A program made the position numbers and the translations under genes. This document shows positions 1 through 64,000 of a stretch of DNA of 64,000 bases, in pieces. Below the pieces are notes generated by a model that made no database searches, was not told the origin of the DNA, and worked only from the letters and a program-made list of their open reading frames with translations. The number at the start of each line of letters is the position of its first letter. The stretch's first letter is position 1. The DNA comes from Morchella semilibera (taxonomy: Eukaryota; Ascomycota; Pezizomycetes; Pezizales; Morchellaceae), in NCBI GenBank assembly GCA_009192285.1, contig WBVU01000004.1:1510001-1574000 (forward strand), given 5' to 3'.

Positions 1-2
1 GT

Positions 3-311
3 CTTGGGTCAAACAGAACAAGGTCATTTGGTTCTGGGGGAAGGAGAACAAGTTTTAATGATAAATTCAAAGAGATTGGGAACCAAGGGAGGGTCTTCTT
101 TGATGATTCGGAATTTACGGGAAGTAGTGCCAGTACTACGAGCGGGGAGGAGACAGAAGACAGAGAAGTTAAGGAGAAAGCCGATAGAGACACCGAGGGT
201 GAAGAGGATGACGGTGGTGAAGACGAAGAGGTAGTTTTGGGTTATGATCGGTCAGGAACAGAGAAATTCCAGGCTGACGCATTGGGAGGCGCGACAGGTG
301 TTGCGCCCTGA
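3..311 (+). CDS. C-terminal end of an unidentified protein with an acidic tail (partial)
   Basis: Reading from base 3 gives an open frame of about 102 codons with no start, ending at TGA 309-311. The gene therefore begins upstream of the window. The visible part starts with a basic, Gly/Ser/Arg-rich stretch (RTRSFGSGGRRTSF), then a Ser/Thr-rich stretch, and then a strongly acidic block rich in Glu/Asp (for example EGEEDDGGEDEEVVLGYDR). It ends with an Ala/Gly-rich tail. This bias is typical of a disordered nuclear or regulatory C-terminus, but I do not recognise the family. The two other forward frames either stop early or give a very basic, unlikely protein, which is why I prefer this one. 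It could also be a 3' exon whose splice site lies outside the window. Confidence 0.5.
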   Translation, partial: LGSNRTRSFGSGGRRTSFNDKFKEIGNQGRVFFDDSEFTGSSASTTSGEETEDREVKEKADRDTEGEEDDGGEDEEVVLGYDRSGTEKFQADALGGATGVAP

Positions 312-2144
312 ACACTTTGCGTTTTTGAAATCTCAAATTTCTTTTTGGAAAACTTGCGTCTATTTCCTTCATCTCTTATAAGGCTTGCATTCTTTGGAGT
401 TTCTACTTCTATATTTTTCATTTGTCAAGTGAGTTCGACTTAAGGTGCTAAGGGACGTTTTATATTGGAAACAGTATTCATTCATAGAATTTCTTTTGTA
501 TTTTGTTTTAATTATTATAAAAATAATTTTGGTACATGATTCCAAGAGACACGATTTATCACTCGATATTTAGAGTAAACTCTGGGATGTTCAACCAATG
601 GGTTGGTATTGTGGTACGCTGGGTATGTAGTTGGGACCGGGAAAAATACCCCCCCCCCAAATATCCACGAGTTTAGGAAATACAAGTGGAATGCGGCCTC
701 CGACCGCATATATAGCCATATACATTCCACTCCGTAATAATTCATCTCTGTTCATGGGGCCGATATAACCCTTTGGTGTCCATCCAGCCCAGCCTGTGTA
801 GGCTTTCGAACTCTCCGACTGTGCTCTTTGGGACAGTAACCGTAAGGACCCTTCTTAATGTATCAGCTTCCTTTCCAACCACGGGAGCGAATCTTTGCCA
901 ATATGCTTCTAGTACTAATATGCAAACTGCCTTGACCAGTAGAAATGCCTCCTGATGATGATGGACAAGCTTATATACTGTTTAGAAGATAAATTCATCT
1001 TTTTTTGAGCTAGACGCACAAGGAAAATTAGACCAAAAAGCCTGTGATAATGACGACCCATTTGCACCCTGTCCTTTGCACCCTGTCCTTTGCACCCTGT
1101 CCCAGTTTTCACCGTGCCCCAATTTCCTACCCTAACAGACAACTTGTGAGTAAAAAGAAAAACTCCACTAGTTATATATATATATAAAAAAAATCTATTT
1201 GCAACCCACCAAGCCAACCTCTGACAACCAAACCGATAAGTTTACGAAACCACTACACCCCACCGATCCAAGTGAGAATTTATAAATGAAAATACAAAAG
1301 TAAAGAGAGGGAGAGATATAGATAGAGAGAGAGGGGGGGGGGGGAATGAAAGTATATACGCTTTATAGCAACTGTTACCTTTCTCAAGTAGAAGAGATAA
1401 AAGCAGAATAAAGTATCCCATAAGTACAAAGCAAAAGATGAGGTCGCTGCCAAGGGGGTTAAACTACAAATGTTTCCCTCCCACCTTCTAGGAAAGCATT
1501 ATCATGGAGTTCAGATCAAAAACGCTAACCAGAGGTTAGGAACCAAAGAAGAGAATACCCAATCATACAAATGTAAAAACTCAAGAAAACGCCAACCAGT
1601 CGACAATTGTTCAAGAACAAAGGGTAAAATAAAAAAATAAAAAAAAGCAATAAACCCATGAGAAGAGTAGCACAGAACCGAAAATGCTAAGTCAAAATCC
1701 GGATAAAAGCCCAACTAGAAACGCAAAGAATAATGGACCCGTCCGAAAGAAGAACCAAAGAAATGTGCCATAGGAGAAGTAGAGGACCCTAAAACCCGGT
1801 GAAGAAAAGAAAAAGACGGAAACAAAGCCTTAAAAAGGCAAGAAAGGAAAGAAGGAAACGAAAGAAAGAAAGAAGAAAAAAACACCCTCCCATTCCCAGA
1901 CAATCTAAACTTAAAAACAATGAAAACTTTTTCTCTTTTTTAGCCCTGACCGTATGCTCCTATTCCCAAATGGGACCATAGAACCATGGCCAGCTGTTGT
2001 TTCCAGGGGCGATTCTGGAGCAACATCAGAAGTCATTTCGACAACTGCTGTTTCCTGTACAGTTCCTGCCTTCTGTTCCCACAACTGGTCGGTGTTTTGA
2101 CCGATGTCATCAGCTTCATCCCCATCTTCCTTCCGGCCATGTAG
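312..2144. other. Intergenic, no gene seen
   Basis: I see no protein with family character on either strand. The block contains a C run near 650, a short A/T dinucleotide stretch near 1175, a GAGA/G-run patch near 1310-1345, a 14-bp triplicate (listed separately) and A/G-rich sequence near 1790-1890. The last few hundred bases are probably the 3' UTR and flank of the phosphodiesterase gene that ends at 2145 on the minus strand. Confidence 0.6.
1061..1102. repeat. 14-bp tandem repeat, three copies
   Basis: The unit TTTGCACCCTGTCC is repeated three times without mismatch, 14 bp apart. It lies in intergenic DNA between the partial upstream gene and the 3' side of the phosphodiesterase gene. It is a minisatellite-like array. 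I see no further copies of the unit in the window. Confidence 0.9.
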
Positions 2145-4887
2145 TCAGGCATCACCACTGTGATCCTTTCTCCTGCTCCTCCAGCTCTTGACCTTTTTGA
2201 AAAAGCTCGAGGGGCGGCGAGCGACCGTGTTTTCGGTTACAACGTTTGTTGTAGCCCCACAGCATCCTTTTGTGCAAGAGTGATCACTCGAATCCCCAAG
2301 ATCAGGTGGAGATGATCTGGGCCTATCTATAATGGCCGAGTCGGTTGGCTTTTGTGCCGAAAGATGTTCGGACGAATGCTGATAGGTTGGCCTTTTTTCA
2401 CCTGAAGGCTTAAGGGCGTTGCCATTGGCCGACAAAGATTGGTTTGGCTGCGTTACTACTACTTTGACTTTCGATTGTTCAGTCGAGTCTGTTGACAAGC
2501 ATTGTTGTACTGATCTTTGTGAATCTACCCGAGTTGGCACACGGCTGTAAACATGATGGTCAGATTCCATGAGGACAGGCCCTAGTACGGATTGTTGGTG
2601 TGTCGTTGAGTTGTTTCTTGTCTTATCTAACCCAGTGTTTCCATTCCTGTTGCCACTTTCATCTGGAGAGTTCCCCACGCCCGTAGAGAGAAACTGCTTA
2701 GATGAACCATTTCCACTCAACCTGTTGTCTGAATTAGGGGCAAATGTTTCAATCTTCGCCGCCCATTTAGACTTATTCTCCTTCAAAACATCTACGCTGA
2801 ACTTCATTTCTGGCAGCACGTCCGACAATTGCTGAAATAATGGTACCGCAAATAAACTCATGAATCCAACTTGTGACTTTGCTAAGGCAAGCACTGATCC
2901 AGTAACTGGCGGGGCAACAAGTGATGTAGGTATTTTAAGATCAGTTTCCATTGTGGCCTGCCTAGAAAATTCATCAATCAAGATGGTCGCCCATTGCGCA
3001 GAACATTCGTGAACGCGAGCCTTACAAAGTCAGTAGTGCCTCACAAATCAAGGGTGAGATGATAAACTTACCACGTTGCTAATATCTGCACATTTGATCA
3101 GAAGGGCACAAATTAAGGTTTTGTGCTCGAAGATTATCTTTTTGTCCCAGGACTCCGAGCTGCCATCTTTCTCAAACATTTTCTTCATCTTATCCAATTT
3201 TCCCATGTATTCAAAGTGAAGGCCCATGTCCGTTGCTAGGATCATGTCAATCATTGCCTTTCTCAGTTCCAGGCACTTTGGCCAATATTTCCTCAAAACC
3301 TGAGAGAAAGCTGCACAATGAAAAGACTCCAAAACGGACTTGTCATTATACACCTGCGCAAGCGGGGCTTTCAGAGTCACCAAAAAAGCGTTGTTGACGC
3401 CAGGATGACCGACATCGTGGCCAATTGCAACTACAAGCAGAGTGAGGGCATCAAGCGGTGTGAGGGTATTGCTCAAGGAGTTTTGAGACAAACAATCTCC
3501 GGCACTCGATTCATCAGGAGCGAATGAAGGGAGAGCCTTCAACTGTAGCAAAAAGTAGAAAACAGCCTGGAGAACGTCTACGACATGCCTAAAGTTATGA
3601 TAAGGAACCTTTGGGTTGTATGAAGCTCGGCATGCAGTTAAGAAATCCATAATACGCTCTGAAGAAGAAATTGTTTAGCGAGTGTATATGCCCTCCTAGT
3701 GAAATAACCTACCAGTAGGAAGCCAAAATTCGTTAACTTCGGGCATTTGCAGAGCATGCTCGAACATTAATAAGGCTGAGCAAACAAGCTCCTCGTCGGT
3801 GAAATCGTGCGCAGAAAAGTTCCAACTACTAATTGCTTGTTTGATCTCCTCAATCCGAGCGGGTAATATTTTTGGTTGACTAAGCAAGGTGAGCCAGCGG
3901 TCGGGATTAGACTACAGTTGAAGGACCTACTTTCCACGATGAATAAACACCGTTTTCTTTGGTTTGCAAATGTCCATCATTAGCTCCGATACCCTGCGTG
4001 ATGATCAGCGAACACATTCCCTATAGAGATGGTTATAGCGAGCTTGACAAACATCTTCTCCCTCAAGTAGGCATATTCGCTTGTTTCCCGTGCAGACTTT
4101 TGCTCGTCTACGCGTTCGTCTACTCCAACCCATGAAACCTTTCTCGATTTTTGAATGTTTCTCCTGGCGCGATGACAATGCATATACAAAGCCTTTGCCC
4201 TATCCTTAGGGATGGGACTTGTCAAAACATCCATAGCTCCAAAATCAATGCACTCCAACTCCCGTCCCTCAAGAATTGATTCCTTTTCGTTGTTCCAATA
4301 CGGCTGCCCATTGCTTTGTCCCCCGCTAACAGGCGAAGATTCGCGATTGGTCAGGAATACAATAGGTACAACCAACCCTGACATGCGCTTATTCTCCATC
4401 TCAGCACAAATAAGTTTGAGAAGAGGAAGACCATAGAGCTTATCGCTGGCATCTACTCCAGAGTCATGTCTTCCTTCGTAATTATCAGTTTCTTCACCAG
4501 GTTGAGAGTCCCAAGGGATATCCAGTAGCACCAAAGTGGGTGATGGATCGTTCTTGTCCACATCGGAAAGTAATGATATGCATGAAGGGCCAGATACACA
4601 AATAGAAACTATTTTAATAAGGGAGAAAAATAGTTAACAAAACTGGCATAGTGATAGATATCAAGTAAATCATGGGGAAGAAACATACCAGAGCTGAAAA
4701 CCGAGAGAAGGCATTGCAAGTTTTGAATCACTTCCTCATGCTCGTCCTGATTTCCATCACTTCCGCCGCAAGACTCAGGGCCAGAGGAGATTGGCGATGG
4801 CAGAAAATCTTCTCTGTGTTGTACTCTATCCTGTCGGGCCCGACGATCAACATAGACAACATTATATTCAGTAGGATACGACACCAT
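2145..4887 (-). CDS. pdeB: High-affinity 3',5'-cyclic-nucleotide phosphodiesterase (PDE2/PdeB type)
   Basis: Hydrolyses cAMP to 5'-AMP and so damps protein kinase A signalling in the cytosol. Exons on the minus strand: 4887-4689, 4608-3993, 3879-3713, 3658-3072 and 3020-2145, summing to 2,445 nt (814 residues). The class I PDE HD domain is clear: HNFRHVVDVLQA, then the metal-binding motif IGHDVGHPGVNN, then CADISNV followed after an intron by ARVHECSAQWA. The N-terminal 250 residues begin VSYPTEYNVVYVDRRA and include PTLVLLDIPWD and a serine-rich insert. This is the conserved N-terminal domain of fungal PDE2 proteins. The C-terminal 200 residues are Ser/Asn-rich with a basic end. I chose ATG 4887 because it directly precedes the conserved domain; an in-frame ATG-like start lies at 4977. 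The exon 2/3 junction was chosen for phase and a CTAAT branch site and is the least certain. Confidence 0.9.
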
Positions 4888-5357
4888 GGCGGATGATGCG
4901 ACAGTAAGAAATGACCGCCGGCGCAGTTGAAGACTGGGACTAAAGTCTGACTGGCCACTTTTTGTTCCTGTATACAAGGCCTCAGAGCACGCAATAATCG
5001 ATCACAATGCGTGGTTACAACAATGGGCAAGTGTCAAGGCGGTGGGAAAGGAACGGATGCCGCACACAGCGAGCGGCAGGAGGGGAATAGGATCTATGAT
5101 GGAGCGACCGCAGTAATATATTCGCTCAAGGGAACAGGGAACAGAGAGAGTAGGAGAGGAAGGATGGGAGTAGCAGGAAGGGAAGCAACAGGATGGAGTT
5201 GAAGCAGGAAGGGGGAGGATAGGAAAGGGATCTGGATGCAGTGAGAAGAGCTGGCTGGCTGGCTGACTGACTGGGTCGTCAATTGGAGGCACCACCAGAG
5301 ACAAGAACAGTTCAAGCGAGACGTTCGTGGGTTGTGGGCCCAAGGTCAATGCGTAAC

Positions 5358-5388
5358 AACAGACAGACAGACAGACAGAGACAGACAG
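5358..5388. repeat. ACAG/CAGA tetranucleotide microsatellite
   Basis: Seven to eight units of CAGA, with one interruption (GAGACAGACAGG), in the low-complexity flank upstream of the phosphodiesterase gene. Confidence 0.85.
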
Positions 5389-5616
5389 GACGAGGGAGAG
5401 ACGGGAGACTCGAGAGATCGAAAAGTCGAACAGCGAAGACCAGGGGAGCAGGGGTAGGAAGAGAAGAAGCCAGGAGCCAGGAACTAGGAGATATTACTAG
5501 ACTCTAGTAGTGGAGGCAGCAAGAAAAAGAGCAGCAAAAAGCAGAAAGCAGCAACACAACAGTGAGACTCGAGACTCGGAGAAGGACTGTTCACCAAGTT
5601 GATACCCGGTTAGGAG

Positions 5617-5675
5617 TTTTTTTCTTTTCTTTTCTTTTTTTTCTTCTTTCTTTTCTTCTTTCTTTTCTTCTTTTA
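5617..5675. repeat. Polypyrimidine (T/C) tract
   Basis: About 60 nt of almost pure T and C on the plus strand, with repeated TTTTC and TTTCTTC units, followed by a GGGTT repeat near 5680-5700. This is a simple sequence repeat and not a gene. Confidence 0.8.
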
Positions 5676-5950
5676 TTTGGGTTGGGGTTGGGGTTGGGGA
5701 GGGGTGCTGTGGTTCACTCGTTCGTTGGTTGGCTTGTGGCTATGTGCTACTGTAGTTAGTACCAGGTGGGTAGCGGTGGTAATGGGGTTATCTAGAAGGG
5801 ATAAACAATCGGATGCAAATCCCCCAGGGTAGTGGCAGGCCGTGTGTGGGAGCGAGTGAGTGGGCAGGTTGCAGTAATTATGTTAATTATGTATGTGTGT
5901 GTGTTGTGGGCATGGGCGTGAGCGTGGAGCAGCAACAGTGGAAGTGAGAA

Positions 5951-5969
5951 GCAGCAGCAGCAGCAGCAA
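5951..5969. repeat. GCA/AGC trinucleotide microsatellite
   Basis: Six GCA units in a non-coding flank. Confidence 0.8.
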
Positions 5970-6341
5970 GTGTTAAAAGTCACGGTAACAAGGCAAGCAA
6001 GCAGGCAGCACGTCCGAGGAAAGAGGCAGCAGCAACACAGCAAGCACCAACCTGCTAATTAGGTGTGGGTGTGTCGGGGCGACTTTACATAGGGGGGGGG
6101 GTGGGGAATGGAAGGGGAATGGAAGGGTGTGAAGGACGCAGAAACGGGGATGTTCACTGTGTGGTGATGATGGTTGGCTGGAGGATGGTTTGGGGAAGGG
6201 GCAGCACGAGTGGGAAATGGAAGATCGCGAATTCTTCTGGAAGCTCGGAAGGAGAGGGTGGTAGGTGTTGCGACCAGAAGCTTATGCACGCTTGCCCCCG
6301 ATCGACGGCGAACGGCCAGAGATCTTGACAGCGGCCAACGA

Positions 6342-6363
6342 CAACAACAACAACAACAACAAC
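6342..6363. repeat. CAA/AAC trinucleotide microsatellite
   Basis: Seven uninterrupted AAC units, continuing into degenerate GAC/AAC units to about 6390. In one frame it would read as poly-Asn, but no supporting gene surrounds it. Confidence 0.85.
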
Positions 6364-8965
6364 GGCAACGACAATGACAACGACAACAATGTCATCGTCG
6401 TCGGCAGAGACAACGAATTGATCACGACAACAAGATACTTAGTACCAAGTGCACATACAGCTTTCCTCGTTGTTTAACTTCCTATTCACCTATCTACCCC
6501 TCTGCATCTTTCTCTCTTTTATCCCTACCAATTCTCCCCCGACATTATTACTGCACGTACCGGTATGTGCAGTCGAACCCCGACCGGTTAATTCCTTTTT
6601 TCAACTCTCCTCTCAAGCGGAGATATACATTTAAAACTTGGTCTCACTTACATACAGTAGTACCCCCCCCCCCCAATATTTGCAGAGTAACCCCAACTCC
6701 ATAACACACCAACAATATATTCCTTTAACCAGAGCAGAAACAACCATTTCTCTATTCTCACTCATTGCTGTGTCCGTCCAGCCCATCTAGATCTGAGGAT
6801 ACCTACATCAATTATGTTTCCACTTCCCTGTAGACTAGTACATGTAGTAGTACTCTAGAGGAACAACCCCGCGCTACCCAATCAGCGCCCGGGCCGTTTC
6901 GCAACACTTGTAACATCCCCGTAGCTGCGGCGCCAATCGCTCACAAAATCAAGAGATGTAGGTTCCTGCATGCCCGTCAACTTAGACCAATGGTTTTCAA
7001 TTATGATGGGGGCTACCTGCCTGTGACCACCCAGCCGCGCCGCCCCAACGCCCACCGAACGAAATTCTCCTTCCTTGAACCCTGTTGATGCGAGTACTGA
7101 TCCAATTTTCGGCCTGTCTGGGATGTTGTCTCTCCGTTTCTCACTTTGACTCTTTCTCACAAAGTACGAGAACAAGAGATATCTACCTAGAAGGGAGTAA
7201 GTACAACGTGGGGGCAGGAAAGAAAGGAATAAAAGAAAGGAATAAGCGGGCAGGAAGAGCGGAAGAAAGGGATATGACAAGGTAGTAAAGACTACTGGCG
7301 AAGCGGACAAAAACGAAAAATACCTTACATGTATTGTAGGTACGTGTAGGTTAGGTAACGTCATCCTTCTAGAAAACCCTCAAAGAGAATATTTCTAGAA
7401 TCTAGATGGAAAAAGTACATACAAAGTCGGAGTTTGGGCGCTCGAAAGCTTATTTTTACATCTAATTGCACAACAACGTCTTCGACCTCGACCAGCCTAA
7501 ATAACTCATCTCCCTTCTCCCCGTCCACCATGACGTGATTAATAGTTCCTACATGTATGTACCTATCCGGCTGTGACTACCCGTTATCTCGAAGCCCCTA
7601 TACGGGAAATCTTCCAGAACAGCTTCCAAGGCGTCGTGGGCTTTAACTCCCCAGATCCAAGACATATGGCTCCTTATCCCAAACAGACTACTCTAAACAT
7701 CGGCGTAGGTGGCTTCGGGCTGCGCCCCTAAGGGCGGGCTGAACTAGACCTTCTTCTCCGTGCATATTATAAGTTTTTTCCTTTTTCCTGTTTCCTTTTT
7801 TTTTTTGGAGGGATTATTGGAAGGGGAAGGGGGGTCCGGGAACCCTCCCTTCCTTCTAGAATTCGACCAAAACAGGTCTTGAAGTGTTTGCCGATGATTC
7901 TCCCCACGGTGGCACCCGTATGTAATTTTCTGCACACCATAATCAAATCTCCGAGTTCTAGAGTAGGATGTATATTTCGCCTTTACGCATATCAAGTACA
8001 TGTTCGCTAAGGAAACCATTTCGTCCAATCGATATATGTCGTTATAAAGATACATTATAGGAGGTCCTTCCTTTTCAAGCAGGAGTCATCTTTTCCCCAG
8101 CTGGCCAGCCCGAGGCTCTCTAGATCTCCGCACCTAGGACAGGGCCTGTTTCTGTTTTTGCTCTCTGCCAACCCCGTCGTTTTCTAACGATTGTTTGTGA
8201 TCTTCGATGCTAAAATTTTGCAAGTGCAGCTTAAGAGCCTTTACCTAACCAGGCCACTGTACTCGGCGACCCCGAGATCTCAGGATGTTTTGTCATGGCC
8301 TTCCTCGAGCTCTCTCCTTTCCCCTTCCAAAATAAAAACTGATCGAGAAGTAAAAACACACAAACGGATCCACAAAATTTAGGCTGAGGTTATTTCTTAC
8401 ATGCAGTTACTAAACTTTATCCGTCGTTAAATAAGTCCAAAAAGGGAACAAAGCGGCGAGATTTTACCGTCTGGCCGACATAAACTTCTTGTGCATGGTC
8501 GGCCAACCCAACGACATGTAGATACATGTACTACTACTATGTGTAAGATGATCTAAAAGATCACCCAGATGTAGCAAGGACAAGTGCATAAGCCGCAATA
8601 ACATTGCATACATGTACGCGCTCGATCTATTTGATACACTGACGTATTTAAATACACGTAGGCTCGTTTACCTTAAGGGCAATAGTCATCAATTGCAACG
8701 TGTGCTTACTTTAACGTACTGTCAACACTTTTGGGATATCTCGAAAGTAGTAGGCACTCGGTCCGAACATCCGGTTGAGAGCCTCACAATGTACCTACAT
8801 ATGTACATGTAAGTACCTCGATGTCCTTCTACGCGTGCTTTATACCTTCTGCATGTGCTATATATAATTAGGTCCAGCGTTAAAAGGACCAAGGGCCCGA
8901 GGAGGGTTCCGTAATGGTAAGCCTAAATTTAAAAAAAAAAAAATGGCTGTCAAAGAAGATACATA

Positions 8966-9154
8966 CAGCTACACCTCGCTATAAGAGGTTTCGCTATAAG
9001 AGACCCCGTTACAAGAAAAAAATCTTGCTGCAGGAAACAACACACAGGGTACACTCTGCTTTCTATATAAGGAATTTTTGGGGGCACTTTACTACAAGAA
9101 ACGGGGGCTGGCCTAGGCCTCTACCTTAGTGTTTCTTATAGTGAGGTCGGACAG
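8966..9154. mobile_element. Short non-autonomous DNA-transposon-like element (pogo/Tigger-type ends)
   Basis: A 189-bp segment is flanked by TA on both sides (8964-8965 and 9155-9156). Its ends form an imperfect 20-bp terminal inverted repeat: CAGCTACACCTCGCTATAAG on the left and CTGTCCGACCTCACTATAAG as the reverse complement of the right (14 of 20 match). The ACCTCGCTATAAG-type word is repeated just inside the left end (TTTCGCTATAAGAG). Pogo/Tigger-like Tc1-mariner elements are known for TA target duplications and CTCGNTATAA-like termini, so this is the best family guess. It has no coding capacity. It could instead be an unrelated MITE. Confidence 0.55.
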
Positions 9155-10524
9155 TACTACATACATACTCAACATATAAATAAGCTGACCACTTTTCCAT
9201 CCTGGGCATTCTCAGGCCTGACGTTAACGTACGGGCGCTCATGCAAGATGTAGATGGTCTTCGGAAACGTCCATAGATGACTGGAGAACCGGTAACCCGG
9301 ATCTGTTGCTGTCTCAACATTCTAAACAGTCAACTTTTTAGGAAATAATCCTCAAGGCACCTACATTCTAGGTACTCTAGGACCCCCAGGTGTAGGGTTG
9401 ACCAACCAAAAACCCCATTCCTGGTATCCAGTGCGGATGTGCGCCTTCCGCCTCATGTTTCCTATTCTCTGGGTTTTTCCCACTTCTTTTTACTTGAGGA
9501 TATTGTCTTCAAAGTCAATATGGTATCGCCACCGCGTCATTATCCCGCAGTCTACTCCGAGTTGAAACTCTGTTTGATTTCAAGCGGATGGGCGGGCTGG
9601 TTAGATCAGCTAGCGGCTCCCCCCAGAGAACAAAGCGGGGGCGGTTTTTCAGGCCGGTCGGGTCAATTCATGGGAGAAAAGCTAGCTCTTATAAGATGGC
9701 AAAACAAAACCTCTCAAGAAGGCCATATTTAGCTGCAAATTGTTATCGCCGATGGCTCTTGCGCCACTGGGGGGTGTTGCATTGATGTCTAGCCTACACA
9801 GTACGTACCAAAAATAGTGTCCTACATATACATATAATGTATCTCGAGGCATTAGAAATGTCAAATCGGAGAGAGGGCGTAAAACTTAATTATAATCCGT
9901 ACCGCGACAGGGAGAATTAGGTTACGGAAGGGAAGCGGTAATCAGAGACTTGCACGTCACGATATCTGTGTTACCTACCAGTGCCAACTTACAGTGCTAT
10001 CTCCGGTATGAGCACTCTACTAGATGATTATGAAAGAGACTTCTAAATATATATATCAGAAAATTGATCGGGAAACAACCTCCAAAGATACATGCAGGTG
10101 TAGCAAACCAACATGGCAATTTTTTCCAGCACCTACACACTACACTGCTCTAATTGCCGCTCTTATGCCTCCCGCACACACGGTTCAAAGGTCTTACACC
10201 CTGGGTGGCTTGCATAAGGCCCCCGGGGATATGGCTCTATTAGGAGAGCTCCCGGGGGAAGGCAGCTTGTTTTAGGTAGATAATAACTGCTCACCAATTT
10301 TTTTAATTTCTGGTAGCGATCAGTCTAGTAAGTCCGCCTAAAGAGTTTCTTTGAGCGGGCAGACATGTCACTCGAACCCTAACCTCTTAAACAGAAGAAA
10401 GTCGGAGAATCGTGCGCGTGCGCTACTAGTTCCGAGATGCGGGATGGACTTCCTCTTTGACCTGGGTTTCGGTACCCCCGAACTTTCGGTTCTGCCTGGT
10501 TTAGTATGTGAAAAAAAAAAAAAA

Positions 10525-10562
10525 AAGTATGGTCTCAACCCGAACATCCCCAGACCATACTT
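10525..10562. repeat. Inverted repeat (11-bp stem)
   Basis: AAGTATGGTCT at 10525-10535 is matched by AGACCATACTT at 10552-10562, a perfect 11-bp stem with a 16-nt loop. A-rich sequence precedes it and T-rich sequence follows, which extends the possible pairing. A second palindromic pair (CTTATAAGTGA / TCACTTATAAG) lies immediately downstream near 10602-10650. Possibly a decayed foldback element. Confidence 0.55.
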
Positions 10563-13500
10563 TATTTTTTCAGTGCATGAGTACTTCTACATCTCTCATA
10601 ACTTATAAGTGAGGTGACATATATCTTCTCCTATGGATCACTTATAAGAGCTTTGACCTCACACACCGCCCCGGCTTCTATTCTACTTCGTTATCGTCGG
10701 GTATAGTTTGTATGCCACATATCTACGCAAGGCCGATTGACTGTCTCAGGCCAAGAAGTACTAGGGGTCGAAAGGAGTACTTACTACTATGAAGCAAAAC
10801 TTTGGCGTAGCTGGCTGTTTGGGTTAGAAAGGAACGAACAAAACGACTATCAATATTGGCAATGTCAGAGATCTCCCCGAAAAGCCCGCCTCAGGTTTAT
10901 GTACCGCCCTTGTGTAACAGCTTTTGCACCAGTCGAGATAAGCAAGCAGCTACATGTATGTACATGTATGTCTCTGCGTCGGCCATATGCGAATCCGACA
11001 TATGTCCAGAGATCTTGAGCTATCCTGATCTGGCATGTCTGGTGCGGGGAAAGGCATTTAAAAACGATCTTGGAGTCTTTTGTCACATCAACTCATGACC
11101 AGGCATGGTATGTGACATCTGTTTGAAATGTTCTTGCATTTTCCATTTTTCTAAAAAGCCTTCCATCACTCATGTGCCGTTACCGTACATACATAGAACA
11201 AGCAGATCCCAATACACTTATCTACACACATACATGTATTTACAGACATCTAATGAATGGGGCTTGCCGCTGCAACATGCACAGTCGACACCATGGCCCG
11301 TTCGTTTGAAACCACCATCATGGCAGGTTCCGGACAAGTGCTTATAATCAAATCTCGTACCACCTCTAACCCGACTTCGTATTTATGATCAGTGATCAGG
11401 GCGCTGCACTCTGTAGGCCCTTGCCTGTTTGAGTGGGAATTTGGGTACCGTTAAGTCTCGAAATAAGTGGCGGCAAGACATAAAGCAACCAATCATACGG
11501 CTTAGATTTGACCCTTTAAGCCCGGGCTGTTCTTTTGAGAATTGACGGTAGTTATAGACATTGCGCCTCATCGCGAAATGGATCATCACTGCAGCGTCCC
11601 CACAATGACTGTCTAGTCTAATACCTAGAGTAAATGAGCCCTTTAAGGCTTACACTAATTCGGGGTTAAGCAATCCCAAGACCCCCATATCCATGATTGA
11701 TATTAATCATAGTGGTGGTACCGACTTTCATGTAGAGTACGTACATGTTCGCTCGCATAGACTTACATTAAGTATGTATGTGTGGTGTAACTGATGTGTT
11801 TCCTCGGCAGCTACAGATTCGGAGCCAACTTTCATCTTATGTATCCCGGGTCAGGCTTTTGTCTCAATGGGCAGAGTGCATACGTACCCATAACAAAAGG
11901 AAAGGCGATAGAAAAAGTCTGGAAGACGACCAAAGCGCCCAATAACAAATCTCAACAATCGTTTAAGTTCGATGAGCCCCATAATCATACATGTCAATAT
12001 CTCGACACATACTGATTCAGCTTTATCGAAGAATCGGATCTTGCTCAGTAGGTTCCTCCCCCCGATAAATCTCCGGTGCAATAAATAATGCCTCATTGAG
12101 ACAGCGTAGCCAAGAGAATTTTATTTGCGGTACGTGGGCCATTAAGCAGTCTACAGGTATGTACATATAGGCGGCCAAGGAAGAACCTTCTTGGATTGAT
12201 TGCGAGATCGATCGATTTAAGTCTTAACATCATCTCCTAATATTTTATCAGTTGGAATCTGTAGTATCATCCCCTGTGGCTTTTTCCTCGGGAAATAAGT
12301 GAAATACGTGTATACATATCATAGACACTAGACTAATATGCTAGTAGCCGCCTAAATATGATCACAAAAAGCGTTGAGAGCTTATCTGTAACCGCTCAGA
12401 TATTCAGTGGCTAGGGCTATTCTTGGTTGCGTAACCTTCATGGTAGAATCATAAGTTATCACTCGGGCGATATGTTACACCCTGCACGCGGTAATATTTA
12501 CAATTGGGGTAATTATTATGCATGAATGGATAATATCTACCCTATCTTACTAGTCCAAGAGATTCTTATGTATCAAGTATCGGATATATATTGTTCACGG
12601 TCTAGTCGGTCAAAAAGCTAGGAAATCTAATTGTCTTATGATCGAAGCTAGTCTATCTTTGCCATTGATTTAATGACTACATGTAGGCAAGCCGTGAGGC
12701 GGCTTATTCTCTTCTCTGTTTACATGTACCTACCGGCCGGGGCTCTCAGCCCGCTGCGCGGTCTTTGACCCCTCCTAACACGCAAAGTACATCACTACAT
12801 GTACGTGTATCTAAAGTACACCCACTATACCATGTACTTACATTACCACATATATATATAACATCTCCATATACAACATAACACCGTCTTTCAGGTGAAA
12901 CAAGGGTTTCCCAACCAGCCAATCAAACCCTTAAAGAGTACATGCATACTGCAAATTATAATTATATACTTATTAGATGTAATCATGCGGACTTCTCACT
13001 ACATGGAGTATACATGTACATGTAGTTATACCGGCCGGCCCATTCGCCCCCCCCACCCCCAACCGGGAGCATCCTCCACTCTGATCACGCCATGTCCTCA
13101 GGCCTAGATGTAGATTGATTAATATTGTAGGTAACTAAATGTTATATCCTCTCTCCCTATATATGATTATGACAATTGTCTCCGGGTCCACAACATAGGT
13201 AGTATACACCTTGTTCTGATATCGGACATATACTGACTTATATAAATGAGCTAGGTACATGTATGTATAAGTCAATTGGAACCGCTGGCAATCGAGAGAT
13301 CGTGGGTACGGGGGGGGGGGGGGGGGTTGCGAGGCCCAGATGTGATCCCTATATAATATATACATGTATATATATACATGTAGTTAAGTAACTGAAACGA
13401 TATACATCATTTAATATTTATTACATACATCTATTACATGTACTGATTTACATAATAATATACATAATGTATCCGCGACACTGACGTTCAAGGCAGGGTA

Positions 13501-13605
13501 AATTTCATGTTTAAACCTAACCCTGTAGTGGTAATACTTTTGGGATTTGGCTATAGATCAGGTTAATATGGAGCAGTAAATGTGGTTTTACCATTAGTAG
13601 TGAAT

Positions 13606-13745
13606 TATTTACGGCCGCCGGTGGTGTAGCGCTGGTTTTCAGCCCTTGTGCTACGCTATACTATAGCCAAAATGTCCACAAAATTGAAATTGGCATCATA
13701 AGCTGGTATAAATGCTTGGGGCACACTCACCACCGGCCCATAAAT
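13606..13745. repeat. Imperfect inverted repeat bounding a 140-bp segment
   Basis: TATTTACGGCCGCCGGTGGTG at the left is partly matched by the reverse complement of the right end (TATTTATGGGCCGGTGGTG), with a 2-3 nt length difference. The interior contains a smaller GTAGC/GCTAC pair. It sits in AT-rich, gene-free DNA and resembles a small non-autonomous transposon remnant, but no target duplication is clear. Confidence 0.4.
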
Positions 13746-14431
13746 ATATAAATATATAACCCCACACTAGAATACAAGCAATGAATTAAACAATAGCAAT
13801 AGGTTGCACCAGAGATATGTAGGTACATAAAAGTAAAGTGTACACCAAGCTACTAGGCCAATCATGATACTCGTGTGAACCGCATACCGCTTTGGAAATT
13901 CACACACGGTGATTATAGCGCTAGCGCTTATGGGGCTTCAACAATAAATTCAGTGCAGTTACTTAAGTAGTTCAACGAGTGTGCAATTCTTGACTCGAGC
14001 TGGCTGGGCGTGCTGAAATAGTCTCATCTGATATACTATTGCCGATTTTCTTGCATAATAATCATTTCATTATGATAATACCGCAGGAAAAAAAAAAGAT
14101 GAAAAAGAGAGTCCTCTGTTAACTCACGGCTTCTGGTTCGTCACAATCCGGTGAAGTTATCTCTCCAATTCCCCTAATCGATCCTGACCTACATGTTATG
14201 ATGTACATCGCATCGATTCATAGCCAGGAAAATTCGTCAAAGGCATATAGATATCAGATACAGCTTTTCATGTCGACACACGCAAACACATACATCCAGG
14301 GAATAATGAAGAATAAAAGTAGAATCAAGCTGCCCAGGATAAAAAAAAACCGCGACAACATGCCTCAGGCATAAGAAATTAAAGAAAAATAACTATTCTC
14401 TAGAAGTCCCCCCCCCTGTGCACGCCGATTT

Positions 14432-16436
14432 TCAAAGCTTTCCCTCCTCTTTTGCTTCCTTTACTTGCTCAAATACCTAAAGAAACAGTTAATCATCTAT
14501 CCAGTAAACGGGGTTATTAATTAATCTTCGGGAAGGTTGAATACCCACCTTTAACATCTTTCTCCTAGCACCTAATGCATTAACACCTCTTTTCTCCAAT
14601 GCCTCGTCATCAAGTTCAACTAGTTCTTGCCACTTTAGATCCTTAAGATTGTCTGTGTATTTATGCAATCTCAAACTCCTCAGCCAAGTTGGGATGTCGT
14701 TTAGAAGGTTGGGATCTGTAGGATCTTCTGGTGGTTTTGAGCTGCCTCTCCTTCCCCTGGGGCTCCTACCACGATTGTTCACGTCATCAGAGTTATAGCC
14801 TTCAGTTGGCATACCTCCAAACTGTCCGAGCAAATTGCTATTGAGAAGGGGAGATTGCGCTGCAAGAAATCCACCCGCTTGTGGAGACGTAAACCCCATA
14901 CCACCCCACTGCGCGGCAGGTGAGTGGAAAACACCAGGAGAATTGGGTCGAGAACGGCCTCCGAGAAGCGGGGAGCCATTTTGCTGCTGTTGGGCAAGGG
15001 CTGCGGCTGCGGCTGCCGCAGGTATGTGTACTAGCTGGCCGTGTTCGTTGTACATCGTGATATTTTGTGGATTCAAATTCGACATGGAATTCATGGATAT
15101 ATTGCGTGGAGAGTTGAGACCGTGGTTGCCTGCGGCATTCATGTTATTATTATTTTCATTGCCCGGCTTTGTAATCCTGCGTTTACCCCAGCCTTTCGGA
15201 TCGTTGTCGAGGATAATACGATTATTCACCGTTGACAGAGCGGCCAACTTCATAGCCGTAGCATTGGCAACCATATCAGCATTAGCTGATTGGGGGAACA
15301 TTGGTGCAACTGGTGTGTTAACCATGGAGGCCCAGTTTCCACTAGGCGCATCACCGTACGGAGAGAGCTGGGGCATTTCCATCCCGCCGTTAGATGGGGC
15401 ACTTAACGTCGTTGTCTGGAGGTTAGTGTTGCCGGTGATCTGCGGAGGAGGGTTACGGGGCGACCGGAGACCAGCAGATGGTGGAGGAAGTTGAAAATTA
15501 CCCATGGATTCAGCAGCTGACTTTGGACGGGAATTTTCATTATTTGAATCATTGCTAGGGCGGTTCCACGGAGATGGTGGTGGATTTTCCTTTGAACCGT
15601 TGCTAGGACCAGAGATGGACGGTGTCAATGAAGATGATGGACGGGTTTCAAACAAAGCACTATTACGGTTGGACTTTGCGGCTCCGTTTCCCCCCTGACC
15701 AGCAATCATGGCTCGCTGGGCTGCAATCGCAGCTGCCGCGTCCGGGAACATGGCCTGAGCATTGGAGTCCATTCCGGAGTTTCTGGGGGGTGCACCCGGG
15801 GAGGGAGGAGGGCGACTAAAAGAATCACGAGTACTTCCCATGTTCAACTTATTCATTGCATCATTCATGCGAGAGGCCATAGCGTCTGGGTTTGGAGTTA
15901 GTTATTAGATTTTGGTATAGGAATCATGGGGCTAAGGGTTCCGCACCTTTCTCAAAAGTGTTGGGAGAAAGAATGTTCGACATCGGATGAGACCTAGCCA
16001 TCTGCTGAAGAACCTGGATAAAAAACCTAATCTGGACTTGCGTAGTCTGTTGAAGGAGGGCGTATAGAGCTGCAGTCCTTTCAGCTTCACTAAGTACGCG
16101 AAACCATTGCTCGATGGCGCTCAGCTCATCTTTAAATTCTTGGTCTAGAGCAGCCGATGCCATCTCCTCAAGAGTGTTTTCGTAAGTCTCGAGGTCATTG
16201 ATCCATTCGCGGGCAGCCTTATCGAGGGCCTCGGTTTCCGCATTCTGAGATGTAATCTGAGGGGGGTTTAAGAATATTTCGGATGAGGGGCGGATGCGGC
16301 CCGATAACGGCGACGGGAAACCTCCAGACATATCTGCCGAGGCACGGAGGTGATGATTGGCGCCAAGGGGGCGACTCGACGGAGGTCGAAGGGATGAGCC
16401 AACTTGCTCGGGTGTACTGTTACGGTTGGATGCCAT
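14432..16436 (-). CDS. vts1: Vts1-like SAM-domain RNA-binding protein
   Basis: Post-transcriptional regulator of the Vts1/Smaug family, which binds RNA hairpins through a C-terminal SAM domain and promotes mRNA decay. Exons on the minus strand: 16436-15947, 15885-14549 and 14476-14432, together 1,872 nt (623 residues). The N-terminal conserved helical region (about residues 55-165) includes [33 protein letters not shown] and [14 protein letters not shown], and continues across the first intron as [21 protein letters not shown]. The middle is a long Pro/Asn/Ser/Gln-rich linker with an Ala-rich run. The SAM domain covers roughly residues 540-610 ([40 protein letters not shown]). The last exon supplies its final helix, [15 protein letters not shown] long open frame antisense to the linker (14835-15494) is a shadow. 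Confidence 0.92.
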
Positions 16437-19400
16437 TATGAACTTTGAACTCCTTGGGGGTTTGACGTGGTCGGGTGTTTGGGGGAAAGGACTTCAAAGA
16501 TGGCCCGTGCTGATATAAGGTTTATTCGAGAACGTCTCTATCGAGAAATGGACAACTATGTCAAAGACTTTTCCCTTTCCCGTCGATACCAAAAACTATG
16601 AGTATCCGTGAGTAGACTGGGAATCAACCAGAACTGGATGTAAAGATAAGTTGGTGGTGTTTAAATGACCCTAAGGAGAATGGTACTGTTGTAGGCGACG
16701 ACGGTGGGAGCTTCTCCTGCAGTGCCTGCTGACCTCAAAGGAGCTTTGTTGCTGCGGTTTTTGAGGGCAATCTATTTTGCACCCAGCTTGCAATCAGGCA
16801 CTAAATCCAGTGCTAACTATCCGAGAAAAACACTGAGAAAATTTGCAATGGAATCGAGCAGGGTGGTATCGAGATATCGGCCGGGAGCGCGGGTACTAAC
16901 GACGAGCAACCAGAAACGCAAGTGATGTAGATATTTAAAAGATGAAAGGGCGCCGCAAAGAGATAAGGGGAGGGGGGGGGGGGTGGCGGGAGCAAGAACG
17001 TAGACCAAATGGTTCGTCTAGTCAAAGCCGATCAAAATCGGATTTGGGGGGGGAGGAGAGATTTGGAATATAAAGACCGGAACGAAACGAAAGAAAGACC
17101 TGACGGCGGGGAGGCGGCGAACAGAGGGAGGGGTTGCAGGTAAGAGGAGGAAAAGGGGGAAGGGGAGAAATAGAACGATGGGTCAAGTTCTGGACACCAT
17201 CAGCAAAATGTAGCCAACAGATCGAATGCATGGCTAGTACCAGAGAGGTCACATAGACCACCCTGGCTGGCTGAACAAAACACTTTCTTTTATTGCTCTT
17301 TTTTGCTTTACTACTGGTTGGCTCTCACACAAATCTCTGTTCTTGGACCATATCAATGTAACTCAATCATGCCAATCCACTCTACAAGTTGGAGTTTTTC
17401 CCGTTGCTCAACCATTCCAGTAGCTGATCTCAGCTTTGCCGAATCCCGAAATACATTCCTGCATACAGAAAAAACTGATCACGGAAACAAATGCCATGGT
17501 GTGGCGCCTATTCCACTGTGGCTCCTTTGTCCAATGATATATACATGAAGTACTTACTTTATTAGATATCGACGGAAATGTCCCCCATCATCTCGTAACA
17601 AATACACGGGTATAGTTTTCTGCAACGGGATTCTTGTATTGTTGAGCCACTGAAATCCGTATGCATTAAATGAGTATACATGTACATGGGAATAGCCACA
17701 CTCTGTGCAGAACTGCATTGCTACAGCTGACTACGTCTCACGCACCTCAGTACGTTGGATATATATAGTATACGTACTCTTGGGGGTTATATTCCTCAGG
17801 AGAAGTTCCATAGAGTTAGGTGCCTTTGTGGGATAATTACATGTGCGAGCTTGCGGCTACAATAGACCGTTAAAGTAACAGACAGGAGGTGTGCAGGGCT
17901 CTTGTCGCTTGGCTGAATTCCCTGGAGAGACTTGACTTAGGTACAGCAGTTACAAATATAATGATCAAATAATCCGATAGTAGAGCGCTCATTATTACGC
18001 GGCTTCTTTATAGCGGATATAAATATCTCTACCCTTAAGGCCTTCGTTCATCTCTCAATAATCGCGACTCATGGTGATCCGAACACTGAGCATGATTGAG
18101 TGAGTGTTCTAGGATTAATGATTTCAGTCACGTGGCTCTCGGATCTCCAATGGTTCACTGAGCCGCAGGACTTTCCTGCACTTCCCCAGGGCTTTGGTAT
18201 CATCAGTTAGGAACGGCTTCTCAAGAGAACTCCTAAACTGGATAAGTAAAAGCCGCATAGTTCCACTTGCTGTATAGGTGCCGGTGATTATGGAGGGACA
18301 GCATGTCAGAGCGGCCTTGCTATTTTTAGAATTCAGTACAACGCCGCTACTTCGTTCGTCTAGTGAGGCTATACATGTATATAATAAGCCCAAGATCAAC
18401 TTGAGACCTAGTATGTTGATCATAATATGGTTGGGGTTTTGCTTAGCTGATATGATGTTTGGTCACGCCGGGATATCAAGATATTATTCACGTAACTCTT
18501 TTGGGGGTTTTAGTTTTGAGGATGCTGATCTAGGGAGACGGAACTAGAGAAGCCCATCAGTCATGTGTGTACTCAGGTTTCAGGCATACAACTACATGTA
18601 AGTAAGTGTACTTGTACGTGGATATCTGGGCGGCTCCGGTCGGTGCCGCCTAACGAAATATAAATTTTTCTGGGCTAATAACATAAAACCCCCTGTCATG
18701 GATAATAACTTGTGGTGTTGGTATGCATACAAGTATCCGGATCCTCATGTATGGATCTGGAAGGACTGTGTATGCAGGACGCTGTACTTATGCATTTGGG
18801 TACATGTAGTCTTCTGGCACCATTTTATCAGTGCATCTCCTTAAACTGCCGTTTATGCTGCCGTTCATGGTTCGGTTCCAGGACCCATATAGCTACACGT
18901 GTTATAAACGTAAAAGTTTATTAAACATTCACATAAAGTTTGGGTGGTAGGGAACTACCGTTTCGTAATTGTTGGCGTATCGTTATCCGATAGAATGCGG
19001 CTCTCCCTGCCAGTTGAAAATATACATACATGTACATACATGTATGTATGCACCGTCAGTGGATAAAAGAGTACTGTGGTATTGAAGGTGCGTGTAGTCC
19101 AGCGTACTTCGACTGCACACTACAGGTTAGATGCTAGTCTTGGCGTTTAATTGACACAATGTCCCTAAACCGCGTCAATTGTGGGGAATTTTCTGAGTAA
19201 ATAGCTGTTCTCTTCTTTACTACAAATATATGCAGGAGCTTTTATGAGACTAATACGTACACATATTCAATCTGTGGTGGGGGAAGGGCTATTGCTATCG
19301 GAGGTGTGGACGTGGTCATGGTCGAGTGATTGCACATGAAGTGAGTCAGTTGGATTCTGGTTGCGATGGGCATCTTAGGTCCGCCCCACCTTGACCCCGC

Positions 19401-19530
19401 GCTTCAACTTCTTTCTCTTTGGTTTTCCGCACCATCGTCGCCAGACACTCCCGGCAACCACGGAATAGCTTTAAACCTACTGATAGAAGAACTCCCAAAG
19501 AAGGGAATTTGTTAGCCGTGACCGTCAAAT
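16437..19530. other. Intergenic region between divergent vts1 and valyl-tRNA synthetase genes
   Basis: The first 700 bases are the probable vts1 promoter side. They include a run of 13 G near 16971 and a purine-rich stretch at 17080-17170, which is pyrimidine-rich in the direction of vts1. From about 17,500 to 19,300 the DNA is AT-rich, with TACATGTA palindromes near 17680, 18371, 18593, 18801 and 19028. No coding gene or RNA gene is seen. Confidence 0.55.
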
Positions 19531-22500
19531 ATGGCGTTCAATTCAGCATCGTCAAATCGTTGGTTACTACTACTCCAGTTTCATTGAGTTGCATGACTCA
19601 CTGACAAAAACTTTCCTGTAGCAATCGGCCACAGAACTGGCCCTGTCTCAGAGAGTGTACCGGCTCCATCTCATGAGACAAAGGTTGCAATCAAGGAGGC
19701 AGTTGAAACCGACATCACTGCCCCCCACAGACAGCCAGAGGGCGAGGCGCCAAAGAAAGTAAAGACTGAGAAAGAATGTATGGGACCTTAAGCTTCAGGA
19801 AACAAGAAAAAAAGGAATTTTGTTATCACAGAATTTATATTAGGCGATATACGGAACTGGGATGCTAACTGTAGGTAAAGTGGAGAAGGAACGTAAAAAG
19901 GCTGAGAAGGAGGCCAAGTTTGCCGCAAAAAAGGCCGCTGCAGCCGCAGCTTCTACCACTGCTGGGCCTGCGAAAGAGAAGAAGGAAAAGAAGCCAAAGG
20001 CCGAACCAACTACCCTGGTTGAATATGTTGAGGAAACACCAAAGGGGCAGAAGAAGAGTAGCCCCCCACGGATACCCGCAGTTAAAAACTTTGTGTTACT
20101 AATTCCTCTTCCCACGCGCAGTTCTAAAATCTCTTGATGACCCGTCATATAAATCATATAATCCCACTGTTGTGGAATCTGCATGGTATGATTGGTGGGA
20201 GAAAGAAGGCTTCTTCGAGCCTGAGCTCACTGCAGATGGCAAAATCAAGCCGGAGGGTGTTTTTGTCATCCCAGCACCACCACCGAACGTTACTGGCGCT
20301 TTGCATATTGGTCACGGACTTACGATTGCGATTCAAGACACTCTTATTCGATGGAACCGCATGCTGGGAAAGACCGTTCTTTTCCTCCCAGGCTTCGATC
20401 ATGCTGGAATCAGTACCCAGAGTGTTGTAGAAAAGATGTTGTGGAACAGAGAAAAAAAAACTAGGCACGATCTTGGGCGTGAGAAGTTTACATCTTTGGT
20501 GTGGGAATGGAAAGAGGAGTACGATTTTCGTGGAACGTCGAACCCCTTTGGACTTGTGCTAAGATGAATTCTTGTAGGTACCACGCAAGGATTAAGAACC
20601 AGCTAAAGAAAATGGGTGCTTCTTATGACTGGAGCAGGGAAGCCTTCACTATGGACGAAAAGCTTTCCAAGGCCGTTACCGAGACATTCGTGCGATTACA
20701 TGAGGAGGGGATCATATACCGTGCGAACCGTCTTGTGAACTGGTGTTGCAAGCTTAACACCACTCTCTCAAATCTGGAAGTTGATAGCATTGAGCTTAAG
20801 GGCCGGACTTTACTTTCCGTGCCTGATTACGACGAGAAGGTTGAGTTTGGAATGATTGTTTCATTTGCGTACCCAATTGAGGGTTCGGATGAAAAGATTG
20901 TAGTAGCAACAACCCGTCCGGAGACTATGCTAGGTGATACTGCCATTGCGGTTCATCCAGAGGATGAAAGATACAAGCACCTCGTGGGGAAGATGGCAAA
21001 ACACCCTTTTGTTGACCGTCTTCTCCCCATTATTGCAGATGACTACGTTGAGAAGGAGTTCGGTACTGGTGCTGTCAAGATCACCCCTGCACATGATCCT
21101 AACGATTACGCAATTGGGGAGCGGCACATGCTTGATTTCATCAATATCCTGAATGATGACGGCACTCTTAACGAGAATGCTGGGGAACAGTTTAAGGGAA
21201 TGAAGCGATTTATTGCGAGAAGGGTAGTTGTTGAGGAACTCGAGAAGCTAGGGCTCTATGTCGAGACCAAAGACAATGCAATGAGCATTCCACTTTGCAA
21301 CAAGTCCAAAGATGTTATTGAGCCTAAGATGAAGCCCCAATGGTGGGTGAGACAGAATGCTTTGGCCAAAGCTGCTATGGATGTTAGTCCTTAACCCATC
21401 TTAAATGATCATCAGCGAGTATACTAAAACTTAATAGGCTGTCAGGAACGGAGAGATTAAGATCCGCCCGGCAACATCAGAGAGGGACTTTTTTAATTGG
21501 TTGGAGAAAATCCAGGATTGGTGTATCTCTCGCCAGCTTTGGTGGGGTCATCAAGCTCCCGCCTGGATTGTCCATTTGGAGGGAGAGGGACCCGCCGACC
21601 ACGCGGACGGAGATAGCTGGGTCTCGGCCCGCACTGAGGAAGATGCCATTGAGAAAGCCAAGGCCAAATACCCCGGGAAAACATTCACCCTGGAGAGAGA
21701 TCCTGATGTTCTAGACACTTGGTTTTCTTCAGGTATTTGGCCCTTCTCTACCCTGGGATGGCCGGAACAGGTATATATTTCATCCAATTCAGAGTTGGAT
21801 TTCTGATGCTAACACCTTTCAGACTCCTGATATGGAGAAATTCTACCCCAACACTGTTTTGGAGACTGGATGGGATATCCTCTTCTTCTGGGTCGCGAGG
21901 ATGGTCATGCTCGGTATCAAAATGACTGGCAAGGTTCCCTTCACGGAAGTCTTCTGCCATTCCTTGGTTCGTGATTCAGACGGCCGCAAAATGTCCAAGT
22001 CTTTGGGCAATGTCATCGACCCTCTGGACATCATCACCGGTATCCCGCTAGATAAGCTTCATGCGAAGCTATTGCAGGGAAACCTTGACCCCAAGGAGGT
22101 TAAGCAGGCTATGAACTACCAAAAGAGTGCCTTCCCCGATGGTATCCCACAGTGTGGCAGCGACGCCATGCATTTCGCGTTCTGCCACTACACCACCGGA
22201 GGGAGGGACATCAACATGGACATCAAAGTCGTCGACGGCTACCGCAAGTTCTGTAACAAGATGTACCAGGCCACCAAGTTCGCCCTGATGCGACTGGGCG
22301 ATGATTTTGTCCCTAGGAAGACATCCGCCCTCACCGGAAAGGAGTCCCTCGTTGAGCTCTGGATCCTCCACAAGTTAAACAAGGCCGCCCAGACAACCAA
22401 CAAAGCTCTTGAGGAGCGCAACTTCCTCCTTGCCACCGATGAGGTCTATAGGTACTGGCTATATGAGCTGTGCGATGTCTACATCGAGAACTCCAAGCCG

Positions 22501-23310
22501 CTCATTCTCGAGGGCACCGAGGAGCAGAAGAGATCTGCCCAGGACACTCTGTACACTTGTCTCGAGGGCGCCTTGCTCTTAATCCACCCCTTCATGCCCT
22601 TTGTGACCGAGGAGCTCTGGCAGCGTCTCCCGCGCCGCCCCGAAGACAGCAATCCGACTATTGTCAAGGCTGCCTATCCCAGATACGTCGAGGAGCTTGA
22701 CAACCTCAAGGCCGAGGAGGCTTATGACCTGGCGTTTTCTGTTACCAAGGCCATCCGTTCAATGCAGGCCGAGTATGGTGTCAAGGACCAATGCAAAGGT
22801 ATATCTCAAGAAAACCTTAGAGAAAAGGACTAAATTTGCTGATATAATCTAGTATACGTCCATGGAAAGGACACTGAAACCTCCAGTATCGTAACTGAGC
22901 AGAGGACCGGAATCGCGGCCTTGGTAAAGGGACTCGAGACCATCGAGATCGTTCCTATAGATGGTGGTGTGCCTGAGGGGTGTGCCGCATTCACCGTTTC
23001 CGACCGATGCAATGTCTACCTCCTCGTCAAGGTACTTACTTATATATATAATTCCCTTCTTAAGGACAGAACTAACCAAGAGACACAGGGTCGTGTGGAT
23101 GTAGACGCCGAGATCGAGAAGGCTCGCAAGAAGATGGCCAAGACCACTGAGGCCAGGTTGAGATTAGAGAAGAGCAGGGCCGTCCCCGACTACCAGACCA
23201 AGGTCAAGGATGCTGTCCAGGAGGCCGATAAACAGAGGCTTGTCGAGTTCGCTGCCGAGGAGGAGACGCTTAAGGAACTCATCAGCAAATTTGAGAACTT
23301 GAGGGCTTAG
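19531..23310 (+). CDS. VAS1: Valyl-tRNA synthetase
   Basis: Class I aminoacyl-tRNA synthetase that charges tRNA-Val. Nine exons: 19531-19558, 19622-19777, 19875-20057, 20122-20518, 20578-21382, 21438-21770, 21823-22798, 22853-23031 and 23089-23310, together 3,279 nt (1,092 residues). The HIGH motif (GALHIGHGL) is at 20304-20315 and KMSKS ([11 protein letters not shown]) at 21988-22002. Other family blocks include [50 protein letters not shown] (editing domain), [15 protein letters not shown] and [20 protein letters not shown]. The C-terminus is a coiled-coil arm ([20 protein letters not shown]). The N-terminus has a Lys/Ala-rich eukaryotic extension. Exon 1 is only 28 nt and was chosen because it is the only nearby ATG-donor combination that keeps phase, giving [18 protein letters not shown]. 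An in-frame stop lies just upstream. Confidence 0.95.
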
Positions 23311-24238
23311 ACCAAGAAGATGAACAAGATAGATAGAACCCTTGAAGAGATAGAATCTTGGCCTGTATCTATCAAACTGGTTTCACCATAGTAGTGTCAA
23401 GGAAACACTATATTTCTCAAGGATGTTTGGATAGAGTAATTTAAAATCCATATACATCCACTTTCACGAAACCATCGATTATCATGATCATAGACTATCA
23501 CTCGCATAGTTTTAACGAAATTTTAGTCGGCACCAGATGGAGTAATGATTAGAATGGGGGTTTCTCCCCCTACTTCCTCTACTACACCCACCTCCCAATT
23601 CTTATTTTTAAGGATATATATAAACTCAAAGAAATTGTTTCAAGCCCTCCATGCACGACTCGACGTGGAATTAGATTGCATCGGGAAGTGTTTGGTAATG
23701 GGTATGAGTTCAATATCGGCACGATAAAGATATAATCCTTCAGACACTCGAAGATGGAGAACGCTCCGGTGCTGTACACACATATGCCTATTTTTTTGGA
23801 GGAGGAGGAGGAGAAGGAAGGAAACTCGCCAGAGGTCGAATCGACGCATGGGCTAACTAGGATCTGGGCTTTATAGATGTGCGAGCTCGGCCAAGTTCTG
23901 ACGTGTGCGCGGGCAGATTGTCGAGGGGTTTTCGTTTTTTTTTTTTTTTCGTTTTCAACCACGCTCCGGGGGAGAAGAGAGATAATAAAAAAAAAGGAGT
24001 TTCGCAGGGAAAAAAAAAGAATGATAAAAAAAAGAAACTCCCTAATTAAAATACCGGAGCGCCATATTTCCCATTTTATCTTGTATTATGTTTTTTTTAT
24101 AACACAAGTAAAACCCAGAAGAAGGAAGAAAAAAAAAGGAAGGGGAAAGAAAGAATCCCAAATTGTTATTTCCCCGAAAAAAAAAAAAAATCGGAACCGC
24201 CCTCTTCTTTTTTTTTTTTAAATCCCCGGCTGCTGCGT
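23311..24238. other. Convergent 3' region between ValRS and eL29 genes
   Basis: No gene is seen. It contains long T and A homopolymers (for example 23935-23950, 24170-24190, 24209-24220) and A/G-rich sequence, consistent with overlapping 3' UTR and terminator regions of the two convergent genes. Confidence 0.6.
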
Positions 24239-24789
24239 TTAAGCAGTCTCGCGCTTGCCCTCCTTGAGCTCCTTCTGTTGGTGGTGTGTTAGTATTAGGT
24301 TCCTTTCGAATTCGGTTTTTCAGGGGGTTGGGGGGAGGGGGTGACGAACAAGAGCCTTCATGGTTCCGTGAAGAGCGTGCCTGTATATTATATGTTAGTG
24401 AAGCTCCAAAAGAAAAAGGGCTATAGAAAGATCAAACATACCTATGGTTCCTTCGGAACTTTGGGTCAGTACCCTTGAGGGAAGGGTATCTGTAGGTCTT
24501 GGGCTTCTTGATACCGTTACGGTGAGCTAACCCCAACAAAATCCAGTTAGCCCTCAAACTCCATCATATATCCTCTATCCTTTCCCCATTCCACCATTCC
24601 CCGTTCCCCTCCTCTTTTCCGCACCCCCCCCCCCTTCTTCCTACCGCGCTTCTCCATCGCGCTTTCTCTCCCATTCTTTCTCTCCCATTCCCTCCCCCTT
24701 CGCAAAAAACAAAAAAAGCTGGTGGGTTTTTTTTTTTCATTACCCTTGTTGCTCTGGTTGTGTTGAGACGAGTTCTTCGACTTGGCCAT
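24239..24789 (-). CDS. RPL29: 60S ribosomal protein eL29
   Basis: Small, very basic protein of the large cytosolic ribosomal subunit. Exons on the minus strand: 24789-24744, 24526-24442, 24380-24350 and 24274-24239, summing to 198 nt (65 residues). The protein begins [15 protein letters not shown] and continues [39 protein letters not shown] and [11 protein letters not shown]. This matches the eL29 family in order, length and the [11 protein letters not shown] signature. The first intron is about 220 nt and runs through a low-complexity patch. Exons 3 and 4 are only 31 and 36 nt, so simple open-frame searches find only the first exon. All four splice phases agree. The gene converges on ValRS. 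Confidence 0.93.
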
Positions 24790-24977
24790 CTCTGCTTTCT
24801 AGTTGCGGTAACGGGTGAGATATGGGGTGTTATTTTTTTTGGGATATTTGACGTCGGGGTTGTTTTGTGGTAATAGTTGCGATAGGCAAAAAAAAAACTC
24901 ACCACGAATGCCGAAGCGTGTGGGGGGGGGATGGTTTGAAAGTCACACGTCGCACGTAGGGCTTGTGCCCTAGAAAG

Positions 24978-25395
24978 TACATGTACCGGGTGTTGAGGGT
25001 AAGTGATCAGAACTGCTCCTGGTTGGTCTGGTTGGCCTGGAGTGCCAAGTTGGCCCCACCCTGGGCTTATATCAACCGTGTGCCCCAGGAAACTTCAGAG
25101 CCCAGAACTTGGTCCTCAATTTTACTGCTGCCTCCTGAAAGTTTTCTCTACACAGCCAAATTTGTATCCAAATAGCATATAGAGAAGGTACTGATAGATA
25201 CAATATTTTAAATATATTTTTGGATTTTTTTTGGATTTTTTGATGAGGATCTTGGAAAAGTTCTGATGACTTTTTTCCCCCATTCAAGATAAGAATTCTT
25301 GGCAGGTCTTATTGGCCCCAGCCTGTCGCACCCACATATTCTCAACCAATTGTCGTAGAGTTCTGATCACTTTGGTTCACACCCGAGTACATGTA
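24978..25395. mobile_element. Inverted-repeat element with TACATGTAC ends (undescribed, non-coding)
   Basis: The left end (24978-25014) begins TACATGTACCGGGTGT and ends AAGTGATCAGAACT. The reverse complement of the right end (25359-25395) begins TACATGTACTCGGGTGT and ends AAGTGATCAGAACT. With one shifted base at each of two places the 37-nt arms match at roughly 80%. The 344-nt interior has no long open frame. This is the structure expected of a small non-autonomous DNA transposon. I cannot assign a superfamily, and no target duplication is obvious. Confidence 0.5.
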
Positions 25396-25910
25396 GTTTA
25401 GCTGGCCTTGCTTGGCATGGATGGCCTGCATTAATGTTGGTCGCATCATAGGGCCTCACTCGCGAGCCCCTTGACAAATCAAAAAACGGCGGAATGGTGT
25501 CGATAGGTAGACCTTTTAAGATCTACAAATAAGGGCGTCTATGTACCCAGGGTGTCGGGAACCGTACAGAACTTAAGGGCTGCGCATATACCTGACGAGG
25601 AGCATCTGCACACCCCATCCATATTTACCTTGGAATGCTTAAAGTAGCCTTGCGTAGAAACTAATTCCCGTGTGGCCATGAAACCACCGAACGCGCATCT
25701 TTCCGGTACTCTGGATATATACTACCGCCGCGAGCACTGTGGCTGGGACGTCAGTTGTCAAACGTGTTTGTGGCGCCACCGGTGGGCGCGGTGTTGGGGG
25801 GCCGAATGGTGCGTTCTCCTTATATTGTTGTTTGGGGGGGGGGGTGGAAGTGGAGCTAATGGATGGGGTGGGGGGGTGCGGGGAGCGACATCAAACTGCC
25901 TTGGAATTTT

Positions 25911-25939
25911 CGGAATACGTTCGCTTGAACGTATTTCCG
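25911..25939. repeat. Small hairpin
   Basis: CGGAATACGTTC and GAACGTATTTCCG pair over 12 bp with one bulged T and a 4-nt GCTT loop. No U tract or gene end is adjacent, so this is not called a terminator. Confidence 0.45.
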
Positions 25940-25962
25940 ACTTTTCGAGTCGTTTGCTAGCA

Positions 25963-25988
25963 GTTAGGGGCTAGGGCTAGGGCTTTAC
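25963..25988. repeat. Short CTAGGG / TTAGGG-like repeat
   Basis: GTTAGGGGCTAGGGCTAGGG followed by CTTTAC holds one TTAGGG and two CTAGGG units. It resembles degenerate telomere-type repeats but is very short and could be chance in a G-rich stretch. Confidence 0.35.
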
Positions 25989-27039
25989 AGCGACATATAC
26001 ACTTAACCTATTTCCCATTTTTGTCATCGTCAGGAGCGCCCCGCCCCCAGAGGGGGGAGGCTTCAGAGCGAAACCTTGCCCCAACCACACAGTGCTAAGG
26101 CTCAAAACTGGCCCCTAAGTGAGCGCCTTCAAACAAGTACCTACAATATCTACTTACAGTCGGAAACCATACTTACCCACAAGTACGTAGAAAAAGCTCC
26201 TTTGTAACTTACACGCATGACCTCCGAAACAAGGGGGTGAGGCCCCTCTTACAGTATAGAGGATGTTGGCCAACAGGTTCTGTGTCTAAATAAATATTGA
26301 CCGGTTTTTGGTGTGGTGGCCAATAACTACGCTTTAATGTAAGTAGATAGCACAGTTCCGAGAAAATAAGCAGGTGCCTTCTGGGCGGCCGCCACCGTAC
26401 TTGACAAGGGCACCGTCCAAAACATACATTTGCCCCCCCAACATATCGGGGATAAGTAAAGCCTAAGCTCGTGAAACTTAGGAATGCCCGTTTGGGGGGT
26501 TCCCGCCGGCTGGCGGCCTAACCACTCCAAGCCCAGCCGTAGCGACGGTACCCCAACAGTCATCCGAACCTTATTTCAACCTCACTAGGGAAGGGGGAGG
26601 GGGGGGGGGGAGTGTTATCAGCAGCAACAGCGCTCTCGACCAACATACATAATCCTTGGCCCAATACAAGTCACCAATGCGTGCCTCTTCAAAAGGAAAA
26701 AACATACCATCTCTAGAAATCACACATCGTCCAGTGGCTCTGTTGGGGGGTTGTCTAGTGTGCGAGTGATATATCATGACTGTGGTTCCTTATTCTACCA
26801 ACACCACCAAACGGGGCACACAGCATGTGCAAACAACCCCCCCCCCTCCCTCCCAACCTGGGTTGTAACTCAACACTTTATAGCACTAAAACTACATCAA
26901 CCCTAATTAGGCATCCCGAAAGAGAGAATGAAAAAAAAAGCGATATCAAAACCCAACATCTCATTCACCAGGGGCACACACACACACGCACACAAAAAGA
27001 ACAATTCATTTCTCTCCCCAAAACAACCCTACCCCACCA

Positions 27040-29267
27040 CTACTGCTGCTGATGCTCAATCAGCGAACTGGCCGCGCTATCCTCCCTTACATATTCCTCG
27101 CTCCCCATATCACTATCGTCCACGCCACTCGCGCTCCTAATGAACGCTGTCAGCGCCTCGACCTGCGCCCTGACTCCCGCAATCGTTGCCTCGTCCGCCA
27201 GGTCGGGCACGACCTCCTTCACGTCAACGTCCCAGCCGTCGCCAAGGACATCAATCTCGCCCTGCATCTCCTCCCATTCCTCTACGGCCCCGTCATCCTC
27301 TTCGCCGCGTGCGCGGTTACTAGAGACGTTGCGCGCTTCCCGCGTCTCGATCCAGGCAATGATGAGCATCATGGGCGAATATAACACCATCATAACGTAG
27401 TCGTTAAGGCGATTGTATTTGTCTTTGGGGAGCCACCACTCGAAGGGGAGGATAAGGCCAAAGATTTCGATTAGGTTGAAGGGGGGAAGGAAGACATTCT
27501 CATCAGGGGCACGGACAAATTGCAGGGTTTTGGCGGCAAACTAGTCAGGAGTTAGTGGGAATTGTGGGGGGGAAAGCAGGAAGCGGGGGGCCTACAAGAG
27601 CCAAATATTCGTCAACGGCGTTTTCGGTGATATCAGTGTAAGCAGAGTTGTAGAGCGCAATAAGGATGTTGAGCAGGATAACCATCACTACAAAGGTAAA
27701 AAGGTAGTATAGTATGATTCCAAATGGATCTACAATGTGAGGTTAGCACATGGACACTAATAGCGCTCGGTAGACACGTACGCGCAAAGTCACCAAACCC
27801 TTCAAACTCGGGGCTCTGCAGGATGGCCTTAACCATAGATTCGAGGATGAAGAACGTGGTATCCATTTTATTGTCTTCCGCAGAGTCTAAACCGACAAAT
27901 CCCTGCAAGAATCCAATGATAATGACGACCAGGAGGGCAAAGAAGCTAAAATCAAAGTCAGTGAACCCAATCCCTCGCCGTACTCGAAGAGGATTAGACA
28001 AACATCAAACTCTCCGTCATCATAACCTTCAGCACCACCAGCATAGCCCCAAAGAATTGTATAGTATCGAGGTATAGCAGCATGCGTGCCCAGAACATCG
28101 GTGCAACAAATGCCAACCAACAATACGATATCTCATCCCAATGTCTTCTATCCACAGCATCAATCGGCCTACTAAGGGCATACATCCGGAAGCCGAACGA
28201 CACGGACAGCGCCCCATACAGAGTCAAATTGAACGTGTTCCAAAAGCTCAAGTAGAATCTGCCGACTTTCCAGAACTTTGTAAACTCGTCCGCGATGAAT
28301 GAGAGCGTAAAAAGGTAGAGAAGACCCTCAATGACGTCGATATCTCCAGAGGGATTGATGCTGTTGATGGCGAAGCTGTACAGCCCAAGATAGATGAATG
28401 AGATGAGGACCTGGAACGCATTCTGGAATTTTGGAGCACGGATGCGGTCATGGTCAAAGTGCGCCCAGAAGGACTTGTTGGCGACCTCCTTATACCCACA
28501 AAAGTGAGTCGGGTCATTGAGATCTTGTGCGAGCCAGCCCTTCCAGAGGTATCCTATACATTTCTGGTACCCGCTTGACCCAATGACTCTAGTCGCATGC
28601 AAATCGACAGCGCGCTCAATCACATTAGAGGGGGTGCTCTCCACCCCGTTGCGGAGGATGCTGAAGCGCTGCAACAGGATCTCTGAGAAAAGGTAGTCCT
28701 GGTCCGGAGATTCCTCGATGATGCGCTTAGCGATAACCTGGCACGCCTCCGCGCGCAGGATGTTGAGGTCCGCATCAAAGAGTTCTAGCTTTGCCTGTCG
28801 CTTGAACCAGCGAAGACACACCAAGAGACAGTACACGACGCATGCGCGATCCTCGTCGCCACCGGCTCTCGCAGCAAGTGCGACAACCTCTTTTGTGATG
28901 ATTTGCGAGTGCGGGCGGGTGACGTGGGTTTCCTTGAGCTCGAAAGGAACCGCCTGCTCAATGCTAGCGGAAAGTCAGTGCGCCGAAGATAAACAATGCA
29001 TATTGTGGGGTGTGGGGGGACAAAGCTTACAGGTATTTCAACCTTAGTGCAACCCTTGTGACACTAGAAATTTCAATAATCTCAATTAGCTCGATTCAGC
29101 TACCGAAGAGAGAGGACGAAAAAAAAAAGGGTACAGTACCTCTTGGCCGGAATAGCCGAATGGACATGCTCCGCGTTATGAGTGGGTAGCAAATGCTCGC
29201 GAAGGTCGTGCGCCGTGTCGCGGCTACTATGGCCGTCCTCACCTGTAATGAAATGACGTATGGACAT
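27040..29267 (-). CDS. yvc1: TRP-like cation channel (Yvc1 family, vacuolar)
   Basis: Predicted Ca2+-permeable channel of the fungal TRP/Yvc1 family, which releases Ca2+ from the vacuole. Exons on the minus strand: 29267-29140, 29063-29031, 28963-28004, 27945-27782, 27729-27596 and 27540-27040, together 1,920 nt (639 residues). A cytosolic N-terminus of about 230 residues (ALRLKYLIEQAVPFELKETH, VCLRWFKRQAKLELFDADLN) precedes six predicted membrane segments at about 235-254, 262-278, 291-310, 332-352 and 357-385, with the last after the pore loop (IILYYLFTFVVMVILLNILI). The ESL-I-FF junction and YNSAYTDITENAVDEYLAL are typical of the family. The C-terminal tail is strongly acidic, and acidic stretches near this end have been linked to Ca2+ sensing in Yvc1. 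The chosen ATG follows a CT-rich leader; an upstream exon spliced at the adjacent CAG cannot be excluded. Confidence 0.88.
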
Positions 29268-29921
29268 TACTTCTACACAGTAGAGTTTAAGTTTTTTTGT
29301 TTTTCTCTCACAGAGGTCCCCAACCTAAGCTGGCGATCGTGAGAGTGGTAGAGAGAGGAGAAGGCGGGAGAGGAGGGGAGGAAGAGGAGGAGGGAGGGAG
29401 GGAGAAGGGGGGGGGAGAGATTGATTGAGGGAGGAAGGGGGAGGGAGGGGAGGGACAAAAAAAATGTGGGAAGGGTGTTGGTCAAGTAGGCAAGTGGGCA
29501 GGTAAAAAAAAAAAAAAAGACTGGAGGGCAGCCCCAGATCTCATAACACGCGTTAAATCAACCCATGCTCGCGGGGGAAGCAGTAGCACTGGCAGTAGCA
29601 GTAGTAGCACTCGATCATCGTGGGTCTGTCGTGAACACAGAATTGTCATTGTCAGACAGTCAGTTAGCCAGTGAACGGTGATGGTTTTGCAGTATGTAGG
29701 TACCATACAACAACATACCTACATACATACAGGTATCCATCCCCCTTCCTTCGTGGCAAACAAGCCATGGAGCCAGCCAGCCAGCGGATAGAGAGCAGAG
29801 CAGAAATAAATTTGCTACTCGATCAGCTATTGGTTGGTTATGCAGTGTGAAGTGTGTGATACCTCACTTCCAGTTTCGTAGGCTGCATATACTGACATCC
29901 GTGAAGGGAATGGAGTGGGAG

Positions 29922-29935
29922 TGGGTATGGGTATG

Positions 29936-29967
<32 letters not shown>

Positions 29968-29968
29968 A
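29922..29968. repeat. GGGTAT hexanucleotide tandem repeat
   Basis: Seven units of GGGTAT, one with an extra G, followed by a run of G. The spacing of G triplets could allow a G-quadruplex on the plus strand. It lies in the divergent promoter region. Confidence 0.85.
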
Positions 29969-30020
29969 GGGGGGGGGGAGAGGGGTGTGGACCGTATCAG
30001 CTTGAATCTCAATGGGGGAA

Positions 30021-30040
30021 AGCAAGCAAGCAAGCAAGCA
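30021..30040. repeat. AGCA tetranucleotide microsatellite
   Basis: Five units of AGCA in the divergent intergenic region. Confidence 0.8.
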
Positions 30041-30132
30041 GCTGAGTAGTAGTAGTGGGTACGTTAGCTACATGTAGCTTACAGTTGGGTCTCTCTACTG
30101 CTACCACCATTGTTCAGATGATCTAGCAATTG

Positions 30133-30164
30133 GCGAGCAGGCGAGCAGACGAGCAGACGAGCAG
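30133..30164. repeat. 8-bp tandem repeat (GCGAGCAG / ACGAGCAG)
   Basis: Four consecutive 8-bp units, the first two GCGAGCAG and the last two ACGAGCAG. They lie in intergenic DNA upstream of the ureidoglycolate lyase gene. Confidence 0.8.
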
Positions 30165-31119
30165 ACTGAAGTTTGAGTCTGACTGACTGAATAATCAAAG
30201 TAGAGTACAGTTGTTGGGCAGCTAACGATATTCGTTCTTCTTATCGTGGGGCCGGACCAGGGCACAATCGATACCGCAGGGCCAGCGCCTGACGCATTGA
30301 GGGATCCGGAGGGTCTGTACCTACATGTACATACATGGGCCGTAGTTCAGGTGTATGTATGTATTGTTGTAGTCCAAGTTCAGGGTGCGTGCAGAAGGGG
30401 GAGACAGACATACATGTACATGTAGGTATGTACTTACCTACATTGTATGAGCTACTCTACTCTAGAGAGTTGAGAATATCTCTTCATGTGCTTATCTGCT
30501 CTACTCTATCTACATGCTCGGCATCTATCTCGATCTCCCCCCCTTGGACAAGCAGTACCTAACTACCTACCTACTCTATTATACCAGACGCACTCCGTTC
30601 CCCTTCTCTTCTCCTTCCTCTTTTCTCTTCTGCGCTCTCCATCAGCCAATCAAATTGCGTCAACACACAGAATCTACATCATCAATTGCATCCTTTCCCC
30701 CCATCACGTGGCTCAATCAGGAACAGCCGCCAAGTTTTGTCTCAGTCGCCCACCTCGGCCACTCTGGTTTCAAATCTCAATTTCCCAACTCTCTCTTTCA
30801 TCTTCTCACCTCTCACCTCTCACCACTCTCGCCGCTCACCACTCATCTCTCACCTCTTACCTCTCTCACTTAACTCCTTTCACTTCTCTTCACCTCACCT
30901 CACGCACGTACTCGCCATTCGATCTCGGCGTTGTAACGTTGACCGCTGATAGGTGCAACCAACCGAATAACAAGCTTCACAACCTTTTTTTTTCTTTTAA
31001 AAAAAAACAACAAAAACAATATACATTACAATTACAATTACATATACGTCCAAATACACCATACACATATTCCATAGCTCAAAAATAAAATAAAAATAAT
31101 AAAATAATAAAAAAAACCA

Positions 31120-31809
31120 ATGCCTCCTCAAACAATCCTCCCACCCCCGCACCTCCCCCCCATAACTGCTACCCCCCTCACCCCCGCCCTCTTCGCCCCC
31201 TTCGGCAGCGCTATTCAACGTCCCCCACGTACCACCACCACCACCACCACCACCTCACCCTCCTCCACCGTCAACCAAGGCACCGCACAAAGGCACCCAA
31301 AGGTCTCCGCCGTCACCTCGACCTCCACCCCCAGCGGCGTCCCCTCCACCCTCAACCTCAACATCTTCGTCTGCTCCCCCCGCGCTCTCTCTGGCCCCGC
31401 CCGCACAACCTTCCACTGCACAATCCTCGAGCGGCACCCCTACACCTCCCAGTCCTTCATCCCGCTCGGCCTCTCTCCCACCGCCGCCAACGCCACCTCC
31501 TCCCGCTACCTCGTGATCGTCGCGCCCTCGCTGTCCGACCAGCCCGGATCCCCGCCGGACCTCAAGGGCCTGCGCGCCTTTGTGTGCACGGGCTCGCAGG
31601 GGGTCACTTATGCGGCGGGGACGTGGCACGCACCCATGGTGGCGCTCGGGGAGCGCGAGATTGAGTTTGCGGTGCTGGTGAGTGAGAATGGGGTTGAGGG
31701 CGAGGACACCCAGGAGGTGTTGATTGGGGGCGGGGGCGTGGATGTGGTTGTGTTGGGGGTGGGGGAGGGCGAGGGCGGGCTGTGGGCAAAGACAAAGGCA
31801 AAGTTTTAG
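31120..31809 (+). CDS. DAL3: Ureidoglycolate lyase (ureidoglycolate hydrolase family)
   Basis: Releases urea and glyoxylate from ureidoglycolate in allantoin (purine) degradation. Single exon of 229 codons. The start MPPQTILPPPHLPPITATPL is followed by the family's N-terminal pattern (PLTPALFAPFGSAI). The core then reads LNIFVCSPRAL, TTFHCTILERHPYTSQSFIP and ending SQGVTYAAGTWHAPMVALGE, where the histidine-containing YAAGTWHAPM strand is a hallmark of the cupin-like lyase fold. A Thr/Ser-rich insert lies near residues 30-60 and a Gly-rich acidic loop near the C-terminus. Codon use is extremely rich in C at third positions, which separates it from the AT-rich flanks. The start is preceded by an A-rich leader and a CT-rich tract. 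No other allantoin genes are nearby. Confidence 0.85.
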   Translation: MPPQTILPPPHLPPITATPLTPALFAPFGSAIQRPPRTTTTTTTTSPSSTVNQGTAQRHPKVSAVTSTSTPSGVPSTLNLNIFVCSPRALSGPARTTFHCTILERHPYTSQSFIPLGLSPTAANATSSRYLVIVAPSLSDQPGSPPDLKGLRAFVCTGSQGVTYAAGTWHAPMVALGEREIEFAVLVSENGVEGEDTQEVLIGGGGVDVVVLGVGEGEGGLWAKTKAKF

Positions 31810-33791
31810 TTGCCCCCCCCTGGCGATGAGATTGGGTTAGAGTTCTTTTTCTGTTTTGTTTTATGTAGATAGATAATGGGTATGTAGTTATGTGACTGGA
31901 AGGAATTTACTTGGGTTTTGATATGCGTAGTCTAAATTGTTGGTTAGAGTATCAATAGAGAGTTTACTACAGCTAGTACCGACTAATTTGTAGTTGGGCG
32001 TATATCTACATATAACTGGCGGAGGTAAAAGCAATTCGGCCCGCACCAGCGGACGAGTGATATCTCATGACCAAACCACACTCCCGGCCAACCCAACACA
32101 TGTGCCTACACAAAAACAAGCCCCCCCATCCACAAAAATTCATAAAAAAAACCCTGTCCACCCCCGTAGCCTAAAACAACCCCCCCCCCACACACACCCA
32201 GAACCAGCGGTGATACACTACATCGCCGGCGGGCCCATTAATCAACCTAGAACCCCCACCTCCCCGGGCCCCCCTTCCTACCAAGTCCCGGTTACTCGGT
32301 AAGCACCTGCACAATTACCTGCACTATTATCATTTCCCACCAGGGTAACAGCCCCCTCCACACCACCACCACCACCACCACCACCACGGATCACTCGCCC
32401 GCTGCCAAGAACCAGATCCTCTAAACACGAAACTTTAACTATCCCCGTCGTAGCCCTACGCTATGTAACAACTCCGGCTGCTAATTAGTATGACTGTGGC
32501 TACCAAATTACTTACCACCACACTAGCACCAAATGGGTACGACAGCTACTACTACTACTAACAACAGCAACAACAACATGTAACCACCCGCCACCCAGCC
32601 AGACCAACCACAACAGTCCAAGTGGAGGCCAGGGGGGGGCCTCTCAATAACATAATAATAGCCCCTTTCCGGCACAATGGCGAAAGCACGTTGGGTTGGC
32701 GGATCCGCATTTACTGGGCCAACTAAGACTAGAAAACTCGCATTGGCAGCTCCTTTACCTGTAGAGTTCAAGTACCGATTCATCTTATGTTCCCCCTCGC
32801 CCCCGGGGGGGGGGGGGGGGCGGACGCCATTGCAATTGACTCAGCCCGCCGTTGCCCCGGAATGGTACTGGAGCAGTACTGGTAACTAATATTGGCCAGG
32901 TCCTTTTTTTCTTCCCTCTCCATATGCCAGAGAAAAAATCACTGACCCTCCCGGGTCTGGGCCAGCAGCTGTATAGATATCAGGTAAGTAGTCAGCCTCA
33001 GAGTATATAAAGTTGTTGTTGCAAATAGGTGGCAGCAGCAGCGGGCAGTAGTAGGTAGGTTTGGTTGGTATAGTTGTCCAAGAGTAAGTGATAGTCAAAC
33101 AAACTCAACCAAAGTAAGTATATGCCTCAATCGCAATCTTACAAAAAAAAAAGAGAAAAAAAACCAGTATACCCCAACACGCAAAAAAAAAAAAAGGAAA
33201 AAAAGGAAAAGGAAAAGTAACAGTAATGCTCTACCCCCGCTCTAGTTATCTTCCAAAATAAAAGGAAATAAATAAATAAATAAATATAAAAATAAATAAA
33301 AATAAAACGCGGTCCAATCCGATCCTCTAAAAATGTTTTAATCTCATCGCTCACTAGGAAAACAAATTTATCACCCATCACAGCCAAATGGTTATGGAGA
33401 GAAGAGGAGATGAAAGAAAGAAAGGGAAATCTTGAGGAAAATATAGTCCCCGGCCTTCTCCCAGTACGTCCAGCCGTAAAGTAAAGGATATAAAAAAATT
33501 CATAAACATCATTAGAAGAAAGGAATCGGTCCAGTCTCTCCCCCTCCCCCCAACTAAACGAAAAAGAAAAAGAAAAAATGGGCACAGGTCTTTCGCCAAT
33601 AGACAAAAATAAAAAATATAAAAAATATAAAAAAAAAAGCAATAAGCCCCCGCCCCTCCCAGTGATAAACAAAAAAAAATAAAACCCGAAAACCCCTATA
33701 AAATCCTCGCAAGACCTATACCTTATACCTACACATGCACGCACTTGCCTAACATGATTTAATTTTTATGCACGCAATCGTCTCGCCTCTT
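31810..33791. other. Convergent 3' region, no gene seen
   Basis: Holds C-rich stretches (32120-32270), a CAC array near 32360-32385, a G run near 32807-32820 and A-rich or AT-rich sequence from 33140 to 33700. A 201-codon minus-strand open frame at 33139-33744 is Phe/Leu/Ser-rich low-complexity translation of the A-rich tract and is not credited. The last part is the 3' flank of the OGT-like gene. Confidence 0.55.
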
Positions 33792-36700
33792 TCACTTTCT
33801 GTTTAAGTCGTCCAAGTAAATGTCCCCGCCTTCCGCATTAACCCATCTCCTCCATGCTTCTTCATATGCATCCTCTAAATCGCTAACCCAACGTCTTGTA
33901 TCAAACAGTGCGCTTTTCCATCTGTGCTCGAATAGAATCTTTCTGACACTGCTTAGCTCCCCATTTCCCCTCCCTTCCTCTCCATAAACCAGACCCTCTG
34001 CCAACTCAACGGCACGATTTTCGTATTCGTCTTCGCTAGCGACTATCAGGCTATTTGCGGCTGCTTTACCTTCTACTGTTTGCGGGACTGCCGCCCGAAG
34101 GATACTTGCTGCTATTCGGGAGCACATCTTGTATTGGTGACGAGGGAATGTTAAAAGTGGCGTTCCAGACCAAAGCACGTCTGCCGCCGTGGTATGTGCG
34201 TTGCATTCGGGTGTGTCGAGAAATACGTCGCAGACCTGGGCCCTTGATATATGTTGAAGCTTGGGCGCAACATCAGTAAATTTTATGCGCGAAGTGACCT
34301 CTTCACCAGCCCATTCCCTGGCCAAAGCTTTGAGATTCGTTTCTCCAAGATCAGGGAAACGTAGAAGCCATAGCACGGCCTTCGGGACACGGGCAAGGAT
34401 GCGGAGCCACGTCCGAAATGTTGTGGGCTCAATCTAAAAAATGTCAAGAGAGTTTCTTTCTCACTGAACGGATATTTGAAACATACCTTGTACAGCTGAT
34501 TGAAATTGCCAAGAATCACAGCGTCGGACGGTAACTCCGGGAACAACTCCTTTCTCTTTGCCCACCTTCTTACTTGCTCCTCTTCCCAACTCAATTGTCT
34601 TGATCTGGAGTCTGGTGCACTCTGCCTGTGATCGCAACAAAAGAAGGTATACTTCGCAAAGACTATATTCTCTGAATACACCCAATCGTCATTATCTTCA
34701 CTTGCCCCCTCGTGCCCGTCATCCTCAAGCCCAACGTTCCGTCTTGATGGCCTCAAAGTTCTGGCTGGGACAGCTGTGGAGTCAGCATATATATAATCGC
34801 ACCAATCGGCGCCAAGTGTGCCGGCAAACCCCATGAAACTCATTTGAATTGGTGCTGGCCTAGCTGCAAAAACCTCGTTTCGGGCGCCCCGGGTAAAGCC
34901 ATTAAGATTGATCAATATATGAATACCATCTTCAACTATCTGTCGGACTAAGCGGTCAGGTCCCCAGGTATGCGCGTCATAAAATACTGGTGCCTCCCTC
35001 TCAATCTGTTTCCGATGATCCGAATTGTCGCTAGCTGTGGTAGCGTAACAGTAGGCTCTCGCTCGTGCCGGATTATGCAGTCCAAAAACAGATTGCATCA
35101 GATGCGCAAGTGGGTGGTTATTAAAGTCAGAAGATACATAACCAATCTTGAGGTACGGTGCAGGTGGCGCCGGGGGAGGATAGACATGGGCAGGGAGCCA
35201 TGGTGCTCGGAGCGTTGAACACGATATACGCAGTCCATTTCGTTGAGATATTTGGCGTACTTGCTTTGCAGATAACGGGCAAGTAAAGGTATGGAAAGGT
35301 AGAACTGTTGGGGCGCTAGGGGTGGTTAAGTTGGTTGGAACTGTGGGCCTAGGGTATTCTCTCTTTGACTTATCAAGCCCTTGCACATATTTCTCTTGAT
35401 ACCACCTCCACACTATCCTTCGAGATGCTCGCTCGATTATCCTAATGACTTTAGCTCCCTCGTACGGTTTTCCGGCCCAGCCCTCAATGGTTCTCCTCAG
35501 AGTAATCCTTCTCTCTTCCGACCAATTCGATCCATCTGCTCTTTCAAGCTCCCTGAGTAAAAGCTCTGCCGTCTCCCCAGAAACAACTCCTTTACCCCAG
35601 GCTTCACCTTCTTTAAGTTGTTTCTCCACGATCTGCACCACTCTCTTCATCCAACCACTAGATACAGTGCCATTGCCCTTAGAGTCAATCAAGCGTTGAT
35701 TGTCGTCCACGTGCCATCTATCTCTATCATCCCTGACTATACCACCTCTTCCTTTCCAGTCGCATACACTGTTTAGAGCGTTCGCCAAACCGCACACAGC
35801 CTCCGCAAAATCCGGATTAACCTCAACGGCCCTACGGTAATACCCGATAGCGTCCCCGATCCTTCCTTGATCCTTTACTGCGTTCGCTAGGTTTGCGAGA
35901 GCAATATCGAATTTAGGGTCACAGCTGACTGCCTGTTCATACATCTTAATCGCCGCGTTTAACTGATTGATATCCTTAAGCAAGCTGCCTAGATTTGTGT
36001 AAAGGTGTGCGTGTCGTGAGTCTAAGTTGAGACCGTAGTAATAATAATCCAACGCAAGTCTAACTCCTGCTCCGATACCGGGGACCTGTGGGTGCGGTAA
36101 CGGAGCCACGATGAGTGGTGAGGCTGGCTGGACACTTGCAAGTAATATTCCAACATTGTTCGCCGTTGACGGGCTTGGATGGAGTGAAAGGGAAAGGTAA
36201 TATAGCGCCAAGATATCCTTTACTTCTGCAGTAGACCTAGGTACACCTAAGGTGCTTCCGGAAGACATGCCATCTTGAAAGATCTTTGCTAGTGATAGTA
36301 GCGAGTTACTGGTTGTTGAAATTGCTGCCCGCTTGGCTGCCGGGTTTTGAATATCACGGAGACCGGGAAGTTCGCCGTCTGGCTGGAAAACAAGTTGTGC
36401 AGTACGAATGGCGGCTTGTGGGGTCAAGAGAACGGGCCCATGGACAGCATTCGTTATCAAACCCTCAGGTACGGCAATACCCTCGATAGAAGCTTTAAGG
36501 ACGACAAGAATACGGTTTATCAAACCCCTAACACCACCTCTCTGCATACCCGCACCGAGAAGTATGGCCTGCTCAAACGCTCTCGCAGCCCCAGCGTTAT
36601 CGCCCAATTGATACAGCGTATTTCCTTTAGCATGTATCAAACCAAGCATACGGCCATTTTCAGATGCCGGTATCATATACTCGCCCAGACCATAACTCAG

Positions 36701-39082
36701 AATGTTATGAGTCCTGGTAAATCGGCTGACATCACCTTCGTCATAATCAAAATGAATATCGGATGCTGTTTGAACCGATTCATCGCTCGAAGAACTACTG
36801 AAGCTTGGATTTCGTGCGGTAAACCGACCCGGTCGACGTAGTGATACTTCGACAAAATTGATTATATCAACAGCTTCTTTACCACGATGGGCACCACAAA
36901 GCAGCCCAACTAAATGTTCAACAGCTTCGAAATAACTAGGTCTTTTTTTAACTGCTCGATGCCAGTATTTTTCTGCCTCTTCACGGCGGCCTAGGGAAAG
37001 GAGCGTTGCGGCTAGGTTTGATAATGCCTCAACGTGACTTTTTTAACAGCGTTAGTTTCATCATAAAGTAGAACCAATAAAGATAAGAATTTACTTTTCA
37101 TCCACCTCCAATATCCTCAAGTACCACCACATAGCCCTAGGCAAATCACCCAATCCCTATGTCAAAAATCAGTACCCGCGAAATCTATCCAAATCCCAAG
37201 ACGTGTACAAACATATGCTAAGCAGCCCCCTAAAAGCATCCCATCCGACCATGTCCAGCCACTCTCTGCACAATATGAATTCAACATCTCTAATGCTGTC
37301 CCAGCCAATCCTACAGCTGATCCTGGTGGGTTCGGTATGCCGAGGCCATTATGAGGGGATAAATTTAGTGACCAAGGCTCAGATCCTCCAATCCCACCCG
37401 AAGCACGGTGTAGTGGACTAGCAGAATAACAATCTACCGGTTGTTTTTTTTGTCAAATATTGGACACCGCCATTCCAACCCTCAACATTCCCGTTATCAA
37501 CCAGGTCGTCGCTCCCATCGTGTATTGTGACACCATCATTGCGAAGTAGGTATCCATCATTGTTGCTAAATAATAGGTGTGAGTGTGATGAAGAAGTCCC
37601 GATCCGGGAATGATTTAGTTCTTGTGCTGGACTAGGCCGCATCCGTTTTGACCTATCCCCATCTTCCCTGCGTGTAGCAAATCCATCATGTATCCCATGT
37701 TGATCTGGAGGGAAAGCTATTTGCCCACTCAGGGAAGGTTGGGGACGTACCCCATTGGGCCTCCAGATGTTTGTTTGAGGTTGGATAGGACGATACGTGC
37801 CCGGCCTCGATGATCCATTGTTGACACGTGATCTGTCCCCAGTTTGTGCACGGGCCTCTGTTTGTCGGTGTTGCTCTTGCACCGACGCTAAGAGTTTAAC
37901 ATACACGCCATGGGCCCATGCCAACACTTTATCGCGATTTACTCTGTTCGGGATCATCATGCCGTGTGATTGCGTGTCAAGCTGAAGATGTTGAAGTTGG
38001 GCCTCGGGGGTACCTGCCGGCGGAACCGACAGGCCATATTGTGTCGTTAGGTGTTGTGGGAATGGCACCGATACAGAGTCAACCGCAGGGATTTGATGTT
38101 GCCAAATGTTTGCATTGTCAATTTGCTGGGGTGGGTTATATATGGAATTTATCTGATAGACTGGTGCTTGTGGGAGTTGGTTTTGAGCGGGATTACCGTT
38201 TCCCCAGGCACCATAATGGCCATAAAAATTACTATCCCGAGGAACATCATTGTAGTGACCAATATCCATAAAACCATTCATGTCCTCACATGAAGCTGTT
38301 GGGGGGGTAATGGGGCTATAAAACGCCTGGAAGCCATACGGTTTTCCACCAGCATATAGGTTGTCCGCTGCTATAGGATGCATTTGTTCTTGTCGTAAGA
38401 GAAATTCACGTACGTACGGGTCCAAGTTGTCATTAACTGGAATCTGAACCTGATTGTTGCAGTTGGTAGACCACATTATTGTTGGATCCATACACCCGCT
38501 CCCCAGATTTATATCGGCCCCTCTGAGCGCCAATGTACCCTCCCACGATTGATTTCCCTGGGTGCCAACGCCCTGCCATCGAGGGCTTTGGTCAAGTTGA
38601 AGATGTTGCTGTTGTTGTTGAACGTTAGATTGTGGTGTCGGAAGTAGAATTTGTTTTGTGGGTCTGATTGTTGACCATTCTATTGGGGTAGCATCGTAGG
38701 CAGCGGCCAATGTTCCTTGGGGTGTTTTTCGGCGAAGCAGATTCTCCTGGTATGTATGCTGGGACGGTACAGGTATTAACGAGGGTGATGAGTGTCCACG
38801 ATATAAAGATAATGGGCGAGTTGACATGGCTTCTTGCGCGAAACCGGACTGTTGCGTTTGTGGTTGTAGTAGTAGTTTGTTGTAATGTTGAAACGAGCTG
38901 TAGGGCGTCGTTGAGGGACTAAGAAGAGAAGGGTACGAGAGTTGAGCATGGGCAGCGTTGGCTGCTGCTGCTGCTGCTGCTGATGCAGGGGTGTTTGTGG
39001 CAGAAGCAGAGGCAGCCACAGCAGCAGTCGAATGAGGCCCCGACTGGTCAAACTGCCGTTGCAAGGAATGGTGAAAGAGCAT
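33792..39082 (-). CDS. O-GlcNAc transferase-like protein (TPR plus GT41 catalytic domain)
   Basis: Likely UDP-GlcNAc:protein glycosyltransferase of family GT41 (OGT/SPINDLY type). Exons on the minus strand: 39082 to about 37440, 37417-37213, 37156-37095, 37037-34487 and 34433-33792, giving roughly 1,700 residues. The first 550 residues are Gln/Ser/Pro-rich with one ordered-looking patch (RVNRDKVLAWAHGVYVKLLA). TPR repeats follow (GMLLGGCLAYGLGDLPRAMW, HLYTNLGSLLKDINQLNAAI, FDIALANLANAVKDQGRIGD). The catalytic region has KIGYVSSDFNNHPLAHLMQS, GIHILINLNGFTRGARNEVF, RPAPIQMSFMGFAGT, GNFNQLYKIEPTTFRTWLRI and CDVFLDTPECNAHTTAADVL, all characteristic of OGT, including the conserved His of NHPxxHLMQ and Lys of FNQLYK. 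The junction of the first exon to 37417 is unresolved: the acceptor needs two carried bases and no obvious donor supplies them. Confidence 0.88.
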
Positions 39083-42000
39083 CTCGAGAGATTAGATACT
39101 CACTGGGTACTCGGTGCTACTACAGAATACCGATAGCACGTACTACTGCGACTACTACTTGGGAGGCTCTAAGGCTGAAGGAAGCTGATCGTTGATGTAA
39201 AGTTTGCAACTGTCAGCAGCCGCGGGAAGGCAGCGACGGGAGACAGCGACGGCGGTTTCGTCTTCGTCGGGGACTCCTGTTCGGACGATTGCTGCATTAA
39301 TTAGCTAGTTCCGTCTGGCGGTTTGTCCTCTGTGATCTTGTGGTCCTTTTTTCTCCTGCCTGATCGCTGCGCAGCGCCTCTCTCTTGTTGATGATCTTCC
39401 AATGCCTCTTTGCTCTTCTTCTATTACGCTCTCCACCAACCAACCACCTTCTGGATTTCTGCTCTATCTTCTTCGTCCCCCCACGGCCTGTACACTTCCT
39501 TTTTTATTATTAATTTTTTTTTCGATTTTAATTTGACTTTCCTCCTCTTCTGTTTATTTACTTTTTCTCCTTCTTTTTCAGAGCGTCGACGAGCAATCGA
39601 GCGATAGGTGGGGAGAGACTGATGAGGATATGTGTAGGCATGTAGACTGCAAGAGGGGGGGGAGGCATGTGAGTGAGCGGCCACCACCTTTTCTCTCTCT
39701 TTTCCCCTTCTCCACAATCTCAGGATCCGCTTACCTTAAGACACCCCCAAACTCAGATACCCATCCACTCAACTGAGAAAACGACCCCCCTCCCTCTAAT
39801 AGGTATTGGTCTTTGTCCGCACCACCCTCTGCCTGGTTTTCGTGCGTATTCCTCCTCGAATACTTGTTCTGCAGAATTTATCCTCCCTTAATTCCAGCCT
39901 GTAAACGAGGGGAAGTAACAACACAGTGTCTGTATCCTCCCAAAGCAGCAAGGGCAAGGAAAAGCAAAAAAAAAAAAAAAAAAGTGGGATGAGAGAGTGT
40001 GAGAGAAAAAGAAAAAGGGCGAAATAAATGAGTCGATTTCTGTGTGAAGGGATTGACGTACATGTACATACCTTATGTGGTGATGATGATTGACGCTGCC
40101 CCCCCTCTAGCGCTATGAGCCAAGGACTTGGGGCACTCTAGAGTAGAGGTATCGTTCTTCATTGCACTCAGCAACCCACTCAACTCAACCTCACCTGCTC
40201 ACTTTTACTGCCTACTCCGCCTTAATGTTACAGGTATAAACTCTTGTCTACCGTACACGAACTACTCTCAAGGCGTTACGCACGTTCCTCTATGACACCA
40301 GTCCAAATGAGAATTCGCCGATCTTGAAAGGGCAACAAGGATTCACTCGTGTTAGAAGGTTGAAGGTCGATTTCTAAACGGTCACATAAAAAAACGGTAT
40401 TTGGACCTCGGCAGATCAGGAGAGAAGATATTGTACATATACAGATACGTACATGTATCTACTACATTATAGGTACAGCAGGAATTGAAGAAAAGCTAAA
40501 ACACAAAGATTTATGGAAGGAATCAAGAGGGTTCATGCTGACGCTGATCATACATCTTACGAACGCAGCCAAGAACGGATGCGCAAGGGCAACCCAAGCA
40601 TGGACAAGCTCAGCAGTCCTTGACTTTTTTTTTTTTTCCGTGGCGTATCTTAGACGGCGGGAAGAAGGCTTGGTTGGCGCCCAACACAAGCGTTGAAATG
40701 ACGCCCTTTTACATACAACAAACGGCTTCCCCTGCCTACAGAATTCCAAAGAAAAAAAATCCCAATGTATGTACCTATCGTAGGTGAAAGGAATAGGTAT
40801 GCCATAAAGACGAACTGTCTTAAGTGAGAATGATCATCAATCATTTCGGTCTGTGATCTATGTGCTATTTCAACACTTTTCCCTCACTACATGCAACTAC
40901 CCCCTTCGAATGTTTATCTTGCGTTGATCTTAACTCATATGTACCTACTGTATGTATGCACACTGCCAGCTTACCTACGGCAACAACCATCATACTGCAT
41001 ATTGCACACAATTCTTTCCTATGCCTGCCTCCGTCTCATGCCGGTGTTCTTTAAGCTAACCCAAATTGTATCTCAAAGGACTGCAAAGTGGTATCTAGAG
41101 TAAGTACTTTCAAACTACTCAAATGCCTACCCTACGATAGGTACAGACAGTATCTTAGGCCTACACTTACCCAAATTAGAAATTGCCAGTCGGAACCTTC
41201 TTTTTTCTCGAAGCCTTCTTTTCCCTCATGCAGGGAAATGTGAAAGGTGGTGGAGGGAAACCGTTGAACGGAAAAAATATGCGCCGGTCGGTAAGTTGAG
41301 ATGCAGTCTCCCGTTTCTACTCTAGACCACAGCACCGGTAGCGGCCGTCTGCTTAGCCTAAAGTTTAATCACCACGATAAAGAAACATGCGACCTACACA
41401 AGGCTAAAAGCTCTATGGTTGTAACTCCTACATCAGAGGGTCAGACACGCGCGTCCCAATCTCCACCATAACCAGAAATAGATCCAACATTTAGATACTC
41501 CTCAGGACCCTGAACTTATCAGCGCGATGGATAAAATTTGGATATGAACGTATATGTATTATATTAAAATACTTAGACAACGTTGGTGGTCGCGCAAATT
41601 TGATTTTGATCCAAACATATATATACACATGCAATAAACATACCAAGCCGGGTAGTCGAAAAAACCGTTGTCGATCCGACCAGTAAACCCAGGGACGAAA
41701 CAGTGCCCCGGAGGAACAACAACCCACAACCTAGACTTGTGACATGGGCGGTGGTTTATGAAACAAATTACAATGAAAATGGCGCTCGGGTTTTTGCAGA
41801 TCTTTCTACAGCTGATACAACTGAAGGGGGGTTGCTCCGGTGGAAGAATTAAGGCTCTCTTGATCCCTCAGGTGAGAGGGAAGAAGCTACATATGTACTC
41901 AATGTATGGAGGCGACACGATGCAGCGTGTGGTAAAAGAAGCATGGGAAGAGTCCTATTGGCGATTCAAGCCTATCTCTCGTTGTATTGGGCCGGCCTTG

Positions 42001-45000
42001 GCAAATGCAAATGGCTCCAGAATGCATCTATTCAGTACAAAACGAGTGATTCCTGGTGATTGGTGGGATGGATGGATTTCAATTTGGTCCTAACAAAATT
42101 CAGTAGCTACATATACATGTAAGTCTGTATGTGCAAAAACAAACCCTTTCCTCTCAACCAAAACATCCAAGAATAGAGGTTAGAGGCCATAGAACTGTTC
42201 TCCTCTTAATTCTCTATTAACCTAAGGCCTCTAAATAAGAATACTTTGTGTTGTGGTCGGGAGATAGATTTGGTTTTTACCAACCCCGTTGTCGTGCAGC
42301 TATGCAGTCGACGGTATGCATAACTGGCCTCCGAGATGCATATATACAGTATGTACTCATAGATTCGGCACCATCCTCTTGGACATTCCATCCCGGCTAG
42401 CTGAGAAAGGAGACTGCCTTAGAGTATTTTCGGTGCTGCCCGTTCGATAACATGAAATACATGTATGTTCACATCTGCCGAGAACGGGCCAAGAAAACCC
42501 TTACTAATCACATCTCACTAATGTGGCTTGCAGAGAGAGATGGGGGATCTTGGTAACGTCAAGATCTTAAGGGTGTGAATTCCTTTTTCTAGCTCGGCCA
42601 CGTGCTTGTCGTATTCCAGTAGACCAAAACTTAATAGCCACAAATATCTTGTCACGGGCGACATCTCCTATATACCCAAAATTAACAATAAATTAATAGT
42701 TTAGTCAACCGACCTTGCAATTAATTGGTTTTAATGCAGCTTAACGGTCCTTAGATAGGTGTGGGGGCTGTTCCCGCTCAGTTGGGGCACTCATTGCTTC
42801 TGTATTGAATTATTTGTGTGTATTGAGCTCTTTTTATGTGTAGAGACTCTAATATGCGGATCAAGCTTTACTCACTCACCTTTAGAGCCTACGAGTACAT
42901 GTACCTGCATACAGGGATGTACTATACATTTCGGAAACTTATTCTCGCCGCAAGTACATATATGTAAGTACGAGCTCTCCAAGACTTAATTCATAATGGG
43001 TCGTACACGGATCTATACGTCTTAGTTTCTCCCCTTTCGATTGGCAACGATGAGGCTTGAATGGGTTTAACAGTCGGTGCCTTCTGTCCGCGAGTCTATT
43101 GTTTGTGCAGTGTAATAGACAGTGACAGATTAGCTCTAGAGCTTATAGGTGCTCGTAGTTGCCTAGCTATGAATAATAATCCGAAAAATGATTCCCAACC
43201 GTAAAAAAAAAGAAAAAGGAAAAGGAAAGAACCACTGCTCACCACAAAACGTGACGCAGGTACATGTAGTCTAGAAGACGAAAAAGGGTTCGTTACCTTT
43301 ATTGTTCATAGCTACATGTACATGTACTCATCTGTGCAAGGGTCGGATACGTATATATATACAGATTATTATTTTATATCAAACAGTAAGGAGCCCATGC
43401 AAGAAGTCACTTTATAATTACTCTCACCTTAATTCCCAGTTGTAACTCAAGGACGAATACGCCACCCCACGGACCCACATTGGATTAGTCTCCCTGGGCT
43501 ACACTTTGATTCAAATATATGTACTTAATGGATACTCAGAGCTCCTGCGAAACTTTGAAAGTGATTTGTAACTTAGGAGCTGGATTTTGTGCCTGGGTAG
43601 GAACACCTTCCCGTAGGGACCTGCTAGGAGCAATGTACGGTCGGCATTGGAGCAGCGACGAAACTGATAGAACGACGGGCAGGGGGGTACTCTAGGAGGG
43701 TCAAATAGCGGCGCTCAGGCTGATATCAAGTAGCATGATTGCTGAACTACGCTGTTTCGTTGTTTACGGTACGTACATCGATATATCGTTGCTCTCGAGG
43801 CAACTGGAGTACCTCCTGGCCAATCGCATTATTTCTCTTCGGATTTTAAGGGTTTAGAGATCTGAACCTACCCCCTTAATTCAGATTAAAAACCTGGAAG
43901 GCACTTTTCTAAGTTTTCTTACTCCAAATTCCACCGAGATCTCAAATAAACTCCTACGGGAATTTATTCATTCCCGATGAATATTAACACGAGACTTTCC
44001 ACCGTTATAACTGAGACCGGTTTATATTAAATAAATAGACACCTGAAGACTAGCCCCTTTTAACTTATGCTATATATGTATCCTTAAGATCCCTAGCGAC
44101 CGAAAAAAAAAAAAAAAAAAACTAAAAACTAAAAACTAAAACTAAAATAGGTTAATGGTTGTGATATTCTTGTATATAGATCAGCAGTGTATACAGGCAG
44201 GAAGCTAAAGTTTCGGGGAGCTTTACTTTTAGGAGAAACTGGCGTGAATTGTGATTGGAACCGCGGGTATATGTATGTATATACAATTGTGAGCATAAAA
44301 ATAAGTCGGGGAAAACGGAGCACGTTTCAAATAAGCACTATACCTAGAGGTTCTATGCAGAAAATACTAGATATCGAAGAGTAGGAATATGAGTCTGTGA
44401 TATGTCCTTTGAATTCGGGTTGGGGGTAATACTGATCATGAAAAAACTAGAACGAGATTGTTATAATCATGTGACCTGAATTGGATAATAGACGAATACA
44501 TGTAGTCAGCTTACCTGTCTATATCGACACCCCCAAACTGAATATCTGTTCAGGCTCGATATTATCTGAAAAGCCCAATACCTAGTAGAGGGATTGTGGC
44601 CTAGTAACTAAAACGAGTGATCGTGTGTGCATGGATAACGTTTTTTTTTTGTTTACATCATTAATTGTATCCAGCCCTTAGGGCGCTATGACAAGCATGG
44701 ATAACGTTAGTTGGGAGTTACCAACAACCATAAACTCCAAATTAACCAGCTTAAGCCCGTCTGATATGACCTTATTCATCTGAGTGCGACGGGTCTTGTG
44801 GCTCTATCTGTTTAACCGAAATCTAGATATCAAAAGTTAAGTTAACTTAAGTAATTGCTGTATCAATCAACCTCGTCAGGGCCTTGGATGTTGCGTTAGG
44901 TATTTATGCATTCGACCGATATCAAACAACTGTTGAACCCTCCAGAGCTTAAGCTCGGTGTGTATATGTTGAACGCTGTAAGGCCTGAGCTGTGAGGTAG

Positions 45001-47600
45001 CTATAGCTTATCGAGAGGTCTTTCTGAAGGCCATGAAGCTGCATGCATGTAACTATATGCGCTTGCCACGTCATGTATCAATCGGCTGCGGATGCATTGG
45101 TAAGCTCGTTCCCAGATCAGAGTCCTACGCACGTTGCATGAAAAGCAATCTGCCCGTTGGGGGGGTGGACACGAGACTACACGTACATTTTAGCATACAC
45201 GATAGCATGGAATGACCCGATGAGTATATACGTATATGTACTTGCTTTTGGGATCATACGAACGAACGGTAGGCGAGAACTATATACTCACCTTGCTTCA
45301 CCAACATTCCACACACTCATGTTCAAACAGTATTCTCGCTCGACCATACATGTATACATACATGTATGCCGATTAGTCTAGACACCCTAGAAATCACATT
45401 ATCACTCCAGAGTTTTTCACGGTCAAGTAGTGTTATAATCTAAGTGATTGCTTCCTTAATTGCCCTGTCGTAAAGGGTGGGCTTGGGCTACATCATAATC
45501 TGGTTTGTACATGTACATGTATTCAGGTGCTGGCGGTTTAAAACTCGAGCAACACGTAATAAGAGTTTGAGGGTAGAGTTAGCTCTAAACTAACTATAGC
45601 CGGTGGGCAACAAGCCAAAAAAAGATAACGTTAAATATTGTTACTGCCCGCACTGTATACTCTTACAGGTAGCAATAGTATATATTAAGATGTTATACCA
45701 AATATCTGTCAGAGAAGACTAAAAACACCCCAAACGTACCCCCGGACCCAAATAAACGTGTTCGAATGTAGTGCTCGGCATATTTAGCCAGGTACCTATG
45801 GCTTGTCGACCGGCCTCTAAACAGGTGTAAACCGCCGAGCTCTACCGACTTCGTACCACCATAAGTTTCAGATATTCTCCATGCTACAGTTAATTGATTT
45901 CAAATGGTAACTGGATGACGTGAGTCTACTTTCCTTAAGAGGCATGTGTTATGCAAGAGTTATTTTTGGTTGGGAAGAACGAGTCATAGTTCATGATTCA
46001 GGCGGGTTTATTTCCCTTTTTTTTTTTTTTTTTTTACTTTCTAAAAATAAGAAACTTAATCCTAACAAAGTAGAAATATGATTGATATACTTTTAAACTT
46101 TTACGGAAAGCCGGCACCGTATATATCCTCCACTGCATATTCAATATGTCCGGATCGGCCTCAGCGGGAAAGTACCTACAGTAGATACGTACGTATATAC
46201 ACGTCAATTGATAACAGTACAAACCCGAAAGCATAAATCTTAGATGACAGATATGCAATCTAAAAGTCATAGTCTACTATACATGGACTACGGCCCCTCA
46301 GTGACTTCTTAAAGATAAATATGTAGGCAATACGATCCGCAGGGATTTGGGGGGGGGGCTTTATCAAGTTATGAAATATTTCCGTGCTCAAGTCCTAAGT
46401 AATTTATTATATATATTGATATGAATCCATAACAGCAATATACCAAGGGTCAGCCGAGCCTAAAACCGGCCCATTCTCTGGTGGACATTGTTTGGAGCGA
46501 GTCGAGTCGATGATAAATGGCGGTGCTGTGGCCTTATCAGATACACTTAAGGTTGCGTAAGAGAGCAGGAACTTAGGGAATAAGTGATGAACATGCCAAA
46601 GCATTTTGCAACAAATAGTAAGTCCTACCAACGACACACAGAGTCAATAATGAGTACAAGAAACAGGTTTACGGGGTGGGGCGCGTCGAAAACGAAGCTG
46701 GGTAGACAAGTAGTACCACAGACACGAAAGTTTGTTTGTTAAAGCCAGCCAGTTACTTGGATATCAAAACATATGGTTACTTTCTTTAAACCTCATGGTG
46801 AGCCCCGATGCGCTGTACAGTGGGCCAATGCAATCTCCGAGGACACAGGAATTTCCGCGATTGAGAGTGATATGTATTCAACCTCTCCTCTCCATGCTAG
46901 TCCCCAGAATATGTCGGGGGTTTTTCTACAATGCAATCTTTCAACAGTACAACCATTGAGATTGATTCGATTTCTATATAGATGATTAACAAGCGGATAC
47001 CGACTTTGGCCCAGATAAGTCCGCCACCCACTCGACAAAAAGTCACAAAAGTATGTTCTAATCAATTGGGTGCTGATTTTAGATCACAAGCAATCCCGTG
47101 GGTCACAGCGTTGCTGTTGATAGAAGGATGAGGGCATATAGCCACGTTTGGTAGGAGCCCGAATAGTTACTAATTATTATCAATAGTATACTTGATAAAA
47201 ACTATAAAGAAAAAACAAAAAAGAGAAAAAAGAAAGAAAGAAAAAACGCCGAAAGCCTAGATTCGACTATTTGAGTGAACTCTCCGGAGCAACAATCGAT
47301 CAGTCCGAGGGGATTTTATTATTTTATCCGTACATATTCTCGCTAGCTAATTATTACCACATATATATAGCTTTGAGGGGAAGAAGGGGGTGGGGTTCGG
47401 TGATGTCTCGAATACGGAAGTCACGACCTCTTCATATCAAGTGGCTATCCGTTACGGATCGTCATTTCTTTTAAACCACAGGGAAAAAAAAATCAAATAA
47501 AGGTCCGGGGCTAAAATCGAAAGTTCGCACTATTGTCAAAAGGTATATATGATCTTCCCAGAAAAAATAAATTATGCAGTTGCATCAAAAAAATAAAAAT
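39083..47600. other. Gene-free AT-rich block upstream of the OGT-like gene
   Basis: The first 800 bases include pyrimidine-rich sequence (39400-39600) and are the probable OGT promoter. From 40,000 on, no open frame has family character. The DNA is AT-rich, with TACATGTA palindromes (for example near 40059, 40449, 42113, 42896, 43314, 45348, 45509), poly-T near 46018, poly-A near 44104, and repeated short words. It looks like decayed repeat DNA. Confidence 0.55.
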
Positions 47601-48191
47601 TAAGGACGGTGCCAGCGTCGGCGCGCCAATACATAAACTGGTGATTGCGGGTGGTTGTGGTTGCGTTTGTGGTCCGACAGAAGTTGATCAAGAAGGATAA
47701 GATCTCAAGAAAGGAAGTCTTGGTTGAGACACTGCGTCGCCAAGTCTAATTCTCGGGGGAAAGAGAGGGATGGCGTCCAATAACCAGTATGACCGCAGTC
47801 TTCGGAGGTAACAATTCGGACAAACCCCAGATCCGTGATGGCCATCACCGGTGATGATCGGAGGGGAATTTCAACTTCGGAGCCGGCGGGGGAAGAGGCC
47901 CACGTCAGCTTTTTTTTTTCTTCGCCTTGGCTTTAAACGAGGACGTTACGAGAAAGCGCCCCGGCACCCGTACTTCGGATAAGAGTATATCCCAAAAGCA
48001 AGTAAGTTTCTTGTTTTTTTTCTTTCTTTTTTCTTTCTCGGGGTAGGGGTACGAAGGAGTCCATTGTTACACTCAGGAACCAAGTTGGTGGTTTGCGGTT
48101 TGAGGGTTTGAGGCACGTTCCAGCCCCTCGGTGAGTGGGAGTGACAAAATCATATGACAAGCAAGACAGAAGCCTGTGCCATGCTCAGTGC

Positions 48192-48222
48192 TCATTCACA
48201 TTCACATTCACTCACTCACTCA
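48192..48222. repeat. ATTCAC / ACTC microsatellite
   Basis: Three ATTCAC units pass directly into ACTC units. Confidence 0.75.
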
Positions 48223-49548
48223 TATGAAGCACTCATTCACTCGTTCACAATGTCAACAACACGACACGGCAGTTGAGCCAATTCTCCCACTGTGTCTCTC
48301 TAGCTCTGTGTCTCTGTGTCCCTCTGTCGCCCAAGACCCCAAAAAGAAAACATTGATCTAACTACAAGCTAGTAGCTTATGTAGCTACATAACTAGCGAG
48401 GAGGGGGGGGGGGGGGAAACATACCTGGAAAGGGACCCAAAGCAAAAAAAAAAAAAAAAAAATGCACAAAACCGCATGATTACGTCGTGGAATCGGAGAA
48501 TTTTACAAGTAGAGTTGATATTCTCCGGCTTGGTAGCAGCGAGAGAGGGAGAGGCGTTTCAATTTCACCAATTAGTAGGTGCTAAACTATGATATTACAC
48601 TTTCAACGGCATTAAATTGTCAGGGAAAGGTGTATCACATATGTATGTTAGATACATGGGAACTGGGTGTGAGTCGATATGCCATATGCCCAGTTACATA
48701 TGTACCTACCTTACATATATGTACCTGGTAATTCGGTTCTCATTACATGTAGGTTCTTATCTCCATATGCCACTGGCCGAGTGTCTAAATACCGATTCGA
48801 GCCTACAGCTAAATCCTGGTTCCGTCTGTTGTCCGCACAGTTTCCGGTTTTACCTAGGGGAGCTTCAGCTTTGGGGGGAGGAGGGGAATTTCATGTACGT
48901 AGTACCAATACATTTATTCCAAAGCCGGCTCAGTCATTACCAGGCAAGTGAGTAAATGAGTGAGTTGGGTCAGTGATGTGAGTGACACACTATGATTCCG
49001 CCCGCTCACCCGCCCTCCTGTAACCGCAGACAACAAGCAGTCAGGGAGGTATGTATGTATCCGGATCTTCTCCATTCCAAGATTACAGTGTCTTGATAAG
49101 CGGAACGTTGTCGTCGTCCTCTGCCGTACTTGCCTTTATTTCGGCACCGAGGCTAATAGGCATTCTGGCCGAGCTGCTGTCGTGTGCTTAGTTGTGTGGG
49201 GTGTGTGCGTCGTGGGTAAGTTATTGTACCGGCGAGCGGCGATTGTGGTTGTGGTTGTGGTGATTTCAAGAAGGACCACGGATAAGTATAATTCTGCGCG
49301 CGTAGGGGAATGTCGGTGAGGATTCGAACCTATCCCGTAAATACTACTAGCTGAGCCAGTAGCAATTGAACGTATTAAACTCAACTACATGAGGAATGCC
49401 ACTAAGACCCAATTCAAGTTAAGAGGAAGGAAATACAAACCTGTATCTTAACAGAGACCTAAATGTCCCAAAGTCACAAATAACGGCCGGGGAATATTAT
49501 TTCTCTTCGCCTAGCTCTACATAGCTCGGAAGGAAAGGGCCCATACTC

Positions 49549-49638
49549 TACTTGCCAAATTTTCAAGTTTAGGACGGTTGCCACCCAACTTTTAAATTTT
49601 GGTTATATCTCGTCCTAAACTTAAAAATTTGGCAAGTA
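49549..49638. mobile_element. Foldback element 1 (90 bp, 28-bp arms)
   Basis: The left arm at 49549-49576 (begins TACTTGCCAAATTTT, ends GTTTAGGACG) and the right arm at 49611-49638 are reverse complements at 27 of 28 positions, with a 34-nt spacer. The transcript of either strand would form one long hairpin. No open frame is present. It is best described as a small palindromic MITE or foldback element of unknown family. Confidence 0.7.
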
Positions 49639-49677
49639 GACATCCTTGGCCCCAATTCATGTGCCTACATGTAGTTA

Positions 49678-49800
49678 CTAGTACTTTCCTGACGTTTGGA
49701 AAATGGACCACTATTGCATACCATACTAAATTTTGGACTTGGCGCGTATTTGTATGGCATGCAATAGCGGTCATTTTTCCAAACGTCAGGAAAGTACTAG
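49678..49800. mobile_element. Foldback element 2 (123 bp, 48-bp arms)
   Basis: The left arm (49678-49725) begins CTAGTACTTTCCTGACGTTT, and the right arm (49753-49800) is its reverse complement with about four mismatches. The spacer is 27 nt. TA-containing bases flank it on both sides (TTA before, TAG after). It lies only 39 bp from foldback element 1 but shares no sequence with it. A non-coding, MITE-like hairpin; superfamily unknown. Confidence 0.7.
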
Positions 49801-51583
49801 TAGAGTTGTCTGTGGTGGTGGTGGGAGGAGAGGTGGGGTGGTGATAGTAGTGGTGGTAGGAGCCAGTCACAATGGCGACCAAATCACAACGTCGTCCCAC
49901 TCCGCTCACTCGCGTAATTGGACATGTTTTCAAAACCCTATAAACCTGTTCCACCTTCACATATAGTAGAATATCATATCGCTTTTGTATTTTTTTTACT
50001 TCAATTTTTTTTTTTTTACGTTTAAGAAGAACCATATCGCATTTTCGGTACTCGGTATAATCCGAAAAACTTAATTCAGTGGATAGCCGCAGCCGCAGCC
50101 GCACTTACCTCTGTTTGCCTCATGTATGTAGGTACATCTAAGGAATCTAACCCTAATTGCAACTACCTGTAACATCCCCCCACCACTCTCTACTACCGAT
50201 ACTTACCATCTCTCCCCCCCCCCTCCAATCTATCCGCTTTCGGACCGAGCCTCTCCACAGACACACTCCGGCAATCACATCCGTCCGCGGGGGGTTACTG
50301 GAACCTGCGTTGAATGATGTCGATGTCGACGAGTCAAGATGCGGGAAAAAAAAATTCATTTTAACCGCTACGGCAGCAGGAGAAACATCGATAGCGACGG
50401 TAGATATATGAGCGCTCCTCTACGTCCTACAGACCTTGTCTGTAACTAGCACTCTTATGGTATAGTATGGTATTTCCCTTTCCCTCTCTCCCTCTTTATC
50501 AAGTAGACGTAGACGGCACTTGGATCCATAGAGAGACAGTACTTTGAGAACCGTGAACTACCTCCCTGGCTGTGTGATGTGATGTGATGCGATGTTCATC
50601 TCGCTCAACCTTACCTGCACTCCAGGTACATGCTAGTTCGCAGTACTCTACCTGCTGCTCCCCCCACAGTAATCAATTAATGTCCCGTTTAACCTATCAG
50701 TGCTAGCCAAAGTCACGGGTATTATGTAAGTACTCCATATGCACACCGCCATCAATACCTCTCTCTACGTCCCCAGAGTCCAGGTGCCTAGCTTTCAGCG
50801 CGAACGCGCCGGTGATCAGTCCGTGACCGCCGACGATTATCAGTGCACATCACGGTTCGAGGATCTAGGAGGAGGTTTATGCCCTTCTACTCCACTAGAC
50901 AGGATTTAGCTTTGATCAATTGAGCTCGGTTTGTTGTTGTTGTCGCAGTTGTTGTGTTATAACTTGCAATTGAACCCCCTGCCGCCCGCGCGCTTTCGTT
51001 CCCAACCCCCGTCACGTTAGGAGAGCCATCGATGTCGGACTCTAGCCTACGAGACTAGTTAGCCACGCGAAATGCACGCGCGCGCGGTCATGATCCGAAA
51101 TCCGAAGGTTTAGATCATTTTCCTATGTTTTACTTTTTTTTTTTTTTTTTTTTCCTTTCTCTTTTGGCGGTTTGCGAGAATTAAAACTTGCCCTGTTTGT
51201 CTCTCTTTTGCTGTCTGCCTGTCTGCCTGTCTGCCAACCCCCCCCCCCCCACCCCGCCTCCGACGTCCCTAGTGCGGGTAACGTATGTGCATATGTTGCA
51301 TATCTACAGGTATTAATTCCAAATAGGGGGATCTGCGTTGATTCGGGGAAGGGGGAGTGTGATGTTTCCCAGGGTGGTTTTAGTTAACTTGGTAGTTGGA
51401 AGCAGATTCTTACACTGGGTGGGAGTGTACTTCCTTGGTACATACATGTAGCTAGTCCTCTTGAGATCATGGTACATACTATTCCGGATCAGGACCTCGG
51501 TATAATTAATATACCCAGGGAAGTTCTTCTACTCGTTTGGATCACCCTCCGAGGAGCCGTGCTATCATTGGCCAAGGGATCAA

Positions 51584-51616
51584 TCATCATCAATCATCAT
51601 CATCATCAACATCATC
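51584..51616. repeat. ATC/CAT trinucleotide microsatellite
   Basis: Imperfect CAT units with single-base interruptions, in gene-free DNA. Confidence 0.7.
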
Positions 51617-52236
51617 GTGCTTTGCCTGGGTAGGGCCCGAGAGGAGGGGCGAAGGTGTGGGAAGGGGATAATCTACCGTACTCTACCGTAGATACCGCCA
51701 TTCGATCTGTAACTTGGGTTTGCTAAGGTCCCGGGTACATATAGATCGTGATAAGTCCTGAGCTGAGATCCCGGTGGAGGGAAAGAGCCGCTAGACCGGG
51801 CTAGACTAAGATCAGCTATGATGATCAACAATTAAGTACATGTAGTTATGATGTAGGTGAATAGACTAATGGCTGCTTAGCAAATACATATAACAAATCG
51901 AGGGGCTACAGATCTCGAAATTTCCCAAGGAGATTTAATTAACCCCCATACTCTAGTAAGTATAGTAAGTAGTATTCAGGGCATAAACAATCACCCCCCC
52001 CCGGTGCCTCAATTGCCCCAAATTCTGGGGAAATACTTTACGGTTGGCTGGTCCGGTGAAGGGGAATGAATGAATATTGGCGCCGGTGCCTCTAGGCCTA
52101 TGATATTAAAGAAAAGAAGGAGAAATAAAAAAAGATACCATGGAAAAATAATTTGCTGTGGGTTGTAAGAGATAAAAATATTAATTTAGTTATAATCTTG
52201 ACCGTAATATCAATCGGCGACTCCGAAAAGGAGTGA

Positions 52237-52259
52237 GTCCGTCCGTCCGTCCGTCCGTT
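52237..52259. repeat. TCCG tetranucleotide microsatellite
   Basis: About five and a half uninterrupted GTCC units in gene-free DNA. Confidence 0.85.
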
Positions 52260-54249
52260 CTTTTTCGTTGTCAAGATGCTGGAATTTATTCCAATCCATC
52301 CAAATCCTTCCAACCACCTCCACCATCCCAGTCCCCAGTCTCCCGTTCGCGTCCCCATCCCAAGAATCGAAGTGTTTTTGCGTAGTACATGTATGTACCA
52401 CGATTAGCGAGAGGCTGGGTTACCTTCCGAAAGCAATAAATAATCTATCGAAACGGTTGTTGCGACCCTTTGAGTTGTTGTGTGTGTGCGTGTGTGTCCG
52501 AACACATTTCGCTATTTCTAACTTTCTCGGGTTCTGCCGTCCCAAGACCCAAATATAAAGCCAAACCAAAAACCGAAAGGGGAAAAAAAAGAACAAAAAC
52601 GTGGGAAATATTACCACGTGTGGGGGGATTGAATAAGGGGATCAGGATGGGGATGATGGTGGAATTGGGTTAATTATTAATGGGGATTTGTGCAGCACAG
52701 AAGCTGGCTGGCTGGCACTGGGAAATGGCCAAAAAAGAATCCTCTTGGGAAAAAAAAAATAAAAAAAAATGTGGGAAATAGAATTCGTATGGTCGTCTGT
52801 GCTCAACACACTGAGACAGGTTCAGAAAAGAGTTCCAAGCGAACGAACGAACGCTCCCTTTGCTGTGTGACGTGGGAGTCAAAGTTACGAATGCATGCTA
52901 CAATTTGTACCTACATACTCGACAAAGATCGAGTGAGAGAGAGAGAACGGAGAATGGCCGTCCTGCCTAGAAAACTGTTTGCGGCCTCGGGAAAGGTCCA
53001 GACTACTCAAAAATACCTTGGTTTACTGCTAGAATGCCTACTGGGCTAGGGTCCCGGGGGGGGGGGTGGGTTACTTGCTCTAGGTAGGGATCATTTGGGG
53101 ATGATTTTCGTTGCAACCCCTACCTACATCATACACATCCTACCCCGAGTCAAAGGCAGACAGACTGACAAGCAGTAGGACCTGGCTAGACGTGACCCAA
53201 TTAATTTATTTATCCAGCAGAGAGGCTCGATGGAGCAAGCGAGTGAGCGGCTGTAGGCTGAAAGGTTGGATACTCGTAAAGAGTACGGTATGTGCGTGTA
53301 TGTACATGTATGTACTAGTATGTAGGGTGGGAGATCTGTGAAACAGTCAGGTTTCCAAGCACATCCGGACCCTGGACCATGAAAAACCGTTGAAGTCGGC
53401 GACTTCACTACAGTTTAGGTTCTCTCGCGCACTCCGTGGAATTGGGGGCTGTGCCCGCATATAGAGCCTCAAATCTAAAACATATCCAATCACAGCTCAG
53501 AAACAGACGAGGTTCTGCTGGGGTCGGCGTCCCCTGTGTAACAGTGAATGGAAAAGGCGGGATACCGACACCAACTGAACTAACCTCTTGTCCCTGAGGC
53601 TCTCTTTCACCCACCCCTCCTCATCCTCACCCTGTCCACTCGTTTCGGTTTCCAAACCCACCACTTTTGTTCATTGCAGGGCAGAGCTAGAAACTAGGGA
53701 GGAAACTGGGCTCGAGCTAATACGAAAAGGGGCTTTTGGCTTTTCGTTCCCTCAGCCGTATGGGGGAAAGATGCGGAAGCCCTAACTACCTAACCACACA
53801 CATCTCTCAAGTGACATTTTTAGAGACAACGGGCCCGCCGGATGTCAAAAGAAGTGTGCGTGCACCCAAAGCTAGGCTCGCCAAATTAGCCAATAGCGAC
53901 CCATGGTCAATTAAGCTAATGCCGATCCCTCCCATCCCCCTTCCACGAGCCCCCCCCCCCCCCAAACTTCTTTCCCGCCCACAATGAGTTTAGGACTTAT
54001 TGATAGCGAGCGTCCTTCAAAGTAGAGTGGTAGAGGGGGGTGGGGGGTGGGGGTGGGAGAGAGTGTGTCTCTATGTCCTAGCTTCCTCTGCGTGACCTAG
54101 TGGACGGTAGTTACAAAACCCATCATAACTATACCAAAAGTGGGGAAAACTTTGCCCCATCGGAAGGAAAAAAAAAAAAAGACGTTGGAGATATGCATCT
54201 CGGCCGAGCCCTAGTTTTGTGCGATCATAGAGGACCCTTTACGGCCCGC

Positions 54250-54276
<27 letters not shown>
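54250..54276. repeat. CT dinucleotide microsatellite
   Basis: About thirteen CT units without interruption. Confidence 0.9.
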
Positions 54277-54281
<5 letters not shown>

Positions 54282-57200
54282 CTTATTATTTGTAGATCTA
54301 GATACTGATCATGTTGCTGGCACAGATTGCGCCTTGTCGTCCAGTTGTCAGACCCAGTGCGCAGAGTTTTGATAGTACCTACGTACATACATACATGTAC
54401 ATATTACATAACATGGATGGTCACCCCCGTACCTACCTACCACCATACTTGAGGTACATTCATTACTTCTCAGTGCTTGTCAGTCACAGAAATTCATTCC
54501 TGGATATGGATATACAGGCAGATATGAACTTAAAAAAAGAACCAGGGGCCGCCCATAAGATATTCGTGGCGGGTATCTGGGGGTTTGTCCTCAGGGCTTC
54601 TGAATGGATAGATTGATACCTTCCACTTCATTCTCCTTCCAGTGGAACAAGGGGGTGGCTTTATCTGGACTATTGCGTGTGCTGAGAGTCACGATGCTCT
54701 GGCGATTGGGTTGATGCACGGTTTATAGTAGTGTTTCAGTTGACTGGCACGAATGGGGAGGGTGGTTTGGTAAACTGAGACATTACTCCTTCCCCCAGTC
54801 TTTCTCAGCGAACCGCAGTTACACGTCCATGCAGCGAACGTTGCCCATCAACTTGGAACATGATTGACATATACTCTCGAGCTGAACTGGTCTCACATTA
54901 ACGCAAAAGGCGTAGCCAAGATTGTTATTTTTTGCGATCCAATTTACTTCCTGATAAAAGAAAGAAGAAAAGAAAAGAGAGAAAAAAAAAAAAACGTGGA
55001 CTCCAATGCTTTTATTTGAAATTTTTTTTTCTCTGCTCGTGGATCCATCCGATACCCTTGTCAACAGTCGGTCTTTCTCACCACCATCATGATTACGGAC
55101 AATTTCCGAACCTTTCCCTAGGCAAGTGCGGCGGAGCGTCGACATATTTTGTTAGGAACGTCTTCTCTATCAAACAGAAGTACGTGATCGCTGTTCTTTT
55201 AGCTCTCTACCCTTTCTGCAAGTGAACTGTTCCCAAAGTAGTGGACGGCGACCATTCAACGCTTGGCATGCCAGGTCAGGAAGCGCAGAGATCCTCCCCT
55301 TTCGTCGATGGGGTTCCAAGGCTCAACGGTTGGTTGCACCACCGAGATTATGATGCATACGGCTCAGGCATGACTTGCGCTGCTGCCCCAAAGCAGGAGC
55401 CGTCCATACCATCCATACCATACCAGACCATCCATACTGTTCGTCTTCTGCAGAGTGCAGCAGCAGCAGCAGCAGTAGGAAAAGTGATGGGTCTGCTCTT
55501 CCATCACTCTACCTGCCTGCCCACCCAAGGCAGGCCTACCAAACCACAAGTCCCGGAGGATCAGGAATTTTAGAGTATGGGAATGGAAAGCCGGATCACG
55601 TAGGCTGCACCCGACAGAGAGGGTGGCCCACAGTTTTGCGGCCGGGTATCGTGGTTCGCATCTACTCTAGCTTTGACCGTTTGCGGAGAAGAGTAGCGAG
55701 TGTTCGCTTCTTTGACCACTCGACTTGCATGGCGCTTATTGTGACCTCCTCTGACCTAGCCGCAGACAGCTTTTGACAACCTCACCTCTGTCGATAGGAA
55801 CCCTTCACACACACACCCCGTCAGAGACAGACAGACACCCACCCCACACACTCGCCCACATCCCCCCTTCCCTCCTCTTCCCCATCTCCCATCCCGATCC
55901 CCATCTTCCTAGGAGGTAACATTGTACGAAATCTTCTCAACGGTAAGCTACATGTGAACACTCGAGTACCGAGTACCACATTACATACATCATATCAAAT
56001 CTCAATAAAATTCTCGATGGATGGGATGGAATTCTATTTTCATCATTCATCCAACCCCCAAACGTATTATTGCTGAACCAGTTTGCCAGCACTGTTACCG
56101 TCCGTCCACTCTTTCCAGTCTCTGTCTGTCTTTCCCATATACAGAAGTAATGCAGAGAAGTAATGTATGTTCTACTGCTTACAGGCTGCTGCCTCCCACA
56201 CCAAAAATAATGTCCGCTACCTGCCTACAGGAGTGCACCAACCAGCTTCTCGCACACACCCTTGGCCGCTGAGCCGCCCTGCTGGGTTGCTACTGGGGTG
56301 TCCATCCTTTATCTTGGGTTAACTGCGGCGAGATCGAGCTGTATCATTTCCGTTCTCTACGATTCCTGCGCGCGTTCCGTTAGGAGGTTTCCCATCAGTT
56401 AGTCCTGTCCGTGCTGCAACATGCTGCTCGCTTTCCGGGGCTAACCTCCCAGCTGCCGTCGCCTTACAGCGCCACTGGTATCTGTTGCAAATCGCGGAGA
56501 GACATCTGAGACCTGTGTTGGGTGGACCTCAACGACGTCGGCGATTTGGAGCCCCTATGAATATCATTTCCATGATTGGCGGGGTTCCCAGAAAAAACCC
56601 ACCGTACGGAGAGACACAATCGACGTCTGCCCGACCCTAGCACAGAGGAGGGTCGTGCAGCGCGCCTTGGGTGCCCCGTCTTTCTCCTCTGGTTTAACCT
56701 GTAAATCTTTTTCTTGAGTGGGGTGCAACAACAACGCAATCTCTGCACTGTAGGTCAGTCGCCAAACCTCCAAGGGCAGCCTGGTTTCCTTTTAGCCCAG
56801 AGCAATGTTTTTACTCCAACCCTTGTCTTGATTGACCAGATCAGGAGTTGATACCCAACAGATTGGAGTCGGACAATCAACAGGCAGCGCATTGACGGTA
56901 AGGGGCTTGACTAGATGTACTCTAGCTCGCAGTCATCGGGGGTGACGGATCCGTCATCGGCAGTTGACATCTCGACACTCTGACCACTTGCCAAAGGTAA
57001 GAAAACGGTTTGCAAATTTAGAGGGGAAAAAAGCAACACTCGTTCCCAAAAGAAAAGGGTCTAAAGCAAGAAAAAAAACCATAGGGTACTCTAGAGACAT
57101 ACCAGGCAGCGGGTGACTTGTCGCTCAACGGGGTCAAGCGAGGGCCAGAAAGAAAGCCTTTTAATCGTTTTCTGTCATTCATCTCTGCAGGCGACACTAA

Positions 57201-58279
57201 CACCTAACTAGTGGAGGGGGAAGAAAAAGATTGAGCCCCTAAAGACTAGAGCTGCCATACATTATTATCAAGCCTATGTTCAAACCCTCAGCGTTGACCA
57301 CATCGCCCAAACATTGCGGCAGAAGGATTCTCTCCGGGCTCAAAAATAGCGAAAATATAATATATTATTTACGCACGCACATGAGGATGAAAGGGGGGGG
57401 GGGGTTGGTTGTTGCAATAGCAATTGACAACCCGGGATAGCGCCTAGGGCGTACCAGACACCCTGTCAACAATCATCAACACCTTGACAATAACCGCTTT
57501 ATTGAGAGAAAGAGCGTCCCCTGTCGCAAATCACACCCGGTGATCTGGGACCCCCCTCAAGCACAACTTTATTATTCTACGTCTAGATTTTTTTGGATTT
57601 TATGAAGAAGGTGTTACATTCCATTCCTAGATTACTCGGTAATATTAACCTGACACTTGATAACTGCATATAAGCTTGGACACTCCCGCCCTCCGTTTCG
57701 GTGTCCGCGTTTCTGGGTTCACCTCTGCGCTGTTTTATCATCCTATTTGCTTCAGCTATTTGTATCTGGGTGAACACATAGGTATCCAACAACCATCATC
57801 ACCTCAAACCTGTCTGCAGAGATCATTTTCCCACACACCCTTTTCTATATTCCTACAGGGGTTTTTATTGCGCACCGCCGTTGTGTGTTAACACTGCAAG
57901 TCCCTTTAAGGCTCACTTTGACGCACTACCGCCGAGTAGAGTAACACCTCAGCAAAAACGATTTGAGTCCGGGTCACAGAAACGATCTGTGAGACACGCA
58001 TAATTGTCACCGCTCATCGCACACGTCACAGCCAGTGTCGACTAGGAGACCCACGTATCACCAGCTGCTTCTCAAGACAGGAGAAGAAATATCCACTTAA
58101 AGTTTCGGTACTTTTTTCTGTTGGTAAGAGGGTAGAGCACAGGTGTCTATTAGCTCCATACGAGTTTCTTCGGGCTCGGTTCAGCCTTTCCCTCCGAAGT
58201 TGAAAGCCCGCCTATTAAAGGTTACATAACTCTTCCGCCCGTTGTGGTCGTTCCCCTGGATCCACATACTCTAAAAGAA

Positions 58280-58285
58280 TATAAG
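58280..58285 (+). promoter_or_regulatory. Possible TATA-like element of the FlbD-like gene
   Basis: TATAAG lies about 155 bp before the ATG at 58436, followed by C-rich and then A/C-rich leader sequence with no upstream ATG close to the start. The position would suit a core promoter with a leader of about 120 nt. A single short word is weak evidence. Confidence 0.3.
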
Positions 58286-58435
58286 CCCAACTTCCCCCCA
58301 CCACGAATTCCTTTCTCGACACATTTTCCCCTCAACGTCAATCAACAACCGAACACTTGAGCATCTGAACAACTTACCCGGGCATCTCCTCAACACATCC
58401 TAAAACCTTCAACTACTACAGCAACTTCATCTACA

Positions 58436-59263
58436 ATGCAGCACAGACGTGGACCATGGTCCGCACATGAGGACTCTCAGCTTCTTAACCTCGTCCAGAT
58501 TCACGGACCTCACAACTGGGTTAGAATATCTCAGATGGTAACTTCACGCTCACCAAAGCAATGCCGGGAACGCTACCACCAAAACCTCAAGCCTACGCTC
58601 AATCACGAGCCCATCACACCCGAAGAAGGTGAGCTTATTGAGCGTCTCGTCGGAGACATGGGCAAGAGATGGGCCGAAATTGCCAGGCGTCTTCATGGCC
58701 GAAGTGACAATGCAGTCAAGAACTGGTGGAACGGTGGAATGAACAGACGAAGACGCTTGTGCATCCGCCAGAGATCCGAGTCTCACAACCCAGACCGCCG
58801 CTCCCACGAGCCAATGTCCCCATATTCGCCAAATACCCATTTTCACCCTCCAGGTCTTACCATCGATGTTAGCAGGAGGACCCTCGACGAGCCGCTGTCT
58901 TCCCCTACATTTTCTGACGGTTCTCGCGGTCAGACGCCGTCTCTCATCTCGGACGCTAATTCCAATTTTTCAACTTCGCCGAGACTCCCTGAGACACCCC
59001 TTACCGCCGAGAACGCCATTATACTCCCACCGCTAAAGGATCTTTACCATGGGGAAAGACGGGCCTCGATGCCTATTCTTAAGAGTGCTACGTCACTCCA
59101 CATTCAGGAGCATTCAGCCTACACTCAGGACGACACCCGCAGGTGGGTGTCCAGCACGGACAGCCGGAGGTCTCAGGATTCTGTTTACCACACACAGTAC
59201 CAGCAACACTACGGGGTTCCCACCTCGGATTTCCGAATGAAACTCTCAAACTTGTGCTCATGA
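58436..59263 (+). CDS. flbD: FlbD-like R2R3 Myb DNA-binding regulator
   Basis: Predicted nuclear transcription factor of the FlbD family, which in Aspergillus promotes asexual development. Single exon, 275 codons. Two Myb repeats occupy the first 110 residues: RRGPWSAHEDSQLLNLVQIH with NWVRISQMV and RSPKQCRERYHQNLKP, then ITPEEGELIERLVGDMGKRW with WAEIARRLHGRSDNAVKNWW. The regularly spaced tryptophans of both repeats are present. The rest is Ser/Pro/Arg-rich and probably disordered, with SSPTFSDGSRGQTPSL and a conserved-looking ILPPLKDLYHGERRASMPIL patch. The start lies two residues before the first repeat, as in the family. The nearest upstream gene on the other strand begins 19 kb away. Confidence 0.92.
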   Translation: MQHRRGPWSAHEDSQLLNLVQIHGPHNWVRISQMVTSRSPKQCRERYHQNLKPTLNHEPITPEEGELIERLVGDMGKRWAEIARRLHGRSDNAVKNWWNGGMNRRRRLCIRQRSESHNPDRRSHEPMSPYSPNTHFHPPGLTIDVSRRTLDEPLSSPTFSDGSRGQTPSLISDANSNFSTSPRLPETPLTAENAIILPPLKDLYHGERRASMPILKSATSLHIQEHSAYTQDDTRRWVSSTDSRRSQDSVYHTQYQQHYGVPTSDFRMKLSNLCS

Positions 59264-62200
59264 GATTGGTTAACTCATAAATACAAACACAATCATTACA
59301 CCTTTTCATTCTAACCTTACTCTTTTATAATTGACTGGAAATTTTACTTGGGAAATAAGGGATATTTTTCTTTGGGATTTTCTGTTCACTTTAGTTTTTT
59401 TTTTTCATTCTGTGGAATATTTTTTTTTAGGATGTCCTTACGGCCGACCATTGTCATATAGCTCGTTTTGGGATTTCTTTTGTACTTTTTCTTGCTTTTT
59501 TTTCCTTTGTACCATGGCTGGGCTTCTTGGGGGTTATAGTTTTACTTCATGGGATTATTCTTAGGGTAGGCATGGGCGGGGATTTCTCTCTGTTTTTATG
59601 GGCATTTATTGGGGGGTCTTTTTTGTCTTCACTGACACTACTACTACCGTCGTAATTTCCTTTTCTTGGCTCTATTTTTATCTTGTTATCATCACTCACC
59701 ACCGGTGAATTTTTATTTTTACTGTTTCTTCATTTTTGAAAAATAGGACTTGCACTTGGAGGGACGGCGTTTACAACTTCTCTTTGTCATTTGGGGAAAC
59801 TACACTTTGGGCTTGGATGGGTGGGAGATATCTTGTGGAAATGCCTTGGTTCTGGCTTCTGAAGTGAAAGAGTTAGTTTAGGGATTTTAAACTATTATTA
59901 TTCCACATTCGTTGATTGATTATGTTTGCAATGTCTTTTTGGGAATGAACCACAGATCACGGGAAAGTAAAAAGGCCACTTTGATTCCTTTCGCTTGCCA
60001 GTTTAGTCAGAATTAAGTTGGCGATCGAGCTAAGTATTCTGAAAAAAATCAAAGAAGCATGGGCACTCCACTAACCAGCCCAAGCCAGGTAAGTACTTTC
60101 TTTTTTTCTTTTCCCTCTAGAGAGCTAGTAAGGAATCGATCGAGAACTGGACGACCAACGAAGTTAGAATGAGCCAGTTACCAGTAAGATTTGTTGTCGA
60201 TCATTCTACCATTTTGTAGTTTTGGTTAGCAAACAAGCTCAATGTGACTACTAGACCCCATGGGTATAATTATTTATCCACACCCCCCCCCCCTCCTTTG
60301 TCTCGCTCTCTATTTTAAGAGATATTTAGTTTTATCCTCATACAGCCAGTTAGAAAGGAGTGGAAGAGTGCGAGGAGTGTAGAGAAGGGGGGGGGGGTAA
60401 CTGATTAATTCTATCAATACTTACCATAGGGGGTGTGTGTTCCAACTATTACTCCTGTGGAATGGAACACGGGGAAGTTATAACTCTAAAAGGCCAGCAT
60501 GATTATTGCCGTTTTCCCTTTTCTTTTTTCTCCTTGGTTCCCTCTTTTGGGGACTTTCCAAACAGTCCAAACAGTGTCCAGATTATTAATTCTCATCGTT
60601 TTTGTGAGCAGCAGGACGAAGGGGTGGGAGGGGCCTCAAGTTCTATGGATATCCGCGATATGATGATGGCAAGGCCAGATGAAACCCGAGACACGCTGGC
60701 AGCTCGTCCTATGCATTTCGGGACTAGATAGTTGTTTTTCACCGAGCCACTCCTCGTAGGGTGAAATGATATGAAGACCTATGTCTCAACAAACCTGTCT
60801 CTTTTCTCGTTGTATCCCACACTATTCACCGGCGTGCGTACATATCACTGTACGATATATGCGGGTAGTGTGATCATGATCTTCTTCCCCACCCTCACTC
60901 TCACACCTTGTGTGTCCAGGTCCCCAACCTAGCCCTGGAATCGTCGCCGATTGGGGAGCCAGGCTGCAGGAGTCCGTCTCTCTCTCTCCGCGCATCGGCT
61001 CTCGTTACCAAGTGGCCCTGCTATTGACTGGTTAAAAAGCAAATAAAACAAAAAAACCGTCCAGATATGACATGAAGTTTGGCCCTTTACCGTTGGTCTT
61101 ACATTTTTCTCTCCAGTAAACTGGAGGAATAGGAAGGAGGGGAAAAACAAAAAAGTCACAATGTTCGTTGGAAAGATGGGACACACAGGACAATGGGAAA
61201 TGATCACCCTCCCTCTACTCTTTATTTTTTTCCCACCCCATTCCTCTGCCGATGGTATGCATTTCTCTTGATTTCCCTTCCAACTTGTTGAACCACATGA
61301 GGATGGATTGCACATCGATTAGCGGGAGTCTTGTCAAACAGAAACCAGCGATTCTGATGCAATAGCCAACGCATCACCAACCTTGCCTGCCTTGCTCTGA
61401 TTCCCCCATGTCCTGCCACACCCCTACATCTCCTTGGTCACTGATGGGAAGAAAAAACAGTTTTGAACGGCGAGGACTCAGTTCTGACCCCACCATAATC
61501 GTGATGGACGTGTACATACAGCAGATCGGAAGGAAGGCTTGATGTCAAGCTCCTTAGCGTCGCACTTTGCGTCTACGTAAGAACTGTTGCTCCGAGCTTG
61601 GTCCGATGTCAGTGCCAAAACCTAGCTGAACGTCTGAATTGTCCGTGTCTTGAAGGGTACCGAATCAGTTTACGTTGGAAACAACTCACAAAAGCGGCTA
61701 GCCCGGACCACTGGTTATCTCAAGATGGTTCTCGTCTCCGTCGTCCGCCCCCGTCTCCGAAGGATTAACGCACAGCATTGACCACGATGACGCTTATCAT
61801 GACGACAAGGGAATTTGTGGTGGTGAACTAAGTGCCAAGGTAGATATATTAACATTTTTTGCATTTCATTATTATCAAAACGATGGTGGGTTGTGGTTGT
61901 GATGATTGCTGTTGTTCCCATTACTCCTGTTGTTGATGGTTGATACTGATACTGTTGGTATTGGGACATGGATCGAACCCACTCTACTTCTTAGGCGTGC
62001 GATCTTGGGGGCCGAATAAACCTGGTTAAGAGAGATCTTCGGGTCTCTTTGGTTCAAATTACTTGCGCGTAACCTGGCGGATAATGTATGTGTACTCTAC
62101 GTACATATTCCCGTTCTAGGCTTTGCACATATTGGTACCATATAACCACCCCTGTGCTATATAATGGTTCTGTTCGCCGTCCTGGGGGCTTTTTTTTTCC

Positions 62201-63167
62201 TTCTTTCCTGGGAACACGCTCGTAGCATCATCTAACATATCGCGCCAAATCGATCCACGGATTCGAGCCGTGTGGTCTCCAGGATTGGCTCTGCTCCCGG
62301 CCCGAGCATGGATCATGGATGATCACCCTCACCAATCTGGGTGATGTGCGACCGTGAAAATATTAGGCTATTTTTAACCTCCATTGTCAACCCAGACAAC
62401 AGCCACAGTTAATAGTGTATTTTCGGCCCTTTTTCCCCATTTCCTATATCCCTTCTAATAGTTCAAGCCTTTCCTCGGAACAGCCTCCCCATCACGACTG
62501 GTGGCCCGTGTACGTCCCGAAGAACTTCTCGATAGGACGATTAGCTGCTAATGTGTACCAAGATTCTGGAACCGGACGTATTAATTGTTTATTGTGCACT
62601 TGATATACATATTTAGCAGTTTCCGAGCGCATAATTGAGTAGGTTTATCTGGGATTGATATATGCCGCTTATTATATCTAATTGAGCCATCCGAGGATTG
62701 AAACGGCGACCTGGGGACGGGGGAGAGGGAAAGCAGGCCAGGGTATGTATGGGGGTTAATATTAATATATGTGCCGGAAGAGGTAGAGCTGGGAGTACCG
62801 GCGCTCTGGTAGTAACAAGGACTGCGTTCTAGACCATAGACGCATGGTGTTTACCCGGCCGTAGGACCCTGACCCGCTTACATAACGTAACTTGAAGTTA
62901 TGGCTGGTTCGACCTCAACTTCACTCACATGCGAGAGAGCTCTTCTTTCACGCCCCCTCCCTGTTCCACCTCATCCACCCCTCCTCTATCAAAAATTACA
63001 TAGAGTTTTCTGTACCTCTTCGGTGTCGAGAGCTTTATCTTTTCTGTTTTTGGAATCATTTCCCTCAATCTTTCGCTGTTCCCCACTTTTTCTATTTGCT
63101 TCGTTGTACAAGAGGCACCTCAGGAGGACATACCCATTCTACCCCCCATCCAATATAAAGCTTCATC
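59264..63167. other. Intergenic, no gene seen
   Basis: The first 600 bases are strongly T-rich on the plus strand, as expected for the 3' UTR of the FlbD-like gene. Beyond this, open frames are short and lack domains. C and G runs occur near 60284 and 60388. The last 250 bases before 63168 are pyrimidine-rich and are the likely leader of the next gene. Confidence 0.55.
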
Positions 63168-64000
63168 ATGAACATTGGAGGAGACGAACAACGGTAGGTC
63201 GTGATTATTGGACCTATCTTACTGCCATGTTGCCCTTACATCCTATGGTGGAACACGGACACGTTGCTGGTTCGGCGGGTTTGCAACCGCACCTGCTGTG
63301 TCAAAAAACGATTCATTAAATGTTTGCACATGGACATTATGCTGATATATGCCTCTTTACTCTAAATAGTTGGCGTCAGCGGGGCCAACAGCCGGCGCAA
63401 CGACCGCAAGGCGGTGGGCAGCGAAGAAACAACAATCCCGGGGGAAACCCAAACAGCAACGGGAATGTCTGGCAAGGCCCAAATCAGCAGCAGCAACAGC
63501 ATCAACAGCAACACCAGCAGGGGGTACAGGCTCACATTGATGTTCATGTGCCCGTTAGAGGGTTTAATGGGAAGGAAGTGGAGGATTTCCTGTTTCGTGG
63601 TACGTGCAAGACCGTTTTTCTTAATCGTGTTATCTCGGTATACCGGAGATGACGAAAAGTATCACCCATGATTGAGATAACCCACAACCGTGTCTCTGAG
63701 ACAATTGTTTTTTTTTAATTTTCCCTTTGTACCCCCCCACCCCCTCAGCTTGTTTCTTCTATCTCAATTGTTTCGTAACATTGGGTTCCGACTCACCGCG
63801 AACTTCGGCACTTTTTTATCTACCTACCCCACCATACAAGTCCTGGACATTCCCTTTGGGAAAGCTAGGGCATATTGTCGATCATGCTTACGAACGTTTC
63901 TGTACAACCCTGCACCTCTATATACTTTCTCTTTCGTACAGCACCGTGATAGAAGTGGTAATTTTGTGTCATAATTCCCGAAACCACGCTAGAGCGCTCC
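63168..64000 (+). CDS. Start of a Gln/Gly/Asn-rich protein, possibly an mRNA-export or RNA-binding factor (partial)
   Basis: Exon 1 at 63168-63193 (MNIGGDEQ plus a split Arg codon, donor GTAGGT) joins in phase to exon 2 at 63370-63599, giving WRQRGQQPAQRPQGGGQRRN, a Gln-rich run, and then HIDVHVPVRGFNGKEVEDFL before donor GTACGT at 63600. The basic, Gly/Gln-rich start followed by a short strand-rich patch resembles the N-terminus of RNA-binding or mRNA-export proteins such as Mex67. This is a weak guess from composition. Sequence after 63600 is either a long intron or holds further exons: an open frame follows a possible acceptor CTCAG near 63750, but it shows no family character. The gene runs out of the window. 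Confidence 0.55.

Follow-up and report, generated by a model that had tools for sequence, protein, structure and literature searches.

Why does one exact eight-letter palindrome, TACATGTA, recur between the genes of the morel Morchella semilibera? The question arises from a window of 64,000 nt, the whole stretch of DNA that was analysed, in which the original prediction counted about 50 copies where about one was expected, described them as dispersed and non-coding, and offered three explanations: a protein-binding site, a mutational or repair bias, and footprints of an abundant small transposon with the word at its ends. The count is exactly 50, compared to a mean of 0.82 and a maximum of 4 in 100 dinucleotide-preserving shuffles, and the coordinates and doublets first given are correct to within 1-2 bases. 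The copies and the elements beside them are as follows:

6839..13442, no strand: 18 copies of TACATGTA in a block without predicted coding DNA, starting at 6839, 7326, 7550, 8523, 8609, 8804, 10951, 10961, 11231, 12678, 12721, 12796, 13011, 13017, 13256, 13361, 13375 and 13435
13011 + 13017, no strand: overlapping doublet of TACATGTA, both copies among the 18 above
17677..19044, no strand: 6 copies (17677, 18372, 18593, 18801, 19027, 19037); flanking predicted genes divergent
24978..24985, no strand: copy adjoining the left end of MITE-402
24986..25387, no strand: MITE-402, a 402-bp non-autonomous element with inverted ends CCGGGTGT.../...ACACCCGAG
25388..25395, no strand: copy adjoining MITE-402 on its right; without the element the site would be a doublet
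30069..30424, no strand: 4 copies (30069, 30322, 30411, 30417); flanking predicted genes divergent
40059..45521, no strand: 13 copies (40059, 40450, 42114, 42458, 42896, 43261, 43313, 43319, 44497, 45347, 45359, 45508, 45514)
48744..54399, no strand: 7 copies (48744, 49666, 51443, 51837, 52386, 53303, 54392)
49676..49802, no strand: MITE-127, a near-perfect hairpin element that begins two bases past the copy at 49666

TACATGTA is the top-ranking 8-letter palindrome of the window, followed by TATATATA (20), ATATATAT (17) and ATGTACAT (14). At 0.78 per kb it is twice as dense there as in the genome as a whole: the 56.76 Mb in 23 contigs hold 22,206 copies (0.39 per kb), genome-wide totals being slightly too high since some scaffolds are duplicated. 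C12 and C13, which overlap in 9,984 identical bases, appear to be such duplicates and offer no polymorphism to compare. Palindromes of equal composition occur 3,723, 1,527 and 1,627 times genome-wide, so a single palindrome stands far above its composition-matched counterparts, as in HIP1-like systems. In a 264 kb sample (the window, 100 kb around it and ten 10-kb stretches elsewhere, and hence weighted to the window neighbourhood), we found 110 copies where Markov models of orders 1, 2, 3 and 4 predict 3.1, 4.6, 6.2 and 16.1. Predictions climb from order 4 up, to 50 and 97 at orders 5 and 6, because the models then include the word's own parts. Away from the window the copies are distributed very unevenly, with 43 in the 150 kb of stretches L015-L029 and none in six of these 15. 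The enrichment is confirmed: the original prediction had allowed that tetranucleotide composition might account for it or that copies might be absent elsewhere in the genome, and the tetranucleotide model gives about 6 while copies abound genome-wide.

All 50 copies in the window lie between predicted genes and outside predicted coding DNA, and they are dispersed, outside tandem arrays save for two in 13356-13382. The four overlapping doublets of the window begin at 13011, 30411, 43313 and 45508; genome-wide there are 501 doublets, with two triplets among the first doublet places listed. The confinement to non-coding DNA claimed for the window extends to 109 of the 110 copies in the 264 kb sample, and the one copy in predicted coding DNA compares with 0.5 expected there, so that coding DNA is at chance level and the enrichment lies between genes. 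Our gene map comes from a coding HMM of our own making that models neither introns nor UTRs, which makes the following gene distances rough: no copy lies within 300 bp upstream of a predicted start, and copies are dense at 750-1500 bp; around predicted 3' ends, 3 copies occur in the 21.7 kb within 500 bp, and density peaks 1-2 kb off. The word is therefore scarce close to genes on both sides. Intervals between divergent genes hold 46 copies in 37.6 kb and those between convergent genes 10 in 24.6 kb, a 3-fold difference in density, with 13 of the 110 sites outside both genes and two-gene intervals and thus in no positional class. Stretches L001-L004, chosen for their doublets, were used for flanks and repeats and left out of densities.

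Alignment of the flanks, proposed originally as a search for shared sequence, shows almost no base preference past about 8 bp, and the copies are therefore not one repeat family. The base following TACATGTA is C in 28% of cases, the sites having no G/C preference, and GTACATGTAC accounts for 9 of 137 sites. Rfam at gathering thresholds gave no match, and no tRNA was found. Stretches L025-L029 entered whole as non-coding in our counts of word panels, scar words, one-mismatch relatives and GTAC junctions. Among the 16 palindromes of the form TA-XYyx-TA, the CA/TG form alone stands out (137 against 3.5-5.3 expected), the runner-up being TATATATA (69 against 4.4-11.2) and the remaining ones numbering 1-12; among the 16 of the form NN-CATG-NN, the outer-TA form alone is enriched, and the others occur 0-14 times. 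Of 256 arms of isolated TACATGTA sites, 91 have another TA two bases beyond the word, compared to 11% of all TA arms.

In the explanation that we tentatively favour, most of these copies are old footprints left by the excision of transposons of the Tc1/mariner superfamily. Insertion of such an element duplicates its TA target, and excision with a two-base stagger from an element ending in CA...TG would leave, after repair, TA-CA-TG-TA, with 6 bp added to the original TA. Long repeated jumping of CA-ended families could have scattered scars in insertion-tolerant distal intergenic DNA, sparing coding and gene-proximal DNA; point mutation would later have eroded them. Surviving TA-targeting MITEs favour the TA edge of such sites as a landing place. 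TACATGTA has the structure that this mechanism would produce, TA plus two end bases per side plus TA, and the superfamily is present, with 69 matches to DDE_3 (PF13358) genome-wide, 57 of them over the cut-off and duplicate scaffolds included. Excision is also favoured by the chance-level coding count, the specificity for CA/TG, the TA two bases outside the arms and the presence of TA-flanked relics. TA-flanked inverted-repeat pairs gave 60 rows compared to 8 in a mirror-repeat control, many of the 60 being shifted frames of one element, 16 coming from L018 and about ten being built on TACATGTA itself. One element, A, has the ends CAGCGG...CCGCTG and TA duplications in two copies. A TA two bases out was seen at 5 of 12 junction arms of six CA-ended elements (p 0.007) and at 3 of 22 arms of 11 other elements, in a small, post hoc test whose element sets were both picked by eye, the second from the 60 inverted-repeat rows; this match in TA-NN-TA context between sites and CA-ended elements is suggestive only. 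The two units of a tandem duplication of about 90 bp in L003 read CTAACC and CTACATGTACATACC, respectively, a difference that reflects an indel at TA and not substitutions.

Several observations count against excision. The L003 indel measures 9 bp rather than the canonical 6 and may be a gain or a loss, and in no filled/empty pair is a scar seen to arise. Few CA-ended elements exist today, element A amounting to two loci and a probable duplicate scaffold, so that a very active, now vanished source is required. Insertion at G-TA-C is the rule among the living elements examined (MITE-402 in 13 of 13 cases, element A in 2 of 2) while the sites have no G/C preference, which means that those families do not share the target context of the sites. 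Paralogues of sites were sought for window positions 39500-54500 and 6500-13600, L015 and L002, with 39-40 candidates scored for each; the one covering site 12796 (78% identical, and the sole diverged one examined) retains TACATGTA, and none of the matches scored for L015 covers a site. One-mismatch relatives show an excess of 88-113, some two-thirds of it transitions, beside an exact-copy excess of about 132. This halo lends weak support to decaying footprints, being confounded by other TAC/GTA words, and it also falls below the roughly 1.1 relatives per exact copy predicted if copies arose and decayed neutrally at steady state; for the control palindrome ATGTACAT, which has only 28 exact copies, one-mismatch words exceed expectation by 92-118. 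A promoter element, too, would fit the 3-fold higher density between divergent than between convergent genes.

Other transposon scars and sources fared poorly. The scars expected of CC-ended families show no clear enrichment (TACCGGTA, 2 against 2.9 expected; TACCAGTA, 13 against 7.4), and the three-base footprint of Sleeping Beauty, a type described in part of PMC3432063, is at expectation (TACAGTA, 32 against 31.4). Family C (L006) was rejected as a CA-ended multicopy source, its 39 other strong matches being partial and mostly confined to one internal stretch of about 160 bp.

The main rival is the protein-binding site of the original prediction: an abundant sequence-specific homodimer, with a role in general regulation or in chromatin architecture, might bind TACATGTA upstream of genes, with selection keeping the sites. 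We regard this as quite possible, if on the whole not probable. A single exact word with little beyond it would fit a binding site, as would the higher density between divergent genes and the empty 300 bp upstream of predicted starts followed by dense sites at 750-1500 bp. The genome's sites come to about two per gene (11,565 genes, PMC7014384), and the same 8-mer is described independently, in excerpts of PMC3520976 and PMC3597505, as an abundant promoter motif of Phytophthora. However, the gap near 3' ends shows that the avoidance is not start-specific. Neutral decay would give a larger one-mismatch halo, a shortfall that selection might cause, yet the halo exists, unlike what strong selection would leave, and the measure is confounded. 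An Irx-like TALE homeodomain fails as a candidate binder: the genome's sole Homeobox_KN match has the recognition helix WFINARRR, with Ile at a position where Irx proteins have Ala. A more ambitious version, in which TACATGTA would be a genome-wide functional element with about two sites per gene, lying off genes and concentrated between divergent ones, where a putative abundant homodimer organises intergenic chromatin and to which the Phytophthora word is an independent or very old counterpart, seems doubtful to us.

A mutational or DNA-structure bias independent of transposons could also make TAC/GTA words in non-transcribed DNA, through slippage, templated end joining or local strand switching, with TACATGTA its commonest product. 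Other such words are indeed raised, including TACATA (352 against 172), TACCTA (205 against 114) and GTACGTAC (14 against 2.2). When the sites are masked along with 12 bases of flank, TACATACA (38 seen, 6.4 expected), GTACCTAC (24 and 3.5) and TACCTACA (23 and 4.6) are still raised 5-7-fold, and TA steps four bases apart are enriched 1.64-fold with the sites masked. Some TAC/GTA bias therefore exists, but it is much weaker than the enrichment of TACATGTA, which reaches 101 copies against 3.6 expected in the same distal DNA. The bias would also have to be orientation-specific, as TACA/TGTA occurs 138 times and TGTA/TACA 11 times, TACATACATACATACA is absent, and the genome-wide counts (22,206 against 1,527) show the same specificity. 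Simple slippage by microsatellite growth fails on the 138 to 11 disparity and because 314 kb contain no (TACA)4 and no triplet of the doublet unit. What stands of the repair-bias proposal is the raised level of the other words, and as the origin of TACATGTA we consider it unlikely.

The small-transposon proposal drew on MITE-402, of which there are 46 full or partial matches genome-wide, the window copy and duplicate scaffolds included. The window copy is flanked by TA within a G-TA-C target, the duplicated target being TA (or GTAC). Across 13 copies the conserved ends are GTA/CC...AG/TAC only, TACATGTA is absent from the element, and it abuts the left junction in 4 of 13 copies and the right in 2 of 13. 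Arms of TACATGTA lie at 6 of 26 MITE-402 junctions compared to 77 of 1786 other GTAC sites (p 0.0008); the word is a preferred insertion target of MITE-402 and not part of it. For MITE-127, scoring 39 of 319 candidates gave at least 39 other places, counting those on duplicate scaffolds, and the match extends through the 49666 site in 5 of these 39. The MITE in L002 has TACATGTA within 20 bases on either side, and of its 39 scored places, 5 have a match that extends through the adjoining copy on the left and 7 on the right. Judged from match ends alone, most copies of both stop short of the word. That one or a few abundant small families, at 24978-25395 or elsewhere, supplied the copies as their ends or remnants is thus very improbable despite the word on both sides of the window MITE-402, its proximity to the L002 MITE and the few matches that continue across a site, given that it is missing at most MITE-402 junctions, that flank preference is nearly nil and that the excess of arms there is target choice. 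The notion that element ends carry the word falls with MITE-402, while the wider idea of transposon footprints survives as Tc1/mariner scars, our best explanation.

If the copies are such scars, a eukaryotic genome retains a readable tally of many thousands of transposon excisions, motif discovery in genomes of this kind would report scars as regulatory, and the published Phytophthora motif would need re-examination. It is a bold extension to propose that TACATGTA (M93) and TACCGGTA (M94), reported as "promoter motifs" in Phytophthora, are Tc1/mariner scars wrongly taken for regulatory sites. If they are instead binding sites, a filamentous fungus has a regulatory or architectural element with some two sites per gene.

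Our survey of part of the open-licence PMC literature found no report of abundant TACATGTA in Morchella or another fungus. PMC8081344 has the word only inside a primer, and the portion of PMC11481914 consulted, on palindromic Isw2 motifs, contains no sequence of this kind. The closest parallel is the excision footprint of C. elegans Tc1, taCATGta, found stated in PMC3520976 alone and described in that source's excerpts as rare. It has the same eight bases, with the TA duplication around CA and TG, and the morel genome has transposase domains of the superfamily as well as CA...TG elements flanked by TA. Unlike in C. elegans, the word is here abundant, we infer the excision, and the target context differs from that of the living elements examined. 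The same word is preferred by the Irx (Iroquois) homeodomain (cited in the excerpted PMC3520976); the morel genome has a single Homeobox_KN match, in which Ile replaces the Ala of Irx. The cyanobacterial HIP1 (GCGATCGC) is likewise one exact 8-letter palindrome of extreme genome-wide frequency, but, as far as the excerpts of PMC4390886 go, it is tied to orphan methyltransferases. TACATGTA occurs in coding DNA no more often than by chance. In Phytophthora, an oomycete and not a fungus, the same 8-mer is also very common in the non-coding DNA that precedes genes: excerpted text places it upstream of 12,070 genes, correlated with expression (motif-1, PMC3520976), counts 4150 occurrences in P. infestans promoters as M93 (PMC3597505), and reports, for P. 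sojae, a similar motif among the genes that are affected when a MADS-box factor is lost (PMC6165875). There it is read as a transcription-factor site, and the same part of PMC3520976 disputes a footprint origin because the word is conserved between species; in the morel, by contrast, the nearest 300 bp upstream are empty and the copies are spread over long intergenic blocks.

The palindrome TACATGTA (TA-CA-TG-TA) occurs exactly 50 times in the window, compared with a mean of 0.82 and a maximum of 4 in 100 dinucleotide-preserving shuffles. Tetranucleotide composition, which the original prediction allowed might account for the count, does not: a 264 kb sample (the window, 100 kb around it and ten 10-kb stretches) holds 110 copies, where Markov models of orders 1, 2, 3 and 4 expect 3.1, 4.6, 6.2 and 16.1. 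Nor are copies absent elsewhere. Across 56,756,124 bases in 23 contigs we counted 22,206 copies of TACATGTA, and 3,723, 1,527 and 1,627 of the same-letter palindromes ATGTACAT, TGTATACA and ACATATGT, all inflated by what seem to be duplicate scaffolds in the assembly. In one such case, C12:400001-410000 and scaffold C13 share 9,984 identical bases; parallel match coordinates suggest the same kind of duplication for C9/C10 and C21/C22. The spread is uneven, as six of fifteen 10-kb stretches outside the window lack the word and the other nine total 43. The excess is real, strong and genome-wide in this fungus, and our search of open-licence PMC papers found no report of TACATGTA abundance in any fungus.

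As originally predicted, the word is confined to non-coding DNA in the window, with 50 of 50 copies in predicted intergenic DNA. Several open frames in the window, judged by eye, resemble known proteins:

Window 14489-16493: SAM-domain RNA-binding protein (Vts1-like) look-alike
Window 20103-23310: valyl-tRNA synthetase look-alike
Window 27040-28974: TRP-type channel look-alike
Window 33792-37042: O-GlcNAc-transferase-like TPR protein look-alike
Window 58361-59263: Myb protein look-alike

Predicted coding DNA (82.6 kb of the 264 kb sample) holds 1 of the 110 copies; as codon shuffling expects 0.5, this is the chance level and not a depletion. Upstream of predicted coding starts, the nearest 300 bp (11.7 kb in total) have no copies, and the density climbs to 1.6 per kb at 750–1500 bp. 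On the 3′ side, the first 500 bp (21.7 kb in total) contain 3 copies, and the zone at 1–2 kb (11.5 kb) contains 20. When 400 bp beside each gene are excluded, divergent genes have 46 copies between them in 37.6 kb, tandem genes 35 in 33.3 kb and convergent genes 10 in 24.6 kb (divergent vs convergent density, p 0.0004). Large intergenic blocks are unequal: one of 10.0 kb has 18 copies and one of 19.3 kb has 20, but another of 10.0 kb has 5 and one of 8.4 kb a single copy. Clustering is mild (variance 1.5 against a mean of 0.84 per kb); in the same set, all eleven pairs less than 39 bases apart have a spacing of 6, 10, 12 or 14 bases. At least two triplets of the doublet unit exist among the first doublet places listed for the genome.

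The word's identity, together with the abundance of Tc1/mariner relics, leads us to favour, tentatively, the reading that the copies are accumulated Tc1/mariner excision footprints. Excision would leave a TA-CA-TG-TA scar, and such scars would have built up over the genome; the same sequence is a remnant of Tc1 excision as quoted in PMC3520976. Of the 16 palindromes TA-XYyx-TA, CA/TG alone is prominent, and of the 16 NN-CATG-NN palindromes, the one with outer TA alone. The genome has 69 DDE_3 matches (57 above cut-off) and 60 rows of TA-flanked inverted-repeat elements, some repeats of one another, vs 8 in the control. One element, with CAGCGG...CCGCTG ends flanked by TA duplications, occurs at two loci, plus what is probably a duplicate scaffold. 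At one duplicated locus, the copies differ by an indel of TACATGTA material at a TA.

One-mismatch words exceed expectation by 88–113, about two-thirds of the mismatches being transitions, and exact copies by about 132. This is close to, but under, the roughly 1.1 one-mismatch words per exact copy that steady neutral decay predicts. However, the test is weak, because the control ATGTACAT, with only 28 exact copies, has a comparable halo (92–118). Several points count against excision footprints: no scar was caught being formed, CA-ended elements are scarce in the genome today, GTAC is the insertion target of the living families examined but not the context of TACATGTA sites, and the scars expected from CC-ended families are not clearly enriched in the noncoding sample. 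The word is kept in the single diverged paralogue read, which proves little.

Small transposons lie near some sites. The ends of one at 24978-25395 had been proposed to carry the word; we reject this 402-bp element (24986-25387) as the source, since 13 copies of it have only GTA-CC...AG-TAC in common. Its junctions have TACATGTA arms in 6/26 cases; at other GTAC sites the figure is 77/1786 arms (p 0.0008). This over-representation indicates that the element picks such sites. A transposon with a DDE_3 domain at the right ends of L045 and L046 terminates CACACCCGG-TAC as this element does, and is probably its autonomous partner. A second MITE (window 49676-49802) is a near-perfect hairpin (arms ~54 bp, folding energy z −12.9) with at least 39 other genome places at 84–100% identity among the matches scored, duplicate scaffolds included; 5 of 39 scored matches extend through the adjoining TACATGTA. 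A MITE family in L002 has the word within 20 bases on either side; of 39 scored matches, 5 run through the word on the left and 7 on the right. These minorities may reflect either target choice or the word being part of the element. Details of this L002 family and of other repeats are:

L002:1652-1928: the L002 MITE family above, an older one among TACATGTA sites, dozens of places, roughly 70–96% identical
L015:6490-6793: older MITE family among TACATGTA sites, dozens of places, roughly 70–96% identical
Window 11462-11550: 90-bp dispersed repeat, at least 37 places among matches scored, 78–90% identity, duplicate scaffolds included
L025:9394-9583 and L028:531-643: inverted repeats beginning GGCCTGTTCGG / GGGCCCGTTTGG

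The 90-bp repeat ends CCGTTAAG..., with TA on its flanks. We take the GGCCTGTTCGG / GGGCCCGTTTGG repeats to be reminiscent of PIF/Harbinger (Tourist-like) ends.

The main rival, with a lesser but appreciable chance of being right, is that TACATGTA is a putative protein-binding site; a regulatory or architectural role would fit its higher density between divergent genes. An Irx homeodomain, proposed as the binder for Phytophthora in PMC3520976, is rejected here, the sole Homeobox_KN match reading WFINARRR.

Ranked next, and unlikely, is a mutational bias that makes the word. A wider bias does exist, since other TAC/GTA words are still 5–7 times enriched after TACATGTA sites are masked.

Past ~8 bases, the flanks share hardly any base preference, so the copies are not pieces of a single repeat family. 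TA stands two bases outside the word in 91/256 arms vs 11% of TA arms in general, and a further TA four bases beyond that in 41 of the arms. In a 231 kb noncoding sample, GTACGTAC is raised (14 seen vs 2.2 expected), as is TA-NN-TA spacing (1.65 times overall, across most NN); both are possibly scars left by different elements that target TA or GTAC. A microsatellite origin is rejected, as 314 kb hold 138 TACA-TGTA vs 11 TGTA-TACA, no (TACA)4 and no triplet.

Returning to excision footprints, an excess of exact TACATGTA is described for Phytophthora in passages of PMC3520976 and PMC3597505. This genus is unrelated to morels, and what the two have in common is the excess of the exact word. We infer that a common transposon mechanism would explain both more easily than a common regulator.
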